Shown: one piece after another, positions 1 to 64,000 of the stretch
Numbering within the stretch: position 1 is the stretch's first letter
Layout of the letters: each line of letters starts with the position of its first letter
From: a virus
DNA: 64,000 nucleotides
Reading direction: 5' to 3' (one strand)
Virus record (IMG/VR): IMGVR_UViG_3300042261_002269
Span: 124,001 to 188,000 of that record
Program-made: the position numbers and the translations under genes
Notes under the pieces: model-generated
The model's database searches: none
The model's input: the letters and a program-made list of their open reading frames with translations, nothing else
What the model was told of the DNA's origin: nothing

Positions 1-21
1 TTTTTCTTTCATTATTTTTCC

Positions 22-300
22 TCAATCATATACTTCTAAACCGAAAGTTCCAGCCAATTTGGGAATTTCAAAGATTTTATTGCAACTTTCGGGAAATCCA
101 TAATTAGTTTCATACATGCCGTTTCCATGTCCACGGCCACATACGTCACCAAGCCCATTGCAATCTGACAATATTCCATCACAAGGACCGCCGCCATTGC
201 CTCGGCCATAACCTGTGCCTGTGCCAAACTCTGTATCATAGCCAAAACCATGCGTTCCTTTCATCTTTTCTTGGTCTTGGTCACAGTCAAAAATACGCAT
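22..300 (-). CDS. Hypothetical Gly-rich small protein, 92 aa
   Basis: Function not recognised. The middle third is very glycine-rich, with scattered cysteines (GPCDG, DCNG, VCGRG), and there is no signal peptide or membrane segment. The ATG shares a base with the TAA of the gene upstream (TAATG), so it is probably translationally coupled and is the last gene of the leftward block seen here. The overlapping alternative frame in the same region lacks this coupling and was not chosen. Confidence 0.6.
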   Translation of the reverse strand: MRIFDCDQDQEKMKGTHGFGYDTEFGTGTGYGRGNGGGPCDGILSDCNGLGDVCGRGHGNGMYETNYGFPESCNKIFEIPKLAGTFGLEVYD

Positions 301-581
301 TATCCCGATTCCTTCTCATTCTGCAAATTGAAAAACCAAATCGTATCAGCATCCATTTCTGCTACAATTTCTATAGCAAATTTTGTACGCCAAATTTCTG
401 TTTCATCATCACTTGCTGCCAATTTCCTAACACGATCTGGCTCAAGATAGACAGATTTTAGCATTTCAAATATCTGTTGTTTACTTAGTGACTTATCAAA
501 ACACTCTACCGGTATCGGACCATGATTCCAATCAGTAGGCGGCATCATCCTACTGATAAACCCCCCTTCTCCAGTAATCAT
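300..581 (-). CDS. Hypothetical protein, 93 aa
   Basis: Function not recognised; acidic and soluble-looking. A longer reading to 629 exists, but the ATG at 581 is preceded by a strong AAGGAG at good spacing and falls just after the stop of the upstream gene, so I place the start there. Its TAA overlaps the next ATG by one base. Member of the tightly packed leftward block. Confidence 0.65.
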   Translation of the reverse strand: MITGEGGFISRMMPPTDWNHGPIPVECFDKSLSKQQIFEMLKSVYLEPDRVRKLAASDDETEIWRTKFAIEIVAEMDADTIWFFNLQNEKESG

Positions 582-591
582 GTAAATCTCC

Positions 592-894
592 TTATAAACA
601 CGTAAAACATATTTCTTTAATGATTTCATTATTTCGTACTAAACAAAGTATTTCTACATCATTGCCATACAACCAAACCTCGTCTCCTTCTTGCATACTT
701 GCCTTCATTTTTTCCCACTCATCGCTAAACGACAAGTTATTCCTTCGCTCTACCTCTTCAATGGTTTTATATTGATAAAAACGACCTCTTCGGTTAAATC
801 TAACTTCCCATCCTGGCGGCAAAGTACTTGGGTCGTTTGGATCATAAGGATTATCCACAAGATATTGTTTGATAATTTCGTTTTCTTCTGTCAT
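592..894 (-). CDS. Hypothetical protein with WW-like N-terminal stretch, 100 aa
   Basis: Function not recognised. Residues about 25-45 (LPPGWEVRFNRRGRFYQ) resemble the first half of a WW domain (LPxGWExR...GRxYY), but the second tryptophan and the following proline are absent, so this may be coincidence. The ATG overlaps the upstream TAA (TAATG), with a GGAG upstream. Confidence 0.65.
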   Translation of the reverse strand: MTEENEIIKQYLVDNPYDPNDPSTLPPGWEVRFNRRGRFYQYKTIEEVERRNNLSFSDEWEKMKASMQEGDEVWLYGNDVEILCLVRNNEIIKEICFTCL

Positions 895-1085
895 TATTTC
901 TCCACTAACATTACAATGTATGGTGTATCAGATTTTCTTTTGGCAGAATTTTTATGAAAAAACACACATTCTCCACATGTGAGTTCGCCATCAGGCATGA
1001 TAAAGTGACCTACAAGACCATTTTCAGTCCATCGTTCTTTATCAACTGTAAATTCTGCTCCATTGCTGAGTGTAATTTTAAGCAT
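894..1085 (-). CDS. Hypothetical small protein, 63 aa
   Basis: Small soluble protein of unknown function. It has two cysteines in a CGEC arrangement near residue 38, which could bind metal or be redox-active, but there is no second pair. It lies one base after the CoaC-M23 gene on the same strand and ends in a TAATG overlap with the next gene. Confidence 0.6.
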   Translation of the reverse strand: MLKITLSNGAEFTVDKERWTENGLVGHFIMPDGELTCGECVFFHKNSAKRKSDTPYIVMLVEK

Positions 1086-1086
1086 A

Positions 1087-2196
1087 TTATCCTACTTCCT
1101 TTCCCTCTGGATTATCCCAAGTTAATGTCTTATTTGGTGCATATCTTGCCTTAATCAAATAAGGCGTAGGATCAAGCAAATCAGGATTTTTGGCAGGATC
1201 TTCCCAACCTGTAAAATCCCTAACCCCATGCTTATACAATTCTATATGTAGCATACTGCATGAATGACCTGGGATATCAGGACGTAACCGATCAGGAAAC
1301 AAAACCCGTTTCACACTACCAATATATTGTCCTTTGATGACTTTATCACCTACATTAATCCACGAAGGCGGCATGCTGATTTCGCCATAATTTACTACTC
1401 CAGACGGTCCTTCAATCATCAATCCCCAGGTTTTCTCCCACCATTCATGACCTACTTCTGGGCCAGTAAATTGCTCCAATTTTACTATTCTGCCATTTTC
1501 TACCGCACTCACTGAAGCCTTGTCTTCAGTATAAAGGTCAACGCCTGTATGGAAATTGTGTTTTCGGTGAAACCCAAAAGCCCCTGGATGATGATTGATA
1601 GGAATTCCATTGCAAGTTGGAACTCCATAGATAGTTTTTAACGGGAAATCCCAAACCAAACTAGCGGCAGTTACTTCCACTATTTTAGAAATATCTGCCA
1701 TAGCACCTATGCCCTCGTCTCCACAGGCTAAAACTTTAGATTGTGGAGACACAACCTTAATACCCCAATTCTTCAAAATTTCTACTTGATTTCCTGTAGG
1801 ATTATTCTCCCACATAATGGAATTCATGGCAGGAGCCACAATTACGGGTCTTTGGTGATCCCAAGCACGAAAAACACTTGTTAGCAAATTATCGCAAATT
1901 CCATGAACCATTTTTGCCATTGTATTGGCGGATAATGGAGCAATTACTAAAGCACTTGCCCACTTACGCAGTTCAATGTGCATGACGGGATCATCTTTTT
2001 CCCAATAGAAATCAGGCCATTCATCTTCTTCCAGATAAACTTTGCCAATTTCAATTTTGTCTTCGGGACGTAGGAATTGTTCCCCACATTTAGTGGCAAT
2101 AACCCGTACTTCTCCTAAGCTTTGCAAAGCTTTAACAATTTTTACTGTCAGGGTGGAAGCTACGCTACCTGTGACGCCTAGAAGAATGTTGTACAT
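1087..2196 (-). CDS. coaC: Phosphopantothenoylcysteine decarboxylase (CoaC) fused to an M23 peptidase-like domain
   Basis: Residues 1 to about 180 form an HFCD-family flavoprotein. It has GVTGSVAS at the N-terminus, the active-site MHIELRKWA, the SANTMAKM flavin region, the substrate-binding PAMNSIMW and a C-terminal ACGDEGIG with the conserved cysteine, so decarboxylation of 4'-phosphopantothenoylcysteine is plausible. Residues about 195-369 resemble a LytM/M23 metallopeptidase. The zinc ligands of HTGVD and the second His of HxH (MLHIEL) are kept, but the first His of HxH is Met, which may abolish peptidase activity. No signal peptide is visible. The synthetase partner (CoaB) is encoded at 4258-4983 on the same strand. 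The start overlaps the upstream stop (TAATG). The family call for the N-terminal half is firm; the role of the fusion is unknown. Confidence 0.88.
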   Translation of the reverse strand: MYNILLGVTGSVASTLTVKIVKALQSLGEVRVIATKCGEQFLRPEDKIEIGKVYLEEDEWPDFYWEKDDPVMHIELRKWASALVIAPLSANTMAKMVHGICDNLLTSVFRAWDHQRPVIVAPAMNSIMWENNPTGNQVEILKNWGIKVVSPQSKVLACGDEGIGAMADISKIVEVTAASLVWDFPLKTIYGVPTCNGIPINHHPGAFGFHRKHNFHTGVDLYTEDKASVSAVENGRIVKLEQFTGPEVGHEWWEKTWGLMIEGPSGVVNYGEISMPPSWINVGDKVIKGQYIGSVKRVLFPDRLRPDIPGHSCSMLHIELYKHGVRDFTGWEDPAKNPDLLDPTPYLIKARYAPNKTLTWDNPEGKEVG

Positions 2197-2750
2197 TAGA
2201 AATCCTCTTCGGTCATTGGTCTTGTTGGCAATTTGGCTAAATTTTGTTCTACTTGAAGAAATTCTTTAGGAATAGTAAATCCATCCCAACCAGAACACCA
2301 AGCATCAGCATAACATCTGAAAATCGTACCGTTATGGCAAAGTTCAGGATCATCAGTAATATTACAAATCCTTGGCAATCCATCTTTTCTGGCTTGTATG
2401 CCAAGATTGCGGGCTTTTTGACAATTTTTCTTATATGGACCATCAATCCATGCTTCATGTCTAGCCCAAGCTTCACATGCATCCTTTTCATTTTGTATCT
2501 TGATTTTTTCCTTGCAGACTTTGATGGCTTCAGCCAAAATCTCATTATTCCCAATAAACTGAGCAACGTCCGCTGACATACGTTGTGGCATTACGGGAAC
2601 AGGCTGATGTCCTTGATCCTGTAAATACTGAAAAACATCATTCTTTAATTGTTTAGCATAAGCCTCGATAAGTAAATCAATAAGATTTAGATCAGACAGG
2701 CATTCTTCCCAGTCTTTGCCATCCACATCAGTCCAGATTGGTATAATCAT
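2196..2750 (-). CDS. Hypothetical Cys/Trp-rich protein, 184 aa
   Basis: Function not recognised. The N-terminal half is helical and acidic; the second half has several cysteines (CEAWARHEAW, NCQKAR, ICN, LCHNG, RCYADAWCSGWDG) that could bind metal. The start at 2750 is chosen because it forms an ATGA overlap with the upstream stop; a reading from 2771 would overlap further without benefit. Confidence 0.65.
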   Translation of the reverse strand: MIIPIWTDVDGKDWEECLSDLNLIDLLIEAYAKQLKNDVFQYLQDQGHQPVPVMPQRMSADVAQFIGNNEILAEAIKVCKEKIKIQNEKDACEAWARHEAWIDGPYKKNCQKARNLGIQARKDGLPRICNITDDPELCHNGTIFRCYADAWCSGWDGFTIPKEFLQVEQNLAKLPTRPMTEEDF

Positions 2751-3046
2751 GTTGTTCTTTCTTTGACACAAACGAATCGGTGAACGCTATGCGTTTCATT
2801 GTTTGGACTTATTTTTTCAAAGCCTTCTTGAAGCATTTCTTCACGAGTATAAAAACGATTCAATTCTATTCCTTGTGCTTGAAATTCTTCTTCGTTTAAT
2901 GGATAGCCTATAATATTATTTGCTCCATTTGGTCTTAGACCTAATCTATCACAATCATCAAGCCAATTTTCTTCATTGCTCCGAACAATACAACAGCCAA
3001 GATTTTTCTTAGTATCTACATTGCTAAACGATACAAAAACGTACAT
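2747..3046 (-). CDS. Hypothetical protein, 99 aa
   Basis: Function not recognised. It begins MYVFVSFSNVDT and is predicted soluble. The ATG at 3046 has an AAGGG about 7 bases upstream, whereas the ATG at 3061 has none, so the shorter form is preferred. It is coupled to the downstream gene through ATGA. Confidence 0.6.
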   Translation of the reverse strand: MYVFVSFSNVDTKKNLGCCIVRSNEENWLDDCDRLGLRPNGANNIIGYPLNEEEFQAQGIELNRFYTREEMLQEGFEKISPNNETHSVHRFVCVKERTT

Positions 3047-3069
3047 TTTCAACCCTTTCATAAGTGTGT

Positions 3070-3423
3070 TTATTCTAATATCATGCTTTTATGTTCTGGC
3101 ATCAATTCAGCCGCCCACTCATAAAGTTCAACAATCATTTTGCCAAAACATGCTGCTTCTAGTTTACCACAAAAATGCAATGGATGAGTTGTATTGGCCT
3201 CATGAGGGAAGTCCCAATTTGAACATCCATCCCATTTAACATAGCCTTTAACCAATGGCCCGTCGTCATAATTAGGACCAAGTGCTGGATCGATGCCTAG
3301 TTCTATTTGTTTTTCAAAAGCTTCCAGATATCCTATTCCCTCGTAAATTATAAAATCTACATGGTTAGTATTTTTCTTTGCCTCTACGGTAAAAAAATCA
3401 AATTCTCGTCTGTCAACGATCAT
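3070..3423 (-). CDS. Hypothetical protein, 117 aa
   Basis: Function not recognised. It is aromatic-rich with four cysteine/histidine positions in the C-terminal half, is soluble-looking and has no signal. The ATGA overlap with the end of the repeat protein upstream indicates co-translation. Confidence 0.6.
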   Translation of the reverse strand: MIVDRREFDFFTVEAKKNTNHVDFIIYEGIGYLEAFEKQIELGIDPALGPNYDDGPLVKGYVKWDGCSNWDFPHEANTTHPLHFCGKLEAACFGKMIVELYEWAAELMPEHKSMILE

Positions 3424-4253
3424 TTTTTGACACCTTTTTTTTGTTTCTTGGATTTAAAAGTAATAAACATTTCTAACTTAAAATGGCTTGCATATTCATA
3501 AGCGAGATAGTGATTTTGAGCAATTAATGGCTCTGCTTTACGCCAGCGGGATTTTAGCACATCCTTAGCATATGAACAGGCACAATTTCGATCAGTAATT
3601 ATTGCTCTTTCGCCTTTAGCCCAACGACCACGAACTACGTCACTAGCATATCTGTAAGCATAATAATCGCTTTTTGCAAGTGTTGCTTCTGCTTCAGGAA
3701 AGCGGCCACAAACTACGTCACAAGCGTACTTATAAGCATACTCTGGATCTTTTGCAATTGTTTTCTCCGCTTCAGAAAAGCGACCTTTAATTACGTAGTA
3801 AGCGTACTTATAAGCATACTCTGGATCTTTTGCAATTGTTTTCTCCGCTTCAGACCAACGAGATTTTAGCACATCTTTTGCATAACAATATGCATAATGT
3901 GGACTTTGTGCAATTACCAGTTCACCTTTAGGCCAACGTCCCTGAATTATATAATTAGCATATAAATAAGCAAATCTTGGGCTGGCAGCAATTACCTCTT
4001 CTGCTTCTTCCCAACGACCTTGGATTATTTCTTTGGCATAATTGAAAGCCAATTCTGCTCTTTTTTCATCAATAATTACCTTCTCTGCTTCTGCCCAACG
4101 TTTAGGTTTTTTGCGTACACGTTTATTTAAAATATGTAAAACATAACAATAAGCGCAATATGGATCGGCAAGGATAGCTGGTTCCATTTCAGGAAAACGC
4201 TTTCCTTGATTTAATGCACATTGAAAGGCCCGTTGTGGCGTAATATTTATCAT
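3420..4253 (-). CDS. 26-residue tandem repeat protein, 277 aa
   Basis: About nine degenerate repeats of roughly 26 residues cover nearly the whole protein, each reading approximately R-[WF]-x-E-A-E-x-x-I-A-x-x-P-x-Y-A-Y-x-Y-A-x-x-V-I-x-G. They suggest an all-helical solenoid used for protein binding, as with TPR/HEAT-like scaffolds; the partner is unknown. Two neighbouring repeats are almost identical even at DNA level. The ATG at 4253 with an AAGG upstream follows the CoaB stop closely; the in-frame codon at 4280 is TTG. The C-terminus is lysine-rich. The repeat call is certain; function is inference. Confidence 0.8.
   Translation of the reverse strand: MINITPQRAFQCALNQGKRFPEMEPAILADPYCAYCYVLHILNKRVRKKPKRWAEAEKVIIDEKRAELAFNYAKEIIQGRWEEAEEVIAASPRFAYLYANYIIQGRWPKGELVIAQSPHYAYCYAKDVLKSRWSEAEKTIAKDPEYAYKYAYYVIKGRFSEAEKTIAKDPEYAYKYACDVVCGRFPEAEATLAKSDYYAYRYASDVVRGRWAKGERAIITDRNCACSYAKDVLKSRWRKAEPLIAQNHYLAYEYASHFKLEMFITFKSKKQKKGVKK
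3722..3854 (-). repeat. Exact 55-nt direct repeat within the solenoid gene
   Basis: Bases 3722-3776 recur at 3800-3854 without mismatch by eye, offset by 78 bases, which is exactly 26 codons. Other units in the gene are diverged, so this pair looks like a recent in-frame unit duplication. Confidence 0.85.
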
Positions 4254-4257
4254 CTCG

Positions 4258-4983
4258 TTACCTTTCTGTAGCTGCTTCAATCACTTTGCGTGCCAAATAG
4301 TAAGGATCTTCCAGTGCATCATTCTTGCAAAACCTCACTGGAACTTGATCAGGACGAACCAAAAATAACCGATGATTGTCGGCTTGAAGTGACGCTAAAT
4401 CATTAGCAACCACCAAATCGCAACGATTATTCATGATGCTCTTGTTAGCTTCCTCAATCAATTCTGTCTCTGAAGCATAAACCAACAGTTTAAATCCCAC
4501 CAAAAAACAATCAGGAAGACGTTCCTTAACTGTAGCGATGATTTTAGGCAACGGTTCCAGATTAATTTGGAGATTATCTTGAGTACGGATTTTGCCATCC
4601 ACATAATTGGCAACGCCATAATCGCTTACAGCAGCCGCCAAAATCACCACATCGGGCTTCCAATCTAAATGCAATCTAAGCAATTTTTCATAATCATCAT
4701 AATTTCTAAATTCTGTTTCGGAATATTGTTCGCAATATTCTTCGCAAAACAAAAAGTACTCCATTGCTTTATTGATTGCTTTGCTATTATTATAGAAATC
4801 GAAGTCGTTTCGGAATGGAGTACGAGATCCTTTGGCACACAAGAAACAAACTTCATGCCCTTCTTCCAATGCAACAGAAGCAATTCTGGAGCCAAAGGTT
4901 CCATGACTCATGTTTGTGATGTCTCTAACCTTATCGATTGGGACTTTTGTTCCGCCAGATGTGATCAAGATTTTCATTTTCAT
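4258..4983 (-). CDS. coaB: Phosphopantothenate-cysteine ligase (CoaB)
   Basis: Stand-alone 241-aa synthetase-type protein that would join 4'-phosphopantothenate and cysteine using a nucleotide triphosphate. It has the Rossmann opening ILITSGGTKVPIDKVRDITN, the AAAVSDY motif, a following GKI with the conserved lysine region, and GFKLL near residue 170, the position of the flexible active-site lid. In most bacteria CoaB is fused behind CoaC; here the two activities are separate genes 2 kb apart with four genes between. The start at 4983 makes an ATGA overlap with the upstream stop; extension to 5013 is unlikely. Confidence 0.9.
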   Translation of the reverse strand: MKMKILITSGGTKVPIDKVRDITNMSHGTFGSRIASVALEEGHEVCFLCAKGSRTPFRNDFDFYNNSKAINKAMEYFLFCEEYCEQYSETEFRNYDDYEKLLRLHLDWKPDVVILAAAVSDYGVANYVDGKIRTQDNLQINLEPLPKIIATVKERLPDCFLVGFKLLVYASETELIEEANKSIMNNRCDLVVANDLASLQADNHRLFLVRPDQVPVRFCKNDALEDPYYLARKVIEAATER

Positions 4984-5279
4984 GGTCCAATAGGAATAAA
5001 CTCTTTTTTCCAACCTCGACGCAATAACTCTTCAGTCAATTTCTTCCCGTTTTCTTCATCTAAAACTGGAGTATAACCACCTACCTCTTCAACTTCTAAT
5101 TTTAAATACAAACAAACATCTAAAATTTCTTGCTCTAGATGTTTTCGAATGATTGCCAATTTGGCATAAAATTCATCATCTTTTAGCCCTTCTGATTTAA
5201 ACGGAAGTTCTCTAGGCTCACTAATGTACCAGCCAGCATATTCGTCGTAAGAAAGGGCGTTGTAAAATAACTTAATCAT
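4980..5279 (-). CDS. Hypothetical protein, paralogue of next gene, 99 aa
   Basis: Unknown function. It is clearly homologous to the gene at 5272-5568, sharing MIKLFxNxLSxDEYAGWYI at the N-terminus and DEENGKKLTEELLRRxWKKEFIPI at the C-terminus, separated by a helical middle. The start at 5279 is chosen by alignment with the paralogue; GAGGG lies upstream and the start overlaps the upstream gene by 8 bases. Confidence 0.7.
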   Translation of the reverse strand: MIKLFYNALSYDEYAGWYISEPRELPFKSEGLKDDEFYAKLAIIRKHLEQEILDVCLYLKLEVEEVGGYTPVLDEENGKKLTEELLRRGWKKEFIPIGP

Positions 5280-5568
5280 TTTCATGGCCCTCAATAGGAA
5301 TAAACTCTTTTTTCCAATCTCGACGCAATAATTCTTCAGTCAATTTCTTTCCGTTTTCTTCATCTAGAATTGGAGTAAAACCGTCTTCTTCTCCTACATC
5401 CAATTTTAATTGCAAACAAACATCTAGAATTTCTTGCTCTAAGGCTTTTTGAATCAATTCGTAACAAGACTTATTATCTTCAACTTGAAATGAAAGATCT
5501 CTAGCCTCACAAATGTACCAACCAGCATATTCGTCCTCAGAAAGAGTGTTGTGAAATAACTTAATCAT
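5272..5568 (-). CDS. Hypothetical protein, tandem paralogue, 98 aa
   Basis: Tandem duplicate of the 4980-5279 product, differing mainly in a shorter central segment. Conservation of both ends with change in the middle argues that both copies are expressed proteins. The ATGA overlap with the preceding 69-aa gene suggests coupling. Function unknown. Confidence 0.7.
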   Translation of the reverse strand: MIKLFHNTLSEDEYAGWYICEARDLSFQVEDNKSCYELIQKALEQEILDVCLQLKLDVGEEDGFTPILDEENGKKLTEELLRRDWKKEFIPIEGHEND

Positions 5569-5774
5569 CTTTTGATCTCCTTTGCTTTCTCAATCTTCCA
5601 AATAAATGACGTTTTGTAAGCAGATTCCGCTGCAAAATCGTAATGGAAAAACTTGTAAATCCATGCACGCCAATATGACTTAAACGTGGCAATCGCCTTA
5701 TTGTCCATACTGGGCAAGAGCGGTTTGCCATTTTCAGTCCATCCATAATATTGAACGATTTTCCATTTATTCAT
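5565..5774 (-). CDS. Hypothetical small protein, 69 aa
   Basis: Rich in Trp/Tyr/Phe and Lys, with no motif recognised. The start ATG has AGGTG upstream at good spacing, and the stop overlaps the next ATG (ATGA). The competing frame at 5561-5746 lacks this coupling and is rejected. Confidence 0.6.
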   Translation of the reverse strand: MNKWKIVQYYGWTENGKPLLPSMDNKAIATFKSYWRAWIYKFFHYDFAAESAYKTSFIWKIEKAKEIKR

Positions 5775-5795
5775 TGAGCACCTAGAGACTTTCGA

Positions 5796-5996
5796 CTATA
5801 ATGATTTAATTTTCCTATAATTTAGAATCTCTAAAGATTCTTCATGTACTTTAGAGTCCATACAGGCACATAGTGCATAGTTAGCCAAACACTCTTGTGC
5901 AATCTTAAGTTGGTTTGCTGTTAAGCCAGCATCAAGTAATACAGACAAACAATCTTTCATGACTTCTGTCATGCCGATTCTATCTTTGTTACTCAT
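5796..5996 (-). CDS. Hypothetical small helical protein, 66 aa
   Basis: Short, predominantly helical protein with four cysteines (CLSVL, ECLANYALCACM); function not recognised. The start overlaps the stop of the Thg1-like gene (ATGA), so it is co-translated with it. Confidence 0.6.
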   Translation of the reverse strand: MSNKDRIGMTEVMKDCLSVLLDAGLTANQLKIAQECLANYALCACMDSKVHEESLEILNYRKIKSL

Positions 5997-6823
5997 GCTT
6001 CATCAATCACCAATACATCGTTTTGTACTATGGGATCAGCACCAAACAAAATTACTCCAGACCGATTCTGAACCTTCGTCAAAATCGGAAAGTCCTCCTC
6101 CATAATCACTGTACGACGAATAGGAAGATTTGGGTCTTTCAAAGCATTGTGCTTCGGTGGCAAATTAGCTAATTCTTCTGGAGTAAATTCCCGTTCCACC
6201 ACCCTACGACGAATATAGGTGCCTCGACGGAAAAATCGAGGATAATCATTCCAGTTAATTCCCTTAGAAAACAACATCTCTTGTAATTGAGATGTGTTCT
6301 TTTTGTGGCATTCACTGTGACTAAATACTGATCTGGCCGACATTTGAATGCTATTTCTTACAGCATCCTGTTCCCGCCAGATGAAATAATTTGCTACTTC
6401 TTCGTAAGTAGGCAATTCCCAGACCCGATTATCAAAAACCGGCATCGCATCTGCCTTTTCTGGGATATAAGCAGATAAATGCTTATTGAAATATGCTGTT
6501 GCTAACGAGCCTATCACAGAAGTTAATTTAGAGAGTTTTCCGCCAAAAAACGTCTCTTCATGATCGTCTTCTGTTAGCCAAACCAAAGAAATCTCGTCAC
6601 TTTGTGTATATCCACAACGTGCATTGGTTTCGGCAACCAGAAATTTAGTAGTTGCTATCATTAGGTTGGAAAGCCGAATGTCGTAAGGTCTTTCCAAACC
6701 TCTGGTAAAGCTGTGGAAGGAACGTCCATCTATTCTCGCAAGAATAGGGGTTTTGGGCATGACAGAGATGGAAAATCTCTGTTCAAAAAACTTCATTCTA
6801 TCGCCTAAACTGTCTTTGCTCAT
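5993..6823 (-). CDS. thg1: Thg1-like tRNA-His guanylyltransferase family protein
   Basis: 276-aa 3'-5' polymerase family member. The catalytic core is near the N-terminus: ARIDGRSFHSFTRGL carries the first metal-binding Asp and the HxF element, and GYTQSDEISLVW carries the SDE motif with the second carboxylates. Eukaryotic Thg1 adds G-1 to tRNA-His; bacterial and archaeal Thg1-like proteins repair truncated tRNA 5' ends, and the latter seems likelier in a phage. Length is close to the family norm. I use the ATG at 6823 (ATGA overlap with the upstream stop, GGAG about 10 bases before); an ATG at 6853 lacks a good ribosome site. Confidence 0.88.
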   Translation of the reverse strand: MSKDSLGDRMKFFEQRFSISVMPKTPILARIDGRSFHSFTRGLERPYDIRLSNLMIATTKFLVAETNARCGYTQSDEISLVWLTEDDHEETFFGGKLSKLTSVIGSLATAYFNKHLSAYIPEKADAMPVFDNRVWELPTYEEVANYFIWREQDAVRNSIQMSARSVFSHSECHKKNTSQLQEMLFSKGINWNDYPRFFRRGTYIRRRVVEREFTPEELANLPPKHNALKDPNLPIRRTVIMEEDFPILTKVQNRSGVILFGADPIVQNDVLVIDEA

Positions 6824-7158
6824 GATATGGCTACTCCGTTGAGAACTTTCCATTCCGTCCCAGGCCCATCCAATAAAACGTATAAAATATATCTGTTAGG
6901 AGCATTATATCTTGTTTCAGAAAATACAACACTAATTCGTGTTGCTTCTGGCAAAATCTGATGTCCAATTTTAGTAAACTCATTCATGGTTTGAGCTTTG
7001 CGAACCTCAAATTTAAATGTAGATGGTGTTTCGCAAATAACAATTCCTGCCATGCCATAGTTCTTATTAGAAACTGCTTCCTTTGTCATTCCTTTCATAA
7101 AAGGAAATGATGCAAATAATCCAGCAGCCCATTTCAGAACGTTTCGTCGTGTCAGCAT
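6820..7158 (-). CDS. Putative Tat-exported small protein, 112 aa
   Basis: Starts MLTRRNVLKWAAGLFASFPF, a convincing twin-arginine signal (RR, then a hydrophobic stretch), unusual for a phage protein. The mature part is homologous to the product at 7161-7427, sharing GIVICET, a TMNxFxxIG stretch and PEATRxSV. Function unknown. It would be exported folded across the host inner membrane if the signal works. ATGA overlap with the Thg1-like gene. Confidence 0.7.
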   Translation of the reverse strand: MLTRRNVLKWAAGLFASFPFMKGMTKEAVSNKNYGMAGIVICETPSTFKFEVRKAQTMNEFTKIGHQILPEATRISVVFSETRYNAPNRYILYVLLDGPGTEWKVLNGVAIS

Positions 7159-7160
7159 TT

Positions 7161-7427
7161 TTAATCCTTTTGTAAGAAAAACGAGTTCTCTTTTTTAGTT
7201 GAAATTTCCCAATTAAACCCAACTCCATCTTTCAAAATGAATCTTGTATCACCAAGCAAAACACTGAGCCGTGTTGCCTCTGGCATCATTAAAAGCCCAA
7301 TTTCTTTAAATCCATTCATGGTTTCAGCATTACAAAAACGAGTCTCTACTTTAAACTGCGTTTCACAAATAACAATTCCTTTTACGCCAATATCCTCATT
7401 AGGAGTAATCCATTCTATAGTAAACAT
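7161..7427 (-). CDS. Hypothetical protein, cytoplasmic paralogue of the Tat-type protein, 88 aa
   Basis: Homologous to the neighbouring 6820-7158 product over most of its length (GIVICET, TMNGFKEIG, MPEATRLSVL) but without any signal sequence. The pair therefore looks like a duplication followed by gain or loss of an export signal. Function unknown. Confidence 0.65.
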   Translation of the reverse strand: MFTIEWITPNEDIGVKGIVICETQFKVETRFCNAETMNGFKEIGLLMMPEATRLSVLLGDTRFILKDGVGFNWEISTKKENSFFLQKD

Positions 7428-7429
7428 TT

Positions 7430-7687
7430 TTAGCTCTTTTTTAATACTTCTCGTGCAATACGAATTAGTTCGTCTATTTCGTTTTCAAGACGATATTGTA
7501 CATCTGGATCAAAACAGTTGTCTAGATCATCTTCTTTTTGAGACAAAGTTTGAAAGATATCTGTCATCAACTTGATTCGTTTTGTCCAAGGATGATCACT
7601 TCCAAGTCTTTTGGAAACTCTTTCCAACAGGACTTTATCTCTAATTAGATCTTGTTCTTTTTGCAATGCTAATTCAGGATCATACAT
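7430..7687 (-). CDS. Hypothetical helical protein, 85 aa
   Basis: Highly charged, helix-forming protein, possibly coiled coil over much of its length. No motif recognised. Lies three bases before the next gene on the same strand. Confidence 0.6.
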   Translation of the reverse strand: MYDPELALQKEQDLIRDKVLLERVSKRLGSDHPWTKRIKLMTDIFQTLSQKEDDLDNCFDPDVQYRLENEIDELIRIAREVLKKS

Positions 7688-7695
7688 TGTACATC

Positions 7696-8235
7696 CTAAC
7701 CTATAAAATCATTGTCGTCCCAATATGTTTCTTCATTTTGTGGATGTAAATTCACATTTTTTCCAAAGTAAGTTTCCAACAAAATCTTGTAAACCAGATA
7801 ATTTGGATAATACTGCTTAAAATAAGCTGCATCCTGACCTTCACCTTGAAAAATCCTAGCAATAGCAGCAGCTACTCCAGGCGATCTGGAAAGTCCTGCC
7901 TCGCAATGAACTAACAAACAATCGATTTTTCCCCATGCTTCTCCGACAAATCGAATAATTTCTTTAGCATGATTTTCTGTAAAAGCATGTTCCCCTGGCA
8001 CTGTTTGATCGAAAAAGTACAACTGAAGCAGATTTACTCTGTTGTCTTCCGATAAATTTGGCCATTCATTAGGAAAAGATGCAATACTAATTGCAGCCCA
8101 TGGCACTTCACATGTAAAGTTTGCAGCGTCTTTGCGAGAAAGCACCTTGATAGCGAAGTTTTTACCGCCTAATTTACAAAATTTTGGCAAATCTATCGAG
8201 ATTTCATCAGGTATATCAAATATATCTTCTTTCAT
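7696..8235 (-). CDS. Cys-based protein phosphatase (DSP/PTP-like), 179 aa
   Basis: Contains the CX5R phosphatase signature HCEAGLSRSP at about residues 120-130, preceded by a hydrophobic strand (IDCLLVH) and followed by a helix (GVAAAIARI), as in dual-specificity and tyrosine phosphatases. The upstream Asp general acid is not clear to me, though the FFDQTVPGE stretch is a candidate. Dephosphorylation of a host protein or RNA end is possible; the substrate is unknown. ATGA overlap with the upstream gene. Confidence 0.75.
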   Translation of the reverse strand: MKEDIFDIPDEISIDLPKFCKLGGKNFAIKVLSRKDAANFTCEVPWAAISIASFPNEWPNLSEDNRVNLLQLYFFDQTVPGEHAFTENHAKEIIRFVGEAWGKIDCLLVHCEAGLSRSPGVAAAIARIFQGEGQDAAYFKQYYPNYLVYKILLETYFGKNVNLHPQNEETYWDDNDFIG

Positions 8236-8462
8236 GTTCTACAGCTTTCAATAATAAGATCTGTTTTTTTCAATACCTTGGCACTCACTGTTTGCTTAAC
8301 ATGAAAACGAATCCCATTGGTACAAATCAAAGAAATAAGTTCCAATGCGGTCATTCTTTCCAAATCATCTATATCCAGCTTACTCCCGCCAGCATCGGTA
8401 ATTGCTTTATCTAAGGATCTTGTGCATTCTAAAAAATCTTGAATAATTTCGTTATGCGTCAT
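8232..8462 (-). CDS. Hypothetical protein, 76 aa
   Basis: Small helical protein with no recognised motif. It overlaps both neighbours on the same strand (4 bases downstream, 11 upstream), consistent with a coupled operon gene. Confidence 0.6.
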   Translation of the reverse strand: MTHNEIIQDFLECTRSLDKAITDAGGSKLDIDDLERMTALELISLICTNGIRFHVKQTVSAKVLKKTDLIIESCRT

Positions 8463-8643
8463 TTTGATCCTCCGCTGAAGTCCATGTGTCTGGCAATTCT
8501 TTAACTTTCAATGGCTTTTTATTTGGCTTGTCATTTAACCAATCTAAAAAATCCTGTTTCGAGATAAGTTTTGGAAGTATTACCGTGAGTACGCCATCAA
8601 TCCTTTGATATTTAACGCATAGATCATCTGGAACTGTTTTCAT
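8452..8643 (-). CDS. Hypothetical protein, 63 aa
   Basis: Small protein of unknown function with a lysine-rich middle. Start codon overlaps the upstream stop (ATGA). Confidence 0.55.
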   Translation of the reverse strand: MKTVPDDLCVKYQRIDGVLTVILPKLISKQDFLDWLNDKPNKKPLKVKELPDTWTSAEDQNDA

Positions 8644-9149
8644 CCTTTATCCTTCAAAAGCTTTAAAATATCTGGGTTTCGTTTAATAATTGCCTTTAAT
8701 TCCTTGAGATCTTTTTCATTTTCTTTCTTAAGATGCTCTGCTTCCTTTTCAGCAATCCATTTATTAAATCCCTCTTTTGTAAAATGCTCGACCAGGGAAA
8801 TTGGAACATCGATTCCCCAAATGCTTGCATAATCTCTTTCATCGTCGTCTACATCAACGAAATTCACATCAACAACAAATCGTAACGTAGTTTCGTGATC
8901 AGGAAAAGCTCCAGGTGGCTTTGCATAGATTTTTTTGATATGGACTCCTGCTCCACTTCCTTTAAAAATTCGGACAGGAAGTTTTTTATCTCCCAATACA
9001 CACTTATGTGGCTTAGAATCTGTAATGTAATTAACAATCGCTTTCCAAAGAGGCGAATGAAGACGAAAATAGTCCTTAGTATCTCGTTCCAATTGCTGAA
9101 ACTCTTCAAGTTTAGCAACGATTTCATCATCTTTAATTGGTTTGTTCAT
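8640..9149 (-). CDS. Hypothetical protein with Lys/Glu coiled-coil tail, 169 aa
   Basis: Unknown function. Residues 1-120 look like a mixed alpha/beta domain with an acidic loop (DVDDDERDY); the last 45 residues are a strongly charged Lys/Glu helix. The ATG at 9149 overlaps the upstream stop as TGATG; the codon before it is TTG. Confidence 0.65.
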   Translation of the reverse strand: MNKPIKDDEIVAKLEEFQQLERDTKDYFRLHSPLWKAIVNYITDSKPHKCVLGDKKLPVRIFKGSGAGVHIKKIYAKPPGAFPDHETTLRFVVDVNFVDVDDDERDYASIWGIDVPISLVEHFTKEGFNKWIAEKEAEHLKKENEKDLKELKAIIKRNPDILKLLKDKG

Positions 9150-9346
9150 CAATTCAACTCCCTTCTTCGGGATGATTCGTACAATACCATTTTTGTCATC
9201 GTTTCTATTACTTCGTCTTCAGTTTTTCCTGATTCTTCCACCTCTCGCTTAGCTCTATCGAGTAGTTTTTGAAGGCTTCTTTTGTTTTTTTCAGTAAGCC
9301 ATGGAGCAGACATTATCTGGCCGAACATTTCGTCAAGCTTACCCAT
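9149..9346 (-). CDS. Hypothetical protein, 65 aa
   Basis: Small charged helical protein, function not recognised. The ATG at 9346 has GAGG about 9 bases upstream; extending to 9382 would run deep into the upstream gene. Overlaps both neighbours by a few bases. Confidence 0.55.
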   Translation of the reverse strand: MGKLDEMFGQIMSAPWLTEKNKRSLQKLLDRAKREVEESGKTEDEVIETMTKMVLYESSRRRELN

Positions 9347-9656
9347 TGGAAGTTTCCTCTTTATTTTCTGGCACTTCAACAAAGTGTTCTGTGCGACCTG
9401 TACAAATTCGCCCCGTCAAATCAGCTATAACACAACGTCCTGGCACATTGGGAATTTCCCCAAGAAAAATATATTGTTCTCCTTCTACGTGGGGAGATTC
9501 TTTATTAGCTTCTACCAAGCTGTTTTGACGAGGAACTTTCGGTTTTTGCAGAGGAGGTTTTGGACAATTTCCACTATAACCATGGTATTTGAACATTTCT
9601 TCCCCAGGTGGCATTGGCTCACCACACAATCCACATTTAGCTACTTCTTTCTCCAT
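9339..9656 (-). CDS. Hypothetical protein with N-terminal CxxC, 105 aa
   Basis: Has CGLCGE at residues 8-13, a later Cys in SGNCPKP and further cysteines in RCVIADLTGRIC, a layout compatible with a small zinc-binding domain. A strong AAGGAG precedes the ATG. Function not recognised. Confidence 0.65.
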   Translation of the reverse strand: MEKEVAKCGLCGEPMPPGEEMFKYHGYSGNCPKPPLQKPKVPRQNSLVEANKESPHVEGEQYIFLGEIPNVPGRCVIADLTGRICTGRTEHFVEVPENKEETSNG

Positions 9657-9666
9657 CTTTCTCTCC

Positions 9667-10134
9667 TTAGTTAAAAGGAAAACGCAACGGCAAAATTTGC
9701 TTTTTTTGTACTTCTTCCAATTCTTCTATTTTTTTAAGAAGAAACAGCATTTCTGCGTTCATTTGCGATAAAGCTATATGGTGTAAGTCTAAACGGTTTT
9801 GAATTCGTTCCAAAATTATAAACAGATCTGTTTCTTTTTTGTCAATAATCTCTGCCAATGTTTCTGACAAATGTCCCTCACAAGGAAGAATCAATTGTGT
9901 TCCATCAAATCCTTCGCCTCGTGGACCAACATACCAAATTTGTATTTTATCATATTGTTCATCGATCCTCGATAACGCTAATTCTCCCCATCTACGTCCT
10001 GGTGGCGGTGGTTGCCAAGGAAACACTGTCTTGGCATACTGCTGTTCCTTGCAGAGCCAAATCCACGAGTCTTTTTGCAACCGTCTCATCCACGGACCTT
10101 CTGGCATTTCATGATTTACTGTTGGCGAATGCAT
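9667..10134 (-). CDS. Hypothetical protein, first gene of leftward cluster, 155 aa
   Basis: Function not recognised. The N-terminal 70 residues are Trp/Pro-rich and the C-terminal 60 are helical, possibly coiled coil. Good AGGAG before the ATG. It follows a 95-bp gap with a promoter-like TATAAT, so it probably opens the transcription unit that runs left to the window edge. Confidence 0.65.
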   Translation of the reverse strand: MHSPTVNHEMPEGPWMRRLQKDSWIWLCKEQQYAKTVFPWQPPPPGRRWGELALSRIDEQYDKIQIWYVGPRGEGFDGTQLILPCEGHLSETLAEIIDKKETDLFIILERIQNRLDLHHIALSQMNAEMLFLLKKIEELEEVQKKQILPLRFPFN

Positions 10135-10229
10135 TTTAATCTCCTAATTCTGCTATATTATACCCCATAACCGCCCACATTGACTATATAACTATGAAAA
10201 TTTGACGTAAGTGGTTGCTGGGTAACACT
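10135..10229 (-). promoter_or_regulatory. Putative promoter of the leftward gene cluster
   Basis: This is the only sizeable gap in the left block. On the minus strand a perfect TATAAT lies at 10162-10157, about 23 bases before the ATG of the 9667-10134 gene; no convincing -35 is seen 17 bases upstream. A plausible start for transcription of the packed genes to its left. Confidence 0.4.
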
Positions 10230-10583
10230 TTACACATTCAGAAAAAGTCTCAAAGCCACATAAAAGAAAATTCCAAGACCTAGAGCATTTAGTGTATTCC
10301 AGAGCCAATTTTTGTAATTTTTGTTTCTAAATTCGCCACACCAATCGTTGTGATTTGTGATGGGCTGATATCCAAAATACCCATACTCTGTGACTCTGCG
10401 AGAGATTTCATCGTGAGAGGAAAATGGAGGAAATCGATGACAACGACCCCGAAACCCATAAGGTTCTTTGGGGTACTCTTCCCAATGTTTGCAATTTTCA
10501 CAAGTAGAATTATTTGTTTCTAAATTAAATTCGTGTTTAGGCTTTCCTGCCTCAGAAATTATTCTACGCCATTTTTTTAACAT
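10230..10583 (-). CDS. Small zinc-binding-like protein with C-terminal membrane helix, 117 aa
   Basis: Cys pattern CENCKHW ... GRCHRFPP ... DWCGEF suggests a four-cysteine metal site. The last 20 or so residues (ALGLGIFFYVALRLF) form one hydrophobic helix, probably a tail anchor. The start at ATG 10583 overlaps the preceding gene by 20 bases; an in-frame TTG at 10619 is less likely. Function unknown. Confidence 0.65.
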   Translation of the reverse strand: MLKKWRRIISEAGKPKHEFNLETNNSTCENCKHWEEYPKEPYGFRGRCHRFPPFSSHDEISRRVTEYGYFGYQPITNHNDWCGEFRNKNYKNWLWNTLNALGLGIFFYVALRLFLNV

Positions 10584-11535
10584 AAATCCGATCTTCCACC
10601 TGTTTAATACTTTCTTCAATTAATTTATATGTTCTTTCTCCAAATGCTTCTACGATTTCTTTTTTTCTGGAATAAAAAGCATAAAAAAGAACTTCTGCTT
10701 TTTCCCAATATTTCAAAGCATATGCGTCATTATCCAAATAAAAATCCATAGTATTATCAATACGATCAGCCAATTTAATGACTAATGCTTGCAATGATCT
10801 TTTGCTAAAACTACTAAGATATTCTGCTTTTTGCTTTGAAACAGATACTAAACGAAGTTTGTTGGGGATAAAAGTCAATTCTTTGACAATTATTGCTGCT
10901 TCTGTTCCAATAATTTCTTCAACTTTGTCATAAGAAATTTCACAATCCTCAATAACATCATGAGCCAAAACAGCTTTTAGCATTGTATTGTCAGAAATTT
11001 CCCAACTACGGATGATTTTAAGAACAGAACATGGATGAATTACAAAAGGCAATTTACTGCCTTTACGCAATTGTCCTTTGTGAGCATTTGCTACAAAGTC
11101 AACTACTATTGCAAATTCTAAATCGTCTGAAAATTTAGGCTTCTTGCGATATTTGTATTTTACTATATCCCAACCCGAACAAGAAACATCTTCCCAGTTG
11201 TTATCAAATGTAGGAGTGCGAAGACAACACTGAACTTCAATGGGAGTGCCACTAATTTTATTTTGATAGTACTCGACCATCAATTTGGAAGCGGATAACA
11301 TTTCTTCCAATGTTCTTTCCAGTGTTTTTTGATAAAAGTCCTCATTTGCTGGTTTTCTGCGATATTCAATTGTTTCATAATCCCAACTAGGAAGCCATTC
11401 TCCATTATCATACCAAGCTTCACGTTCATTTTGGGAACGAAAACGATATTGAAGTACAAATGGCTTTGTGTTAATTTTGTCCGTGTAATATTCAACCATC
11501 AATTGAGCAATTTCTAGCATTTCTTGATCGGTCAT
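10564..11535 (-). CDS. MESH1/SpoT-like HD hydrolase with duplicated N-terminal module, 323 aa
   Basis: Residues about 140-320 match the HD-type (p)ppGpp hydrolase fold: IHPCSVLKII, AVLAHDVIEDC (metal-binding HD with the ED pair) and KLADRIDN (final metal Asp). There is no synthetase domain, so it resembles small MESH1-type alarmone hydrolases. Residues 1-140 contain two related units, each with LMVEYYxxKI and ending in YRKKP or YRRKP, probably a phage accessory fold. It could degrade (p)ppGpp or a related nucleotide during infection. AAAGG precedes the ATG. Confidence 0.8.
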   Translation of the reverse strand: MTDQEMLEIAQLMVEYYTDKINTKPFVLQYRFRSQNEREAWYDNGEWLPSWDYETIEYRRKPANEDFYQKTLERTLEEMLSASKLMVEYYQNKISGTPIEVQCCLRTPTFDNNWEDVSCSGWDIVKYKYRKKPKFSDDLEFAIVVDFVANAHKGQLRKGSKLPFVIHPCSVLKIIRSWEISDNTMLKAVLAHDVIEDCEISYDKVEEIIGTEAAIIVKELTFIPNKLRLVSVSKQKAEYLSSFSKRSLQALVIKLADRIDNTMDFYLDNDAYALKYWEKAEVLFYAFYSRKKEIVEAFGERTYKLIEESIKQVEDRIYVKKMA

Positions 11536-11548
11536 TTCGAGCCTTTCA

Positions 11549-11725
11549 TTAATATGTTTTACTGACCATAATAACGGGGTTGATTTCGCATTTTGGACAC
11601 AATGTCAATGCTTGATATGGTGCAATTTCTATAGAATAGACAAGACGACTAAACAATTCGTGACATTGTGGACATTTTGTAGTAATTGTGACTTTTACAG
11701 GATTTTTCCAATATTCATTATTCAT
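11549..11725 (-). CDS. Zinc-ribbon protein, 58 aa
   Basis: Short gene between the tRNAs and the HD hydrolase. The product begins MNNEYWKNPVK and has CPQC and CPKC about 23 residues apart, a classic two-knuckle zinc ribbon. AGGA lies 8 bases before the ATG. It could bind nucleic acid or act as a small regulator; no further clue. Confidence 0.7.
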   Translation of the reverse strand: MNNEYWKNPVKVTITTKCPQCHELFSRLVYSIEIAPYQALTLCPKCEINPVIMVSKTY

Positions 11726-11738
11726 AAGAATTTCCTAA

Positions 11739-11813
11739 TGAGACCAGCGGGATTCGGACCCGCAACCTACGGATTAAAAGTCCGTTGCTCTATCCAATTT
11801 GAGCTATGGTCTC
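11739..11813 (-). tRNA. tRNA-Lys (anticodon UUU)
   Basis: Full cloverleaf on the minus strand: a seven-base acceptor (GAGACCA/TGGTCTC), a D arm with the GG pair, an anticodon stem ACGGA/TCCGT around loop CTTTTAA, and a T stem GCGGG/CCCGC. The T loop reads TCCGAAT, with C where U/pseudouridine 55 normally stands. CCA is not encoded. Confidence 0.93.
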
Positions 11814-11820
11814 GAAAAAT

Positions 11821-11890
11821 AGGGCGTAGAGGAATCGGACCTCTATCTAAAGTTTAGAAGACTTTTGTTCTATCCGTTAAACTAACGCCC
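11821..11890 (-). tRNA. tRNA-Arg (anticodon UCU)
   Basis: Cloverleaf on the minus strand with acceptor GGGCG.. pairing to ..CGCCC, anticodon stem AAAGT/ACTTT around loop CTTCTAA, and T stem AGAGG/CCTCT. The seventh acceptor pair is a U-U mismatch, the discriminator is U, and the T loop (TCCGATT) again has C at position 55. Lies 7 bases from tRNA-Lys; both decode A-rich codons favoured by an AT-rich genome. Confidence 0.88.
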
Positions 11891-11949
11891 CAATTTTGAA
11901 TACAAATCATACCAAATTGTACCACAAAAACAATTTTTGGAAAGTGTTT

Positions 11950-14900
11950 TTAGGAAATTTTCTGGATAATATGCACAATGTTACCTAATGTGCCATTGGA
12001 AGTTGCAATGACGACATTTGCGGTGGCTGCTCCAGGTGTTTCTGTATAATGCAGCGTAACTGGAATAATATAGCCATTAGCTCCCTTTACAGTCAATGTG
12101 TCCTTGGTTACTCCATTGTAAGTAAGAGTCACTGTGTGATTGGCAGTGCCAGATAAAGTTAAATTGGCTTTTACTTGTGCAATTACTACTTGACTTGCAA
12201 TTGTTGTTAAAGAATAAGTAGCAGTTGCTGCGGTCACCACCGAAACAGTAGATCCAGATGATGCATTAAGCTGATCTTGAATATTACTGGTAACTCCACT
12301 CAAATAACCTAATTCAGTACTAGTTACTGCTGAAACAGCCACCTTCCCAGAAGCATCTGCAACCAAAGCACGATCCACTGTCAAATTAGAAGATGTAATG
12401 GTACTAGCAGCACCAGTAATGGTAGCCTGTTTATTATTTAATTGTGTTTGAATGGCTCCGGTTACACCCGAAACATAACCTAATTCAGTACCAGTTGTAG
12501 CCGAAACGGCTATTTTTCCAGAAACATTTGTAAGCACAGCACGATTCGCTGTTAAATCAGAAGACGTAATAGTACTAGCAGCACCGGTAATGGTATTTTC
12601 TTTACCATTAAGTTGCGTTTGAATGGCTCCAGTTACGCCTGCAACATAACCTAATTCAGCACTGGTTGTTGCAGAAACAGCTACCTTGCCAAGAGAATCT
12701 GAAGTTAAAGCACGATCTGCTGTCAAATCAGAAGATGTAATGGTCGTTGCAGCACCTGTAATGGTAGCCTGTTTATTATTTAATTGTGTTTGAATAGCTC
12801 CAGTTACGCCTGCAACATAGCCCAATTCGGTACTGGTTGTTGCAGAAACAGCTACTTTGCCAGAAGCATTTGCAATTACAGCACGATTTGCCGTTAAATC
12901 AGACACGGTAATAGTACTGGCACCACCTGTAATGGTAGCTTGTTTGCCATTAAGTTGCGTCTGAATGGCTCCAGTTACACCTGAAACATAGCCTAATTCG
13001 GTACTAGTTACTGCCGAAACAGCTACTTTACCAGAACTGTCTGCAACTAAAGCATGATCCGCTGTTAAATCAGAAGACGTAATAGTACTGGCACCACCAG
13101 TAATGGTAGCCTGTTTGCCATTAAGTTGTGTTTGAATGGCTCCAGTCACACCTGAAACATAGCCTAATTCCGTACTGGTTGTTGCAGAAACGGCTATTTT
13201 GCCAGAAGCATTCGCAATTACAGCACGACTTGCTGTCAAATCAGAAGATGTAACAGTACTAGCAGCACCTGTAATGGTGGCTTGTTTTGCATTTAATTGG
13301 TCCTGAACACTACTTGTAACACCAGCAACATATCCCAATTCAGTACTGGTTGTAGTGGAAGCCACTGGAATTCCGCTAACATTTGAAACCAATGCTCGAT
13401 TTGTTGTAATAGCCGAAGCTTCTACAATTTTATCAGCACTACTGATAACAATTCTGTTATTGTTTAAAGCAGTAGATGATCCTGTTCCGCCATTTGCAAT
13501 AGCAGCAACACCTGTAATATTAGCAGCAGTTCCACTGACATTACCTGTAACGTCACCTGTAACATCGCCTGTGACATTACCAGTTAAATTACCTGTAACG
13601 TCACCTGTAACATCGCCTGTGACATCGCCCGTAACATTACCTGTGACATTACCAATAAGATCAGCGGTAATTCTACGAGCAGCAAAATCTCCATTGGAGT
13701 CTAACTTGACCAATCCACTTACAGTTCCATCCGAATAGGCTGTAATTGCGTGCCAATGATCGCTTCTAGCAAATTTAGCCTGTACACCAGCTTGATTCGT
13801 GGAAAGTGCAGAAAGGTTGGCAGTAGGAGCATCTGTTGTAAGGGCATCAGCCCCTCCAGGTAAATGTCTGGAAGCATGACCAGAAACATCCACCCCATCC
13901 ACATTTCCCACATTAGTAATGGCTTGAGTTCCCATATCTAGAGGACCCGTCATGGCTGCTGTGCCATTTTTCAGTAAGTATTGTGGATGATCATTAGCAT
14001 CAAGACCTGATAGATTACCATGTACAGTTGTAGAGGTAACGGTAGCGGCTCTTGTAACCAAAGTTGGTCTTAAATCAATAACTTGACTAATAGCAGAGGC
14101 TGATTTCTGTATAATCACTGCTGCGATTAAAGCAATACTAGCACCTAATGCCGCAGGAGCTATAGGTAAACCGCCTGCAATTGCTGCTTCTTCGGAAGCA
14201 AATTCTTCCTGGCCATACACCAAAAAGTATCTTTCTGTTGATCCTTGTCCACAAGTGTATAGCGTATGTTTAACAAAATAAGCATCAGTTAGTGCATGAA
14301 GTGTTCCTGTTCCGTCATCATAGTGTCCATTAGGAACATCTGTTTGGCTAGAGGTAATAGTGTGGTATGCCCCATTACGATACCAAGTCGAGAAAGTAAC
14401 TGGGGTTCCACCGCTTGGCTTCACAATGGTCGTAGAATTGGCATAATCGCCCGAAGTCACATTAAGTTTACGATTATTTGCAGTAACAATAGAACCTGAA
14501 CGGAAAATCGGACCTAAATACAGTCTAAATAATTTATCGTACTTTGTGGAGGAGGCTACTGCATCTCGATAAGAATCTACTAAAACCACTACATCGGATG
14601 CATCAGTAGCTACTCTGCCTAAAAAGATTTGGGTAAAGAAATCCACAGAGCCAGTTCCAGCTAACGTTCCAACAACCCCACTAGAATTTACATAAATACT
14701 TGTATTGGCATTGGCAGGGGCTTCTAAATTTGTGACAGCATCCCATGAAACATGTTGTATATGGGTTACACCATCTAAATCAGTGACTTGTACGTAACCA
14801 GTTCCTGCTGCTACATCTAATAATCTACCAGACGCTATAGTAATTTCACCGCCACTGGTCACACCACAAGCTGGAGATTTGGTCATGACATCGGTCATAT

Positions 14901-16923
14901 TGGTTAATTTACTGAAGGAACCACCTTGGTAAAAATCACCAGAGACAGCTAAGGCTCCGGTTTCTTCGTCTTGTATTAAAACAGCAAGTGGGCACGTATC
15001 AGGAATAGATACTTTGTCTAATATAGTAGTTACTGATAATGATCCGTTTGTTCCTGCGTGTTCAACTAAAATATCATAATTCACATTATCATAAACAAGA
15101 TTTCCCACTGCTTCCAGTTCTGGGGCATTACCTTCATTGACAACATGAATTCCTTTATCAAAATCAACAATAGTTGAACTCATTAGATGGAAATCACATC
15201 CATCACCTATTTTAAAGCAGGTTCCAGTTCCATCTCCTACAAATGTACAACTAACAAATTGAACTTCTGTAGAAGTTCCTCTAGCACCTCCTGTGACAAT
15301 GCCAATTTCTGCAACATTTGTAATGCCATTTGCGGCATCATTGCTAACAAAATCTGAAACAACAACATCTAAATCATGAGTGCCATCGTCAGAAAACTTG
15401 AAAATCAATGGGCATTTAAACACTCTAGCCGTAGAACAATCCGAAATATTCAGTGAATTTTCATCTCCAGTGACTTCTGAGGCATCTACGCAAATACTGG
15501 TGTATGTGTCATCGTCGGTTCCGAATCTTAATTGGTTGAGGCGTACCACACCACCACGATATTTAATTGCAGCAACACCCGTCTTATTGGGCCTTAACAT
15601 CAACTTTCTTAAAGTGACATTTACATCATCAGGAATTTCAAACAAATAATCATTTCCATCTTTGAGTTCTATGATGGTAGATCTGGTTTCGTCTCCAGTA
15701 ATTGATACATAATTTTTACAAGTAATGGCGTCTTCTAAATAAACCCCAGGACCTACATAAACATTATATCGATTATCATAATCGCTATCTGTAATAGAAT
15801 TTACAGCGTCTTCGACAGAATCGAAATCTCCACCTTTTTTAGCTACAACAATAGTTCGTTCGTCTTTGTTAGTTATAAAAAATGTATTAGACTTGTTAAT
15901 GATTGTTTTGGAGTGATCTGTATATCCAGTGAAGATTCCACTAGCATTTGCATTGGCAACTTCCAAATTAGTGTTATTGTAGTTGGTTACTCCGAAACTG
16001 ACATCTGACAAAGCCAAAAAAGGATTTCCAGAGGTTGTGTCTGCATAAATGCCTCTATTAAAACTTTCAATATGAGCCGAAGAAATTTCCAATCTTCCGC
16101 CATTAGTAACTAAAAACGCATTTCCTGCTCTGTCGGCTCCTATGCAACTCGCCAACATTATTCTAATTTCTGCTGAACTTCCATCTACAATTACAGCATT
16201 AGCGGAATTGGAAGCAGAATATTCAAAATACAAATTCTCAGCATGCACAAGGGCCAACTTGTCACTTACATTATGTGATTTGACAACAACATTACAATCA
16301 GTAAAATCCACATATTCTGCAAATAAATACGAATCTACAGAATCGGATTGGTGTAAAATTCCATAATCACAATCTCTAATAGTTACTTTATGCATCAAAC
16401 AAAAATTGCCAACATCATAAGAATAAACCCCAGCATATCCTGAAGGGGCATTTTCAATAGTTAAATTAACCAAACCGCTATTTTCATTTAATTGAAACAC
16501 ATGATGGTTACCATCTGGTCGAACAATTACAGCATCGATATGTTCGCTGATAACATGCACAAATTCTGGAATTTCGATTAATGGTTCTTCATAAACACCA
16601 GGAGCAACTTTTACAACATACGGATTGTTTTCCGTTGCATCTGTAATGCTAGCACAAGCCGCTGCAATAGACGTATAATTGCCATTATCTGACACATTAA
16701 TAATGTTTTGGGGATTGGTCACAGCAGCAATTTCTGTAATTTGTTGCTGAATATTGCCAGTCGTTCCTTGCAATGCATAGAGTTCACTTGTAGTAAGTCT
16801 ACCATCTCCAATTTGTGAGCCTTGAAGACTTCTTATTTTACGAGTCCAGTCTAGATTTTGAAACATCCTGAGTGGACCTTCTGCTGAACCAGATCCTGTC
16901 CCTGTAGCTGAATGGCCTGTCAT
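11950..16923 (-). CDS. Giant repetitive tail-fibre/adsorption protein, 1657 aa
   Basis: Virion fibre. After a Gly/Ser-rich start come two right-handed beta-helix-like blocks (about residues 90-330 and 350-640), each opened by a pectate-lyase-like segment with VxPGVYxE. A mixed beta region follows to about 1080, then a tract of short NVTGDVTG units, then the fibre-typical ANGGTGSSTA. About eight tandem units of roughly 46 residues follow, each containing TSTELGYVxGVTGAIQTQLN and ITSSDLTAxRAV. The last 100 residues form a separate beta-rich tip, probably the receptor-binding end. AAAGGTG precedes the ATG, and a TAAATAATA box lies upstream. Confidence 0.85.
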   Translation of the reverse strand: MTGHSATGTGSGSAEGPLRMFQNLDWTRKIRSLQGSQIGDGRLTTSELYALQGTTGNIQQQITEIAAVTNPQNIINVSDNGNYTSIAAACASITDATENNPYVVKVAPGVYEEPLIEIPEFVHVISEHIDAVIVRPDGNHHVFQLNENSGLVNLTIENAPSGYAGVYSYDVGNFCLMHKVTIRDCDYGILHQSDSVDSYLFAEYVDFTDCNVVVKSHNVSDKLALVHAENLYFEYSASNSANAVIVDGSSAEIRIMLASCIGADRAGNAFLVTNGGRLEISSAHIESFNRGIYADTTSGNPFLALSDVSFGVTNYNNTNLEVANANASGIFTGYTDHSKTIINKSNTFFITNKDERTIVVAKKGGDFDSVEDAVNSITDSDYDNRYNVYVGPGVYLEDAITCKNYVSITGDETRSTIIELKDGNDYLFEIPDDVNVTLRKLMLRPNKTGVAAIKYRGGVVRLNQLRFGTDDDTYTSICVDASEVTGDENSLNISDCSTARVFKCPLIFKFSDDGTHDLDVVVSDFVSNDAANGITNVAEIGIVTGGARGTSTEVQFVSCTFVGDGTGTCFKIGDGCDFHLMSSTIVDFDKGIHVVNEGNAPELEAVGNLVYDNVNYDILVEHAGTNGSLSVTTILDKVSIPDTCPLAVLIQDEETGALAVSGDFYQGGSFSKLTNMTDVMTKSPACGVTSGGEITIASGRLLDVAAGTGYVQVTDLDGVTHIQHVSWDAVTNLEAPANANTSIYVNSSGVVGTLAGTGSVDFFTQIFLGRVATDASDVVVLVDSYRDAVASSTKYDKLFRLYLGPIFRSGSIVTANNRKLNVTSGDYANSTTIVKPSGGTPVTFSTWYRNGAYHTITSSQTDVPNGHYDDGTGTLHALTDAYFVKHTLYTCGQGSTERYFLVYGQEEFASEEAAIAGGLPIAPAALGASIALIAAVIIQKSASAISQVIDLRPTLVTRAATVTSTTVHGNLSGLDANDHPQYLLKNGTAAMTGPLDMGTQAITNVGNVDGVDVSGHASRHLPGGADALTTDAPTANLSALSTNQAGVQAKFARSDHWHAITAYSDGTVSGLVKLDSNGDFAARRITADLIGNVTGNVTGDVTGDVTGDVTGNLTGNVTGDVTGDVTGNVSGTAANITGVAAIANGGTGSSTALNNNRIVISSADKIVEASAITTNRALVSNVSGIPVASTTTSTELGYVAGVTSSVQDQLNAKQATITGAASTVTSSDLTASRAVIANASGKIAVSATTSTELGYVSGVTGAIQTQLNGKQATITGGASTITSSDLTADHALVADSSGKVAVSAVTSTELGYVSGVTGAIQTQLNGKQATITGGASTITVSDLTANRAVIANASGKVAVSATTSTELGYVAGVTGAIQTQLNNKQATITGAATTITSSDLTADRALTSDSLGKVAVSATTSAELGYVAGVTGAIQTQLNGKENTITGAASTITSSDLTANRAVLTNVSGKIAVSATTGTELGYVSGVTGAIQTQLNNKQATITGAASTITSSNLTVDRALVADASGKVAVSAVTSTELGYLSGVTSNIQDQLNASSGSTVSVVTAATATYSLTTIASQVVIAQVKANLTLSGTANHTVTLTYNGVTKDTLTVKGANGYIIPVTLHYTETPGAATANVVIATSNGTLGNIVHIIQKIS
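12255..13400 (-). repeat. Tandem repeats of about 138 bp in the fibre gene
   Basis: About eight coding repeats of approximately 46 codons, recognisable by the recurring LGYVxGVT and LNxKQATITG stretches. Sequence differences are spread through units, mostly at third positions, with short exchangeable patches, suggesting old duplication plus recombination between units. Confidence 0.8.
13535..13660 (-). repeat. Short GNVT/GDVT repeat tract
   Basis: A run of about eleven four-residue units alternating GNVT and GDVT (12-bp DNA periodicity) in the fibre shaft. Probably a beta-helical or spacer segment. Confidence 0.8.
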
Positions 16924-16987
16924 ATTTGCACCTTTTTAATGTTTGGAATAGTCCCTTATTATTTACTTAATTTAGTTACAAATTTAT

Positions 16988-18019
16988 CTAAACATTAGAA
17001 GTATTTAGGAATTGTAGCCATTCTCTTCCAGCATTTGAATTAGAGTAGTCCAGCCATTGTTTATTTAATCTATGTAACCCCAGCCAGCTTGTGGCCATAA
17101 CAAAGTGTAATTTATCTCTAATTTCTTCGGTGCTATTAGGATCTTTGACTTTTGTCCAGAAAGGCATCCAGTCGATTTGTTGAGAAACGACAATTGGCAC
17201 ATTACAGTGTACAAAATCACTTGCAACGATATTGAATGTTTCACTGAAACTGACTTGCATGCCGATATCCATTTGTCGAACAAGATTCAAGAAATCATGG
17301 TGTTTTTGCCAGCTATGTTCGACTAATTCATGGGAACTATCTGAAAATAAGGCTCTAATATTTTTCAGAACAGCATCTCCATTTTGTTCTGTCCGAGAAG
17401 AATTGATATGAAATCGCATGTGCATATTCAAATCATCGGCAAATTTTATCGCTGCCATCGCTTGTGCAAGGTTATTTTTCATAGGCCGAACGGCTCCAAA
17501 GCATCCAACGTCTAAAATTCTGTTGAATTTTTTGTTTGGATTATCAAAACCTTCCATTGGCGAGTAAATGTTGGGAAGATAAACGCATCGCATTCCCAAA
17601 TCGTGTAAATCACAAGCCAATTCGTAGGTATTTGGAGAAATCCAGAAATCGTAATCCTGCATTACTGTTTCTTTATATTCCATAAGCCATTTAATAGCAA
17701 TTCCTTCATTGGCCAAAAAAGACAATCGACTATGTAAGCGAACGATCCAAACACGATTTTGATGACGAGGAATGGCAAGAAGTTCTTGAAATTTTTTGGC
17801 AGTCACCCAAATCGCCTCAATAATGACGTATTCTGGGTTAAATTCGGTTACTAATCTATCGATGCTATTTGCATCATCAGCAAATACCAATTTTGCTTCG
17901 ATATGTTGTTTGTTAAGATAATTGACAATAAATTGTGCAGAATTGCCTAAGCCATAAGCAACACCACTTTGATTGCATCCATAATCAATGCGTTTTTTGC
18001 AAATGAATAAAATTGACAT
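16988..18019 (-). CDS. Glycosyltransferase, GT-B type, 343 aa
   Basis: Looks like a retaining GT4/GT1-like enzyme: an N-terminal Rossmann half with GVAYGLGNSAQF, then GCFGAVRPMKN (a common start of the C-terminal donor-binding half) and a late FSETFNIVASDFV with the Glu region that contacts the donor sugar. It may decorate virion proteins or host surface. It lies just downstream of a 122-aa gene and precedes the fibre gene on the same strand, so fibre glycosylation is one guess. Confidence 0.75.
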   Translation of the reverse strand: MSILFICKKRIDYGCNQSGVAYGLGNSAQFIVNYLNKQHIEAKLVFADDANSIDRLVTEFNPEYVIIEAIWVTAKKFQELLAIPRHQNRVWIVRLHSRLSFLANEGIAIKWLMEYKETVMQDYDFWISPNTYELACDLHDLGMRCVYLPNIYSPMEGFDNPNKKFNRILDVGCFGAVRPMKNNLAQAMAAIKFADDLNMHMRFHINSSRTEQNGDAVLKNIRALFSDSSHELVEHSWQKHHDFLNLVRQMDIGMQVSFSETFNIVASDFVHCNVPIVVSQQIDWMPFWTKVKDPNSTEEIRDKLHFVMATSWLGLHRLNKQWLDYSNSNAGREWLQFLNTSNV

Positions 18020-18026
18020 AAACCAC

Positions 18027-18395
18027 CTATTGGAAGTATTTTATACCGGCTGGAGAGTTTTCTTCATATAATTTAAGAATTGAAGATTTTTTGGCCGCAG
18101 CTTCATATCTTAGTAATTCCTTGCTTTTTGGTGTAGTTGCTAATTTATATCGTAATGCTGGCAAGTAATTTTTATCATTAGGGTGATCAACGAGTATATC
18201 GTCTTCTGGAACGTCTTCTGTATTATTTGGATAACAAAATCTTAATTCTGTTTTGTCTTTTTCAAGAACCTGAGCGAATAATTCTATGACCCAGGCTACA
18301 TTTTCAGGAGTATAATTTCCACCTGAAGGGACGGGGGCACCTTCTGGAATATAATACGGAGAATTATACCAGTGTGATGGAACAGGATTTAACAT
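18027..18395 (-). CDS. Hypothetical protein, 122 aa
   Basis: Unknown function; Pro/Asn-rich N-terminus and helical C-terminus. There is no Shine-Dalgarno sequence: the ATG is directly preceded by ACTACATATTTAT, a late-promoter-like box also seen before several other genes here. Divergent from the lipoprotein gene at 18426. Confidence 0.65.
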   Translation of the reverse strand: MLNPVPSHWYNSPYYIPEGAPVPSGGNYTPENVAWVIELFAQVLEKDKTELRFCYPNNTEDVPEDDILVDHPNDKNYLPALRYKLATTPKSKELLRYEAAAKKSSILKLYEENSPAGIKYFQ

Positions 18396-18425
18396 ATAAA
18401 TATGTAGTGGATAATAAATACAAAT
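18387..18425. promoter_or_regulatory. Divergent late-promoter-like region
   Basis: Thirty bases between two divergent genes contain TATAAATA (18395-18402) and AATAAATA just before the plus-strand ATG, and on the minus strand ACTACATA before the other ATG. TATAAATA is the T4 late promoter consensus, recognised there by gp55; a gp55-like gene is at 57459. Neither ATG has a good Shine-Dalgarno sequence. Confidence 0.5.
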
Positions 18426-18851
18426 ATGATAAAGAAAATCTTTTTGTTAATTTTATTGTTGTTTGTGGGTTGTAGCCAACATTTCCAGGTAAGACAGGTC
18501 GATGTCAACAAGACCTATGTGCAATATTTACACAATAAAGAAAGAGCATCTAAAAACATTAAAACACTAGAATTAGATGATTCTTTGTCTTTATTTGCAC
18601 AAAAACATGCAGAATGGATGGCGACAAAGGGATTGATGGTACACTCAAATTTAAATTTTGACTTTAAGACCAGAGGCGAAAACATTGCTTTTGGGCAAAA
18701 AACAGAAAATGATGTTATGAAATCCTGGATGGGCTCTACTGGACATCGTAGAAATATTCTAAATTCGAAATTTGAATATATGGGAGTAGGAGTTGCCACC
18801 AATAAGAACGACACAATTTATTGGTGTGTAGTTTTTGGCAGCAATAATTAG
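18426..18851 (+). CDS. CAP/SCP-domain lipoprotein, 141 aa
   Basis: The signal peptide ends in a lipobox (LLLFVGC), predicting lipidation at Cys16. The mature part is a CAP domain: YLHNKERA, HAEWMA, GENIAF and SWMGSTGHRRNIL are the family's hallmark segments, with His residues at the expected cavity positions. It would sit in the host envelope. Phage lipoproteins often block superinfection, but CAP function here is unknown. No Shine-Dalgarno; an AATAAATA box lies 5 bases before the ATG. Confidence 0.82.
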   Translation: MIKKIFLLILLLFVGCSQHFQVRQVDVNKTYVQYLHNKERASKNIKTLELDDSLSLFAQKHAEWMATKGLMVHSNLNFDFKTRGENIAFGQKTENDVMKSWMGSTGHRRNILNSKFEYMGVGVATNKNDTIYWCVVFGSNN

Positions 18852-19153
18852 AAAAGTCTTTTTTGTTTAAAAGGGCTTTCTTTTTTTGGAGGCTTTTTGG
18901 GTTCTATTTGTTCTACCCAGCCTTGATCTACAGCATCTTGAATTCTGTGCCAAACTACCCATTTTGCATTGGGAATCTTGCTTTGTTTTCTCCATGAAGC
19001 AAAGTCTCTTTTGTTATAAAAATTATCTAGATTTGCAGCAAATATATGTCGGATATTGCTTAGGAGAATGTGTATTTCTCCATAATCTTTATATTCTCGC
19101 CATAAGCAATAGATAGGTTCTTCTTTTTGCTCTAACCAACTCTTAAAATTCAT
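18848..19153 (-). CDS. Small protein with capsid-targeting-like N-terminus, 101 aa
   Basis: Begins MNFKSWLEQKEE, matching the signature M-x-F-x-x-W-L-x-x-E shared by many proteins here and similar to the T4 capsid-targeting sequence. The rest is Trp-rich and basic at the C-terminus (PKKPPKKESPFKQKRLF), which could suit DNA contact inside the head. No Shine-Dalgarno is clear. Overlaps the CAP gene end to end by 4 bases. Confidence 0.6.
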   Translation of the reverse strand: MNFKSWLEQKEEPIYCLWREYKDYGEIHILLSNIRHIFAANLDNFYNKRDFASWRKQSKIPNAKWVVWHRIQDAVDQGWVEQIEPKKPPKKESPFKQKRLF

Positions 19154-19161
19154 GCATGTAT

Positions 19162-19725
19162 CTATTGTTTGAGCGGTAAATTTTTAAGGATAGGAACATT
19201 GGATAAAGGCTTATTTTTATCTGTATTTTTTTCTAACAACATAGTTTTTTTGGCTTCAGCAGTGGATTGAACTTGACCGGATTTTTCTTTTAATTGTTTC
19301 AACTCTAATTCCAGTGCTACAACCCGCTCATAAAGATTTTTATAATCCGTATTGTTTTTGTCGGTTTTATCCGCAGCGATTTGTTCTTTGATATTTGTAA
19401 GTGCTGTTTCTAAAGAAGCCAGACGTTCGTTGCGATTCTTTGTGTCGGTATCGATATCATTAAACTTTTTTTCTAAACTGGTAATAGACTCTTTTAGTGC
19501 ATTGCTGTCTATTTTTAATAATTTTTGTTCTTGTTCTTTAATTTCTGAATTGATAGCACGTAAGTCAACTTTAATTTCTTGAATTGTGGCAAGAATATCA
19601 GAGTTAGCTCTTTCGTTTGAGGTATGGATTATATTAAAGAGCGTGACAAAAAGAATAGTGAGAAGACTGAGGATTGCACCGCCAAAAATCCTCCAAAACC
19701 AAGGTGATCCTTCTAATTCTGACAT
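19162..19725 (-). CDS. Membrane-anchored coiled-coil protein, 187 aa
   Basis: One transmembrane helix near the N-terminus (about residues 14-33, FGGAILSLLTILFVTLF) is followed by about 110 residues of heptad-rich coiled coil. AAGGATGG precedes the ATG, and a TATAAATA late-promoter-like box lies about 65 bases upstream. Function unknown; possibly a host-membrane or lysis-stage protein. Confidence 0.7.
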   Translation of the reverse strand: MSELEGSPWFWRIFGGAILSLLTILFVTLFNIIHTSNERANSDILATIQEIKVDLRAINSEIKEQEQKLLKIDSNALKESITSLEKKFNDIDTDTKNRNERLASLETALTNIKEQIAADKTDKNNTDYKNLYERVVALELELKQLKEKSGQVQSTAEAKKTMLLEKNTDKNKPLSNVPILKNLPLKQ

Positions 19726-19790
19726 ATACCATCCTTATTTAAAAGTAAATCTTAAACTATTTACTCAATATAATTTAGTTTAAACAACTA

Positions 19791-19798
19791 AATATTTA
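19791..19798 (-). promoter_or_regulatory. Late-promoter-like TATAAATA box
   Basis: Exact T4 late consensus on the minus strand, about 65 bases upstream of the coiled-coil membrane protein gene at 19725. Confidence 0.45.
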
Positions 19799-19799
19799 T

Positions 19800-20105
19800 A
19801 TGAAATTCAAAGAATGGTTGCTTTTAGAAAAAGATCAACGCACAGGATCAAAAATCGGCTTATATCCGCCAATTTATGATGTCGTAGGGCAATATCCTCC
19901 TCTATACACAACTCCTGGTTCTGCTGATGTTGTTACATATCTTTGGATTCATTATGGAGATAAAGGACCTCCAGGTAAAAATGGAATCATGGCTCCTCAC
20001 GATCATAAAGAAAATGTAAATAAACGCAGGGGTCAAAAGAAACTAATATCTGACAATACCAAACCCAACATTCTTGGTGATAAGTCCTCCTCCAGGATTG
20101 GCTGA
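19800..20105 (+). CDS. Small protein with capsid-targeting-like N-terminus, 101 aa
   Basis: Starts MKFKEWLLLEKDQ, one of the closest matches to the T4 capsid-targeting peptide, with LLLE as a possible gp21-type cleavage site. The remainder is Pro/Tyr/Gly-rich and has a basic C-terminal half; no domain recognised. No Shine-Dalgarno: ACTAAATATTTAT lies directly before the ATG. Its 3' end overlaps the convergent methyltransferase gene by 63 bases. Confidence 0.6.
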   Translation: MKFKEWLLLEKDQRTGSKIGLYPPIYDVVGQYPPLYTTPGSADVVTYLWIHYGDKGPPGKNGIMAPHDHKENVNKRRGQKKLISDNTKPNILGDKSSSRIG

Positions 20106-20621
20106 GGGATATTTTGCCACATGCCAAAATAAAGGCAATTTGTCTTGTTTAATTCCATTCCAGAAATAGATCATATCTTGGTTTATGATGATATCGTCAT
20201 AGAACACAATGCCTTTATATTCTTTTGTTAGTTTTTCGTGAATTTCTTGTTCTGCTTTACCATCGTGTCCTACATCTACAAAGATCATGTCATAACCTTC
20301 AAATTTCAAAAATTCCAAATAATCTTGAGGAACAATATGGCGATACAAATTGTCTATTTTGGGAAGTTCCCATTTATCCAATAAATCATAGGTATCAACT
20401 TCTGCACCGGCCCTTGCCATAATAGCAGCACTTGCTCCTGTGCAAGTGCCTAATTCTAAGACTTTTTTCACTTTAAACAGAGAAATATAAGCTGCTAACC
20501 CCCAATAAAAATTGGTTTGAAGAACAGAATCCCGAATAGTAGAAGGAAAATCTGCTGTAAAAGGCTCAATATTAATATCTAAGGCTTCTGTTTCTTTTAT
20601 AATTTTTGTTAAAGAGTCCAT
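20043..20621 (-). CDS. Class I SAM-dependent methyltransferase, 192 aa
   Basis: Rossmann methyltransferase: LELGTCTGASAAIMA is motif I, VDTYDLLD follows as the second strand with an acidic end, and DMIFVDVGHDG is the motif IV region, as in O-methyltransferase/CmcI-like families. The start is set at the ATG with AAAGGA 8 bases upstream (20621) because upstream in-frame sequence lacks a ribosome site. Substrate unknown; sugar or virion-protein methylation would fit nearby glycosyltransferases. Confidence 0.75.
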   Translation of the reverse strand: MDSLTKIIKETEALDINIEPFTADFPSTIRDSVLQTNFYWGLAAYISLFKVKKVLELGTCTGASAAIMARAGAEVDTYDLLDKWELPKIDNLYRHIVPQDYLEFLKFEGYDMIFVDVGHDGKAEQEIHEKLTKEYKGIVFYDDIIINQDMIYFWNGIKQDKLPLFWHVAKYPSANPGGGLITKNVGFGIVRY

Positions 20622-20686
20622 TTTTAATCCTTTGAATAATCCTAAATAAAATAGCGTGACTATATTATAAAAGCGAAAGGTTAATG

Positions 20687-21220
20687 ATGAGAAATTGGAA
20701 ACAGTTTTTATTAGAGAAGACAGAACATGAATATTCGTCAACCCATGTAAATTTGCCGCATGCCCTTGCTGAGAAAGTAATGAAATTTGGAAAGAAATTA
20801 ATTCCAGATTCTGATGTGTATGATATAGAAGATTATGGCAGAGAAGATGATTGTCATGTAACTATTTTGTATGGTTTACACGACAAAACGCCAGACCGTG
20901 TTAAAAAGGTCGTTAAAGGCGAAAAGCCTATTACATTTGAAATCAAAGAAACATCGGTCTTTGAAAATGAAGAATACGATGTAGTAAAATTCACTGTGGA
21001 AAGTAAAGATTTACATCGTCTAAATGAAAAATTAAGAAAAAATTGCAGTTTTAGCTCGACGCATCCAAAGTACGAGCCCCACTGCACAATTGCCTATGTC
21101 AAAAAAGGAACAGGCAAAAAGTATGCAGGCAATACAGAATTTTCAGGAACTACTGTGACAGTAGATGAAATCGTCTTCAGCAATCAATATCGCATCAAAA
21201 CAAAAATTGTTTTGAAATGA
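20687..21220 (+). CDS. 2H phosphoesterase (Acb1-like class) with capsid-targeting-like N-terminus, 177 aa
   Basis: Two HxT motifs, HVT at about residue 57 and HCT at about residue 132, each followed by hydrophobic strand residues (HVTILYG, HCTIAYV), define the 2H phosphoesterase/2'-5' RNA ligase-like fold. T4 Acb1, which degrades CBASS cyclic nucleotides, belongs to this class with similar HxT spacing. The protein starts MRNWKQFLLEKTE, a strong match to the capsid-targeting signature, so it may be packaged and injected. An ATG one codon earlier exists, but AAGG spacing favours 20687. Specificity for CBASS signals is inference. Confidence 0.78.
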   Translation: MRNWKQFLLEKTEHEYSSTHVNLPHALAEKVMKFGKKLIPDSDVYDIEDYGREDDCHVTILYGLHDKTPDRVKKVVKGEKPITFEIKETSVFENEEYDVVKFTVESKDLHRLNEKLRKNCSFSSTHPKYEPHCTIAYVKKGTGKKYAGNTEFSGTTVTVDEIVFSNQYRIKTKIVLK

Positions 21221-21464
21221 TATTGTCATATGGCACGCCAATAGTAAGCATTGGCATGCCATCGAGAGTAATCTTGCCATTCATGCCAATTCCTAAGTTG
21301 TCTGAATTAATTCCTTTGATATTAATGGCGATAATCCGTCTACCGCCAATGATATCTCCCACTTCTAATTCACGAGGTCCATTTTTGACAAAAACTTTCA
21401 CTTTCTTTGCATTAACAATCTCAAGTTGTCCGAAATCAAAGTAACATTCTTTATTTGGGGTCAT
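21195..21464 (-). CDS. Hypothetical beta-rich protein, 89 aa
   Basis: Unknown function. The middle (VKVFVKNGPRELEVGDIIGGRRI) looks like a small beta barrel of the kind found in hint/autoproteolytic or SH3-like folds, but no catalytic Cys/Ser is evident. Coupled to the upstream small gene by ATGA; overlaps the convergent 2H gene by 26 bases. Confidence 0.6.
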   Translation of the reverse strand: MTPNKECYFDFGQLEIVNAKKVKVFVKNGPRELEVGDIIGGRRIIAINIKGINSDNLGIGMNGKITLDGMPMLTIGVPYDNIISKQFLF

Positions 21465-21661
21465 AGATAATCTGGATTTTTCTCCGCAAAATTTTTCAAG
21501 CCTTGAATATCAGACTGAGCTTCCTCTTTGTCCTTGTAAGGACCGTATTCTGGTAAGTCGCCTTTATTATGCCATCCTGGAGGAATGCCTACAATAAACC
21601 ACGCTTTTTTACCTTTTGGAAGCTTTCTGCACTCTAGCTTCAGTTTTAGATTAGATGCCAT
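21461..21661 (-). CDS. Hypothetical small protein, 66 aa
   Basis: Basic N-terminal half, function unknown. The ATG at 21661 has no Shine-Dalgarno but is preceded by TATAAATTTGTATA, resembling the late-promoter-like boxes seen at other leaderless starts here; an in-frame TTG at 21697 also lacks a ribosome site. Confidence 0.5.
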   Translation of the reverse strand: MASNLKLKLECRKLPKGKKAWFIVGIPPGWHNKGDLPEYGPYKDKEEAQSDIQGLKNFAEKNPDYL

Positions 21662-21753
21662 ATACAAATTTATAATAGTACGAGCTTTTTTTGACAAGAT
21701 CTACTTGGAAATTTTTGATCAAAATGATATCATTCGCTTGAGGAGAACCTAAA

Positions 21754-22197
21754 ATGGATCTACAAAACTTGCACATTCGTTGGGCTATTCGCAATGATCT
21801 ACCACAAATGCAGAAAATAGACGAATTGAATTTTGAATATCCATGGGAGGAAGATGATTTTACATATTGTTTGCATCAAAGAAACAATATCGGCTTAGTC
21901 GTTGAGTTGGAGGAAAAAATCATTGGCTACATCATGTATGTCCTAGAAAAGACCCACTATACAATTTTAACCATAGCAGTACATCCCGCCTATCATCGTC
22001 AAGGTGTAGGGCGAACAATGATTCAAAAATTAGAGAAAAAATTGAACGAAAAAAGGCGAAAAATCAAATTAAGAGTTCCAGAGACAAATTTGCCTGCATT
22101 GCTTTTCTTCCAAGGAACTGGTTTTTTTGCAACAAAAATCTTGAAATCAAGAAGTAAATTAGCAAGTGATTATGTCCTTATGGACTTAACTGCTTAA
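21754..22197 (+). CDS. GNAT N-acetyltransferase, RimI-like, 147 aa
   Basis: Complete GNAT fold: the N-terminal IRWAIRNDLPQM, a PWEEDDF segment typical of RimI-type enzymes, strand TILTIAVHP, and the acetyl-CoA pyrophosphate loop YHRQGVGRTMI (Q/RxxGxG/A), ending with the FFQGTGFFAT motif. RimI acetylates the N-terminus of ribosomal protein S18; the phage target is unknown. GAGGAG lies upstream. Confidence 0.82.
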   Translation: MDLQNLHIRWAIRNDLPQMQKIDELNFEYPWEEDDFTYCLHQRNNIGLVVELEEKIIGYIMYVLEKTHYTILTIAVHPAYHRQGVGRTMIQKLEKKLNEKRRKIKLRVPETNLPALLFFQGTGFFATKILKSRSKLASDYVLMDLTA

Positions 22198-23305
22198 CTT
22201 CTGGATATTCCACCAATTTACCTTGATAATTTCTTAGCACAAACTTTTCTGGAGTTTGATACAACACATAATTGGGCGATACTGGAATTTTTCCTAGTCC
22301 ATTGGGACTATCAACAATAAATTGAGGAATAGCCATTCCAGACAAACGACCTCGTAGGTGTTCCATAATTTCTATACCTTGAGCAACCCTAGTGCGAAAA
22401 TGCTCTACTCCATTAACAAGATCACATTGGAATAAATAATATGGCCTGACTCTGTTTCTAAAGAGTTTTCGGCAAAGTTCTTCAAATACATACTTGTCAT
22501 CATTTACCCCTTTAAGCAAAACCGACTGGTTTGACACAGGAATTCCATGATTTGCTAGAATATTACAAGCTTGCATGGATTCTGGAGTAATTTCATTAGG
22601 ATGATTAAAATGGGTATTGACATAAATCGGATGGTATTTTGACAACATACTTGCCAAATGTTTGTTAATTCGCATTGGCATTACAACAGGCACTTTAGTG
22701 CCAATTCTAATGACCTGAACCGAAGAAACAGATCTGATTTTTTTGATGATGTGTTCTAGTTTTTTAGTGGAAAACACCATTGGATCGCCTCCAGAAATGA
22801 TGACATCGGTGATTTCTGGATGAGATTTAAGATAATTTGTAATTTCTTCTAAATTTTCTTGAGTAAGAATGTGATCTTTTGATCCTACGGTACGTTTTCT
22901 GGTGCAATAACGACAATACATAGAACATAATGTCGTTGTAATAATTAAAGCTCGATCTTTATAACGATGAACCAGATTTTTTACTGGCATCATTTGATCT
23001 TCTCCTAATGGATCTGCATGCATAATTTCCGATAATTCTCTGGGATTTGGCATGCACATTGAAAAGATCGGATCGTTGAGAGAATAATCTTTAATTAGAG
23101 AGAAATAATAAGGGGTAATTGCTACAGGGAATTTAAATTCTACATTTCCAAGATCGGCTGAAGTTAATCGATTAGCAAATTGCCATTTCCAATCATTCCA
23201 ATTTTCATTCGTTGCTGAGTCAAAAATCTTACGACCGCTACTCGGCAATTGCTCATATAGAGTAGCGGCCACTCTACCAGGAGGCTCTTTACAATCTTCT
23301 TCCAT
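22178..23305 (-). CDS. Lysine 2,3-aminomutase-like radical SAM enzyme (KamA/EpmB family), 375 aa
   Basis: Radical SAM core with CSMYCRYC (CxxxCxxC) binding the 4Fe-4S cluster, GGDP, and near the C-terminus SPNGLGKIPVSPNYV with the Lys that forms the PLP Schiff base in this family. Arg/Asp residues of the lysine-binding region also appear present. It should convert L-lysine to beta-lysine, either as a free metabolite or, as with EpmB, for modification of elongation factor P. No EpmA or EF-P gene is in the window. GAGGA precedes the ATG at 23305; the upstream in-frame codon is TTG. Confidence 0.87.
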   Translation of the reverse strand: MEEDCKEPPGRVAATLYEQLPSSGRKIFDSATNENWNDWKWQFANRLTSADLGNVEFKFPVAITPYYFSLIKDYSLNDPIFSMCMPNPRELSEIMHADPLGEDQMMPVKNLVHRYKDRALIITTTLCSMYCRYCTRKRTVGSKDHILTQENLEEITNYLKSHPEITDVIISGGDPMVFSTKKLEHIIKKIRSVSSVQVIRIGTKVPVVMPMRINKHLASMLSKYHPIYVNTHFNHPNEITPESMQACNILANHGIPVSNQSVLLKGVNDDKYVFEELCRKLFRNRVRPYYLFQCDLVNGVEHFRTRVAQGIEIMEHLRGRLSGMAIPQFIVDSPNGLGKIPVSPNYVLYQTPEKFVLRNYQGKLVEYPEVKQLSP

Positions 23306-23367
23306 TGATTCCTCAAATATCAAATAAATTAGTTATGCGTTAATAAAAAATTTTGGCTAAAAATATT

Positions 23368-23398
23368 GGAGCGAACGCTTCTAAAAAGCGTTCGCTCC
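23368..23398 (-). terminator. Hairpin terminator after hsp20
   Basis: Perfect 13-bp stem GGAGCGAACGCTT/AAGCGTTCGCTCC with a 5-base loop, 23 bases past the hsp20 stop, followed on the minus strand by an ATATTTTT stretch. Lies between hsp20 and the KamA-like gene. Confidence 0.75.
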
Positions 23399-23421
23399 TG
23401 ACTCTTTCAACAAAGAGCGTG

Positions 23422-23889
23422 TCAACTAGGTTCGATGTTGATTTTTCTGACATTGTTTTTAGGAACTTTAGGTTCAGTTTCCCAAGTCAATGTCAAAATA
23501 CCATCTTTCATAGAGGTTTTTGGATCGCCTCTCACGTATTCTGGTAGCTGTATACTTCGCTCAAAAGCGGATTGTCTCAATTCTCTGATGTAATATTTAC
23601 TACCTTCAGGCGATTGGTAATCTACCGACATTTTTCCACGAACAGTCAATATGTTGTTTTGATCAATTACCAATTCTAAATCTTCCGATTTCATCCCAGG
23701 AACTGCCAATGTTAACACTAATTCATTTTCTGATTCAGAAGCGTTCATTTTTGGATAACCGCCCTGTTTAACACGAGAAATAGGATTTGAAGAAAAGAAT
23801 TCACGAAAGAATTCATCAAAAGCGGTTTCAAGTGGGAACAAAAGATTGTCACGATTGGGAGCAATGTCTCTACTGATTAGATTTCTCAT
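23422..23889 (-). CDS. Small heat-shock protein Hsp20, 155 aa
   Basis: Alpha-crystallin domain at about residues 45-140 with ENELVLTLAVPGMKSEDLEL and the late KTSMKDGILTLTW segment (the GxLxL signature appears as DGILTL), followed by a C-terminal tail with a weak KINIEPS. ATP-independent holdase that would protect unfolding proteins during infection; Hsp20 genes are known from T4-like cyanophages. It is a single-gene unit with its own terminator and a structured leader. GGAGG precedes the ATG. Confidence 0.9.
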   Translation of the reverse strand: MRNLISRDIAPNRDNLLFPLETAFDEFFREFFSSNPISRVKQGGYPKMNASESENELVLTLAVPGMKSEDLELVIDQNNILTVRGKMSVDYQSPEGSKYYIRELRQSAFERSIQLPEYVRGDPKTSMKDGILTLTWETEPKVPKNNVRKINIEPS

Positions 23890-24016
23890 ATTTTACCTCC
23901 AAAAAATTAAGATACCACCATTGGTTATCTTGTTGCAAGCCCTTACTGGTACTTGCCCTGTCTAAATATATTATCGTAGCAAGTCTGTTTTTTTTATAAC
24001 TTTTTTTGAAAAATTT
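23890..24016 (-). promoter_or_regulatory. Structured hsp20 leader region
   Basis: A 127-bp gap. On the minus strand the leader can form a GCAAG/CTTGC stem and then an AAGATA-CC/GGTATCTT hairpin (23909-23931) just before the TTTTTTGGAGG ribosome site. The T-rich run could partner the purine-rich SD, as in RNA thermometers of bacterial Hsp20 genes; this is inference. An ATAATATATT stretch near 23965-23975 may hold the promoter. Confidence 0.35.
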
Positions 24017-25390
24017 TTACAATCTCAAGAAATTGTCTTTGGTGCCTATTCGAAAATTATTTTTAATGAATTCGACGGGAATTGTGTGGTAAATGTCTGC
24101 ACATTCTTTCAGCATTGGCACAAAATCCTTCCTAGCAATGACTATAAGTAGATTTTTGGGGTAAAGGTCTTTGATGATTTTGACCTTGGCAGTAATTAGC
24201 TCTACGCTATTGATTTCATGAGCATCAATAAAAGTTCGATGTTCTGCCCCTTTAAAAAATATGGTTTCTTTCCAAACCTTATAATCTTCAGTAAAGGTTG
24301 GCTGTACTTGGTGATAAACCGGAAATCCTTTGCTCTCCAAAGCTACTAATTGCGATTCTTTATCCTTGAAAGCATTGTAAACATCTTGAGCATTAATAGT
24401 GTTACAAATGAATTTATTTTCTTCACGAAGACAGTGGTTCCAGCAAACATACTTCAAAAGCAACTGGGATTCTTCAGGTGGAAACGGTTTGTTGTTTTCT
24501 TGCTGGTATTTTCTTAAATTACGTTCAATATGGTCATTAGTGCTCAATTCACTGGCGTATTCTTTAAAACAAGCTTCTTTTTGAGGGCAGTTGTGTTGAA
24601 TGATAGTGACATTATCAGCCCATTTGCCATTTCGGTAGGGAACGATAACTTCTGGAGGAAATCTGCCGGTAGAGATCATTGTGATATGAACTTTTTGATT
24701 TATAGAAGCAACATGCAACATACCGGAATCAATAAGAATAACAGACTTAAAAATATCAAGTATTTTAGGAATGTAATGGACAGGATATTTACCACGAGCA
24801 TCATAATCCACATCAATCTCAAAATCTTCAGCATGACCAATAGAAACCACAAAATATTTATTTTTTTGAAGTAATTTGGTCAATTCTTCCCATCGTTGTT
24901 TGGGCCACATACGGCTATACATGGTAATGGAAGGACAAATAGCCACAATTGGCTTGTCTTTGGCCTGTTTCAGAATATCATCTTTAAATTTCTGAATAGG
25001 CTCTTTGTCATGATCACGAATGGAAAGTTCATAATCCAAAGAATGACCTTCGGGAGATTCAAGGAGCATATGTCGAATATTGGCTTTTGCCATATGTTCT
25101 TTGTGATGTTGGAGGAAAGTGTGCTTGGGATTGACGATATTAAATCGTTCATCTACAGACACATTGTAGCCATAGGTCCAATCGCCTGGATTAAGAAAAT
25201 CTAATGGCAAAACATAATCTACAAAATCACAATACGCAAAAACATTAATATGAGCAAAATAGGTGACTAGTACAATTTCATCGTGGGGGTGCTTTTCCCT
25301 TAAGGCACGCAAAGCAGGAATAAAACAAATAGAATCTCCTAAACCAAAACTAGCACCATTCTCAGAAGTATCTACAAAAATTCTCGACAT
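24017..25390 (-). CDS. GT9/heptosyltransferase-like glycosyltransferase, 457 aa
   Basis: The N-terminal half begins with a heptosyltransferase-like nucleotide-sugar fold opening (GLGDSICFIPALRALREKHP), and residues about 145-260 include AICPSITMYSRMWPKQRW and DSGMLHVASI, as in ADP-heptose transferases. The C-terminal 190 residues are an extra domain with four or more cysteines, not recognised. Divergent from the TPR-GT9 gene at 25432. Likely glycosylates phage or host surface components. Confidence 0.7.
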   Translation of the reverse strand: MSRIFVDTSENGASFGLGDSICFIPALRALREKHPHDEIVLVTYFAHINVFAYCDFVDYVLPLDFLNPGDWTYGYNVSVDERFNIVNPKHTFLQHHKEHMAKANIRHMLLESPEGHSLDYELSIRDHDKEPIQKFKDDILKQAKDKPIVAICPSITMYSRMWPKQRWEELTKLLQKNKYFVVSIGHAEDFEIDVDYDARGKYPVHYIPKILDIFKSVILIDSGMLHVASINQKVHITMISTGRFPPEVIVPYRNGKWADNVTIIQHNCPQKEACFKEYASELSTNDHIERNLRKYQQENNKPFPPEESQLLLKYVCWNHCLREENKFICNTINAQDVYNAFKDKESQLVALESKGFPVYHQVQPTFTEDYKVWKETIFFKGAEHRTFIDAHEINSVELITAKVKIIKDLYPKNLLIVIARKDFVPMLKECADIYHTIPVEFIKNNFRIGTKDNFLRL

Positions 25391-25437
25391 TTACTTACTC
25401 CTTTAAGGTAAAATAGTAAAGGAGCATTTAAATGTCG
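25385..25437. promoter_or_regulatory. Symmetric divergent translation-start element
   Basis: The 41-bp gap between two divergent genes, with both start codons, is an imperfect palindrome. The arms CGACATTTA (25385-25393) and CTCCTTTA (25398-25405) are matched exactly by TAAAGGAG (25417-25424) and TAAATGTCG (25429-25437). Each arm holds the AAGGAG ribosome site and ATG of one gene; the loop holds TAAAAT. Confidence 0.55.
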
Positions 25438-26871
25438 AATAAAACTTTGGACGAATTGGGATTAGAATTGACAATGAACGAGAAAAATGAGCCAGTATTG
25501 CATTCTGTAGTGCCTTTCAATCCATATGCCTTCTTGAAGGTTGGTTCTGAAATGTGCTTAAAAGGAAACCACACAGAAGGCATTGAAACGCTTAAAAGAG
25601 CATTGGATTCATATTTGACAAAAAAGACAGCTTTAGTAAACCTAGCCAATGCATACATGGATATTAAAGAATATGACAAAGCATTGGATTATGCTCGTCA
25701 ATGTCAAGCAATTGATAATACAGATGCTTTCTTGCATCAGACTTTTTGCAAAATATACACTCGTATGGGAAAACTGATAGAAGCAGAAAAGCATTTGATG
25801 TTATCTGAAGCATTAGATCCTAAAAACGAAACGACAGCGTCCTTAAGAATAGAGCTAATAGGATATAGCAATAAATTTGAAGAATACACAAAAGCATTGG
25901 GAAAAAACAAAGAAGCGGTGTTGTACTTTGGTTTGCATCCATTTTGTCTGTCATTAGTAAGAAGATTCCCCAATTCTCCAGATTTACTGACAATATTTGG
26001 AAATTCAAATAAGATCATAGAAAGTCCGGTTTTTATTTATGAATACAAGATTTTTGAACAAGTAGGACATGTATTTGTGCCTTGGACACCTCCCAATAAG
26101 TGGGATGGAAGTAGTTTAGATGGTAAAACCGTCTTATTATATTCAGAACAGGGTTTGGGCGATAATATATGGCTGTTAGGATTAGTCAATCAATTAAAGA
26201 CACTGTATCCTAGTTGTAGAATTAAATTTGCGGCATATCATGATCTGCATTGTGTAGTAAATCAATTATTGTATATTGATGAGGTATTGCTGCCAGGATT
26301 TGATAGTAGAGAATTGGTAAATGTTGATTATATCATGAACATATATCAATTGATGGAACATCTTCCTTTTAAGTATGAAAAATATTTAGATATAATTCCT
26401 AGTGTAGAACTGCCAAGTTCTGAGAAACAACGGGTTATAATAAATTGGATATCAGCAAAGCATTTATCCTCCATGAAAAAAATCAACATGCAGGATTTGG
26501 CTACATTATTGAAAAGTTATGAAAATTGCGATTTTTATATTCCTCAAAGAACAGATTTAATTGAAGAAATTCAAATAGATATCGAACAATACGATTTACC
26601 GGTTAAATTCTTGCCTTGTAAGGATATTTTAGAATTATGTTCTTATATTAAAGAGTCAGATTGTATTATAACAGTGGATACATTGCACATGCATATTGCT
26701 GGAGCAATGGATAAGCCTTGTTTTTGTTTGTTAGGGGAAGAAGTGAGTTTGCCATTTTGGGGCATAGGAATGGACAAAGCTCCTTACTATAATTCTGTAA
26801 GAGCAATTTTTGATATTAAAAAACTGATGGTTAACTCAAAAGATCTAGATCAATATTTAACTATAGAGTGA
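25432..26871 (+). CDS. TPR plus GT9-like glycosyltransferase, 479 aa
   Basis: Residues about 30-150 are TPR-like helical repeats (for example ANAYMDIKEYDKALDYARQC). The rest resembles a GT-B GT9 domain with LYSEQGLGDNIWLLGLV and, near the C-terminus, DCIITVDTLHMHIAGAMDKP, the donor-site segment of heptosyltransferase-like enzymes. TPR-linked GT9 proteins are common in bacterial surface and flagellin glycosylation. AAAGGAG precedes the ATG. Confidence 0.75.
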   Translation: MSNKTLDELGLELTMNEKNEPVLHSVVPFNPYAFLKVGSEMCLKGNHTEGIETLKRALDSYLTKKTALVNLANAYMDIKEYDKALDYARQCQAIDNTDAFLHQTFCKIYTRMGKLIEAEKHLMLSEALDPKNETTASLRIELIGYSNKFEEYTKALGKNKEAVLYFGLHPFCLSLVRRFPNSPDLLTIFGNSNKIIESPVFIYEYKIFEQVGHVFVPWTPPNKWDGSSLDGKTVLLYSEQGLGDNIWLLGLVNQLKTLYPSCRIKFAAYHDLHCVVNQLLYIDEVLLPGFDSRELVNVDYIMNIYQLMEHLPFKYEKYLDIIPSVELPSSEKQRVIINWISAKHLSSMKKINMQDLATLLKSYENCDFYIPQRTDLIEEIQIDIEQYDLPVKFLPCKDILELCSYIKESDCIITVDTLHMHIAGAMDKPCFCLLGEEVSLPFWGIGMDKAPYYNSVRAIFDIKKLMVNSKDLDQYLTIE

Positions 26872-26893
26872 CTATATTAAGAGAGGGTATAAA

Positions 26894-27109
26894 ATGGAAG
26901 AAGAACTAAAATATCAAGCAACAGAAGCAGATGAGGAACAGTTTTTTCTAATGTATCATTTTCATTGGGCACCTAGCGAAGTTCAAAGTTTACCTGAAGA
27001 CTATCGCAAGTGGCTGATTGCTAGATATGTGGGACAAAAAAACATGGAACGACAAGCCTTTGAAGAAATGCAAATTCGTTCTAAACTAGCTGCTAACATT
27101 CATATGTGA
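26894..27109 (+). CDS. Small tail-assembly-type protein, 71 aa
   Basis: Has MYHFHWAPSEVQSLPEDYRKW, a His/aromatic segment then a basic helix, and strongly resembles the 51-aa product at 41383-41538 beside the baseplate gene (YHMHMSRRDCMSLPIHERKW). Such small proteins are found next to tail genes and may be tail-assembly chaperones; this is inference. GAGAGGG precedes the ATG. Confidence 0.6.
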   Translation: MEEELKYQATEADEEQFFLMYHFHWAPSEVQSLPEDYRKWLIARYVGQKNMERQAFEEMQIRSKLAANIHM

Positions 27110-27112
27110 AAA

Positions 27113-27427
27113 ATGATCAAATGGCTCTGTTTTTGGCGTAAGAAAAAAATTGAAAAAGAACATCCTCACAATCAAATAAGGAGAAATGTGGACATAAACT
27201 CTATTCGGGCAAGGATTAATGGCATTGGTTGGAAATTACGGGAAATTCCTGTTCGAAAATCCAATATTGATCCTGAAAAAAGGACTCTACAACAATGGAG
27301 ACTAATTGCATCTAAGGGAGAAAAATCAATTGACGTTAGTGCAGTAACCCTTGATGAAGCAATGAAAAAGATGGGAATTAATTTAGGCGTAATCTCAAAA
27401 AATGAGCATTATAATCAAAACAACTGA
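27113..27427 (+). CDS. Hypothetical basic protein, 104 aa
   Basis: Lys/Arg-rich N-terminal half (FWRKKKIEKEHPH), no domain recognised. It sits between the small tail-type gene and map on the same strand and overlaps map by 26 bases. No clear ribosome site. Confidence 0.5.
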   Translation: MIKWLCFWRKKKIEKEHPHNQIRRNVDINSIRARINGIGWKLREIPVRKSNIDPEKRTLQQWRLIASKGEKSIDVSAVTLDEAMKKMGINLGVISKNEHYNQNN

Positions 27428-28154
27428 GCAAATAGAAGGCATTCGTAAAAGCTGTCAACTAGCCGCTGAGTCACTTCGATTTATTGAAAACTATGTCAAA
27501 GAAGGAGTGACCACTTTATATCTCAATGATCTTTTAGATCAGTATATTAGAGATCACGGTGCCATTCCGGCACCTCTTGATTATAATGGCTTTCCTAAAT
27601 CCATTTGCACTTCTTTAAATGAAGTAATCTGTCACGGAATACCTGATTCTACAGTTCTCAAATATGGAGATATCTTAAATATCGATGTAACAACCATTTT
27701 GGATGGTTATTATGGGGATACCTGTACAATGTTTCAGATTGGAAACATTCCTAAAAGAACTAAAAAACTGATAAAAGTAACGAAAAAATGTTTAGAAATA
27801 GGAATTGCTGAAGTAAAGCCTGATGCTGAATTTGGCAATATAAGCAAAGCTATTTCTAAACATGCTAGGGAAAATAATTTCTCGGTCGTTTATCAATTTT
27901 GCGGGCACGGTACAGGTCTAGAATTTCATGAGGAGCCACAAGTAAGTCATTTTTTTGATGGAAGAAATTTTGATAATCGAAAAATGAAACCTGGGATGAT
28001 TTTCACAATAGAACCCATGATCTGCACCAATTCAGCAACTGCTAAAATACTTGAGGATAAATGGACCGCAGTCACAGTCGATGGCGGATTATCCGCACAA
28101 TATGAACACACTGTTTTAGTGACAGATCATGGTTGTGAGATCCTGACATTATGA
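27402..28154 (+). CDS. map: Methionine aminopeptidase, type I, 250 aa
   Basis: Near-canonical Map fold. All five metal ligands are visible: Asp in NIDVTTIL, Asp in GDTCTMF, His in CGHGTGLEFHE, Glu in TIEPM and Glu in QYEHTV. The His in VICHGIPD that contacts substrate is also present. It removes the initiator Met from nascent proteins; a phage copy could replace or bias host processing. Length matches bacterial Map. Confidence 0.93.
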   Translation: MSIIIKTTEQIEGIRKSCQLAAESLRFIENYVKEGVTTLYLNDLLDQYIRDHGAIPAPLDYNGFPKSICTSLNEVICHGIPDSTVLKYGDILNIDVTTILDGYYGDTCTMFQIGNIPKRTKKLIKVTKKCLEIGIAEVKPDAEFGNISKAISKHARENNFSVVYQFCGHGTGLEFHEEPQVSHFFDGRNFDNRKMKPGMIFTIEPMICTNSATAKILEDKWTAVTVDGGLSAQYEHTVLVTDHGCEILTL

Positions 28155-28622
28155 AATTTTTTCTCGACTTGCTTTAATAAAGTCTTCGATATCATTTTTC
28201 CAAGTGCCATGTCTGCGTACAATGCAGGCAAATTCTTCCAAATCATGAGGACGAATTGACAATTTCACCGGTTCGGCATCATCTTCGTCTTCTTTTTGAT
28301 TAGCTTCGGCTAAAGCATGGCACAATTCATGGTCTATTAAAGCTTCTCGTTTTTCAGCAGGAAGTATATCCCAGATATCTTTACTGATTACAATAACAAA
28401 GAATGGATCTCCATCTACATTGTCTTTAGCAAGATATGCGTTAAGAGATGAGACTTTACGACAACAACCCCAAACTTCTTTTCCATTGTTCTTCGGGGTT
28501 TTGTCAGTAAACATATATTCTATTCTGACATTGAAATCCAATAAATGCTGATGGTATTTTTCGATCAAATTTACTGCAACTTCTTCAACTTCCTTTGCTT
28601 TCCAAAACGTAGCTTTAGCCAT
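28149..28622 (-). CDS. Putative zincin-like metallopeptidase, 157 aa
   Basis: Contains LIDHELCHAL at about residues 97-105, an HExxH zinc motif on a helix, and a downstream HDLEEF that could give the third ligand. Resembles the putative phage metallopeptidase family. It has no signal peptide, so is probably cytoplasmic. Convergent with map, overlapping its end by 6 bases. Confidence 0.7.
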   Translation of the reverse strand: MAKATFWKAKEVEEVAVNLIEKYHQHLLDFNVRIEYMFTDKTPKNNGKEVWGCCRKVSSLNAYLAKDNVDGDPFFVIVISKDIWDILPAEKREALIDHELCHALAEANQKEDEDDAEPVKLSIRPHDLEEFACIVRRHGTWKNDIEDFIKASREKIS

Positions 28623-28739
28623 GTATGTCTCCTTGGTGAATAAGATCTCTGAATCTTATCCTATTAAACATTTTAAAGCAAGAGCAATAAGTTCTAATTT
28701 TTTAGTCAAAAGATTTGCAGCCAATGAACTAAATAAGAT

Positions 28740-29129
28740 ATGCGATTTAAGCACTTTATCATTAATGAACAAGGTCCTGAAATGGGAATGGGAGGAGCCG
28801 CTCCTCCTGGTGGACCTCCAGGGCTCGGTGGACCAGATTTAGGTGGCGGTGCCGGTGCTGCTCCTCCAGGCCCTCCTCCTGGCTTAGGTGGACCTCCAGA
28901 TTTAGGTGGTGGCTTAGGGGCTCCTCCAGGCCCTCCTGTCGGTGGTAATCCAACTTTACCTAAAGATGATGAAGATATTGATTTTTTTGATTTTTTAGAT
29001 AGAAAATATAACAAAGACAAAGAAAACAAAAAGCATAACAAAAAAGGCGCATCTCCTGAAATGCCTCCATTAAACACTAATACTGGAAATATTCCTCCAG
29101 GGCCGCAACCTCCTTTTTTGACACAATAA
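28740..29129 (+). CDS. Gly/Pro-rich protein with capsid-targeting-like N-terminus, 129 aa
   Basis: Begins MRFKHFIINEQGP, a clear capsid-targeting-like start with IINE as a candidate cleavage site. Residues 18-75 are low-complexity Gly/Pro/Ala/Leu (PPGLGGPDLGGG type); the rest is acidic then Lys-rich. Could be an unstructured internal head protein. No Shine-Dalgarno; ACTAAATAAGAT lies immediately before the ATG. The Pro-rich reading on the opposite strand is a shadow. Confidence 0.65.
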   Translation: MRFKHFIINEQGPEMGMGGAAPPGGPPGLGGPDLGGGAGAAPPGPPPGLGGPPDLGGGLGAPPGPPVGGNPTLPKDDEDIDFFDFLDRKYNKDKENKKHNKKGASPEMPPLNTNTGNIPPGPQPPFLTQ

Positions 29130-29132
29130 CCA

Positions 29133-29160
29133 TTGCATAATGCAAAATAGTTGCTATCTT
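29133..29160 (+). promoter_or_regulatory. Putative promoter of the recombination nuclease genes
   Basis: TTGCAT, a 16-base spacer, then TATCTT, ending about 22 bases before the SbcD-like ATG and downstream of the Gly/Pro-rich gene. Moderate match to sigma-70 elements. Confidence 0.35.
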
Positions 29161-29182
29161 ATGTTACTTAAAGGAAGCAACT

Positions 29183-30265
29183 ATGTCTAAAGCATTAATA
29201 TTTTCTGATTTACATCTTCATGCTCACAAAGATCGCATTGACAGACTGCAAGATTGTGTAAAAACACTGGAATGGATCTTTGAAACCGCAAAATCCCATA
29301 ATTGCAGATATATTTTCTTTCTTGGGGATTTATTTCATGAACGTAGCAAAATTGATGTTCTAAATTATCTTAAAGCCTTTGAAGTATTCATGAAGTATGC
29401 CTACAAAAAAATAGATGTATATTTATTGGTAGGCAATCACGATATGTATCATAAAGAAAAATGGGATGTTAACTCCATCAAACCATTTACAGCCATCCAA
29501 AACGTTCATATTATCGAAAAGCCAAAAGCTCTAAAATTCGATGATTGTCTTATCGACTGGTTGCCTCATACCGAAAATCCAATTAAAGAATTAGCAGATT
29601 TAGCACAACAACACAATGGTGCAGGCGATGTTCTTTTAGCCCATATTGCTATTAACGGGGCAATGACTAACACGTTTTATGGTGTAAAGTCAGACGTAAT
29701 TACAGAATACGACAACGAGATGATGCCAGTTGATATCGGCATTTTAAAGGATTACAAAAGAGTATTTCTAGGACATTACCACGGTGCTCAAAATTTGAAT
29801 TCAAAAGTTGAATATATAGGATCTCCACTTCAGTTAAGTTTTGGCGAAGCATTTCAACAGAAACATGTTGCTATATTGGACTTAGAAACTTTAGAACGAA
29901 AATATGTTGTAAATGAATTCAGCCCCAAACATTTAATTGTAACGCCTACCGATGTGGAAAATGAAGCCTATGAATTAAGTGGCAATTTTGTAAGATTATC
30001 GGTGGATGATGTTGGATCTAAATCAATTTTGGATCTCAAAAGACAAATTGCATCTAGTTCTTCGCCATTAAGTTTGGATATTAAAGAAACTGACAGTAAA
30101 AAGACTCAAGAAGTAAGTCATGCCATGTTGAATGAGGCACAAAACGTTTTAACGAATATAGCCGATGTTTTGACGACTTACATGAAGGAACGAGGAATTC
30201 CTGAAGGATTAGATCAAAATAAATTGTTCGCTATTGGAAAAGGATGTTTAAATGAAAAATCTTAA
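29183..30265 (+). CDS. sbcD: SbcD/gp47-like recombination nuclease subunit, 360 aa
   Basis: Calcineurin-like phosphoesterase of the Mre11/SbcD family: FSDLHLH (DxH), FLGDLFHE (GDxxxE), VGNHDMY (GNHD), then LLAHIAI and LGHYHGAQ metal-binding His motifs. With the SbcC-like product of the next, overlapping gene it should form the T4 gp46-gp47-type complex that resects DNA ends for recombination-dependent replication. AAGGAAG precedes the ATG. Confidence 0.93.
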   Translation: MSKALIFSDLHLHAHKDRIDRLQDCVKTLEWIFETAKSHNCRYIFFLGDLFHERSKIDVLNYLKAFEVFMKYAYKKIDVYLLVGNHDMYHKEKWDVNSIKPFTAIQNVHIIEKPKALKFDDCLIDWLPHTENPIKELADLAQQHNGAGDVLLAHIAINGAMTNTFYGVKSDVITEYDNEMMPVDIGILKDYKRVFLGHYHGAQNLNSKVEYIGSPLQLSFGEAFQQKHVAILDLETLERKYVVNEFSPKHLIVTPTDVENEAYELSGNFVRLSVDDVGSKSILDLKRQIASSSSPLSLDIKETDSKKTQEVSHAMLNEAQNVLTNIADVLTTYMKERGIPEGLDQNKLFAIGKGCLNEKS

Positions 30266-32261
30266 GTTTAATTATGTTCGTGCCAAAAATATTCTTTGTT
30301 TCGGTGAGTCTGGAATCGAACTAGATTTTAGAAATTATGGAAACATCGTTCAAATTAAAGGCGAAAATCTAGACAATCCTGGGACTGACGAAGATCCAGC
30401 CAGTAATGCAGCCGGAAAATCCTCTCTACAAGAATTAATTTCTATTGGTTTGTTTGGCAAAACAGTGAAAAGCCCCACCAAGCTCAAAGGCGGGCATTTT
30501 ATCAATGTTTCTGCTGAAAAAGGAGAAATAGAGCTTTGTTGGGACGACTATCGGATTTTGCGAACATTTAACAAAACTGGAAGTTCTGTAACTAGTAAGT
30601 TGCAAGTTTGGGAAAGCACAGAAGCAATTTGGGGTAAAAAAACGGAAAAAACCCAAGGTAAATCGACCGATACACAACGATGGATTGAGCAAAAAATTGG
30701 ATTAACACATCAAGCTTTCTGTAATATTGCAATTTTTGATGATCGAGATACTTATTCCTTTTTGGAAGCTGATGGTCCTAGCAAACGAGAATTTGTCGAA
30801 AATCTTTTAGGATTAGACCGATATCGTGGATACCACGAAAATGCCAAAGAAAAACTAAAAGAAATAAAACAAAAATTAAGCCTGCAAAAAACCGAATATC
30901 AGCAGTTACAGAATCAAGTCGAGACTGCAAAGGGTCGTATTTCAACAATATGCAAGCAGGAATTAACATGGAAACAAACGAAAAATCAGGAAATTGTTAA
31001 TTTAACTCAAAAAATCAAGGCAAAACAAGAAGAATTGGTCAAGATTGATATTTCTGGTCGTTTAGAGGAGTGGCAACAAGCACAACAACAAATTCAAGAG
31101 CTAAATACCAAGATCGAACAAACACAGCAAAAAAGCAAAAAAACTAGAGATCTGATTAAATTAGCCACAGAAAAACTGGAAACTTGTGAAAATGACAAAA
31201 GAAAACTCGCAACCCAAATTGAAGAAATTCATTTAGCTGCCAGTTCTCTTAGGATGGAATTGAAAAAGCACAGTGCTTTAGTCGAAGATCTGCAATCATT
31301 AAAAGAAGGCAGTCGTTGTCCAACATGCCATGGCATTATTGACAAGAACAATTTTGGCAGCGTTTTAACCCATAGTTTGAATTCTGTTCAGGGATGTCAA
31401 TCTCAAATCAAACAAAAAGAAACCCTAATAGAACTAGAAAAACAAAATCTTGGTAAAAAAGGATCATCGGTCACGACAATTCGTGAAAAAATTGCCGATG
31501 CTCAAAGAAGTGTACAAGAAGCAGACCGAAATATTGCAACAATGCAAAACACGATTTCTAAGCTATCTGGCATTTCCAAGCCGGATTCTCAAGCGATGGA
31601 ACAAGTCTTAGAGTCGCAAATCACAGACCTTAAAAAACAATTAGGAGAAAAAGAAAAAGAGATCGATAATTCTCCTTATCTAGAAATTCTTGAGCAAGCC
31701 AAGGACGATTTAAACACCATAGAGTTAAATAAAAAAAATAAAGGTGAAGAAATCAACGTAACAGAAAGCGACATTCCCTATTACGATTATTGGGTCGAAG
31801 CTTTTAGCGATAAGGGAATTCGTAAATATGTAGTAGAAAAAATAATCCCTGCTTTAAACTCTAGAGTCGCCTATTGGCTGCAATATCTTATCGATGGAAG
31901 AATTGAATTAACCTTCAACAATCAACTTGAAGAAACTATAAGTCGAAATGGCTCTTCTGCTTATTATTACTCAATGTCAAACGGAGAAAGACGAAGAATT
32001 AATCTTGCAATCTCTCAAGCTTTTGCCTATGTTATGATGCTTAATTCAGGCAGTTGTCCTAGTTTGGTTTTTCTTGATGAAATTACTGGTGGAGGCATTG
32101 ACAAAGCAGGCACAACAGGCGTTTACAACATGATTTTTGAGCTTGCTAAAGAACGTCAAGTTTTCGTCACCACACATAATGAAAACTTATTCACTTTACT
32201 TCAAGGTTGTGAAATTATTTTATTAAGAAAGAAAAACGATGTGACGCAACTCGTTACCTGA
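30252..32261 (+). CDS. sbcC: SbcC/gp46-like recombination ATPase subunit, 669 aa
   Basis: SMC/Rad50-type ATPase. The Walker A region is NAAGKSSLQEL (about residues 52-60); long coiled-coil arms flank a CPTCHG zinc hook near residue 358; the C-terminal half has the SMSNGERRRINLA signature motif and LVFLDEITGGG Walker B, then a THNE switch. Starts 14 bases inside the end of sbcD, the usual coupling. Confidence 0.93.
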   Translation: MKNLKFNYVRAKNILCFGESGIELDFRNYGNIVQIKGENLDNPGTDEDPASNAAGKSSLQELISIGLFGKTVKSPTKLKGGHFINVSAEKGEIELCWDDYRILRTFNKTGSSVTSKLQVWESTEAIWGKKTEKTQGKSTDTQRWIEQKIGLTHQAFCNIAIFDDRDTYSFLEADGPSKREFVENLLGLDRYRGYHENAKEKLKEIKQKLSLQKTEYQQLQNQVETAKGRISTICKQELTWKQTKNQEIVNLTQKIKAKQEELVKIDISGRLEEWQQAQQQIQELNTKIEQTQQKSKKTRDLIKLATEKLETCENDKRKLATQIEEIHLAASSLRMELKKHSALVEDLQSLKEGSRCPTCHGIIDKNNFGSVLTHSLNSVQGCQSQIKQKETLIELEKQNLGKKGSSVTTIREKIADAQRSVQEADRNIATMQNTISKLSGISKPDSQAMEQVLESQITDLKKQLGEKEKEIDNSPYLEILEQAKDDLNTIELNKKNKGEEINVTESDIPYYDYWVEAFSDKGIRKYVVEKIIPALNSRVAYWLQYLIDGRIELTFNNQLEETISRNGSSAYYYSMSNGERRRINLAISQAFAYVMMLNSGSCPSLVFLDEITGGGIDKAGTTGVYNMIFELAKERQVFVTTHNENLFTLLQGCEIILLRKKNDVTQLVT

Positions 32262-32373
32262 TAAGGGGTTACGATTATTAAGATTAATTTTAAATTTCTT
32301 TGAAATAAAATTGATTGATAACGTTTACCTATACTACACAAAAAAAATATTTTAAAAGGTTAAGGTGATTATA
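32262..32373 (+). promoter_or_regulatory. AT-rich gap before nrdJ
   Basis: 112 bp of very AT-rich DNA containing a TATACT about 40 bases before the nrdJ ATG but no good -35 at 17 bases. Probably holds a promoter for nrdJ. No cobalamin riboswitch core is visible. Confidence 0.3.
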
Positions 32374-34659
32374 ATGTCGATGAAAGCGTTACAAGATTAT
32401 ACATTTGTATCTAAATATGCCCGTTATCTTCCTGAAAAAAAGCGTCGAGAAACGTGGTCAGAAGCGGTAGAGCGTGTTAGAAACATGCATTTGAATAGAT
32501 ATCCTCAGATTACTAAAGAGATTGATTGGTCATTTGAACAGGTCAGACAGAGAAGGGTTTTGGGATCGCAACGAGCTTTACAATATGGTGGCTCACCAAT
32601 TGAGAAAAAACATTGCCGCATCTACAATTGTTCAGCCACATATTGTGATCGCTTAAGAGCGTTTCAAGAGTGTTTTTGGGTGCTTCTTTGTGGTTGTGGA
32701 GTGGGATTATCTGTTCAAAAGCATCATATTGCTAAATTACCACCTCTTTCTGCGGCTAGATTGTCTGGCAAAAAATTATTCAATAGCATTTATGTTATTC
32801 CAGATAGTATCGAAGGTTGGGCAGACTCCCTTGGCGTGTTGTTAAGTTCGTATTTTGATGATGAACCAATTTTTGAGAAGTATTACAATACCAACGTCAA
32901 ATTTGATTATAGCCAGATTCGTCCTGAAGGATCTCTATTGTCATCGGGATGTGGAAAAGCCCCAGGATACAAGCCATTAGAAATCGCACTCGAAAATATC
33001 CGTAGTTTATTAGAAAAAGCGATTGCAGAAAGAGAATTCCGTCCGATTCATGCTTATGACACAATTATGCATGCCTCAGATGCGGTTTTATCAGGAGGTA
33101 TCCGTCGAAGTGCTACAATTGTATTATTTTCACCAGATGATATGGAAATGGCAACTGCTAAGACGGGCAATTGGTTTATTGAAAATCCACAACGAGGACG
33201 TTCCAATAATTCCGCTTTATTGATCCGAAATAAGACTAGTAAAGAAGATTTTATTAAATTAATGAAGTCGGTGAGGGAATTTGGAGAGCCAGGATTTGTA
33301 TTTTCCGATAGTACAGAATTAATCGTAAATCCCTGTTGTGAAATCTCCATGTATCCTGTGGATATCGAAACTGGCAAATCAGGCTTCCAATTCTGTAATC
33401 TCTGTGAAATTAATGGTAAGAAATGCAAAACTGAAGACGATTTCATGCTTGCCGCTGAAGCCGCTGCCATTATTGGCACATGTCAAGCTGGTTACACTAC
33501 CATGAGGTATCTTGGCGAAACCACCGAAAACATCCTCAAACGTGAAGCTTTATTGGGTGTTTCGATTACCGGAATGATGGATAGCCCAGATATTCTGTTC
33601 AATCCAGAAACTCAAAGAAAAGTCGCCAAATACATTCTTAAAGTCAACGAAGAAATAGCTGCAAAAATCGGCATAAATCCTTGTGCCAGAGCAACTTGTG
33701 TAAAGCCAAGTGGAACTACAAGTTGTTTACTTTCCACATCATCTGGAATTCATGCTCATCATGCCAATCGCTACATTCGTAGAAGTCAGGGCAATCATTT
33801 GGAGCCACCACTACAGTATTTTAAGTCAATTAATCCCTTGGCGGTAGAGAAGTCGGTTTGGTCTGCCAATAAGACAGATGAAGTTCTTTCATTTTGTATT
33901 GAAGTGCCTAAGGGCTCTAAAACCAAGAATGATATTGATGCTTTGACTTTATTGGAGCATGTTAAATTAACTCAGAATAATTGGGTGGCAGCAGGAACCA
34001 AAAAGGAACGTTGCACTCAAGATTGGCTAATGCACAATGTATCTAACACGATTACAGTTAGACCAGATGAATGGGATGCTGTAACTGATTACATTTATGA
34101 TAATCGTTCAAGTTTTACTGGTATTAGTTTGCTGCCAATTACAGGCGATAAAGACTATCCACAAGCTCCATTTACGGCAATTTATACTCCCAAAGAGATT
34201 CAACAGATGTATGGGGATGGAAGTATGTTTGCTAGTGGTTTGATTGTAGATGGTTTGCATGTTTTTGATAATGATTTGTGGAAGGCATGTAATACATTGT
34301 TGGGTTTTGAGGAGCTTAAAAAACCCGAACTTGAAACAGAATGCAATTATAATGATGAAGAAGATAAAAGTGTAATATTGTTCTTGCATCGTAAGATTTT
34401 CGAAGAAGAGTCTAAAAAGTTTGAGGCACAGACGGATTGGATTCGTAGAGCCAAGCAATTTGCAGATCGTTATTTTGGTGGTGATGTCAAACAAATGACC
34501 TATTGCCTGAAAGACATCAATAATTTACACTATTGGAATGCTCTAAAGCGGGAATATAAGGAAGTGGATTACACATTGATGATCGAAGAACAGAACAATG
34601 TGGAATTTACACAAGATATTGCATGTGCAGGTGGAGCATGTACTGTTAGTTATGCATAA
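32374..34659 (+). CDS. nrdJ: Class II (adenosylcobalamin-dependent) ribonucleoside-triphosphate reductase, 761 aa
   Basis: Monomeric RTPR type, as in Lactobacillus leichmannii. YNCSATYCD near residue 85 supplies the N-terminal redox cysteine, NPCCEISMYP carries the thiyl-radical Cys with the catalytic Asn and Glu (second Cys replaces the usual Gly), FQFCNLCEIN supplies the partner cysteine, and the tail CAGGACTVSYA carries the external Cys pair. Makes dNTPs for phage replication, oxygen-independent but B12-dependent. The ATG at 32374 has AAGG 8 bases upstream; the GTG at 32365 is less well placed. A strong terminator follows. Confidence 0.93.
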   Translation: MSMKALQDYTFVSKYARYLPEKKRRETWSEAVERVRNMHLNRYPQITKEIDWSFEQVRQRRVLGSQRALQYGGSPIEKKHCRIYNCSATYCDRLRAFQECFWVLLCGCGVGLSVQKHHIAKLPPLSAARLSGKKLFNSIYVIPDSIEGWADSLGVLLSSYFDDEPIFEKYYNTNVKFDYSQIRPEGSLLSSGCGKAPGYKPLEIALENIRSLLEKAIAEREFRPIHAYDTIMHASDAVLSGGIRRSATIVLFSPDDMEMATAKTGNWFIENPQRGRSNNSALLIRNKTSKEDFIKLMKSVREFGEPGFVFSDSTELIVNPCCEISMYPVDIETGKSGFQFCNLCEINGKKCKTEDDFMLAAEAAAIIGTCQAGYTTMRYLGETTENILKREALLGVSITGMMDSPDILFNPETQRKVAKYILKVNEEIAAKIGINPCARATCVKPSGTTSCLLSTSSGIHAHHANRYIRRSQGNHLEPPLQYFKSINPLAVEKSVWSANKTDEVLSFCIEVPKGSKTKNDIDALTLLEHVKLTQNNWVAAGTKKERCTQDWLMHNVSNTITVRPDEWDAVTDYIYDNRSSFTGISLLPITGDKDYPQAPFTAIYTPKEIQQMYGDGSMFASGLIVDGLHVFDNDLWKACNTLLGFEELKKPELETECNYNDEEDKSVILFLHRKIFEEESKKFEAQTDWIRRAKQFADRYFGGDVKQMTYCLKDINNLHYWNALKREYKEVDYTLMIEEQNNVEFTQDIACAGGACTVSYA

Positions 34660-34668
34660 AGTTTCTTT

Positions 34669-34703
34669 AAATGCGTCACAAGAATTCTTGTGACGCATTT
34701 TTT
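34669..34703 (+). terminator. Rho-independent terminator after nrdJ
   Basis: Perfect inverted repeat AAATGCGTCACAAG/CTTGTGACGCATTT around AATT, immediately followed by more Ts. Located 10 bases past the nrdJ stop and before pyrG. Strong candidate, also near-symmetric for the other strand. Confidence 0.88.
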
Positions 34704-34738
34704 CTAAACTAGCTATATTACATTAAAAGGACTTTGAC

Positions 34739-36346
34739 ATGAGTAAATTTGTTATTATCGTTGGTGGCGTTTATAGTGGAACAGGTAAGGGCATTGGAGC
34801 AGCATCTTTAGCTTTATTGCTTAAAATGCGTGGACTTGATATGCAATACATCAAGTGTGACCCTTATTTGAACATAAATGCTGGAACTCTAGCACCAAAA
34901 GAACATGGCGAAGTCTTTATTCTCAACGATGGCACAGAAGTGGATCTTGATCTTGGCCATATAGAACGAATCACTGGTATTCAGATGTGTAAACAAAACA
35001 TCTTTACTAGTGGTATTTTGTACAAAGAACTGCTAGAAGAAGAGGAGCAAGGTAAACATTTAGGGTCTTCTGTACAAATTGTACCTCATGTCATCAACAA
35101 AATTGAACAGAGATTAGTAGAAGTTTCACAAGGACATGATATTACAATTGTAGAAATTGGTGGAACAGTCGGGGATTTTGAAAGTGCAGCATTTTTTGAA
35201 TCCATCAGTCAATTTAAACACAAAAATCCAGATGATGTGTTGATTATCATGGTCGCTCCGGTTATCTGGAATCCTACGGTAAAAGAATTCAAGACAAAGC
35301 CATTACAAAATGCTGTCAGAGCATTACGGCATGATGGATTAATACCAGAAATTTTGCTGTGTCGTTGTGATCGTGAAATTCCCGAGAAAATTTTGGATAA
35401 AATCTCCAAAATGAGCGGAGTGCATCGTTCTGGGGTATTTGAGGCACCTGATGTAGAGACAATTTATCAGGTTCCCATTGAATTTTACAAAAGACACGTA
35501 GACGATCTTATTGTTGATCGTTTTCACATTCAGCGACGAGGCATCAGAATTCACAAATATCGAGAATTAGTAGAACGATATGTGTTTGGCAATGATTTGG
35601 CCAATGTAACTATTGGTGTAGTTGGCAAATACGATAATTGTGACGAAGCATATCTCAGTTTGAAGGAAGCGATTCTTCATGCTGGAGTGCATAACCATGC
35701 CAAGGTAAAGATTGAATGGATCAATGCTGAATTATTTGAAAAGGGTCAGGTGGATTTGAATGTAGATGGCGTGATTGTGCCTGGAGGTTTTGATTCCCGA
35801 TCTGTAGAAGGCAAAATTCAAGCAATTAAGATGTGTAGAGAAAGAAAAATACCATTTTTGGGCATTTGTTTGGGCTTGCAGTGTGCCGTTATTGAATTTG
35901 CTAGAAATGTTTTAGGCATTAAAGACGCAAACAGTCAGGAATTTAATATTACATGTGAAAATCCAGTTATTCATTATGTAGAGGGACAGAACGATAAGAT
36001 CAAGCGATCCGGCACAATGCGTCTGGGAGCTTACGAGTGCGAACTGGTGAAGGACAGCATCATCAAGGACCTATACAAGAAAAAGGTCGTCAGTGAGCGT
36101 CACAGGCACCGTTTTGAGGTCAATAATGATTATACAGAACGGTATGAGGAGCAAGGTTTTGTTGTTTCTGGGCGTAATCCTCAAAGCGGATTGGTCGAAA
36201 TGATGGAATTGAAAAAGGACTTACATCCTTATTTTGTGTGTACGCAGGCTCATCCTGAGTTCCAAAGTCGTTTGGATTCTGCAAGTCCTTTGTTTGCAGG
36301 GCTTATACAAGCAGCAATTGAACGGCAATTGTTTGCAGGGATTTGA
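34739..36346 (+). CDS. pyrG: CTP synthase, 535 aa
   Basis: Full-length enzyme converting UTP, ATP and glutamine to CTP. The synthetase half starts GGVYSGTGKGIGAASL, a P-loop variant of the usual GGVVSSLGKG, and has DPYLNINAGT and HGEVFILNDG. The glutaminase half has GVIVPGGFDSRSVEGK, the nucleophile elbow LGICLGLQCAV and the AHPEFQSR His-Glu pair. With NrdJ it suggests a push to raise pyrimidine deoxynucleotide supply. Between two regions of typical codon use, a stretch around 35990-36110 looks more GC-rich, but the frame is intact. Confidence 0.95.
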   Translation: MSKFVIIVGGVYSGTGKGIGAASLALLLKMRGLDMQYIKCDPYLNINAGTLAPKEHGEVFILNDGTEVDLDLGHIERITGIQMCKQNIFTSGILYKELLEEEEQGKHLGSSVQIVPHVINKIEQRLVEVSQGHDITIVEIGGTVGDFESAAFFESISQFKHKNPDDVLIIMVAPVIWNPTVKEFKTKPLQNAVRALRHDGLIPEILLCRCDREIPEKILDKISKMSGVHRSGVFEAPDVETIYQVPIEFYKRHVDDLIVDRFHIQRRGIRIHKYRELVERYVFGNDLANVTIGVVGKYDNCDEAYLSLKEAILHAGVHNHAKVKIEWINAELFEKGQVDLNVDGVIVPGGFDSRSVEGKIQAIKMCRERKIPFLGICLGLQCAVIEFARNVLGIKDANSQEFNITCENPVIHYVEGQNDKIKRSGTMRLGAYECELVKDSIIKDLYKKKVVSERHRHRFEVNNDYTERYEEQGFVVSGRNPQSGLVEMMELKKDLHPYFVCTQAHPEFQSRLDSASPLFAGLIQAAIERQLFAGI

Positions 36347-36376
36347 AAAAGATAAAGCCAGAAAACTACATACATT

Positions 36377-36850
36377 ATGCAAAATTTCAAAAACTTTTTA
36401 ATCAACGAAGAAAAAAGCCATTTGGGACATCGAGTTAATGATGTATTATCTGGCATGGAAGATGTTCAAAAAGACATGGAGAATTTAGGAAGCAGACACC
36501 TAAACAGACTGGCTAATGAAATTGTGAATCAGATTAGGAAAATCTTACACAGTCAATGGTCAAAAGAAGCCAGACCGTATCTTCCTGTATTGCGAAAAAT
36601 TGGAGTTTATCTCGCCAAGGCAATTGAAGAAAAAGGCGATTTAAAAGAAGTGATACCTAATGCAATACGAGAAACTCAAAAACTTATTGGTCAATTGAAG
36701 GTAAAAACAAATAATTTACAAGTTCCTGCAATTGGAAACATTAGCGATAATGACTTCAAGCCAACGCCACAACAACCTCAACCTCAGCCACAACAACAGC
36801 CTCAGCCACAACAGCCTCAGCCAGGAATGTCGCTTATGTTCAAATACTAG
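36377..36850 (+). CDS. Protein with capsid-targeting-like N-terminus and Pro/Gln tail, 157 aa
   Basis: Begins MQNFKNFLINEEKSH, a strong match to the capsid-targeting signature with LINE as possible cleavage point. A helical middle (about residues 20-115) is followed by a PQPQQQP-type low-complexity tail. No Shine-Dalgarno; ACTACATACATT lies directly before the ATG. Probably an internal virion protein; function otherwise unknown. Convergent with the Nudix-like gene, overlapping it by 11 bases. Confidence 0.65.
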   Translation: MQNFKNFLINEEKSHLGHRVNDVLSGMEDVQKDMENLGSRHLNRLANEIVNQIRKILHSQWSKEARPYLPVLRKIGVYLAKAIEEKGDLKEVIPNAIRETQKLIGQLKVKTNNLQVPAIGNISDNDFKPTPQQPQPQPQQQPQPQQPQPGMSLMFKY

Positions 36851-37541
36851 GCTGATTAGGTTGAGAGTTAGGCATGTCTTGATCTTGATTATTTAAACCC
36901 AACATTTTTTCAATTTGAGCAATTACAGACGGATTTGATAAAAGCTTGGTCAATCCATCATGAAATCTAATTCCTTTAAATGCATTTTTGCCTTTGATTT
37001 CATCTAAAGTAGCCCAATCAATCCCCAACGATTCCATTGCATGACTCAAGCCAGAAGATGATCCTGGGGAGGGTTTAAACATTACGCTTTTCTCTTTAGG
37101 AACTAAGCCCAAGAAATTTTGGTAATTTATATTTTTGCCTTTAACAGGAATGTTCCAAGTCATAGATTTTTCTATTTTCAACCAAGGACCGCCATAGCCT
37201 ATTTCCTCTTCAACTTCGTCTTTGGCGGCTTCTAAAGGATTTCTTCCACCTAATGCTCCACCAATTGTTCCCCAGCATCCTTTCATGTACATATTATTAA
37301 ATTCTGGATCATCTAAGTGATGCAATCCTGCTCCATAACTTCTATCAACGCTCTTGCCATCAATCCAATTGTTGATATAATTACTTCTGTGATTTAGGCA
37401 AATTCTTTTAGTATCAGCGGCCAAAATCAAAACGCCAGCAGCCACAGTTGAGCCTCCAGAGCCATTATCGCCCCAGAAAAAGTTATCTCCACCGACATTG
37501 CCATCGCTCATTTCTGTGAGCCATTCAATAAAATTTCTCAT
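36840..37541 (-). CDS. Nudix-like protein with capsid-targeting-like N-terminus, 233 aa
   Basis: Starts MRNFIEWLTEMSD, a capsid-targeting-like peptide (WLTE). Residues about 90-115 contain a Nudix-box-like stretch, GGRNPLEAAKDEVEEEIGY: the catalytic xEVxEEIGY half is conserved, but the first Glu of the GX5E part is Arg, so activity is uncertain. The C-terminus is Asn/Gln/Pro-rich. If packaged, it could hydrolyse a nucleotide-diphosphate compound early in infection. AGAGGA precedes the ATG. Confidence 0.7.
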   Translation of the reverse strand: MRNFIEWLTEMSDGNVGGDNFFWGDNGSGGSTVAAGVLILAADTKRICLNHRSNYINNWIDGKSVDRSYGAGLHHLDDPEFNNMYMKGCWGTIGGALGGRNPLEAAKDEVEEEIGYGGPWLKIEKSMTWNIPVKGKNINYQNFLGLVPKEKSVMFKPSPGSSSGLSHAMESLGIDWATLDEIKGKNAFKGIRFHDGLTKLLSNPSVIAQIEKMLGLNNQDQDMPNSQPNQPSI

Positions 37542-37551
37542 GATTCCTCTT

Positions 37552-38256
37552 TTATATTGTGAAACGACGTTGTATTCTGTCTCTCAGTGTTGCCTTAGGT
37601 GGTTCACTTGTAGGTTGACCAACCAATTGATCTAAACTAGGAACTGTTGCTGGCGACAAAGGAGTTCTCATTCTGTTCATAAGGCTTAATGGAGGAGACT
37701 TTGCGACATTTTCATCAGGAAGGGGAGGCATATCTTGAGGCAAAATATCTGAAAGATTATTTACTATTGGTCTTTGCCTTTCATCTTCGCCTTTTTGAAG
37801 TGTCACTTGTTCATTAATCCAGTTATTAAAATCTTTAAAAGCTTTGGTTTTTTTATCGGCAAAAAATAAAAGAATTCTGCTATTGCCAGATTGACCAAAG
37901 AAGGGAGTAACAAGTCGGTATTTTGATGCGTCATAGTCTAAACTAATGGGCTTTCCCCCTTTAGTAAGAGCTAGAATGAAATTTTCTATATTTTTCACGA
38001 CAGCAAAATGTATTCGTTCATCTGTTAAATTGAGCGTTTGTGACAAAAGAACTCGACCTTCTGTGGCTGCTTTAAGATTTGCTACAACTACTGCCGGATT
38101 AGTAATTACAATGTCTCCAATTTCTGGTTTGATATCAAATTTTCCATAATAGATTTTGTTTCTCAGATAATTAGAAACGACTTCTTTATTATACTCTTCG
38201 TTTTCTAATTTTATCCCTGTTTTGACATTGACCCATTCCGTAAAATTTGATATCAT
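37552..38256 (-). CDS. Probable internal virion protein, 234 aa
   Basis: Begins MISNFTEWVNVKTG, a looser version of the capsid-targeting signature (F-x-x-W-[VL]) without the following Glu at the usual place. The middle is mixed alpha/beta (FAVVKNIENFILAL, RLVTPFFG); the last 80 residues are Pro-rich and basic at the end (RDRIQRRF). The start at 38256 is preferred for its GGAG; the in-frame codon at 38295 is further upstream. Function unknown. Confidence 0.55.
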   Translation of the reverse strand: MISNFTEWVNVKTGIKLENEEYNKEVVSNYLRNKIYYGKFDIKPEIGDIVITNPAVVVANLKAATEGRVLLSQTLNLTDERIHFAVVKNIENFILALTKGGKPISLDYDASKYRLVTPFFGQSGNSRILLFFADKKTKAFKDFNNWINEQVTLQKGEDERQRPIVNNLSDILPQDMPPLPDENVAKSPPLSLMNRMRTPLSPATVPSLDQLVGQPTSEPPKATLRDRIQRRFTI

Positions 38257-38322
38257 ATTAACTCCAGCAAGTATAGTATTTATTGCAAAACACAAAATTT
38301 TTACTTAAAAAAGAGGTGACAA

Positions 38323-39516
38323 GTGTGTGGTATCGCTGGATATATTGGTCAGTCTAAAAATCCCAAAATCACTTACGAGTTGATAACTTGTCTATTTGAT
38401 TTTCTGGAAATCCGTGGAACAGATGCCTCTGGAGTTTGGGGAACCGAGACTGGCAATGATGGAAGAATTTTGTATCACAAAGAACCGATTAGAGCTACAG
38501 ATTTCATCCAAAAAACTTTTTGGAAAAAGATTAAAAAGCTCCAATTAAACATGATGCTGGTTCATGCACGAGCTACTTCATTTGGTGGAGGAAATGCCTC
38601 TGACAACTGCAATAATCACCCATTTGTGAGTGAAGACAAGCGAATCGGCATGATTCACAACGGAACACTTAGTGAATTTCGATTTCTTAAAGAGAAATAC
38701 AAAATCAAATCCAATACTGATTCGGAAGTGTTGTTGAGACTATTTGAACACAACATGGACGCAGAAATTGAGGATTTGAAGGTCAATTCGGAAATTTCTC
38801 GACGTATTAATGGAATTAAAAGCATTTGGTCGGTCATTTCCCAAGGAGGAATGGCTGTTGCTTTAGGAGAGAGACTAGAGCATGATTTGCGTTATTTGTT
38901 CCTATTTAGGAATGAAAAACGTCCTTTATGGATTTGTGATCTTAGGGAATTGTTGGGTCAAATTTTCTTTTTTTCGGAGCCATTTATTTGGTTTAAGGCA
39001 GTTGCATCTTCAAAATGGCTAACCAAGGCTTGTTCTGGCAATGAAAAATTAATAGAGATTCCAACTAATGAAATTTGGGCATTTTGGACTGATGAAAACA
39101 ATCCCATGATGACCGATAATGCACAATTGCTTCGATTTAAAATCGAAACCTCAGAAAGTACCAAAGAATGGAAGCCAGAACCCATTAAAAACATCATAAA
39201 AGCAGAGAAAAACTTACCGGTAATCACTCAATTGGACGATTTTGAGAATGTAATTGTCAAAAAACCTAAGAAAGCTCCACCGGTAAAAGAGGAAGAGGAA
39301 TTCACTCTAGAAGAGGGTTTATTTACACCACCGAATGATTCTAGGTATCAAGATTTGTGCCAAGAAATAATTAATTTGGCACAGTCTATTGAAACAGAAA
39401 CAGTCAATCATCTTAATGAGAGCAATCTCGGTACTGGTGAATATGAACAATTAATAGAATTATTGGAGCAAACAAAGTTTGATTTAGAAGGAACTTTTAG
39501 AATTATTTCAGGTTGA
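38323..39516 (+). CDS. Class II glutamine amidotransferase protein, 397 aa
   Basis: GTG start directly followed by Cys2, the N-terminal nucleophile (MCGIAGYIG). RGTDASGVWG, HARATSFGG, NHPF and IHNGTL mark the Ntn glutaminase fold of GlmS, PurF and asparagine synthetase. The remaining 170 residues are not a SIS, phosphoribosyl or synthetase domain I recognise, and the last 100 are helical and acidic. It may deliver ammonia to an unknown partner, possibly for nucleotide or sugar modification. AGAGGTG precedes the start. Confidence 0.82.
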   Translation: MCGIAGYIGQSKNPKITYELITCLFDFLEIRGTDASGVWGTETGNDGRILYHKEPIRATDFIQKTFWKKIKKLQLNMMLVHARATSFGGGNASDNCNNHPFVSEDKRIGMIHNGTLSEFRFLKEKYKIKSNTDSEVLLRLFEHNMDAEIEDLKVNSEISRRINGIKSIWSVISQGGMAVALGERLEHDLRYLFLFRNEKRPLWICDLRELLGQIFFFSEPFIWFKAVASSKWLTKACSGNEKLIEIPTNEIWAFWTDENNPMMTDNAQLLRFKIETSESTKEWKPEPIKNIIKAEKNLPVITQLDDFENVIVKKPKKAPPVKEEEEFTLEEGLFTPPNDSRYQDLCQEIINLAQSIETETVNHLNESNLGTGEYEQLIELLEQTKFDLEGTFRIISG

Positions 39517-39912
39517 TTCGTTTAACCTGTTGTATATTTCCAAAATAGTTTCCTGTTTTTCTTCAAATGGTTCATTGCAATGTTCGTTGATCCATTTCCA
39601 TTGTTCTTTTCTGAACGTTTTTAAGAACTTTAGAAATCGAGCAGGATTGCAATGAACTGATTTGAAAGAATCAAATTTGTGACATTTAGGACAAAGACTG
39701 ATAAGATTATTAGTTTCAAAGCTAAAAGGCTTATATCTTCGATCTATAATGTGATGGACGTTAGTTTTTTCTGTATTACCGCACATTACACAGCAATGTC
39801 CATCTCGTTCTAAGACTATTTTTCGGACTAAAGCCCAAAGTTTGTTTTTCCAATACTTGGAATTCTCATTAGATTTTTTCTTGTCTAATTTGCTCTTGTG
39901 TGTATTTTTCAC
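39508..39912 (-). CDS. HNH endonuclease, 134 aa
   Basis: HNH fold with zinc knuckles: CVMCGN, then the catalytic VHHIIDRRYKPFSF, NNLISLCPKCH. GTG start with a strong AAGGAG. Small free-standing HNH proteins in phages act as homing nucleases or packaging nickases; no intron or terminase lies next to it. Convergent overlap of 9 bases with the amidotransferase gene. Confidence 0.85.
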   Translation of the reverse strand: MKNTHKSKLDKKKSNENSKYWKNKLWALVRKIVLERDGHCCVMCGNTEKTNVHHIIDRRYKPFSFETNNLISLCPKCHKFDSFKSVHCNPARFLKFLKTFRKEQWKWINEHCNEPFEEKQETILEIYNRLNEST

Positions 39913-39938
39913 CTATCTCCTTAAAATACAATAATAAC

Positions 39939-39946
39939 TATAAATA
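39939..39946 (+). promoter_or_regulatory. Late-promoter-like TATAAATA box
   Basis: Exact T4 late promoter consensus 26 bases before the ATG of the small lipoprotein gene, in an otherwise non-coding 59-bp gap. Confidence 0.5.
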
Positions 39947-39971
39947 TTATAGAAATAACATAGAGGTATTT

Positions 39972-40160
39972 ATGAAAAAAATTGTTTTTATTGGTTCGTT
40001 GTTCTTATGTGGGTGTTATAATACTCCACCAACACATATAATAATCAATCCTCCATCTCATCATTACCATCCATCTAAATTCCATAAGCATCACAAAAAG
40101 ATGCCTAAATTAAACCCTTCAGAACCAAGACTTCCACAACCAGAAAGTACATCTCATTAA
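39972..40160 (+). CDS. Small His/Pro-rich lipoprotein, 62 aa
   Basis: Signal peptide MKKIVFIGSLFLCGC with lipobox LFLCGC; lipidation at about Cys15. The mature peptide is His/Pro/Lys-rich (HHYHPSKFHKHHKK), perhaps metal-binding. AGAGG before the ATG and a late-promoter-like box upstream. A host-envelope role such as superinfection exclusion is possible. Confidence 0.7.
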   Translation: MKKIVFIGSLFLCGCYNTPPTHIIINPPSHHYHPSKFHKHHKKMPKLNPSEPRLPQPESTSH

Positions 40161-40534
40161 CATAGTGATTCGCTGCCATATGACACAACAACTTTATACT
40201 TGAGGGGATTTTTGAAATTTGCTTTCAAATTACAACAATGCTGTTCAATCTTCAGGTCGGTAAATTGGATTTTTATTAGAACGTTATTGTCGCTTAAAAA
40301 CTGCAAGGTTAGTGTGTCTTTCTCCATATGATGAAATGGACTTTTTTTAATTTCTGCACAATACTTCTTTATTTCGTTGACCCATCTATAAACATGAAAC
40401 TCACTTGTTTCTTTTAAAATCAGTTTGAGTATTTTTGCAGAACTATCCCAATAAAGATGCTCGACTTGTTCTGATAGTTTTGGTACTGACTTGAATATCA
40501 AGTTAAAACTATTTGGTTCATTATCTTGTATCAT
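40157..40534 (-). CDS. Hypothetical structural-type protein, 125 aa
   Basis: Mixed alpha/beta protein starting MIQDNEPNSF and ending in a beta-rich stretch (FKNPLKYKVVVSYG). It follows the 244-aa beta-rich gene by one base and was probably translated by coupling, as no ribosome site is seen. Could be a minor tail or baseplate component from context. Confidence 0.55.
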   Translation of the reverse strand: MIQDNEPNSFNLIFKSVPKLSEQVEHLYWDSSAKILKLILKETSEFHVYRWVNEIKKYCAEIKKSPFHHMEKDTLTLQFLSDNNVLIKIQFTDLKIEQHCCNLKANFKNPLKYKVVVSYGSESLC

Positions 40535-40535
40535 T

Positions 40536-41270
40536 TTAATAAATTTGAAATTGATGTTTATCAGAAATGTATCTATTTCCGCCAAAATCCAGTCTAAAAG
40601 TCACATCATAGATGCCGCATTCCATATCGGCAGTATCAAGTTGGTAATAGCCGAATCGTTTTTCTCGATAATCTACGCTTACTTCTTCTACAATAACACG
40701 AGCATCCCGTTCAGCAGGAAGGCAATCTCCACAACGTTGTTCGATAGTGAGTTTTAAATCAGATACGATAGCAAGATTTTCGTAATAAGCTCGTAAATCA
40801 CTGGCTCGTGGCACATTGGGAGTAATTTCGATAATCAAATATTGTTTGGAATTTTGCCTGAATTTATTTGGTTGAAAATTAAAGCTAAAATCATAAACAA
40901 TGGGCATTGGCGTGGTATACCATAATGCTGGATATATTTCGAAATATTGCTCTACTGTTTGAGAGGGTTGGTCCTCAAACACACTGACAGTCCAAACATC
41001 GCAATATCTTCCAATTACATATACATTTTGCTCAAGTTGGGTCTGGAGCAGATATTGTCCCGTATCTTCTGAAGTGACACTGTCTCCATTAAAACTCTCT
41101 ACTAATCTTCTGCCGTCAGGATTGTCGGCATTGATTTCGGCGGGATCTAGATAGTAAATATTTACCTCTTCGATTTCCCTGAAATCAGCAAAATTATTGC
41201 TATTATAAGCAAAAAGTCTTAAATTTAATAAGTCACCGACTACGGGGTTTTGGTAGCGTTCTTTTGCCAT
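40536..41270 (-). CDS. Putative virion structural protein, 244 aa
   Basis: Predominantly beta: two Ig-like halves can be imagined, the second with CGDCLPAE and YYQLDTADMECGIYDVTFRL. It sits just downstream of the gp26-like baseplate gene and small tail genes on the same strand, so a baseplate or tail accessory role is likely. AGGGA precedes the ATG. Confidence 0.65.
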   Translation of the reverse strand: MAKERYQNPVVGDLLNLRLFAYNSNNFADFREIEEVNIYYLDPAEINADNPDGRRLVESFNGDSVTSEDTGQYLLQTQLEQNVYVIGRYCDVWTVSVFEDQPSQTVEQYFEIYPALWYTTPMPIVYDFSFNFQPNKFRQNSKQYLIIEITPNVPRASDLRAYYENLAIVSDLKLTIEQRCGDCLPAERDARVIVEEVSVDYREKRFGYYQLDTADMECGIYDVTFRLDFGGNRYISDKHQFQIY

Positions 41271-41386
41271 TTTGTTTTCCCTAAAAGTTTTTTCAAAATA
41301 ACGATATTTCTAATATCTAGATGTTTTGGCACTTGTTTTGCTAGTTCTTCTTTTTTTTTCCTGTTTAATATCCAAAAGTTTCTCAT
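41240..41386 (-). CDS. Possible small basic protein, 48 aa
   Basis: Short reading frame that begins with an ATGA overlap on the preceding 51-aa gene and encodes a Lys-rich helical peptide (MRNFWILNRKKKEELAKQVP). Overlaps the structural gene start by 31 bases. A run of nine A residues lies within it. Coupling and composition support it; size leaves doubt. Confidence 0.4.
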   Translation of the reverse strand: MRNFWILNRKKKEELAKQVPKHLDIRNIVILKKLLGKTKWQKNATKTP

Positions 41387-41538
41387 CGTTTCTTCTTTGC
41401 TTTTTCTAAAGCTTCATGTTCTAATCGTTTTTGATCAATAAATCGCTGAATCATCCATTTCCTCTCATGAATGGGCAGGCTCATACAGTCACGCCTGCTC
41501 ATGTGCATGTGATATTGGAAAAAGAATAACTCCTCCAT
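41383..41538 (-). CDS. Small tail-assembly-type protein, 51 aa
   Basis: Encodes MEELFFFQYHMHMSRRDC followed by SLPIHERKWMIQRF and a Lys-rich helical tail, closely matching the 71-aa product at 26894-27109. It directly follows the gp26-like baseplate gene, supporting a tail or baseplate assembly role. GGGG lies about 8 bases before the ATG. Confidence 0.65.
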   Translation of the reverse strand: MEELFFFQYHMHMSRRDCMSLPIHERKWMIQRFIDQKRLEHEALEKAKKKR

Positions 41539-41555
41539 GAGAATTCCCCAAAGCT

Positions 41556-42725
41556 CTACGCTTGAACTTCCACCTCCTTCTTTTTGGGGAAGAAAAAATT
41601 TGCATCAAATGGCAAATCAATTTCAAAATCTTCGCCGCATGCAGGACAATACTGAACGATATTTGTATTTACTCCGAAAGGAGGATCATTAATCGTATTT
41701 CTTAGATGTGCAACGTCATTTATTGGCAATTTTTTCAATAATGTGGCCAATTCTTTCTTACGAGTCACATTTTCAATTTGTTCCAAGAGCAAGGCAGTTC
41801 GATAAAGAAGAGTATCGTCATCGCCTTGATCTCCCCATTGTTGGATACGTTTTTCACGATATTGATTTATCTCTTGTTCGTCAGATCCAGTCGCTAAGCG
41901 ATATGTATAGGAAAAACCACTAGTCGGCAATTTACCTGATAACTGATCAAACGAAAAATCGTCAGGACATGTTTCGACTTCTAAACTATTCAAGTCAATA
42001 ACTGTAGAGAATTTGATATTACAAGCAGGACATTTAATTTCTACATCAAAAGAAGGAGTATAAGAAATACCTCGTAGGTAAATCAATAAATGCGTTCGAT
42101 CTACAGAAAGAAGCTGTTCTGTAGGAATTGTTTCCTGAATGCATTTCTGGAAGATCATATCAATAGCCTGTCCTTTTTTCACATAACGAGCAGTTGCTAA
42201 GATTTGCTCTTCGCCACCTGTCATAGGTCTTACATGAATAACTGGAGGAATATTGGAATAAAATCTGCCTTTAGAACAAAGCTCAAACTTTTCCCATGTA
42301 TAATGTTCTGCTAGTTTCTCTAACAAAGCATTTAATTCTCCGCTACCAGCTTGGGTTGGAGTTTGAATGTTCCTCTTTCTTTCTGGAGGTGCTTCAAATA
42401 CCTCAAAATTATCCTGCACAGGCTGTTGCGACATTTGTTGTTGCGGATAAGGCATTTGCGGCTGTGGAGGATAAGGCATTTGTTGTGGATAGGGCATTTG
42501 CTGTGGAGGCACCTGTCCTTTTTTCTGAGCTAAAATTTGTTGAAATTCTGGCGGAATGTTACCACTCACAGTAAAGGGTGCATCTTCCTGAAAAGGAACA
42601 GGGATTTCTCGATTAACTTCTCTGGCTGTTGCTTCTTGAATTTGCCTAACTTGAGCTAGTGGGTCGTTAATTTCTTCTGCGGTGACTTTTTTTCTTGAAC
42701 GGATTACTTCATCATCTCCTGCCAT
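41556..42725 (-). CDS. gp26-like baseplate hub protein with Gln/Pro-rich N-terminus, 389 aa
   Basis: Residues about 150-389 resemble the T4 baseplate gp26 family. A KFELCSKGRFY..PPVIHVRPMTGGEEQIL start is followed by two zinc-finger-like pairs (CPACNIKF with a following Cys, and CPACGEDF near the C-terminus). Residues 65-110 are a QMPYPQQ-type low-complexity linker. Probably part of baseplate wedge/hub assembly. A good AAGGAG precedes the ATG. Confidence 0.75.
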   Translation of the reverse strand: MAGDDEVIRSRKKVTAEEINDPLAQVRQIQEATAREVNREIPVPFQEDAPFTVSGNIPPEFQQILAQKKGQVPPQQMPYPQQMPYPPQPQMPYPQQQMSQQPVQDNFEVFEAPPERKRNIQTPTQAGSGELNALLEKLAEHYTWEKFELCSKGRFYSNIPPVIHVRPMTGGEEQILATARYVKKGQAIDMIFQKCIQETIPTEQLLSVDRTHLLIYLRGISYTPSFDVEIKCPACNIKFSTVIDLNSLEVETCPDDFSFDQLSGKLPTSGFSYTYRLATGSDEQEINQYREKRIQQWGDQGDDDTLLYRTALLLEQIENVTRKKELATLLKKLPINDVAHLRNTINDPPFGVNTNIVQYCPACGEDFEIDLPFDANFFFPKKKEVEVQA

Positions 42726-42757
42726 AAATTTCTCCTTGTTTAGTACTCTAATAGAGT

Positions 42758-43132
42758 ATGAAAATAGTTAATTTTTCTAATGTTGAAGAACTTGTCTTTT
42801 ATGACAAAAATTTACAAAACATTTTGCCGGATCATATGTTTGGATTTTTCGAACAGTGGCGTTTGTCTAAAAGACTGCCGTTTCTTCGTAATGTAGGAAA
42901 ACAAGCTCTTCTGGATTTTATTAATTCCCTCAATGAAGAGGACATAAATATTCTTGAATTGTATTTTGGTGAAAAAATCATTGTTCAGAAACTCAATTAT
43001 AATATAGTAGAAAATCTTAAAATTCCTTTAAACAATGCACAAATATGTGAAGCGTTATGCGAAATCCAAAGTTTTAACTACTTTAGTACTTGGAGAGACG
43101 AACAATTTCTTTATATATCCTTTTGGAGATAA
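42758..43132 (+). CDS. Hypothetical protein, 124 aa
   Basis: Function not recognised; mixed alpha/beta, with aromatic-rich ends. Divergent from the baseplate gene, 32 bases away. No Shine-Dalgarno is visible; a TACTCTAATAGAGTA palindrome immediately precedes the ATG. Confidence 0.6.
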   Translation: MKIVNFSNVEELVFYDKNLQNILPDHMFGFFEQWRLSKRLPFLRNVGKQALLDFINSLNEEDINILELYFGEKIIVQKLNYNIVENLKIPLNNAQICEALCEIQSFNYFSTWRDEQFLYISFWR

Positions 43133-43135
43133 ACT

Positions 43136-43759
43136 GTGGAAAATAAATTAAGAGGTATGGTTGTATTTTATGTAAATTTTTACCCTGAATTGGGGCAAAA
43201 TATAGAAAATACCATCAATATGATCAAAAACATGAATAAACCCTTCCTTCAATTGCTAGAAGAAGATGGCAAATATATGTGTTTTATCATGCCAACCACC
43301 AGAGAAGGCAGCAGAATAGAAAAAATCGATTTCGAGGAACCTTATCCTCGTTGTAGATCCAGAAACGATTTTGTCTATAAAGGCCAAGGAGAAACAACAA
43401 AAAAGAAGAAGAATATATTTCAACCACAAGAGGAAGATAAAAAAGAATATTGTCCTAAAAACAAGGGTTTTTTGACATTTTATATCAATTTTCATCCTGA
43501 TGTGGCCATTGGAATCGATGAGATGATAAATCTCATCAAGAAAATCAATGCTGAAACACTAGATAAAATCAAAAATGACGGAAGATACCAAGTCATGCTT
43601 CTCCCTACTACCAAAGAAGCATGTCGAATCGAAAAAATAGATTATGAAGCTCCTTTCCCCCGCTGGATCGCCATTAGTGCTGGCAAAACCAATCTGCCAA
43701 GACCTATTGTAATTGAAGAAGAAGATCCAGAAGAATTATTAATTGAAGAAGAAGGTTGA
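43136..43759 (+). CDS. Internally duplicated hypothetical protein, 207 aa
   Basis: Two homologous halves of about 70 residues separated by a Lys/Gln linker. Each reads roughly F-Y-x-N-F-x-P, MIxxIxxxN, then MPTTREGSRIEKIDFEEPYP or LPTTKEACRIEKIDYEAPFP. GTG start with GGAG 8 bases upstream. Acidic C-terminal tail. Function unknown. Confidence 0.7.
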   Translation: MENKLRGMVVFYVNFYPELGQNIENTINMIKNMNKPFLQLLEEDGKYMCFIMPTTREGSRIEKIDFEEPYPRCRSRNDFVYKGQGETTKKKKNIFQPQEEDKKEYCPKNKGFLTFYINFHPDVAIGIDEMINLIKKINAETLDKIKNDGRYQVMLLPTTKEACRIEKIDYEAPFPRWIAISAGKTNLPRPIVIEEEDPEELLIEEEG

Positions 43760-43761
43760 AA

Positions 43762-44091
43762 ATGATAGCAGTATCACTGATTTGGTTCGCATTAGCTACT
43801 ATCGGGCTAACCAATATTATGGTTCACGGTAAAATATTAGACGTAATTGGACTTAGACCGTGGCTTAAAAAACATATGAACACTGAATGGTTTCAGGTGT
43901 TTGAATGTTATGAATGCTCAGGGTTTTGGGCAGGACTATTTTGCGGATTATTTTTCCTGTCCAGCAAATATTGGTTTATGTGGCCCATGTGTGGCTTTGC
44001 AGGAAGTGTTTTAGCACAAACCTACACCGATTGTATTGATTTAGTTCGCTCTAAAATTGGATTTGAAATTAACGATGCAGAAGACAAATAA
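43762..44091 (+). CDS. Membrane protein, DUF1360-like, 109 aa
   Basis: Three hydrophobic segments (N-terminus, about residues 55-75 and 75-90) and the hallmark FECYECSGFWAG, seen in small phage membrane proteins of the DUF1360 type. AAGG precedes the ATG. Function unknown. Confidence 0.7.
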   Translation: MIAVSLIWFALATIGLTNIMVHGKILDVIGLRPWLKKHMNTEWFQVFECYECSGFWAGLFCGLFFLSSKYWFMWPMCGFAGSVLAQTYTDCIDLVRSKIGFEINDAEDK

Positions 44092-44374
44092 GCGTTGGAT
44101 TGTATTTTGTGAAATTTGCTCTTATAAACAAATCGTAGAAGGCGAAGAGTTTAAGGTAGATTTACATCAAATTAAAACAACAATTAAAGATCAAATAAAA
44201 CTAAAATGCCCCAAATGCGGAAGGGGCATTACAGTTCGTAATCTTCCTGGTGCTTATTCAAGTACCATCAAAGAGATTGAAGAAAAACAAAAAAAAGAAC
44301 ACGCAGAACGGGAAAGAAAAAAACGAATTGAAGATGGCACTCCTGTTCAAAGGGAAACGGAATTTTTAGGATGA
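44075..44374 (+). CDS. Zinc-ribbon-like protein with charged helix, 99 aa
   Basis: FCEICSYK and KCPKCGRG about 35 residues apart form a probable zinc ribbon; the C-terminal 35 residues are a Lys/Glu/Arg helix. Overlaps the upstream membrane gene by 17 bases. May bind nucleic acid. Confidence 0.65.
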   Translation: MQKTNKRWIVFCEICSYKQIVEGEEFKVDLHQIKTTIKDQIKLKCPKCGRGITVRNLPGAYSSTIKEIEEKQKKEHAERERKKRIEDGTPVQRETEFLG

Positions 44375-44757
44375 AGAAAAGAATTACAATCCATGATGTT
44401 AAACAAGCTCTTTTTGACGAAAGATTTCGTGATTCTCTGCCAGAAGAGTTGCAAGAAGATGTCCAAAAATTCCTCAAAAACCCCACCTGTGGATGTAATA
44501 CTTCTGTCTATATCAACATAATGAAAAAAGGACATAAGCAATTACTAGAATACTTTCCCACTAAAGTAGCCCCAACCGATCAAGAATTAAAAGAAGAAGT
44601 TGAACAACCACACATTAATAATTGGCAAGTCATCAACTGCACAACCCATGAACTTTCCGAAAAATTAAGAGAATTAGGCCCTGGAAGAAAGCAAATTGAT
44701 ATCGCACGATGGCAAGACCAAGTTACAGTAATCGTGAACCATTTAGATGGCGTTTAA
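44371..44757 (+). CDS. Hypothetical protein, 128 aa
   Basis: Mostly helical N-terminal half with a CGCN pair, then a linker and a small beta-rich C-terminus (QVTVIVNHLDG). ATGA overlap with the upstream zinc-ribbon gene. Function not recognised. Confidence 0.65.
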   Translation: MKKRITIHDVKQALFDERFRDSLPEELQEDVQKFLKNPTCGCNTSVYINIMKKGHKQLLEYFPTKVAPTDQELKEEVEQPHINNWQVINCTTHELSEKLRELGPGRKQIDIARWQDQVTVIVNHLDGV

Positions 44758-45014
44758 TCTTCCTCAAACTTCTTCTTTTTCTTAGGTTTTCCCTTTAAAG
44801 AACTTTCCTGATCTTTATAATGAGGTTCAGCATCTTCCTTGGCCTTAGAATGTGCTATTGCCCAAGGGCACAACTTATCCCCTTCATATCCTTTTTTGCA
44901 TGCTGCTTTGCTGAATTTATCAGGATGTTTTTGTAACATGGCCGCAACCGTACCACGCCAACCTTTCTTAGTGACTTCGCACAATTGTCTATGTTCTAGC
45001 CATTCTAAAAACAT
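44754..45014 (-). CDS. Small Lys-rich protein with capsid-targeting-like start, 86 aa
   Basis: Starts MFLEWLEHRQL, a shortened version of the signature (W-L-x-x). A middle domain has two cysteines (AACKKGYEGDKLCPW), and the C-terminus is a poly-Lys tail. It immediately follows the five-paralogue array on the same strand. Perhaps an internal DNA-binding head protein. AGGAG precedes the ATG. Confidence 0.55.
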   Translation of the reverse strand: MFLEWLEHRQLCEVTKKGWRGTVAAMLQKHPDKFSKAACKKGYEGDKLCPWAIAHSKAKEDAEPHYKDQESSLKGKPKKKKKFEED

Positions 45015-45015
45015 A

Positions 45016-46719
45016 TTAAGCTCCTATGACACTTTGTTCTTTTTCTCTAATTTTAGACTTTAAACTGTTGAGTATGGAATGAAATTCTGGTCTTACTTTG
45101 TTTGGATCTATATCTATTATTTGCTTGATATTGTCTAATATGCCAGGACTATTTCTTAAAATCCAATCACAACTCGCAATAAATGCATTTACACTTTTTC
45201 GAAATCCATGAAGCGATATTGTATATTGATAATCTATGGGATACGACTTAATAGTTGTTATGGTCCTTCTCAAATCATTTGCACGCTCCGTTGCTTTATT
45301 TAAAAGACCCTTGTAAGCTTTTCTTTCTGGCGAATCTTCATACCGATGAGATGTGGATGATTGCCTTGTGTGAACAATAGATTTGTCCTGCAATATAGGC
45401 ATTTCTGTGTCATCTGGCAGCTTTTCTGATACGCTGTTTTGTTTAAATCTATCACTCATATAAGGCAAATTACGAATCACCGTTATCATTTCTAGCTTGG
45501 AAGTATCAAAAAATGCACCTTGTGTAGGTTCTGCTCTGTGAATTGCACCGGAATGTTGCAAATCAGCAATACTTGAATAACCAAGTCGCATCAATAATCT
45601 TCTCCATCTTCCTGGCCAATGCCCATCTTTTCCATCTTGTCTTGCCCATTGACGAGCCAATTCTTCAGTCACACGATATACGAATTCATCTTTATTTCTG
45701 GGCAAAACACTTCCTTCTGAAGCCTTTAAGTACCAAATATCTGTAGCTTTAGACAAAGCCAAGCCTATATTCAAATCATATTCATTAGCTATTTCCATCA
45801 ACCCCTTTTTCTTGGGAAAATCCTTACTGATAAGATTTGTTAACTGTTCTTTTTCTACTCTATCATATTCGGCTTTAAAATTAGTAACAAGACTTTTGGC
45901 TTTTTCAAATAACTTAGATTCGTTTATTTTAGACGGGTCAATGCCTGAAGAAGGTTTTCTGACTAAAGCATCAAATTCTTGAGCATCTTTGCCATATAAC
46001 AAAGGAGATTTGATGTACTTTAATAAGAAATTGAACTTAGGATTGTATTTGATTGCTTCTATTGTCTCTGTAGACAGTTGAACCCAGAATTTCCCCGAAT
46101 GATGCACACTGCCATACACTTCATCCACGGCACCTCCAAATATGCTGTCTTTGCCTTTTAGTTCACAAAAAGCTTCGTAACAAACACTTTGTTTTGCGTG
46201 GAATGCTGCTTGACTAGTACTATGTAAAAGCTCTAAAAATGCAAAGTGTCTACATCGCAACAAATATTCGTAGATTTCTTTTAAGCATTTTTCTTCTTCG
46301 ATTCCTTCTGTAGGAAGGCTTCTATAAACTGATTCTAAAATCTTCGCACTATCAATATCTATTTTGTATTGATTTACATCGAAATTTTTGTCTTTAATGC
46401 CTATATCTTTAATGTCTTCATTGACGATAAAAACAACAATATATGGTCTTTTTGATGCAAAATAACTAAAATCCGTGTTCTTGTCTATGACGATTTTAAT
46501 GGGGTAGCCATATAATGCCATTGGGGTTTCTTGTTCTTTGTTTTCTGTTCTAGGCCAGATAGAAATTCTAGGCACATTGGTGAATGTAATCCAGATATTG
46601 GCTTCAGGAATTCCTTCTTGTTTCAATTTATTGGCAATTTCTTCTAATTGCTTAAATTTGTTAAAAGGCCGATGTTCTAAACCAGCCTCAATAAAAAAGA
46701 ATTCTTTAAATGAAACCAT
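45016..46719 (-). CDS. Tandem paralogue 5 of large capsid-targeted family, 567 aa
   Basis: Unknown function. Begins MVSFKEFFFIEAGLEHRPF, where FIE fits the T4-type cleavage motif. Block A (residues about 10-110) has PRISIWPR and MALYGYP, then RPYIVVFIVNE; block B (about 345-425) has a Trp-rich segment, PGRWRRLLMRLGY, SGAIHRAEPTQGAFFDTSKL. Middle and C-terminus are helical and diverged. GGAG precedes the ATG at 46719. Last of five consecutive genes. Confidence 0.75.
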   Translation of the reverse strand: MVSFKEFFFIEAGLEHRPFNKFKQLEEIANKLKQEGIPEANIWITFTNVPRISIWPRTENKEQETPMALYGYPIKIVIDKNTDFSYFASKRPYIVVFIVNEDIKDIGIKDKNFDVNQYKIDIDSAKILESVYRSLPTEGIEEEKCLKEIYEYLLRCRHFAFLELLHSTSQAAFHAKQSVCYEAFCELKGKDSIFGGAVDEVYGSVHHSGKFWVQLSTETIEAIKYNPKFNFLLKYIKSPLLYGKDAQEFDALVRKPSSGIDPSKINESKLFEKAKSLVTNFKAEYDRVEKEQLTNLISKDFPKKKGLMEIANEYDLNIGLALSKATDIWYLKASEGSVLPRNKDEFVYRVTEELARQWARQDGKDGHWPGRWRRLLMRLGYSSIADLQHSGAIHRAEPTQGAFFDTSKLEMITVIRNLPYMSDRFKQNSVSEKLPDDTEMPILQDKSIVHTRQSSTSHRYEDSPERKAYKGLLNKATERANDLRRTITTIKSYPIDYQYTISLHGFRKSVNAFIASCDWILRNSPGILDNIKQIIDIDPNKVRPEFHSILNSLKSKIREKEQSVIGA

Positions 46720-46740
46720 CGTAATACTCCACACTATTTA

Positions 46741-48438
46741 TTATATGTTATCCAAATTTAAACACGTATCCAGCCTGTGCAATATTGGCGATAGTTCCTT
46801 TCTTGAATCTAAATCAATTTCCTGTAAAGATCTCCGAATTTCATTTGCTAAATGAGGCTTATTACGGGCTATCCAGTCATGAATCTTAACATATCTATTG
46901 ACCAAATTTTTTAATCGTTTTACAGAGGCTCTTTCTTTTCCTATTTCAACTTCTGGATTTACCATAAAGTACTTTATATAATCGATGCTGCTTGCTAATT
47001 GAGTAAATAATTGGTTTGCATAGACAGCCAAGCCTGTAGCTTTTTTCTCTTCTGGAGAATTATAGTAATTCCAACCTGTAGGAGTTTTCTTTCGTTGAGA
47101 GCCTCCTGGCTCAAGATGTCCTGAATTATATTTATCGACCAATACAGTACGAGGATCTAGATGCGATCTGTTTACTAACACCGCCACCATCTCTAATTTT
47201 CTTGTATCGAAAAATGCACCTTGAGTAGGCTCAGAACCATGTACAGCCCCAGTATGTTGTAAGTCTACTATATTTGAGATTCCAAGTCTTTTAAGGATTC
47301 TAGCCCATCTAGACGGCCAATATTTATGCTTATCATCTTTATCAGCCCATTGCATTGCTAAATTTTCTGCTATTCTATAAACAAATTGATTTTCATTTTC
47401 AATTGGCATGACAGAGCGTGCGGCGTTTATTATTGCTAAATTAAGATCTAATTGGTGTTCAGTTGCGATTTTTATAAGCTCATCCTTTTTAGGAAATGTT
47501 TTGCTATTCAATACATCATTATGTTGCTTTATAAATTCTGCAAAAGAACTATTACACTCTTTAATAAATGTCACGGTTTTGTTAAACAATTCTTCTTTGT
47601 CTATTTTAGATGGATCGATGCTAGCTGTAGACTTTCTAATTTGTTTGTCAAAATCTAACAATTCCTTTCCGTATAGGATTACTTTATTGGCATATTTGAC
47701 CAAATGACTGAATTGGGGGTATTTTTCGATTTTTAGAACTACTCCCGCAGATAATTCTGCTTTATATTCTGATCCTGCTAGTTCAGAATATAGCTCTGGT
47801 TCAAATTTCTCTACACTATGATAAACTCTATCTATCGTTTCGCCAAATATAGTATCGCCGCCATGTAGGGTATCAAAAGCATTAAATAAAACACGTTCTA
47901 AGGCTATATCCACTGCATTTTCTGCCATCTGCAACACATTAGGAACTGGCGATACAGCACCATGAGTATGATTTTGTATGTAACTGAAAATTACACTTAA
48001 GCATTCTTGTTCTTCGTCGCTTGTATTGGTTATTTTTCTAAATACTGTTTTAGCTACGCTAGCATAATTTTTACTTAAAGAATATTGACTAATGTCAAAA
48101 TCAGTTTTTCCTCCAATATCGTTAATGTTTTCATTAACAATAAAAATAACCATAAAAGCTCGATCACAGCCGTAATAGTAAAAATCTTCAAATTTACGAC
48201 CATAATGATTTATAAAGTTCAATGGATATGCAAACAATGCAGTTGGAGTTCCTTGTTGTCTTGTTTCTGATTGGGGCCAAATAGAAATTCTAGGAACATT
48301 AGTAAATGTAAGCCATATATTGCTTTCAGGAACTCCTTGTTGAGTCAATTTAGCCAAAATATCCTTGATTTTCGTGAATCTGTTGGAAGCACGATCTTTT
48401 AAATTAGACTCAAGTAAAAATTCCTTAAATGAAACCAT
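46741..48438 (-). CDS. Tandem paralogue 4 of large capsid-targeted family, 565 aa
   Basis: Begins MVSFKEFLLESNLKDRASN, with LLES at the expected cleavage place. It shares block A (PRISIWPQ, TALFAYP, RAFMVIFIVNE) and block B (WPSRWARILKRLG, GAVHGSEPTQGAFFDTRKL) with its neighbours. It differs in lacking the GLEHR motif after the signal. AGAGG precedes the ATG. Function unknown. Confidence 0.75.
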   Translation of the reverse strand: MVSFKEFLLESNLKDRASNRFTKIKDILAKLTQQGVPESNIWLTFTNVPRISIWPQSETRQQGTPTALFAYPLNFINHYGRKFEDFYYYGCDRAFMVIFIVNENINDIGGKTDFDISQYSLSKNYASVAKTVFRKITNTSDEEQECLSVIFSYIQNHTHGAVSPVPNVLQMAENAVDIALERVLFNAFDTLHGGDTIFGETIDRVYHSVEKFEPELYSELAGSEYKAELSAGVVLKIEKYPQFSHLVKYANKVILYGKELLDFDKQIRKSTASIDPSKIDKEELFNKTVTFIKECNSSFAEFIKQHNDVLNSKTFPKKDELIKIATEHQLDLNLAIINAARSVMPIENENQFVYRIAENLAMQWADKDDKHKYWPSRWARILKRLGISNIVDLQHTGAVHGSEPTQGAFFDTRKLEMVAVLVNRSHLDPRTVLVDKYNSGHLEPGGSQRKKTPTGWNYYNSPEEKKATGLAVYANQLFTQLASSIDYIKYFMVNPEVEIGKERASVKRLKNLVNRYVKIHDWIARNKPHLANEIRRSLQEIDLDSRKELSPILHRLDTCLNLDNI

Positions 48439-48439
48439 C

Positions 48440-50152
48440 TTACCTCTGTTCTTTAGCCTGAATTCCTAAAGATAATTTGTCCAATGCTGGCAAAAACTCC
48501 TTAATGTGATCATTACGCTCAATACCATCCAATAAATATTTGATTTCTCTAGGGTTATAAAAGCCATAACCCGAATTGTAATTTAATATTTCATCATTTA
48601 TTTTTAGGTATCTATCAACAATCTTTTCTATACTTTCAACATCCTCTTTAGAAATACTACGAGGATACAGAGCTATGGTCCCAATATTCCTAAGAGCATA
48701 ATACAATTTCTTAATTGTATCGTTTACACTTGCTCTCAGACCTTGTAAACGTTTTTGTTCTGGACTTGCCAAATAATCTACTTGGACTCTGTTTCTTTGT
48801 TCTCTGCCCCCTCTAACTTCATAAGGGCTTTCTTGTTGAAAACGAGAATCTGTATGGGATCTATTTCTGATTACTGCTGTCAAAACTAAATTTCTCGTAT
48901 CTAAAAATGCTCCTTGGGTTTCTTCTGATGAATGAACAGTACCAGTCTTTTTTAAGTCCACTACATTGGTAAAGCCAACCCTGGTTAAAATTCTCCTCCA
49001 CCTAGAAGGAGAAAATTCTGGTTTATTGTCTTTCCGTGACCATTGATAAGCCAATTGTTGAGCAAGTCGATAGATAAATTGCCCCTCATTTCTAGGCTGA
49101 TAAGCATCTACGACCGTGTTTATAGAAGCAGGCAGATCTAACCCATATTCTTTACAAATTTCCATAAACTGTTTCTTTTTAGGGAAATCTTCAACATATA
49201 TGCTTTGATGTCTTGCGTAATCAAATTCTTTCTTTTTTTGCATGCAACTGTTTATGAATTCCTCTGCCATTTCTAGAACTTGAGGCTTGTCTTTATACAA
49301 ATCCTGCATAATTTCGCCTAAAATAGACTGGGATATTCTGACTTGTGCATCAAGTTCTATTAATTCTTCTTTGGTTAAACTGTCGCCATCCATATACTTC
49401 TTGAATCTTTGCAATTCTGGAGATTTGTTGATCAAATGTATAAGATTTGCATCTAATGACACACTAATTGTGTTATAAAAATCCTTCCGATCAAGCCTAT
49501 AACCACTAGCCACATAATATACGTGCCATATTCGCTCTCCAAAAATACTATCAGGTCCAGATAAGTATAAATAATCTTTCAGAAAGCTAGCAAGAGCAAA
49601 ATTTGCCGCAGATTTGACCTTGCTTTCAATGTAATCAGGGTCTATTTCGGATTTTACTCCAAATTTATCCGTGCTGTTATCTAACATCAAGTTTTCATTG
49701 CAATAATTATAGATCAATTTGAGATATTTGTTGTTTTGTTTATTGCTTTGCTGATAAACTTCATTGATTATTTCTTCGGTTGTTCTGGATCTGAGCTTAT
49801 CAAGTAAGTCGAATTTTTTGTAACGATCTGCTGTTCCAATGTCGTTTATTTCTTCGTTGGCCACAAAAACAACCATATAATCTCTGCCAAATGCATAATC
49901 GCTAAATGAAAACTCCCATTCTAGAATATGTTTTACGGGATAAGCATATAATCCATGAGGCGTGCCCTGTTCTTTAGTAGCAGATCCGCCCCAAATGGTA
50001 ATTCTAGGAACATCAGTAAATGTAACCCAAATGTTGTTTTCTGGGATCTGTTGCTTGACAAGTTTATCGAATACATCTCTAAGTGTATTAAACTTATTAA
50101 AAGCACGATGTTCCAATCCGCCTTCTATGTAAAAAAAATCTCTAAACCCCAT
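48440..50152 (-). CDS. Tandem paralogue 3 of large capsid-targeted family, 570 aa
   Basis: Begins MGFRDFFYIEGGLEHRAFN. Block A has PRITIWGG, HGLYAYP and DYMVVFVANE; block B has FSPSRWRRILTRVGF, TGTVHSSEETQGAFLDTRNL. GGAG precedes the ATG. The start overlaps the previous paralogue's end by 11 bases, so the array is probably one transcript. Function unknown. Confidence 0.75.
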   Translation of the reverse strand: MGFRDFFYIEGGLEHRAFNKFNTLRDVFDKLVKQQIPENNIWVTFTDVPRITIWGGSATKEQGTPHGLYAYPVKHILEWEFSFSDYAFGRDYMVVFVANEEINDIGTADRYKKFDLLDKLRSRTTEEIINEVYQQSNKQNNKYLKLIYNYCNENLMLDNSTDKFGVKSEIDPDYIESKVKSAANFALASFLKDYLYLSGPDSIFGERIWHVYYVASGYRLDRKDFYNTISVSLDANLIHLINKSPELQRFKKYMDGDSLTKEELIELDAQVRISQSILGEIMQDLYKDKPQVLEMAEEFINSCMQKKKEFDYARHQSIYVEDFPKKKQFMEICKEYGLDLPASINTVVDAYQPRNEGQFIYRLAQQLAYQWSRKDNKPEFSPSRWRRILTRVGFTNVVDLKKTGTVHSSEETQGAFLDTRNLVLTAVIRNRSHTDSRFQQESPYEVRGGREQRNRVQVDYLASPEQKRLQGLRASVNDTIKKLYYALRNIGTIALYPRSISKEDVESIEKIVDRYLKINDEILNYNSGYGFYNPREIKYLLDGIERNDHIKEFLPALDKLSLGIQAKEQR

Positions 50153-51893
50153 TTGGCTCCAATTTTGCTTTAAGTCTATTTAATACAGGAATAATACGAC
50201 CAGTATAGTCTTTTACATTAAGACCATTAAGATCCTTTAATAATTCAAAAATTTCTTTTTTATCAATCCCTATTTGCTCAAAGTTACCAGATAGCCATTT
50301 GTAAATAGACAAGAATTTTTGAATAGCACCCGTTATTGCAGACACACGATGTACTGGCACTGGAGCATGAGATCTTGCAAAGTAATGAAGATTAGAAATT
50401 TCATCCCTTAAAGCCATAACATAAGAATAAGCCTTATCTGCCAAAGCTTTTTGTTGTTTTTCTTCTGGAGTTCCATAGTAAGAACTTAGTGAACTAGTAG
50501 GATCTCTTTGTCTTTGTCTTTTTCCTCCTGTCAACTTTTCTGTTTCTAATGAAGCATCATCGCTTTGTACAGGACGATAGTCAATATGCGATATATTATT
50601 GATAGAAGCTATCATTTCTAATTTTCTTGTGTCAAAAAATGCAGCTTGTGTGGGTTCACTAGCGTGAACGGCTCCAGTGTGTTGTAAATCTGCGATATTG
50701 GTAAATCCAATTTTCTTTAATATCATAGCCCATCTAGCTGGCCAATAATCCTCTTTCCCATCTTTTCTAGCCCATTGAAGTGCCAGTTGTTCTGTAAACC
50801 GGTAGACAAATTGAAGCTTGTTTCGAAGTTTATAAGTTCCAGTCATATGTCTTAAAGCATCGATTATGCTCAGTCCATTTTCTTTGCAGAAAGCCGTAAG
50901 TTCTTTCTTTTTAGGAAAATTATAACGATACACAGATCTCAACCTTTGATCTTTAATTTGTTTAAATGTCTTGATACAGGTTTTAATGAATTTTCTGACG
51001 GACGCTTTAATTTCGGCTTCGTCATTCTTCAAATTTTCGATAATTTCGGCCACACCAGGGCCTGACTGTCTGATTTTTTTGTCAAAATCTATTAACTCTT
51101 GCTTGTTCAAATAATAGGTATATTGTTGCAGATCTTTAAACTTATCCTCATTGTAAGGGCTGTTGATTATTCGTTTTACGTCATAAGATAGTTCAACAAT
51201 AATTCTGCTAAAAATATCATCTGTATCTTCATGATCCGTTCTATAATAAACATCATAAATTTGATATACGCTATTTCCGAATATAGTATCGAACCCTTTC
51301 AAACTCTGAAGTTTTTGTTTTAATATATTCGAAAACACCAATCGTGCTATCTGTTTTGATTTTTGATCGAAAATATCCTTATTCAACCAATAAGCATTCA
51401 ATCTGTTACTAGAATCTGATATTTCGATATATTCATCTGTGAAATAATTATGTATTTCTTCAATGTACTTACAAGATTCATCATTTGCCAATTTTAAATA
51501 AACAGCATCTACAACGTCTTGATTTTTCACAGATTCATTGTTCTTAAACATATTGAATTCAATATGTTTTGCTCCAATATCGTTGATGGCTTCGTTAGCA
51601 ATAAATACAACCATATAAGGACGAGTGTTACCATAATAACGAAAGTCCTGTCCAGCAGCAAGCACTTGTTGAATAGGATAAGCAAATAATGCATGGGGAG
51701 TTCCTTGACTTTTAGTTGCGGATCTGCCCCAAATGGTAATTCTAGGAACTTCCGAAAATGTCACCCAAATATCGGAATCGGCAATTCCTTGATTAGCAAG
51801 CATATTTCTAATATCTTGCAGCTTTTTTAATTTATTAAAAGCCCGATGTTCTAGACCGGCTTCCGATATATTTAAAAATTCTTTGAACAACAT
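50142..51893 (-). CDS. Tandem paralogue 2 of large capsid-targeted family, 583 aa
   Basis: Begins MLFKEFLNISEAGLEHRAF, the longest signal of the set. Block A has PRITIWGR, HALFAYP and RPYMVVFIANE; block B has WPARWAMILKKIGF, TGAVHASEPTQAAFFDTRKL. No Shine-Dalgarno; ACTAAATAACTTATT lies directly before the ATG, almost identical to the leader of paralogue 1. Function unknown. Confidence 0.75.
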   Translation of the reverse strand: MLFKEFLNISEAGLEHRAFNKLKKLQDIRNMLANQGIADSDIWVTFSEVPRITIWGRSATKSQGTPHALFAYPIQQVLAAGQDFRYYGNTRPYMVVFIANEAINDIGAKHIEFNMFKNNESVKNQDVVDAVYLKLANDESCKYIEEIHNYFTDEYIEISDSSNRLNAYWLNKDIFDQKSKQIARLVFSNILKQKLQSLKGFDTIFGNSVYQIYDVYYRTDHEDTDDIFSRIIVELSYDVKRIINSPYNEDKFKDLQQYTYYLNKQELIDFDKKIRQSGPGVAEIIENLKNDEAEIKASVRKFIKTCIKTFKQIKDQRLRSVYRYNFPKKKELTAFCKENGLSIIDALRHMTGTYKLRNKLQFVYRFTEQLALQWARKDGKEDYWPARWAMILKKIGFTNIADLQHTGAVHASEPTQAAFFDTRKLEMIASINNISHIDYRPVQSDDASLETEKLTGGKRQRQRDPTSSLSSYYGTPEEKQQKALADKAYSYVMALRDEISNLHYFARSHAPVPVHRVSAITGAIQKFLSIYKWLSGNFEQIGIDKKEIFELLKDLNGLNVKDYTGRIIPVLNRLKAKLEPNGV

Positions 51894-51924
51894 AATAAGT
51901 TATTTAGTGTCAAAGAATCCTATT

Positions 51925-53625
51925 TTACATTGTATTTTCGTAGGCAGTGTCGATTGTAGATTTAATATTGTCTAAGAGAGGCTTGATAGCTTCTGAATTG
52001 TTTTTAAATTCAATTTGTGATATTAGTCTTTTTAAAGAATACAAATCATATCCCCAAGAAGATTGATTTTGAGCCCAATTTAAGACTTTCTTGAAACTAC
52101 TGAAAGCTTTTTTCAAATACTCAACGTATTCACTTGACACACTAACGCCAAAATCCAAACTCCTTTCGACCCTGGACAAAGCATTCTTTAAATCAACAAA
52201 TCGACTTTTGGTATTATATTGCCTTGCTTCTGCTTCTTTTTCCTGAGGCGAACTAAAATAATTATTAGGAGAGCCAGATTTTCGTTGTTCTCGTCCCCCA
52301 GATATGAAGCTGGGACTTTGATAAAAACGATAATCATTATGGGATTTATTGCGTACCAATCCGACCATCTCTAATTTTCTTGTATCAAAAAACGCACCTT
52401 GCGTAGATTCGGCAACATGCACTGCACCAGTATTCCTTAAATCTGCTATGTTAGTATATCCAATTGCTTTAAGTATTCTGGTCCATCTAGATGGATAGTA
52501 TCGATACTTTCCATCCTTTTCTGCCCATTGCATTGCTAATTGTTCAGTAAAACGATAGATGACCTGACTGTCATTTTCAATCTTATTTCCTGAAGTTTGC
52601 ATGTTTTTAAAGGCCCTAACCACATCCAATCCATGATTTTGGGCAAATTGAAGCAATTTCTTTTTATTGGGAAAGTCTTTGCCGAATGCCTTGCTGATTC
52701 TTAGTTTATTTATGTTTTTTTGTTTTTTGACACAATTATCAAACAGCATTTGAATTATTTTTGTGATCTCGGGCTCATCTTGACGAAGTCTTTTTATCAC
52801 TTCAGATATTTTAGGAATGCCATCTTTTCTAATTTGCGAATCGAATCTTAGCAATACATCTAATGGCAAAAGTGTACGTCCATATTGACTAATGTAGTCA
52901 AATTCGGGAATATTTAAAATTTTATCAAATGCTTCCAAAGATAAACTCACATTTAAATATGTGTCGCTGAAAAGTTGGATGCTTTGAGAGTTGTGATAAT
53001 CTTTATAATGTCTATAAACGTATGGTATTTCATCTCCAAGTATGGTATCCGAACCTCGTAAATCCATAACCTCGTCTAAGTTTTCTTCAATAACATGTCT
53101 TAATGTATCTTTTGATTTGTATTTGATTTCATCATCGTCTATTGATGAAAAGTCAATATACCAATAAGATCCAAATTTTTTACTAATCAAATTAAAATAA
53201 GGATTAGATTTTATTGATTTATCGATGTTTTTATAAACAGACCTAACGACCTCAGGAGTTTCTGCTGCTTTAAATCTGTTTCTAATCTTGAAATCGGCAT
53301 TTGCTCCTCCTATATCGTTGATTTTTTCGTTTGCAATAAATACAACAATATAAGGTCTGTCAGTGGCGTATTCGCCAAAAGTATCTTTTCTTTCAAGAAT
53401 TTTTGTTATAGGATAGGCAAACAAAGCATGAGGAGTGCCTTGAGCTTTATCTGCTGAGCCTCCCCAAATAGTAATTCTAGGAACTTCCGAATAAGTTACC
53501 CAAATATCACTTTCAGAATATCCTTGTTGCATAAGCAAATTGCGAATTTCTTCTAATTTTTTGAACTTGTTGAAAGCACGATGCTCTAAACCAGCCTCAA
53601 ATATCACAAAATCTTTAAATCCCAT
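51925..53625 (-). CDS. Tandem paralogue 1 of large capsid-targeted family, 566 aa
   Basis: First gene of the array. Begins MGFKDFVIFEAGLEHRAFN. Block A has PRITIWGG, HALFAYP and RPYIVVFIANE; block B has YPSRWTRILKAIGY, TGAVHVAESTQGAFFDTRKL. No Shine-Dalgarno; ACTAAATAAGTTATT abuts the ATG, a late-promoter-like box that would give a leaderless message. Function unknown; block layout is what I would expect of a two-part enzyme or toxin-like fold. Confidence 0.75.
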   Translation of the reverse strand: MGFKDFVIFEAGLEHRAFNKFKKLEEIRNLLMQQGYSESDIWVTYSEVPRITIWGGSADKAQGTPHALFAYPITKILERKDTFGEYATDRPYIVVFIANEKINDIGGANADFKIRNRFKAAETPEVVRSVYKNIDKSIKSNPYFNLISKKFGSYWYIDFSSIDDDEIKYKSKDTLRHVIEENLDEVMDLRGSDTILGDEIPYVYRHYKDYHNSQSIQLFSDTYLNVSLSLEAFDKILNIPEFDYISQYGRTLLPLDVLLRFDSQIRKDGIPKISEVIKRLRQDEPEITKIIQMLFDNCVKKQKNINKLRISKAFGKDFPNKKKLLQFAQNHGLDVVRAFKNMQTSGNKIENDSQVIYRFTEQLAMQWAEKDGKYRYYPSRWTRILKAIGYTNIADLRNTGAVHVAESTQGAFFDTRKLEMVGLVRNKSHNDYRFYQSPSFISGGREQRKSGSPNNYFSSPQEKEAEARQYNTKSRFVDLKNALSRVERSLDFGVSVSSEYVEYLKKAFSSFKKVLNWAQNQSSWGYDLYSLKRLISQIEFKNNSEAIKPLLDNIKSTIDTAYENTM

Positions 53626-53655
53626 AATAACTTATTTAGTGCCAAAGAATCATTT
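53625..53655 (-). promoter_or_regulatory. Late-promoter-like leader of the paralogue array
   Basis: On the minus strand, GATTCTTTGGCACTAAATAA then GTTATT lead straight into the ATG. The same about 29-base leader, with two base changes, precedes paralogue 2 at 51893. ACTAAATA resembles the T4 late TATAAATA. Confidence 0.5.
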
Positions 53656-53663
53656 TTTGTCCC

Positions 53664-53692
53664 TTGTGCGGCTTGTTCGGCATACATATAAT
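53664..53692 (+). promoter_or_regulatory. Sigma-70-type promoter before the HAD gene
   Basis: TTGTGC, exactly 17 bases, then perfect TATAAT (53687-53692), 21 bases before the HAD phosphatase ATG at 53713. Best host-type promoter seen in the window. Confidence 0.6.
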
Positions 53693-53712
53693 GTCGAGCT
53701 AAAGAGGGAAAT

Positions 53713-54132
53713 ATGAAATTTCAGATGTGGTTAGAAAATCAAAAAGTTGTCACTTTTGACTTTGATAGCACGCTTACCGTGCCTCAATGGGACGATGAAT
53801 CCCAATTGTGGTTCAATGGAGATTCAGATAATGACGATCATCTAAACCACGAAAGATTTGAGCTAATCCGAGATTATGCCAAAAAAGGATATTCTGTGAT
53901 TATTGTAACTAGCAGAATTTCTAGAGATCGTCTTCCAATTGTAGATATGGTCAAAAGACATCATCTGCCAATATCAGATGTGATTTGCACCAATATGGGA
54001 CCTAAAGGGCCAATTCTTGAGAAATTAGGCTCATGCAGGCATTATGATGATATGCCCAAAGAACATGAAGATCCTGATTCGGCATTTTCAGGCGAATGGA
54101 TTAAAGTCCATCATCCGATGGATCACGCCTAA
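53713..54132 (+). CDS. HAD-family phosphatase with capsid-targeting-like N-terminus, 139 aa
   Basis: FDFDSTLTVP (about residues 15-24) is the HAD DxDxT nucleophile motif, VTSRIS supplies the Thr/Ser motif II, and HYDDMPKEHED resembles the C-terminal acidic motif. Similar small HAD domains act as polynucleotide or nucleotide phosphatases in phages. It begins MKFQMWLENQ, resembling the capsid-targeting signature but shorter, so packaging is less certain than for others. AGAGGG precedes the ATG. Confidence 0.75.
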   Translation: MKFQMWLENQKVVTFDFDSTLTVPQWDDESQLWFNGDSDNDDHLNHERFELIRDYAKKGYSVIIVTSRISRDRLPIVDMVKRHHLPISDVICTNMGPKGPILEKLGSCRHYDDMPKEHEDPDSAFSGEWIKVHHPMDHA

Positions 54133-54335
54133 TCTGGAAAAACGAAAACAGCACAAACATTCACCTTAATAGTGTGATCATTTGTTGGATTAATTATGTC
54201 TCTAGCAACCTTTTCTGCATGAGTCGCATCAGTTATGCCTTGACACTGAGGATCAAGATAAAAGGTTGGAATATTATATCCAGTTTGTGACAAATCTTCA
54301 TGGATCTTAACGACACTTGCAATGATTTGATACAT
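54129..54335 (-). CDS. Hypothetical protein, 68 aa
   Basis: Small mixed protein ending in a beta strand (VNVCAVFVF). No motif recognised. First of three short genes that follow a methyltransferase on the same strand; overlaps the HAD gene end by 4 bases. Confidence 0.55.
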   Translation of the reverse strand: MYQIIASVVKIHEDLSQTGYNIPTFYLDPQCQGITDATHAEKVARDIINPTNDHTIKVNVCAVFVFPD

Positions 54336-54338
54336 TTG

Positions 54339-54545
54339 TTACGTCCAATTAAACGTAAGTTCAGAATCAGTAAAGGTAAAGATTTGAGGATCAGTAAGTG
54401 ACTGCACTTTGAATATAAGATGTCCTTCTTTACGATGTATGAACCAAAAACTCTTTGCCGCATCATCCCTTTCGGATTCCAAATCATAAGGACCAAAAAA
54501 CTTAGGAAATTTCCCATCATGAATAAACAAAAAGTAATACTTCAT
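54339..54545 (-). CDS. Hypothetical protein, 68 aa
   Basis: Starts MKYYFLFIHDGKFPKFFGP; beta-rich, with no domain recognised. The stop lies three bases before the next gene's start and its own ATG overlaps the upstream stop (ATGA). Confidence 0.55.
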   Translation of the reverse strand: MKYYFLFIHDGKFPKFFGPYDLESERDDAAKSFWFIHRKEGHLIFKVQSLTDPQIFTFTDSELTFNWT

Positions 54546-54814
54546 TGCTTTGCTCCTTTGGAAGCTTCATCTAATGCTTCCCGCCTAATCCACCACCATT
54601 CACCATCGATTTTTATGAAATCAACTTCTCTAGTCGCCCATTCTTCCATGTTTACTTCAATTGGACAAGGAATAAATGGGCCTTCATGTAAGCAAGTTCC
54701 TCCAAAAAAATCATCAGGCTTTTCAATCCCTTCTGTAACTCCAAATTCATAGCCTTGATAGCCTGAACTAAAAATATGCTTGGGCTGGGGGTCCAACTTG
54801 GCAATTTTAATCAT
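54542..54814 (-). CDS. Hypothetical protein, 90 aa
   Basis: Trp-rich C-terminus (DGEWWWIRREAL); no recognised domain. Coupled by ATGA to the methyltransferase gene upstream. Confidence 0.55.
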   Translation of the reverse strand: MIKIAKLDPQPKHIFSSGYQGYEFGVTEGIEKPDDFFGGTCLHEGPFIPCPIEVNMEEWATREVDFIKIDGEWWWIRREALDEASKGAKQ

Positions 54815-55518
54815 TGTTTTCTCATAATGTAAGTGGCTAAATTGTCTTTGGGAGGTCGATGCTCGGATTCGTCAAAATTGACCTCTAACAACTCAAAATC
54901 AAATTTTTGACACAGAGCTTTCATGGAATTTTCTGACAGACAATACACATGCTCCTTAGGGCGATAATGCCTCCATTTGTCAATGGATTCAAGCCTCTCA
55001 TGGTAAAAATTAGGGATTGTAACGATCCAAATACCTTTTGGAACCAACATCGCCTTGATTTTAACCACAATGTCTTCTATGTTTGGAACATGCTCCAAAA
55101 CATCAAACATTGTAACGACATCATATCGTTTGTCAATGGGAAGTTTTTTGTGAGTGACCAAATCATAGCAACCACAATGGATTAAGCAAAATTTGTTTAC
55201 GTCGTATCCTTCGGCATTGAACCCAGAGGGAGCTTTTTCAATAAATGAACCTACAGAACAGCCTATGTCCAACAGATTTCCTTCATTGCGATATTTCTGA
55301 ACAATAGACCAACGTGTTTCTTGCAATTTGGCGTTTAATGTTGTGCTGTGATATCTGACATATTTAATGTAATAATCAACCCCGTAAATATCTTCATCTA
55401 CGATAGGGGTCAAAAGGGTATCGCAATTATCGCAATATTGATCTATCTTTAGACCTGAGATTCTCCTAAAGATTCCATCGCAGCAGGGACATCTTTCGAT
55501 TTCAAGTTTCTGTTCCAT
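54811..55518 (-). CDS. SAM-dependent methyltransferase with N-terminal zinc ribbon, 235 aa
   Basis: The N-terminal CPCCDG and CDNCDT form a zinc ribbon. The class I methyltransferase core follows with LLDIGCSVGSF (motif I), DVVTMFDVLEHVP (motif post-IV) and GIWIVTIPNF. This architecture is common in enzymes that methylate sugars or small molecules in surface polysaccharide clusters. It overlaps the glycosyltransferase-like gene by 70 bases on the same strand. Confidence 0.8.
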   Translation of the reverse strand: MEQKLEIERCPCCDGIFRRISGLKIDQYCDNCDTLLTPIVDEDIYGVDYYIKYVRYHSTTLNAKLQETRWSIVQKYRNEGNLLDIGCSVGSFIEKAPSGFNAEGYDVNKFCLIHCGCYDLVTHKKLPIDKRYDVVTMFDVLEHVPNIEDIVVKIKAMLVPKGIWIVTIPNFYHERLESIDKWRHYRPKEHVYCLSENSMKALCQKFDFELLEVNFDESEHRPPKDNLATYIMRKQ

Positions 55519-56357
55519 TCTTCATAAACCTTCATAAAGGTAGCAAAATCGTCATCAAAACTCACAATTGAATTAGGTTTGCTAGTAATCCATTCTCTAT
55601 AGTAGAAATGTCCTACTGCAAATGGATGGGTTAATTTAGAATTTAACCAAACAATTGCTGGTTTGTTGGATAAAATCGACCACATCGACAAGCAATTGGA
55701 GGTGGTGATAATGCCATCGCATAATTCAGCAATTGCTAAAACTTGAGCCATACTTTCAGTTTGCCCTACTAAATTAACCACATTCGGCATGTTAATTTGG
55801 TAAGGATAGTCCCAATATTCGCCTTTTAGACAATGTCTTGTCTTTTCTTGACCAATGAGGATAAAATTCCATCCACTTTCTTTAATTAAAAATTCAATAG
55901 CATTTGGGATAAAAGGCCAATGCTCCTCAAATCTGCATGAGTGAAAAGAAACTGGGTTTAAAAGAATACACGGTTTAGGATATGACTGTTCTATTTTGGG
56001 GAGTTTATAGCTAAATTTTCTAAAAATTAACTCAGGGATCATTGAACTATAACGAAGATGTGTCGGAAGTATCTTCCTGTCCATTAGTTTAATATCACTA
56101 ATTGCCTCGATCCAATCCAATTTGTCTTGGGCCGCTTCGTCAAGAATTTTGTGATAATCGTCATGAGATTTAGGCAAAACATGTATAACAGAATCGATAT
56201 TTTCTTGATGTTCTAGAAATTTAGCAATTTCGACATCAAATCCATAATAAAGAATATCTACTTTAGAGACACGAGATTTCAATCGTTCAATAAGAGTCAA
56301 AGATGTAAAAACATCTCCCCAAGCTCCCATAGCTGTAGTCAATATATTATCTGACAT
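55449..56357 (-). CDS. GT9-like glycosyltransferase, 302 aa
   Basis: Starts with MGAWGDVFTSLTLIERL, typical of heptosyltransferase-like proteins, then WNFILIGQEKTR and late DGIITTSNCLSMWSILSNKPAIVWL, the donor-site region. Part of a leftward run of sugar-related genes (54811-57267). ATGA-type overlap with the upstream GT2/TPR gene. Product probably a virion or surface glycan. Confidence 0.68.
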   Translation of the reverse strand: MSDNILTTAMGAWGDVFTSLTLIERLKSRVSKVDILYYGFDVEIAKFLEHQENIDSVIHVLPKSHDDYHKILDEAAQDKLDWIEAISDIKLMDRKILPTHLRYSSMIPELIFRKFSYKLPKIEQSYPKPCILLNPVSFHSCRFEEHWPFIPNAIEFLIKESGWNFILIGQEKTRHCLKGEYWDYPYQINMPNVVNLVGQTESMAQVLAIAELCDGIITTSNCLSMWSILSNKPAIVWLNSKLTHPFAVGHFYYREWITSKPNSIVSFDDDFATFMKVYEEWNRNLKSKDVPAAMESLGESQV

Positions 56358-57267
56358 AAATACCTTGTGTTTCCTTGATTTTATTACAACTGGCTATCAT
56401 TTTTTCGGGATATTCTTTGTATTTGGTTAGATCAATAGGATACTTATCTGTTTTTAGCCTTTTTGCTCCTAAAATCATAGCATTTTCATAAAATTCGATA
56501 GCTTCGTCAAATTTTTTCAATAAATGATAATAAACATCTCCCAAAATACACCAAAACTCAGCCATTAATGGACAATAACTTAAACAAATATTGATGTTTT
56601 GTAAAGCCTTTTTGACTTCTTTCTTACAGATATATGCGTAAGCCATATAATAATGGCTCATAATTGTGGAAATGCTGGGTGTTCTGTTTAAAAATAAATA
56701 ATGTTGAATGGCATTTAAAAACTTTTCATGATCCCCTAAAGTCAAGTAGATACATGCTTCGTAGTAATAAGGTTGGAAGGCAGATGGCTTTGTTTCTTTC
56801 CATTTCTTGATTGATTCCAAGTCACTTAACAGATCTCTATTGGCAAAGCTATATAAAATCAAATCAATTTCAGAATTTGTAGTCGATTTGATGCATTCGT
56901 ATGTAGGATTAACAAATTCTTGAAATCCTTTCCATAGTCTGATTTCTTTAGTAATCGTCTTATCTTTTAATAGTTTCACATAATAACAATCACTTGTCAG
57001 GGCTATTTCATCTTGTTTTAGTATTATTTCCCAAGGTTCTATCATCAAATTATAGCCTGAAAGGTCTTTTTGAAGACGGTTTCTAGCTTGATCACGGTCA
57101 AATTCGACTAAATAGTGAATCTCAGCCTGATAATTACGGCAAATATCTAAAGTACCATCACAGCTTCCTAGATCTCCTACAATAATTCTAGAGCAGCAAT
57201 TACATATGGAATCAAGTGTTTTCTGGATTGTTTTGCTGTTGTTCTTGGTGAGTATTATCGCATTCAT
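56347..57267 (-). CDS. GT2-like glycosyltransferase with TPR tail, 306 aa
   Basis: The N-terminal AIILTKNNSKTIQKTLDSI and VGDLGSCDGTLDICRNY resemble GT2/SunS-type glycosyltransferases (donor Asp region), but the domain is short and the DxD is not obvious. Residues about 160-280 are TPR-like. Probably glycosylates a protein; substrate unknown. Overlaps the 65-aa gene start region. Confidence 0.65.
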   Translation of the reverse strand: MNAIILTKNNSKTIQKTLDSICNCCSRIIVGDLGSCDGTLDICRNYQAEIHYLVEFDRDQARNRLQKDLSGYNLMIEPWEIILKQDEIALTSDCYYVKLLKDKTITKEIRLWKGFQEFVNPTYECIKSTTNSEIDLILYSFANRDLLSDLESIKKWKETKPSAFQPYYYEACIYLTLGDHEKFLNAIQHYLFLNRTPSISTIMSHYYMAYAYICKKEVKKALQNINICLSYCPLMAEFWCILGDVYYHLLKKFDEAIEFYENAMILGAKRLKTDKYPIDLTKYKEYPEKMIASCNKIKETQGIYVR

Positions 57268-57409
57268 TGAATTTTATCTTAATGAGTTCTTCAAAAGCCT
57301 GTGATTCATTAGTCATATGACGATCTTTATAATACTGAATTAATTGCCGATATGCTGCAATATTTCTGGGATTTGTCTGTATTTTTGAATATATGTTCAG
57401 TAGTTCCAC
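57212..57409 (-). CDS. Possible TPR-fragment protein, 65 aa
   Basis: Helical N-terminal region (LLNIYSKIQTNPRNIAAYRQL) like a single TPR, with a Gln/Asn-rich end. GTG start without a ribosome site, and a 56-base overlap with the GT2/TPR gene. Could be the real N-terminus of a frameshifted longer protein or a small gene. Confidence 0.4.
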   Translation of the reverse strand: MELLNIYSKIQTNPRNIAAYRQLIQYYKDRHMTNESQAFEELIKIKFNECDNTHQEQQQNNPENT

Positions 57410-57458
57410 ACTAAATTAATAGTACGAAAAAATAAATAAATATTCCATAGGAGGTTTT

Positions 57459-58001
57459 TTGACAAACGAATATCTTAATAATAAGACATTTGAATCTGTA
57501 ATCAGAGCATTCCAACAACACAAAAGACAAAAATCAAGATATGAGTTAATTGTCAGCGATCTTCAGCAGACTCATGAACGTCGCAAAAAGAAATACAACG
57601 ACAATCAAAAAAAACCAAATTTAGAACAAATCAAACAGAGGCATCAAGAAATTTGCGACAATTTCCAAACTCATCAACAACAATTGGCCCATGCCTTCTA
57701 TCTTCTCTCTGAAAACATTGCCCATTGGGCTAAATTTAACGGCATTGATATGGATGATGCTATTCAAGAAGGCGTCCTGATCTGCTTTGAGAAAATAGAC
57801 AGATTCGATCCACGTAAGGGGAAGGCGTTTAATTATTTATCAACTTGTGTCCTTAATCACCTGCGCCAGTTATATAGAGGAGCGAGGAATTACAACGAAT
57901 TGAAGAAGAGATATCACAAATTCTTACAGGACAAATTCGAAAACTTAGTGATTCGTAACGGAAAAGAGCGTCAAAATTACGATAATGAAAAAACATCTTA
58001 A
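57459..58001 (+). CDS. gp55-like late sigma factor, 180 aa
   Basis: Has a sigma region 2-like core, DMDDAIQEGVLICFEKIDRF and GKAFNYLSTCVLNHLRQLYR, matching region 2.1-2.4 of phage late sigma factors such as T4 gp55. The N-terminal 80 residues are charged and helical. It should direct host RNA polymerase to TATAAATA-type late promoters, of which several appear here. TTG start with an excellent AGGAGG 5 bases upstream. Confidence 0.8.
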   Translation: MTNEYLNNKTFESVIRAFQQHKRQKSRYELIVSDLQQTHERRKKKYNDNQKKPNLEQIKQRHQEICDNFQTHQQQLAHAFYLLSENIAHWAKFNGIDMDDAIQEGVLICFEKIDRFDPRKGKAFNYLSTCVLNHLRQLYRGARNYNELKKRYHKFLQDKFENLVIRNGKERQNYDNEKTS

Positions 58002-58017
58002 TTTTTTTGTTTGAAAG

Positions 58018-58033
58018 TTACTATATATAGTAA
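58018..58033. promoter_or_regulatory. 16-bp perfect palindrome before the nuclease gene
   Basis: TTACTATATATAGTAA is a perfect palindrome 17 bases after the sigma gene stop, in a 140-bp gap; possibly an operator or a -10-like element. Further along, TTGCAT, 17 bases, TATAGG (58087-58115) could be a promoter for the nuclease gene. Confidence 0.35.
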
Positions 58034-58141
58034 AGCCTTTAACTACGTAACATCCATGGAAAATTTGAAGAAATTTTATTTTGATGTTGCATTAGGCTTA
58101 AATTAATGTTATAGGATACTTCAACAAAATTAAGGTGACAC

Positions 58142-59572
58142 ATGAGAAAAACAACTAAAAATCTGACAGAAACCCATCCAGAAATTTGCAAACTATGGCA
58201 TCCAACCAAAAACACTTTAAGACCAACAGATGTACACAGAACATCTAAAGTGAAGTGTTGGTTTAAATGTCCTATGGGCAATGACCACGAGTGGGAATCT
58301 TATGTATTTTCTCAAGTGAAATATCCAGGCTGTCCTTGTTGTTCAGGACAAAAAGTAGTTTGGTCGAATTGCCTTGCCAATAATATGCCGGATATTGCCA
58401 AGCAATGGCATCCAACCAAAAACACTTTAAAACCTACAGAAGTAACCATTTCGAGTGCTAGAAAGATTTGGTGGCAATGCGAAGAAAATCTAGAACATAT
58501 TTGGGAAGCAAGAGTATTTTCTAGAACTAAAAATAAAGCCGGATGTCCTTTTTGTAAAAATAAGAAAGCAGGATCAACCAATAGTCTTGCCATTACACAT
58601 CCTGAATTAGTTAGAGAGTGGCATCCAATATACAATAAAGGACTTGATCCTAATAATCATGTAGAAGGTAGCGGAGTAAAGATTTGGTGGCAATGTTCAA
58701 AAAATCCAAAACACGAATGGAAAGTTGCCATTACAAACAGGACTAATGGCGGCAAAAAAGGCAAAGGTACAGGTTGTCCGTATTGTTGTGGGCAAAAAAC
58801 AGATGAAAATAACTGTTTGTCCACGTTATATCCAGAATTGGCTAAAGAATGGCATCCAACCAAAAATGGACTATTGTTACCTACTGATGTGACTGCTATG
58901 AGCCACAAGATGATTTGGTGGAAATGTGATAAAGCAGATGACCATGAATGGGAAGCAACAGTGTACAATAGAACAAGAGGTTTTCAATGTCCTTGTTGTG
59001 TTGGAAGAAAATTAGTCAAATCCAACTGTTTATCCACAACACATCCTCAAATTGCTTCTGAGTGGCATCCAACTAAAAATGGAAGATTAACACCAGAACA
59101 TGTGACTTATGCGACTAATAAAATAAAAGTTTGGTGGCAATGCTCAAATAATTCAAATCACATATGGAAATCTAGAATTGATTCCAGAACAAAAGTTGAT
59201 GGTACAGGATGTCCTTTTTGTGCATCTTCTAGAGGCGAGAAATTAATTAAAGAGATTTTAGAAAATAGCAATATTGAGCATAAGGCTCAATTTCGTTTTC
59301 CAGATTGCAAGAATATTAGACCATTGCCTTTTGATTTTGCTATTTTTGGCAAAGGTAAGATAGCAGGATTAATTGAATTTCAGGGCAGACAGCATTATGA
59401 GGCAGTAACTTACTTCGGTGGAGAAGAAGGCTTAAAATATATCAACAAGAACGACAACATCAAACTTGAATATTGTAAGCAAAATAATATTCCTTTGTTG
59501 TTGGCATCTTACTGGGACTTGGTGAATTTAGAGATAATGACCAGAGACTTTTTGAAAAAGTTAGTTCTTTAA
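58142..59572 (+). CDS. Zinc-ribbon-repeat PD-(D/E)XK nuclease, 476 aa
   Basis: Five tandem units of about 70 residues, each with a conserved EWHPTKN-type segment, VWWQC, and a CP[FYC]C pair, belong to the probable zinc-ribbon (DUF4379-type) repeat. The final about 110 residues are a nuclease-like domain: E..I at its start, PLPFDFAIF with the metal Asp, and LIEFQGRQHYE, the E-x-Q core of Vsr/DUF559-like PD-(D/E)XK enzymes. Could be a homing or anti-host DNA nuclease using the ribbons for sequence recognition. AAGGTG precedes the ATG. Confidence 0.82.
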   Translation: MRKTTKNLTETHPEICKLWHPTKNTLRPTDVHRTSKVKCWFKCPMGNDHEWESYVFSQVKYPGCPCCSGQKVVWSNCLANNMPDIAKQWHPTKNTLKPTEVTISSARKIWWQCEENLEHIWEARVFSRTKNKAGCPFCKNKKAGSTNSLAITHPELVREWHPIYNKGLDPNNHVEGSGVKIWWQCSKNPKHEWKVAITNRTNGGKKGKGTGCPYCCGQKTDENNCLSTLYPELAKEWHPTKNGLLLPTDVTAMSHKMIWWKCDKADDHEWEATVYNRTRGFQCPCCVGRKLVKSNCLSTTHPQIASEWHPTKNGRLTPEHVTYATNKIKVWWQCSNNSNHIWKSRIDSRTKVDGTGCPFCASSRGEKLIKEILENSNIEHKAQFRFPDCKNIRPLPFDFAIFGKGKIAGLIEFQGRQHYEAVTYFGGEEGLKYINKNDNIKLEYCKQNNIPLLLASYWDLVNLEIMTRDFLKKLVL

Positions 59573-59645
59573 TTAAATAATTCTATAATTTTTTCTAAAT
59601 TTTATTAATATGTACTTGAAATATTTTTTTCAGGTTTATAGAATT

Positions 59646-59906
59646 ATGTATATGGATACAAAAATAACAGCAAATCCGGTGCAATTGCTCGAATTAAGCG
59701 AAATAATTGAAAAATTAAGAAAAAATGGATATTCAGAAGTTGTGGAATGCCTCCTGGACAATGAAGCAGAATGTTACACTAAAAAAGGCCGCTTAAACAA
59801 AAGTGCAACCACCAGAAAATTAAAATGGAAAAATAAACAATTAGAAGATGCTTTGGAAAATATGCGAGAATTATTAAAAAATGAATTTCAACTGGAAGAA
59901 AGCTAG
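59646..59906 (+). CDS. Small helical protein, 86 aa
   Basis: Helical, charged protein (EIIEKLRKNGYSEVVECL); function not recognised. An AGG lies 10 bases before the first of two close ATGs; a start two codons on is also possible. It converges on the tube paralogue, overlapping it by 4 bases. Confidence 0.55.
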   Translation: MYMDTKITANPVQLLELSEIIEKLRKNGYSEVVECLLDNEAECYTKKGRLNKSATTRKLKWKNKQLEDALENMRELLKNEFQLEES

Positions 59907-60466
59907 CCTATTCCATACATGCTAGGAGTTCCAAAATAAGCTCTCGCAAATCTGATTACAAGATCGCAAGACATAATAGATGAATCTGACATATCTAAAG
60001 TCTGAAAATCTACAGATTGTAACCAAGCATGTTCATAGGTCCAATGTTCAATAACCGTTCCACAGCCATCAACCATATAAACTATGCAAGTTTTAAACAT
60101 CTTATATTGATTGGGCCTAGCTACCATTCCTAAATGCGGCTCATAGTATTGTTGCACCCATCCCCAAACCGGATGTGATTGAACAGCCCGACTTCCATCT
60201 GCATAGCTTCTCTGTAAATCATAAAGAGTAACGTTAAGCGGTTTCCAATCAGGCTTTGTTGGAAGATAAACATCTTCAGTAATATGATTAACGACCATTT
60301 CTTTAAAGCTTAAAGATGGCCTTGCTGCCTTTTCAGGAGGCAGAATGTTGACCAATTTTGTATCTGAAGGTCCAGGACTAATTCCATTAATTTCAAGAAA
60401 CCATCTATTCTTTCGTTTAGAATAGAGATTCCTCTCTAGTCCGAATTGCACTCCCATTGAAGCCAT
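59903..60466 (-). CDS. Tail tube paralogue 3 (gp19-like), 187 aa
   Basis: Diverged relative of the two upstream tube proteins: RWFLEINGI, then ARPSLSFKE in the position of RPxLxIEE, TKPDWKPLNVTLYD and VDGCGTVIEHWT match their blocks. The first strand and the C-terminus differ, suggesting a specialised tube end or an additional ring. A terminator lies upstream, so this gene may be expressed separately. AAGGA precedes the ATG. Confidence 0.75.
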   Translation of the reverse strand: MASMGVQFGLERNLYSKRKNRWFLEINGISPGPSDTKLVNILPPEKAARPSLSFKEMVVNHITEDVYLPTKPDWKPLNVTLYDLQRSYADGSRAVQSHPVWGWVQQYYEPHLGMVARPNQYKMFKTCIVYMVDGCGTVIEHWTYEHAWLQSVDFQTLDMSDSSIMSCDLVIRFARAYFGTPSMYGIG

Positions 60467-60481
60467 AAGTGTTTTCCTTTT

Positions 60482-60515
60482 AAAAAAGTAAATGCCCCGA
60501 CCTTAATCGGGGCGT
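60482..60515 (-). terminator. Rho-independent terminator between tube paralogues
   Basis: A GCCCCGA/TCGGGGC stem (60494-60513) with a 6-base loop, followed on the minus strand by ATTTACTTTTTT. It lies 20 bases past the stop of the 60532-61107 gene. Confidence 0.8.
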
Positions 60516-60531
60516 TTTCCTAATTTAATTG

Positions 60532-61107
60532 CTATTTTTTAGTTGAGCAACTTGTGCAGCAACCTTGAGGCTGGAATGACGGGCAATACGAAGTATATCT
60601 AACATCAGAATAACGCATACCTAATTCGATGGTGGCTTCGTCACTTGTGCCATAATCAAGATCTCCGAAATTGATTGTTTTTGGCCAAAGATTCTTCAAT
60701 TCCCATGTTTCCAATGGTGATCCACAACCATCATATAATGTCAAAATACCAGTTGCCGCCCAATCTCTTTTATTTCCCATTTTCAAGGATGTTGGGTTGG
60801 TAAAATCATATACAGAGACTAGCCAGTTCCATAACAACGCCATGTGCTCGCTGGCAGCATCAACGTAGGTAATGGTAATGTCTTGCCATTCTGCTTTACC
60901 AGGAATCCAAGTACGAGCATTAAGAAAGTTAAGTGTCGTTTCTTCGATACTTAGATTAGGACGAGATGCTGTTTTGACAAAATGCTCTGGAACATTATTC
61001 TTTGCATTGTTGCAAAAACCAACGATTTCAAAGGTGTAACGAAATTTTCTCTTAATTGTAATATCTGGCTGGCCTATAACGCCGATTCCCATATCTCTTT
61101 GTGCCAT
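60532..61107 (-). CDS. Tail tube paralogue 2 (gp19-like), 191 aa
   Basis: Homologous to 61136-61702 throughout: IGQPDITIKRKFRYTFEI, SRPNLSIEETTLNFLNA, PGKAEWQDITITYVD, LYDGCGSPLETWEL, DLDYGTSDEATIELGMRYS. Ends in a Cys-rich tail (CCTSCSTKK). AGGAG precedes the ATG at 61107; the longer frame to 61188 runs into the upstream gene. Confidence 0.85.
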   Translation of the reverse strand: MAQRDMGIGVIGQPDITIKRKFRYTFEIVGFCNNAKNNVPEHFVKTASRPNLSIEETTLNFLNARTWIPGKAEWQDITITYVDAASEHMALLWNWLVSVYDFTNPTSLKMGNKRDWAATGILTLYDGCGSPLETWELKNLWPKTINFGDLDYGTSDEATIELGMRYSDVRYTSYCPSFQPQGCCTSCSTKK

Positions 61108-61135
61108 TTTTTCTCCTAAAATTATAAAAATTGGA

Positions 61136-61702
61136 CTAAAAGTAGCATCCCATACAATTGTTTGTATTAGGATCAAGTTTAGGTCCACAGTAATTAAAAT
61201 AATGAACTTGCGAGTATCTTATCTGTAATTGTATTGTAGCTTCATCTGATTCTGCATAACTCAAATCTCCAAAATCAACACTCGTTGGAAAACACTTGGC
61301 CAATTGCCATAATTCCAACAGATTTCCACAACCGTCATACATACCTAAATTTGCTAAACCACCCCAGCCCAACATTTCAGACTGTCTCATGTTTACTACA
61401 TCATGAAAATTCCAAACTGTTCTTATCCAATTATGTATCTGCAATGTTGTGCCTGCTTTATCAACAACGTCAATATAAGTCACATCAAGAGCGTCCCATT
61501 TGCCTTTTCCAGGGTAATATTCAGTTGAATTAAGAAAGTTTAATTCTTTTTCTTCTATAGTTAACTTAGGTCTGCTTGCCACTTTTACATATGAACGTGG
61601 TATAGTTCCAAAAGGATGTTGAATATCCAGTGTAAATCTAAATTTTCTCTTTATAATTATGGCAGGAGAGCCTAAGTCTCCGATTCCCATTGATATAGGC
61701 AT
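61136..61702 (-). CDS. Tail tube protein 1 (gp19-like), 188 aa
   Basis: T4 gp19-like tube subunit: GSPAIIIKRKFRFTLDI, ASRPKLTIEEKELNFLNS, GKGKWDALDVTYID, MYDGCGNLLELWQL and SYAESDEATIQLQIRYS. It forms the inner tube inside the sheath, whose gene is directly upstream. Cys-rich C-terminus (NNCMGCYF) like its neighbour. AAAGGT before the ATG. Confidence 0.88.
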   Translation of the reverse strand: MPISMGIGDLGSPAIIIKRKFRFTLDIQHPFGTIPRSYVKVASRPKLTIEEKELNFLNSTEYYPGKGKWDALDVTYIDVVDKAGTTLQIHNWIRTVWNFHDVVNMRQSEMLGWGGLANLGMYDGCGNLLELWQLAKCFPTSVDFGDLSYAESDEATIQLQIRYSQVHYFNYCGPKLDPNTNNCMGCYF

Positions 61703-61723
61703 GTTTACCTTTAAATTTGTAAT

Positions 61724-61759
61724 ATAACCTTCTGAGGAATTAATTCCTCAGAAGGTTAT
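61724..61759. terminator. 36-bp perfect palindrome between sheath and tube genes
   Basis: The two 18-base arms, from ATAACCTTCTGAGG to its exact complement CCTCAGAAGGTTAT, meet at AATTAATT. It sits 8 bases beyond the sheath stop. There is no T run on either side, so this may be an attenuator or RNA-processing hairpin rather than a simple terminator. Confidence 0.55.
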
Positions 61760-61767
61760 TAATAAAA

Positions 61768-64000
61768 CTAGAAAGTACCAGCTTCAGTGTTTTCAGTGAA
61801 GCTACCTGTTCGGTGAATTGAAAATTCGATGAAAATGAACTCTGCTGCACGAATAGGTTGTACAGCAATACGTGCTCTTAATTCATTTCTATCAATTACG
61901 TCAGGCGTATTGATCTCTTCGTCACATTTAACTCGGAAATCATTAATACCTCTATTGACTTGAACTTCTTGCAATATTTCAGTGGCAATTCGAACAAATT
62001 TCTGACGAAGAATTTCGTCGTGCGGATCAAATAACAATTGTCTTGCAGCTATACGAATTCGTTTTTCTATAGCAAACATAAGGCGTCTTACATTGACACG
62101 ATCCAAAGCTGTTGGAGTGCGTTGCAATGTTTTTTGACCCCAAAGAACAAATCCGTTAATATCAGCAAATTGAACGATAGGATTGATTGCGTTTCTATAA
62201 CCTTGCATCAAATCTCGCTCGTCCTGTGTAGGTCTTGAAAATACATCCAAAACATTAGGAACAATACCACGAGTCAGACCAGCAGGAGCAAACCAAGGTG
62301 CTGATAACTGATCAGATCGAGCAATTGTTGCCATTACAGAACCTGATGGAGGAGCCCAAACATCAACGCCATTGTAAGAATCTCTAATCTTAACCCATGG
62401 CCAATATAATGCTCCAAAATCACTGTCCAATCTTGTTAAATTCAATGGATGACTACCATTTTGCCAATCGACAATTTCATTAATAGTCAAACCAAATGGA
62501 GGATCAATGATAGCTAAGCAATCAGATCTTACATTTTGACAAAGATTTAACAAAGCTTCTACTACTGCCGTACTGCAATGTCCTGGTGCGGCAATCAAAT
62601 CAATGTCAATCTGTTCAGGTTCGCCAAGTGCATACATGCCTGTAAACCCTACAGTATTACCTATGATTAAAGCATCCTGATCATCTGGATCAGAAGGAAT
62701 ACCATCTGTACCACCAGAAAGCGTATATGTTCCGTCTAATGGCGGTGCGGCATTTGTGGTTTCATCTTGAACACGAATCCAATCTGATACCAAAGCAATG
62801 TATGTTTCAGCATAAAACCTGGAAGTCTCATCCTTAACTAAAGCTCCCCAAGATTCAACTTGAACACCGTTGTTGTAAACTTGAATCTGGAAATTACCTT
62901 CACGAACGTTGTTTTCAATAACGACCTGTGTTGCATTTCCATCAATACCAGCGGAGTCGGCTGTAATTGTCATGGTGATAGCACCAGTGCTATTAGCATC
63001 ACCATTAACTCTTCCATAAGTAGCGATTGCAAGATCGCCAGAAGTTCCAATTGGACTGTCGCCTAGCACAGTGACGCTTTGAAGACCAAAGATGTCAATA
63101 GCTGTGCTGTCTGGTTTAATGAGCAATCTGGCATCACGGCCATAGTGATCTGTAACAAATTGTAAATTATCGCTTTCATCAACTGCGGTCCAACCACCAG
63201 GAAGTGTTCCGCCATTTTCGGCCTTTTGTGAATTGATTTCATTGACAATTTCAGTGATCGTAAATTCAGAACCTTCTAGTAATGCTAAGTCAATAATTTG
63301 AACTACGTTATCAATCACTCCATTATCGGTGCCATCCACTACAATCTGGATATTAAGATTAGTTAGACCAGTTAGATCATAATTTCCTGCACTCTGGTAG
63401 GAGGCGGGATAACGATCCAAACTGCCAGTGATTGTAGCTTGGGTCATGCTAGTTCCTAATCCGGTCACATTGCCGTCAGCAACCAATCCACCATACATAG
63501 AATCTTGTACGGAGACTAATTCTAATTCAGCATCTGGACCATAAGCCCAAGTTGTTCTTACACCGATTTTAGTATCATTTGTGTGCGAGAAAAATTCGAT
63601 GCCATCAATATCGCTGCTTAATTGAGCATTTAGATCTTCTGCTAATTGAGCGGCTGTATAACTTTCCCCTTCGTCATTTGCAAGTACTACAAGCGTTTTG
63701 GAATGTAGAACTCCATTTAATCTCCAGCGGAAAAATGCGTCGGCATCAAATGTATATGGTCCGGCAGTATCAGATAGTATAATAATCTGACCGCCAGAAG
63801 AAGGTACATCAACAGCAGCTACTTGTGCTTGTTGATCGCTAACATTTTCTTCATTGGCTACACGAACGATATATAATTCGTTACCGACTTGTAGGTATTG
63901 TTGTGCAGCATAAATCAGATAAGGATCGCCCGATTCTGGATGCGGATATCCAAAAATTGTGTTGAGTTGACGTTGAGTACTGACCAAGGTCGGAATGTTG
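61768..64000 (-). CDS. Tail sheath protein (gp18-like), 5' end outside window
   Basis: At least 744 residues are visible; the frame is open to the window edge (NIPTLVSTQRQLNTIF), so the start lies outside. It has a sheath-type N-terminal domain (YAAQQYLQVGNELYIVRVAN), beta-rich inserts, a DxxxSxxGALYWPWV-like conserved region, and the typical C-terminus with NPIVQFADINGFVLWGQKT, NVRRLMFAIEKRI and FIEFSIHRTGSFTENTEAG. The contractile outer sheath of the tail. TTG at 63987 is not a credible start. Confidence 0.93.
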   Translation of the reverse strand, partial: NIPTLVSTQRQLNTIFGYPHPESGDPYLIYAAQQYLQVGNELYIVRVANEENVSDQQAQVAAVDVPSSGGQIIILSDTAGPYTFDADAFFRWRLNGVLHSKTLVVLANDEGESYTAAQLAEDLNAQLSSDIDGIEFFSHTNDTKIGVRTTWAYGPDAELELVSVQDSMYGGLVADGNVTGLGTSMTQATITGSLDRYPASYQSAGNYDLTGLTNLNIQIVVDGTDNGVIDNVVQIIDLALLEGSEFTITEIVNEINSQKAENGGTLPGGWTAVDESDNLQFVTDHYGRDARLLIKPDSTAIDIFGLQSVTVLGDSPIGTSGDLAIATYGRVNGDANSTGAITMTITADSAGIDGNATQVVIENNVREGNFQIQVYNNGVQVESWGALVKDETSRFYAETYIALVSDWIRVQDETTNAAPPLDGTYTLSGGTDGIPSDPDDQDALIIGNTVGFTGMYALGEPEQIDIDLIAAPGHCSTAVVEALLNLCQNVRSDCLAIIDPPFGLTINEIVDWQNGSHPLNLTRLDSDFGALYWPWVKIRDSYNGVDVWAPPSGSVMATIARSDQLSAPWFAPAGLTRGIVPNVLDVFSRPTQDERDLMQGYRNAINPIVQFADINGFVLWGQKTLQRTPTALDRVNVRRLMFAIEKRIRIAARQLLFDPHDEILRQKFVRIATEILQEVQVNRGINDFRVKCDEEINTPDVIDRNELRARIAVQPIRAAEFIFIEFSIHRTGSFTENTEAGTF

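Follow-up and report, generated by a model that had tools for sequence, protein, structure and literature searches.

A T4-type capsid-targeting-like N-terminus on otherwise unrelated proteins of a T4-like phage

Why would proteins that are otherwise unrelated begin with the same ten or so residues? This question is raised by a window of 64,000 nucleotides belonging to a 190-kb record of a T4-like phage. Relatives of this phage reach 459-595 kb and the record is probably a piece of a very large phage. The first-pass annotation had proposed that a dozen or more unrelated proteins of the window share an N-terminal signature built on two aromatic residues. On re-reading the sequence, all 14 listed genes were found in place, with N-termini as described. 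Otherwise unrelated tagged proteins do exist, but five of those listed are tandem paralogues (45016, 46741, 48440, 50142 and 51925; 32-40% identity to one of them), so that the 14 genes represent about 10 families. They are given below, with scores from a matrix trained on this phage and four relatives (five genomes), T4, LR756511 and phiKZ being kept out.

18848..19153, minus strand: 101-aa protein, MNFKSWLEQKE, matrix score 18.1; without a match in Pfam or PHROG
19800..20105, plus strand: 101-aa protein, MKFKEWLLLE, matrix score 20.0; signature-bearing homologues in G001 and G003
20687..21220, plus strand: 177-aa 2H phosphoesterase (Acb1 / 2'-5' RNA ligase type, Pfam), MRNWKQFLLE
28740..29129, plus strand: 129-aa Pro/Gly-rich protein, MRFKHFIINE; signature-bearing homologue in G001
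36377..36850, plus strand: 157-aa conserved protein, MQNFKNFLINE; tagged orthologues in five of five genomes and in IMG/VR loci
36840..37541, minus strand: 233-aa Nudix-type protein, MRNFIEWLTE; PF00293, E 0.001, 19.5 bits (cut-off 21.1, just missed); phrog_9999
37552..38256, minus strand: 234-aa protein, looser signature MISNFTEWVN, matrix score 13.1
44754..45014, minus strand: 86-aa protein, looser signature MFLEWLEHRQLCE, matrix score 14.8
45016..46719, minus strand: paralogue 1 of a family of about 570 aa, MVSFKEFFFIE
46741..48438, minus strand: paralogue 2, MVSFKEFLLE
48440..50152, minus strand: paralogue 3, MGFRDFFYIE
50142..51893, minus strand: paralogue 4, MLFKEFLNISE
51925..53625, minus strand: paralogue 5, MGFKDFVIFE; first 18 residues modelled with low confidence
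53713..54132, plus strand: 139-aa HAD-type phosphatase, MKFQMWLENQK; PF24694 over residues 13-106, E 2e-5, under cut-off; phrog_1238

Gene starts in the record (290 predicted genes) come from an in-house predictor; that of 28740 was shifted by hand to an upstream ATG, and 45016-46719 most likely begins at ATG 46719 rather than at an upstream GTG. Searched in its strict form, M-x(0-3)-[FYW]-x-x-[FW]-[LI]-...-E, the signature opens 15 of the 290 genes, against 0.37 expected from internal positions, and it also lies beyond the window (record positions 13767, 14395, 38435, 51158, 63277, 79518 and 94199). Shuffled N-termini give 0.77 matches on average, with a maximum of 5 in 1000 shuffles. Far from being equally common inside proteins, the signature follows only 1 of 844 internal Met positions. 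Internal decoys and shuffles thus rule out a chance origin of the motif. The matrix retrieves 33 N-termini in the record and 186 over the five genomes, where 16 are expected, a chance share of about 9%. Compared from residue 16 onward, the best 157 tagged proteins fall into 123 families. Among the T4-type core enzymes identified, the signature is absent from gp41, gp46, gp47, gp17, gp20, UvsW and NrdA; a gp61-like primase gives the one weak matrix match and is likely a false positive.

The strongest matrix columns are a Phe and, three positions on, Trp, Phe or Tyr. In T4, mutants have mapped targeting to residues 4 and 7 of the capsid-targeting sequence and gp21 processing to residues 8 and 10 (PMC9026906). 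The conserved columns coincide with both pairs. A putative processing site [LI]-x-E follows the core within 8 residues in 41% of the tagged set, compared with 18% after shuffling and 7% in untagged proteins. Most tagged proteins thus lack this exact site within that distance; the protease may be more tolerant, it may cut farther on, or some tags may stay unprocessed. In the window, 37552, 44754 and 53713 carry both aromatics without a clean [LI]-x-E directly behind them. In the 36377 family (33 unique sequences), the F and E of the tag are invariant and the F/Y and L/I nearly so, while adjoining residues vary. Moreover, AT-rich genomes mostly encode the Phe by TTT and GC-rich ones by TTC; the codon tracks genome GC while Phe is kept, which indicates that the amino acid is under selection.

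The gp21-like prohead protease that the first reading called for is indeed encoded in the record (PF03420, E 1.7e-27), and the family is also present in 10 of 10 relatives checked. At one locus (L005:5518-8560), the protease, encoded at 5518-6198, lies in an uninterrupted run of genes with gp23 and a gp22-like acidic coiled-coil protein, the latter assigned by position and composition. The gp23 homologue itself begins M..RFLNE-A in four of the five matrix genomes. Searches with phmmer returned no homologues of T4 gp67, gp68, gp22, gp55 or Alt.

Built without T4, the matrix ranks the three internal proteins of that phage whose capsid-targeting sequences are known or inferred 4, 5 and 8 among its 263 genes, and T4 gp61.1 (MKTFKEFIKED) emerges as a candidate internal protein of T4 itself. 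The 595-kb relative LR756511 has 28 matches against 1.7 expected. In phiKZ, where the search did not find the gp21-type protease family either, there are 0 matches at score 9. KVP40 and the cultured phages related through their capsid protein (Mel-JY01, LIS04, Syn33) show about the chance number of matches or a few more; T4-like phages as a whole thus do not share the expansion of the tag. In the cyanophage DSL-LC03 the set is small (6 matches against 0.7 expected) and includes proteins beginning MKTFSQFLLE and MKSFNQFLSE. A 635-kb phage displays a second tag dialect, MK[HY]LKKFNES, a hint that such tagging may have originated or diversified on more than one occasion.

From these sequence comparisons, we consider it quite probable that these proteins share a capsid-targeting sequence of the T4 type, mediating prohead docking, cleavage by the gp21-type protease and ejection with the DNA, in a clade that would have enlarged the T4 scheme until each genome carries about 20-50 tagged proteins. 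According to this model, a propeptide of about 10-12 residues would use its two aromatics to dock late proteins, otherwise unrelated, onto the core of the prohead. After assembly, the protease would remove the tag behind [LI]-x-E, and the mature proteins would stay in the head and leave it with the DNA at ejection. The sequence itself shows the signature and its restriction to N-termini, the conserved residues, the protease gene, the spacing of the promoter-like boxes and the variety of the cargo; that the proteins dock, are cut, packaged and ejected, and then act in the host, we infer.

The cargo is diverse. Domains recognized on tagged proteins include Acb1-like, Nudix, HAD, HD, ADP-ribosyltransferase (Arr), C39 peptidase, thymidylate kinase and FMN reductase. 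In 53713, the first HAD motif (VVTFDFDSTLT) starts directly behind the tag; tblastn of this protein against phages gave no match. The 20687 product matches both PF23474 Acb1, at 32.5 bits, and PF13563, at 37.1 bits, the cut-off being 27 for each. We predict that it is Acb1-like and likely an anti-immunity (anti-CBASS) enzyme; the wider 2H superfamily model PF13563 scores slightly above the Acb1 model, so the match does not fix its substrate. Its relatives start with or without a tag-like sequence, the one in LR756511 being untagged, and the IMG/VR search returned no close Acb1 relatives. An S-adenosylmethionine lyase match fell below the Pfam cut-off, and DUF3293 matched that protein better; no anti-restriction claim is based on it. 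For the five-paralogue family, AlphaFold yielded a weak model (mean pLDDT 65.5, pTM 0.42) with no PDB match at E <= 0.001, and no relatives appeared in the IMG/VR search or in ten related records.

The tagged set had first been read as a common packaging signal defining an injected effector set. The packaging signal is well supported: the T4 tags are recovered, the residues match and [LI]-x-E is enriched. The effector set is conjectural, several members being core- or linker-like and five forming a single paralogous family. It is indeed possible, although we give it well under an even chance, that the tagged proteins are packaged mostly as structural parts of the prohead core or as passive passengers, few of them acting in the host. 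36377, the most conserved tagged family, and the Pro/Gly-rich 28740 contain no known enzyme domain in Pfam and look like prohead-core or linker proteins rather than effectors, and in T4 the prohead core itself includes gp67, gp68 and the internal proteins (PMC9026906). Yet Acb1, Nudix, HAD, HD, Arr, C39, thymidylate kinase and FMN reductase domains have no obvious role in a head, and in T4 host defence is countered by IPI and probably also by IPIII (PMC9391042).

A destination unrelated to the capsid seems improbable. With its two aromatics spaced by three residues and a Leu behind them, the tag could make a short amphipathic helix addressed to the host membrane, a replication compartment or the tail/neck. 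Such a helix would explain neither why the matrix recovers T4 capsid-targeting sequences nor why the protease-site Glu, needless for a helix, is invariant in orthologues; the tag moreover co-occurs with the gp21-type protease, and phiKZ, without that family in our search, has none.

The tagged genes have a second common feature. A T4-type late-promoter-like box lies 3-8 nt before the ATG in 69 of 157 tagged genes (44%) and in 66 of 2275 other genes (odds ratio 26). T4-type late promoters carry a TATAAATA-like box at -13 to -6 of the start site, or CTAAATA from -12 in Aeh1 (PMC1524935). Here the box, [CAG]TA[AT]ATA, peaks sharply 4-5 nt before the ATG of tagged genes. In the window, such boxes precede six of the genes:

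19159..19165, minus strand: ATAGATA, ends 5 nt before the ATG of 18848-19153
19788..19794, plus strand: CTAAATA, ends 5 nt before the ATG of 19800
28729..28735, plus strand: CTAAATA, ends 4 nt before the ATG of 28740
36366..36372, plus strand: CTACATA, ends 4 nt before the ATG of 36377
51901..51907, minus strand: CTAAATA, ends 7 nt before the ATG of paralogue 4
53633..53639, minus strand: CTAAATA, ends 7 nt before the ATG of paralogue 5

A Shine-Dalgarno-like sequence accompanies 3 of the 69 boxed tagged genes and 51 of the 88 unboxed ones. A box next to the ATG, nearly always without Shine-Dalgarno, would imply leaderless late mRNAs: in nearly half of cases, the box would be placed for transcription to start at or beside the ATG. 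This coupling of box and tag, and the leaderless mode of T4-type late expression to which it points, would be new here. That the signature is instead a by-product of leaderless translation, its first codons being selected for initiation and not for the peptide, could draw on this strong link and on the missing Shine-Dalgarno but is very improbable and already disfavoured, as more than half of the tagged genes are unboxed and mostly Shine-Dalgarno-like, other leaderless-type genes lack the motif, Phe is kept across its varying codons and the Trp codon, TGG, is not AT-rich.

Taking capsid targeting and late promoter together, some large phages might use a mix-and-match export cassette, a late promoter plus a cleavable head-loading tag that could precede nearly any gene, to preload 20-50 different proteins, anti-immunity enzymes included, into every particle for delivery before phage gene expression; for this broader proposal we see the chances as evenly balanced. 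The candidate Acb1-like enzyme might then counter CBASS at the moment of DNA entry. For uncultured large phages, a simple sequence rule would then predict the proteins that travel in the head with nothing but DNA to go on. Many proteins of unknown function would thereby become candidate first-wave effectors, in a list open to testing.

Several known systems echo parts of this scheme. The large phages SPN3US and phiKZ also fill the head with many proteins, some cut after Glu by the prohead protease, but their propeptides are mostly much longer (several exceed 100 residues) and share no short tag (PMC5694885). In P1, an N-terminal signal directs the anti-restriction Dar proteins to the inside of the head and can bring in a reporter as well; unlike the motif described here, Dar N-termini have no consensus and the full signal is longer than nine residues (PMC9024508).

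The closest parallel is T4, whose tagged set comprises three small internal proteins plus Alt. The capsid-targeting sequence of IPI, IPII and IPIII (Mullaney and Black 1996, as described in PMC9026906) has the same length, N-terminal place and pattern (MKTYQEFIAE, aromatics 4 and 7, Ile 8, Glu 10), and both systems have the same protease type and scaffold-protease-capsid gene cluster. T4 57B, an Acb1 anti-CBASS enzyme, has no clear capsid-targeting sequence (matrix score 2.5), whereas 20687, which matches the Acb1 Pfam model above cut-off, is tagged. In contrast to the three tagged internal proteins of T4, there are here about 20-50 per genome, their consensus favouring Phe as the first aromatic and Trp or Phe as the other. 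Close to half of the genes have a promoter-like box directly against the start codon, and the cargo consists of enzymes and many unknown proteins.

The window spans bases 124,001-188,000 of its virus record. The genes that the first-pass annotation had listed as sharing an N-terminal tag start as described. Of the 290 genes of the record, which were predicted without use of the motif, 15 have the strict pattern M-x(0-3)-[FYW]-x-x-[FW]-[LI]-...-E at the N-terminus. Shuffled N-termini predict 0.77 and internal positions only 0.37, which disposes of the objection that it might be as frequent inside proteins. Identifiable T4-type core enzymes do not carry it either, except for a weak match in a gp61-like primase.

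The gp21-like prohead protease called for by that annotation is present (PF03420, E 1.7e-27). Behind it in the 190,199-bp record come an acidic coiled-coil protein, which takes the place of the gp22 scaffold, and a gp23 major capsid protein. The latter shares 77% identity with its counterpart in LR756511.1, a 595-kb uncultured phage, and up to 93% with proteins of IMG/VR contigs; contigs carrying its relatives have lengths of up to 459, 533 and 343 kb. The record thus probably represents only part of a very large T4-like phage, which makes its tag counts lower bounds.

A scoring matrix was iterated over five genomes, the record (G000) and four relatives (G001-G004; stretches of 458,813, 532,729, 260,000 and 223,268 bases, with genes predicted in the same way). 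It retrieves 186 tagged N-termini (33, 53, 41, 32 and 27 from G000 to G004), where internal decoys predict 16 at the same threshold. The consensus, [ST]-F-[KR]-[EQ]-[WF]-L, continues with acidic or polar residues. Grouped by residues 16 onward, the 157 best tagged proteins fall into 123 sequence families. The claim that the rest of each protein is unrelated fails for the ~570-aa proteins at 45016-53625, five paralogues in tandem, 32-40% identical to the first. All five keep two Phe and the Glu; the segment preceding the Glu differs in length by up to 2 residues. No relatives of this family were found in Pfam, PDB folds or IMG/VR, and a PHROG search with one member gave no match.

Outside the matrix set, at a score of at least 9, LR756511.1 displays 28 matches (1.7 expected) and cyanophage DSL-LC03 6 (0.7 expected), KVP40 has 2, Mel-JY01, LIS04 and Syn33 1 each, and phiKZ none. 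Another recurrent N-terminus, MK[HY]LKKFNES with variants, was observed in LR745206.1 (634,780 bp). Of the 206 genes predicted in 150 kb of this record, 15 carry it, where internal positions predict 0.08, and many of them have a TATATA box immediately upstream. It is possibly another dialect of a packaging tag.

Selection on the tag shows in the 36377 family: tagged orthologues occur in each of the five genomes, and an IMG/VR search yielded 40 loci. All 33 unique sequences keep the first Phe and the Glu; the second aromatic residue, either F or Y, precedes [LIV][LI]-x-E, and adjoining positions vary. As many of these loci were retrieved by a pattern in the mature part and not by the tag, this conservation is not due to ascertainment alone. 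The Phe codon is mostly TTT in AT-rich genomes and TTC in GC-rich ones (GC 35-56%); thus it is the amino acid that selection keeps. The presumed cleavage site [LI]-x-E lies within 8 residues behind the core in 41% of tagged proteins; the share falls to 18% on shuffling and is 7% among untagged proteins.

Tagged genes are also coupled to a late-promoter-like box. TANATA lies 3-8 nt upstream of the ATG in 50/119 tagged versus 85/2313 other genes, significant in each genome taken alone. With the matrix-defined set, the counts are 69/157 versus 66/2275 (odds ratio 26) and the distances peak sharply at 4-5 nt; in LR756511.1, outside that set, the counts are 20/28 versus 26/818. A Shine-Dalgarno-like sequence precedes only 3 of the 69 boxed tagged genes versus 51 of the 88 tagged genes without box. 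The gene predictor prefers Shine-Dalgarno starts, a bias that tends to hide such a link; shifting the start of 28740 by hand to the boxed ATG changes one gene in these counts. T4 late promoters extend from -13 to -6, and in Aeh1 CTAAATA starts at -12 (PMC1524935), so that a box ending 5 nt upstream of the ATG would put the message start at its A. We read the boxed tagged genes as putative leaderless late transcripts. Leaderless late expression seems to extend beyond the tagged genes, since 66 untagged genes in G001-G004 and the window record have a late-type box at 3-8 nt, only 4 of them with a Shine-Dalgarno-like sequence. No gp55 homologue was identified by phmmer.

The majority of tagged proteins matched no known family. 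Those assigned in the record are as follows.

Tagged proteins of the record with a domain assignment
20687 (window): Acb1-type 2H phosphoesterase, PF23474 above cut-off
36840 (window): Nudix-type protein, just under cut-off
53713 (window): HAD-type phosphatase, under cut-off
L006:14199 (record 94199, outside the window): HD-domain protein, tagged
L002:10107 (same record, outside the window): poly(A)-polymerase-head protein, weaker tag score

In the relatives, tagged proteins include an Arr-type ADP-ribosyltransferase, two C39-type peptidases, a thymidylate kinase, an FMN reductase, a NIF-type phosphatase and proteins of radical SAM and DUF3293 type. Several known domains start at residues 13-44, shortly behind the tag. 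The Acb1 relative of LR756511.1 has no tag and those of two other large phages have a tag-like start, which suggests that tag and enzyme are separable. Elsewhere in the record, L005:12006-19517 and L007:18756-19372 encode many small Gly-rich proteins (e.g. MSWTYSSGCGEYGNGHGEGCCNGAG) from closely spaced genes, and L004:11337-11693 a 118-aa protein consisting mostly of Asp, Glu and Tyr behind MRYREESWSEWLEEAWLEEA.

The first-pass annotation had proposed a common packaging signal defining an injected effector set. At the level of sequence, the signal, its coupling to the boxes and the diversity of the cargo stand; we infer that the tagged proteins dock, are cleaved, packaged and ejected, and act in the host. 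The literature searched holds no description of such a capsid-targeting expansion in large phages.

T4 provides the yardstick. Scored blind, its internal proteins II and III come at ranks 4-5 and I at rank 8 of 263 predicted genes. The top score goes to gp61.1 (L175:18966-19130), which starts with MKTFKEFIKED and may on these grounds be an unrecognised internal protein; no report on its packaging was found in the literature. A review of Black's work (PMC9026906) assigns targeting by the T4 signal, MKTYQEFIAE, to its residues 4 and 7 and processing to 8 and 10, the same columns as aromatic-x-x-aromatic, Leu and Glu in these phages. According to an eLife paper on T4 evolution (PMC9391042), T4 internal proteins are injected with the genome, IPI inhibits gmrSD, and IPIII, once freed of its tag, probably counters host defence in the cytoplasm. 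The signal has been suggested as perhaps a means for T4-like phages to take in various proteins (PMC9026906), and the simplest account of the shared N-terminus is a greatly expanded capsid-targeting system of the T4 type.

Follow-up and report, generated by a model that had tools for sequence, protein, structure and literature searches.

What would a small phosphoesterase gene, alone on the plus strand with minus-strand genes on either side, do for a huge phage, and when would its product meet the host? The gene lies in the window, a stretch of 64,000 nucleotides that comprises bases 124001–188000 of a 190,199-base metagenomic virus record (IMG/VR IMGVR_UViG_3300042261_002269; here G000). Its coding sequence (20684..21220, +; 178 aa) opens with two in-frame ATGs, at 20684 and 20687; a preliminary description of this DNA had begun the gene at 20687, which is in frame but is the second of the two, the ORF opening at 20684. 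Judged from its gene content, the source is a huge phage that is T4-like in its head genes: the 190-kb record contains homologs of T4-type gp17, gp18, gp20, gp21, and gp23, together with a gp22-like gene. A PADLOC search gave no match.

The promoter offers no help with timing. The T4 late-promoter motif TATAAATA is absent upstream of the 2H gene and, over all gene starts, has four exact matches versus 1.2 expected, with none at head genes. No argument about when the gene is expressed can therefore be drawn from it.

The enzyme and its place between Acb1 and LigT

By its sequence, the gene product is a 2H phosphoesterase. The ORF translation and an alignment of 31 standalone proteins place the first catalytic motif, His58-Val-Thr60, at 20855..20863 (+) and the second, His133-Cys-Thr135, at 21080..21088 (+), within T-H-P-K-Y-E-P-H-C-T-I-A-Y-V-K-K-G. 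With starts at 58 and 133, the two HxT motifs are 75 residues apart, as had been estimated. H58, T60, H133, and T135 are kept in 31/31 aligned proteins, in which Y63, G64, F93, A137, and Y138 are also invariant and V139-K140-K141-G142 is nearly so, providing a subfamily signature. The protein belongs to the 2H superfamily in Pfam (PF13563, 37.1 bits against a cut-off of 27, 4.2e-9) and also scores above the cut-off of the Acb1 family (PF23474, 32.5 bits against 27, 8.7e-8), which is matched by all 31 aligned proteins at E ≤ 0.01. It further matches PHROG 755, "RNA ligase", at 2e-12. The NCBIfam model for RNA 2′,3′-CPDases of the LigT/ThpR type, TIGR02258, gives 36.1 bits, below its equivalog cut-off of 65.7, which leaves the protein outside that family. 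In an AlphaFold2 model built with the 31 sequences (mean pLDDT 92.7), residues 1–13 fall below 50 and nearly all others exceed 90, so that the disordered N-terminal leader is separable from the enzyme.

A single-sequence search of IMG/VR returned no confirmed relatives, and alignment-based searches were required; these recovered more than 400. Among 79 non-redundant relatives (32 standalone proteins, 22 giant proteins, and 25 other fusions or unclear cases), 78 contain two HxT/S motifs.

Is the enzyme closer to Acb1 or to LigT? Significant Foldseek matches are nearly all 2H proteins (drCPDase, Usb1, Acb1 of BCSR5 and FBB1, LigT, and AtCPDase) with TM-scores of ~0.5–0.66, the highest of which, 0.66, belongs to the Arabidopsis Appr>p CPDase. 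Together with the PF13563 score and the invariant tetrad, these matches confirm the 2H class that was first assigned. The structural comparison with Acb1 and LigT that the preliminary description had called for upholds the fold but ranks cyclic phosphodiesterases and Acb1 equally; since TM-scores are alike across 2H proteins, the fold picks out no substrate. Fold searching, which did not separate Acb1 from LigT/CPDase or Usb1, was set aside as an arbiter.

By sequence profile against PDB sequences, the nearest solved structure is 9q2g (1.2e-9), a phage protein labeled Acb1, followed by the LigT-like 1vdx (4.9e-5) and Acb1 7t26 (2e-4). Profile-profile scores of 69 for the family against Acb1, 63 for the family against LigT, and 39 for Acb1 against LigT place the family between the two. 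The protein shares with LigT/ThpR its fold and tetrad, a similar length, and a similar profile score. It differs in falling below the TIGR02258 cut-off and in the region of the second motif, which in Acb1 reads T-x-D-[FY]-x-x-Y-x-P-H-x-T-[LI]-[SA]-Y and in most of the phage family T-x-x-[YFH]-x-x-Y-x-P-H-x-T-[IL]-A-Y. LigT proteins lack the upstream aromatic, whereas the phage proteins have an additional aromatic residue or His six residues ahead of the second HxT; in addition, the position tested by H-x-T-x-x-R is Tyr in 31/31 family proteins and Arg in 7/7 LigT proteins.

In Acb1, Y12, W74, F107, and W147 stack on the bases and E141 reads adenine (PMC9117128). Y17, F93, and H127 of the phage protein align with Y12, W74, and F107, the F93 position being Phe also in LigT-like 1vdx and position 127 being His here and Tyr or Phe in many relatives. 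The alignment contains no equivalent of Glu141 or of the lid residue Trp147, the protein stopping before the lid. Thus, the protein has in common with Acb1 (T4 gp57B; Burkholderia phage BCSR5 9q2g; PF23474) that it is phage encoded, the 2H fold with its HxT/HxT tetrad, aromatics where Acb1 has Y12 and W74 (and, in many of the relatives, F107), and a Tyr after each HxT motif. It differs in lacking the C-terminal lid Trp and the Glu141 equivalent, in an extra VKKGxGKK segment, in a distinct leader with a putative cleavage site, and in that its catalysis is predicted. On these residues, the protein may well function as Acb1 does, although for want of counterparts of E141 and W147 it fails part of the Acb1 definition; an anti-CBASS function, as originally suggested, is plausible.

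A capsid-targeting-like leader and its relatives

The capsid-targeting sequence of T4 is N-terminal and ~10 residues long, with residues 4 and 7 serving targeting and residues 8 and 10 serving cleavage by gp21 (PMC9026906). The first 11 residues of the phage protein, MMRNWKQFLLE (20684..20716, +), have this layout: an aromatic pair three apart, W5/F8, is followed by the site L9-L10-E11, where gp21-type cleavage is predicted after Glu11 (L-x-E|K). Motifs of this shape occur at 13 of the 281 gene starts in the 190-kb record whereas internal windows of these proteins predict 1.07 (P ≈ 1e-10, a value that is indicative, as the pattern was set after the first examples had been seen). The capsid-targeting-like N-terminus that had been noted is therefore well founded. 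That it distinguishes the protein from Acb1 holds in part: the phage 2H protein has a leader with a cleavage site, but the Acb1 proteins of T4 and Aeh1 also have leader-like starts. T4 Acb1 begins MMEFKDFSTG (L017 3953–4411) and that of Aeromonas phage Aeh1 begins MLKSFSEFTEATK, i.e., MLKSFSEFTEA (L125 1465–1959), both of which resemble a capsid-targeting sequence, and T4 acb1 adjoins ipI; we regard these starts and this position as a lead.

T4 IPI is an injected anti-restriction protein and T4 Alt is an injected enzyme. The internal head proteins of T4 (IPI, IPII, IPIII, and Alt) likewise have an N-terminal leader of 10–11 residues with an aromatic pair three apart and an I/L-x-E site, in a genome that encodes a gp21-type protease; the putative cargo here differs in being a 2H phosphoesterase. 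A gp21-type prohead protease is present in the same genome as the 2H gene: the homolog (record 65611–66021) matches PF03420 at 1.7e-27 and aligns with T4 gp21 across the conserved His, Ser, and Asp regions, and the gp23 homolog has LMNE|A aligned to LTE|A of T4 gp23.

Leaders recur among the standalone relatives, with starts such as MKTWQQFLQEK (L019), MMKTWNKFLDEK (L024), MKFRNWLLEM (L037), MRFKQFYLEEA (L057), MKSYKTFLNEN (L117), MKSWTQFLAET (L118), and MSFKQFLVNE (L223, L224). Tallied by eye, ~20 of the 28 standalone relatives from T4-type phages have one, two being too diverged to judge and two ambiguous, and among relatives that have diverged at more than half of their other positions, the majority keep the leader. 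At least five proteins from T4-type phages lack it (L041, L099, L102, L218, and L225). PF03420 was found in 12 of the 22 records with a standalone 2H gene (G000 and 11 others) and in 0/13 fusion-bearing records, many records in these counts being fragments. A comparison of leaders with the presence of gp21 (10/10 versus 0/4, Fisher test) was discarded because the records had partly been chosen by their leaders.

Where is the gene found? At least 15 relatives have it between the genes for terminase (gp17) and portal (gp20), a position that three of the leaderless ones retain. L117 has it instead between gp14 and gp15, with other tagged genes on either side, and in L057 (2936–5528) it sits within a run of genes with near-identical leaders (MKFKEFYIIEK, MKFKEFYLTEG, MRFKKFYLTEG, and MRFKQFYLEEA), which by these leaders is a probable cassette of head cargo. 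The leader-tagged neighbors in relatives contain no Pfam domain and hence give no functional hint. Within the gp23 clade, the 2H gene is nearly universal: it occurs in 12 of 17 records, and none of the six larger than 130 kb lacks it.

Other relatives are fused to larger proteins: a portal-2H-MuF chain (L033), a giant ART-PolyVal protein with a phosphoribosyltransferase (L029), an Eco57I-methylase with SNF2 (L026), and fusions to LPD38 (L051), a transglycosylase (L064), or deoxyribosyltransferase-like domains (L049, L075, and L116). Proteins of the portal/MuF and polyvalent kinds either reside in the head or have been predicted to enter the cell by injection. The homologous 2H domains of such polyvalent and MuF/portal fusions were proposed to act, after injection, as RNases or against nucleotide-based signals and defenses (Iyer et al. 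2017, PMC5512222). The protein described here differs in being small and standalone, with a cleavable-looking tag in place of a giant or portal chain. We also observed a 2H protein (L011 5992–7308) with a leader-like N-terminus, MKLKKYKQFIKES, and a second domain that has a WLDTETTG motif and is DnaQ-like by eye.

Because of the leader enrichment, the gp21-type protease, the terminase–portal synteny, the tagged relatives, and the portal/MuF and giant polyvalent fusions, we infer that the protein is probably a head-targeted 2H phosphoesterase that is packaged, cleaved, and injected. The head packaging envisaged in the preliminary description thus gains support from several sides.

Probable head delivery and the choice of substrate

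If the enzyme is delivered by the head, what would it act on? We propose that its first 11 residues bring it to the prohead core in the manner of a T4-type capsid-targeting sequence; there, the gp21-type protease would cut after Glu11 to leave a 167-residue, 19-kDa 2H phosphoesterase in the head. The mature enzyme would enter the cell together with the phage DNA, and its His58/Thr60/His133/Thr135 tetrad would open a phosphodiester via 2′,3′-cyclic-phosphate chemistry. The most likely target would be a small host nucleotide alarm, such as the CBASS-type cyclic oligonucleotides that Acb1 attacks, and host signaling would be damped from the first minutes. Given packaging, such an alarm is our best guess for the substrate, close to but short of probable, and RNA ends, a substantial possibility, rank next. 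The whole chain, with the class of signal read broadly, we put forward tentatively. The match of every aligned protein to PF23474, 9q2g as the best PDB relative, the Acb1-like residues of the second motif, and the failure to find an RNA ligase in the record would favor a signal as substrate; the missing Glu141 and Trp147, the near-equal scores of 69 and 63, the leaderless relatives, and a co-tagged nucleotidyltransferase and HD protein would speak against the chain. T4 Acb1 activity is first seen ~15 min after infection (PMC9117128). Pre-loading is therefore not needed for the anti-CBASS activity of T4, and a pre-loaded enzyme would represent a different tactic.

It is possible, if doubtful, that the packaged enzyme instead opens 2′,3′-cyclic phosphate termini of tRNA, whether from the host or the phage, and that a co-packaged nucleotidyltransferase with HD domains restores 3′ ends after the action of tRNA-cutting or -capping defenses. 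A poly(A)-polymerase/CCA-type nucleotidyltransferase (PF01743; record 10107–11567, L002, −) begins with the capsid-targeting-like MFKKFSDYKRSKDQLNEA, and an HD-domain protein (record 94199–95008, L006 18199–19008, +) begins with MKFKNWLLQES; that these proteins are co-tagged suggests repair of RNA 3′ ends. All six T4-type records that contain a tagged 2H gene and were tested for PF01743 encode such a protein, each with a leader-like start, those in other records having the form F-x-x-Y-[VI]...E (MKKFHEYIELKEA, SFKDYVVFKEE, NFREYILLREM, MLTFKKYVQLLE, and TFLEYVGLKEN). Moreover, L228/L229 are leader-tagged proteins that combine HD motifs (by eye) with the nucleotidyltransferase, and one chain in L098 (4983–7571) combines 2H, PolyA_pol, PolyA_pol_RNAbd, and HD domains. 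The TIGR02258 score, although below its cut-off, is as high as that for Acb1. However, PF01743 is rarer than 2H in the gp23 clade, being missing from two of the six large records with 2H, and the surroundings of the second motif resemble those of Acb1. In addition, no RNA ligase (PF09414, PF09511, or RtcB) was found in G000, a record that is perhaps incomplete, and Iyer et al. found no case in which these 2H domains accompany RNA ligases (PMC5512222). An association of 2H genes with RNA ligases, which we considered, was mostly absent when checked.

An ordinary cytoplasmic 2H enzyme, synthesized like T4 Acb1 in the course of infection and with a leader-like start that is coincidental or serves, for example, membrane association, is an unlikely alternative. 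The time at which T4 Acb1 becomes active, the leaderless relatives at the same gene position, and the shortness of the motif are all consistent with such an enzyme, but the enrichment of the motif over expectation, the retention of the leader amid extensive divergence, and the gp21-type protease with head-gene synteny argue against it. A packaged enzyme acting on an NAD- or ADP-ribose-derived signal, 2′-5′ oligoadenylate, or the cyclic oligoadenylate of type III CRISPR systems is more improbable still: nucleoside deoxyribosyltransferase-like, phosphoribosyltransferase, and ADP-ribosyltransferase domains are fusion partners of 2H in relatives, the Appr>p CPDase has the top TM-score, and viral 2′-5′ phosphodiesterases are among the Foldseek matches, but all 2H folds score alike and no sequence feature links the family to these substrates.

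Returning to a head-delivered enzyme that acts on a nucleotide signal, what appears to be new is the short targeting tag on a standalone 2H protein, since injected 2H domains that counter nucleotide signals were already predicted in 2017 (PMC5512222). The literature searched contained no tagged standalone 2H protein and nothing relevant on Acb1 carried in virions; no Acb protein in that literature acts before phage transcription. If the enzyme is pre-loaded, anti-signaling or RNA-repair counter-defense would precede phage transcription. The principle of injected proteins established by T4 IPI and Alt would then apply also to an enzyme that hydrolyzes nucleotides or RNA, in a clade of huge phages in which its gene is nearly a core gene, and metagenomes could be mined for injected cargo by a sequence rule.

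Other leader-tagged genes of the phage

Additional genes in the window have capsid-targeting-like starts. These include a 101-aa ORF without a known domain (19800..20105, +; MKFKEWLLLEK), a 129-aa ORF (28740..29129, +; MRFKHFIINEQ), and a 157-aa ORF (36377..36850, +; MQNFKNFLINEE). A second 101-aa ORF (18848..19153, −; MNFKSWLEQKEE) has a weaker resemblance and no clear L-x-E site. We speculate that huge phages with T4-type heads pre-load a tagged kit, comprising the 2H enzyme, the poly(A)/CCA-type nucleotidyltransferase, the HD protein, and others, that hits nucleotide alarms or repairs tRNA ends as the DNA enters and before phage expression.

Five tandem paralogs of 565–583 aa (45016..53625, −), which are 31–38% identical and have no significant Pfam or PHROG match, also have capsid-targeting-like N termini, with I/L-x-E|A/S/G sites. 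Four of them are among the 13 motif-bearing gene starts, and the fifth fits from its second start; by these features, they are candidates for abundant internal head proteins. Finally, the T4-type portal gene, gp20 (record 59847–62528, +), contains an apparent intein (CLAGRTKVATPHGFKTIRHLK...VVHNC), as judged by eye.
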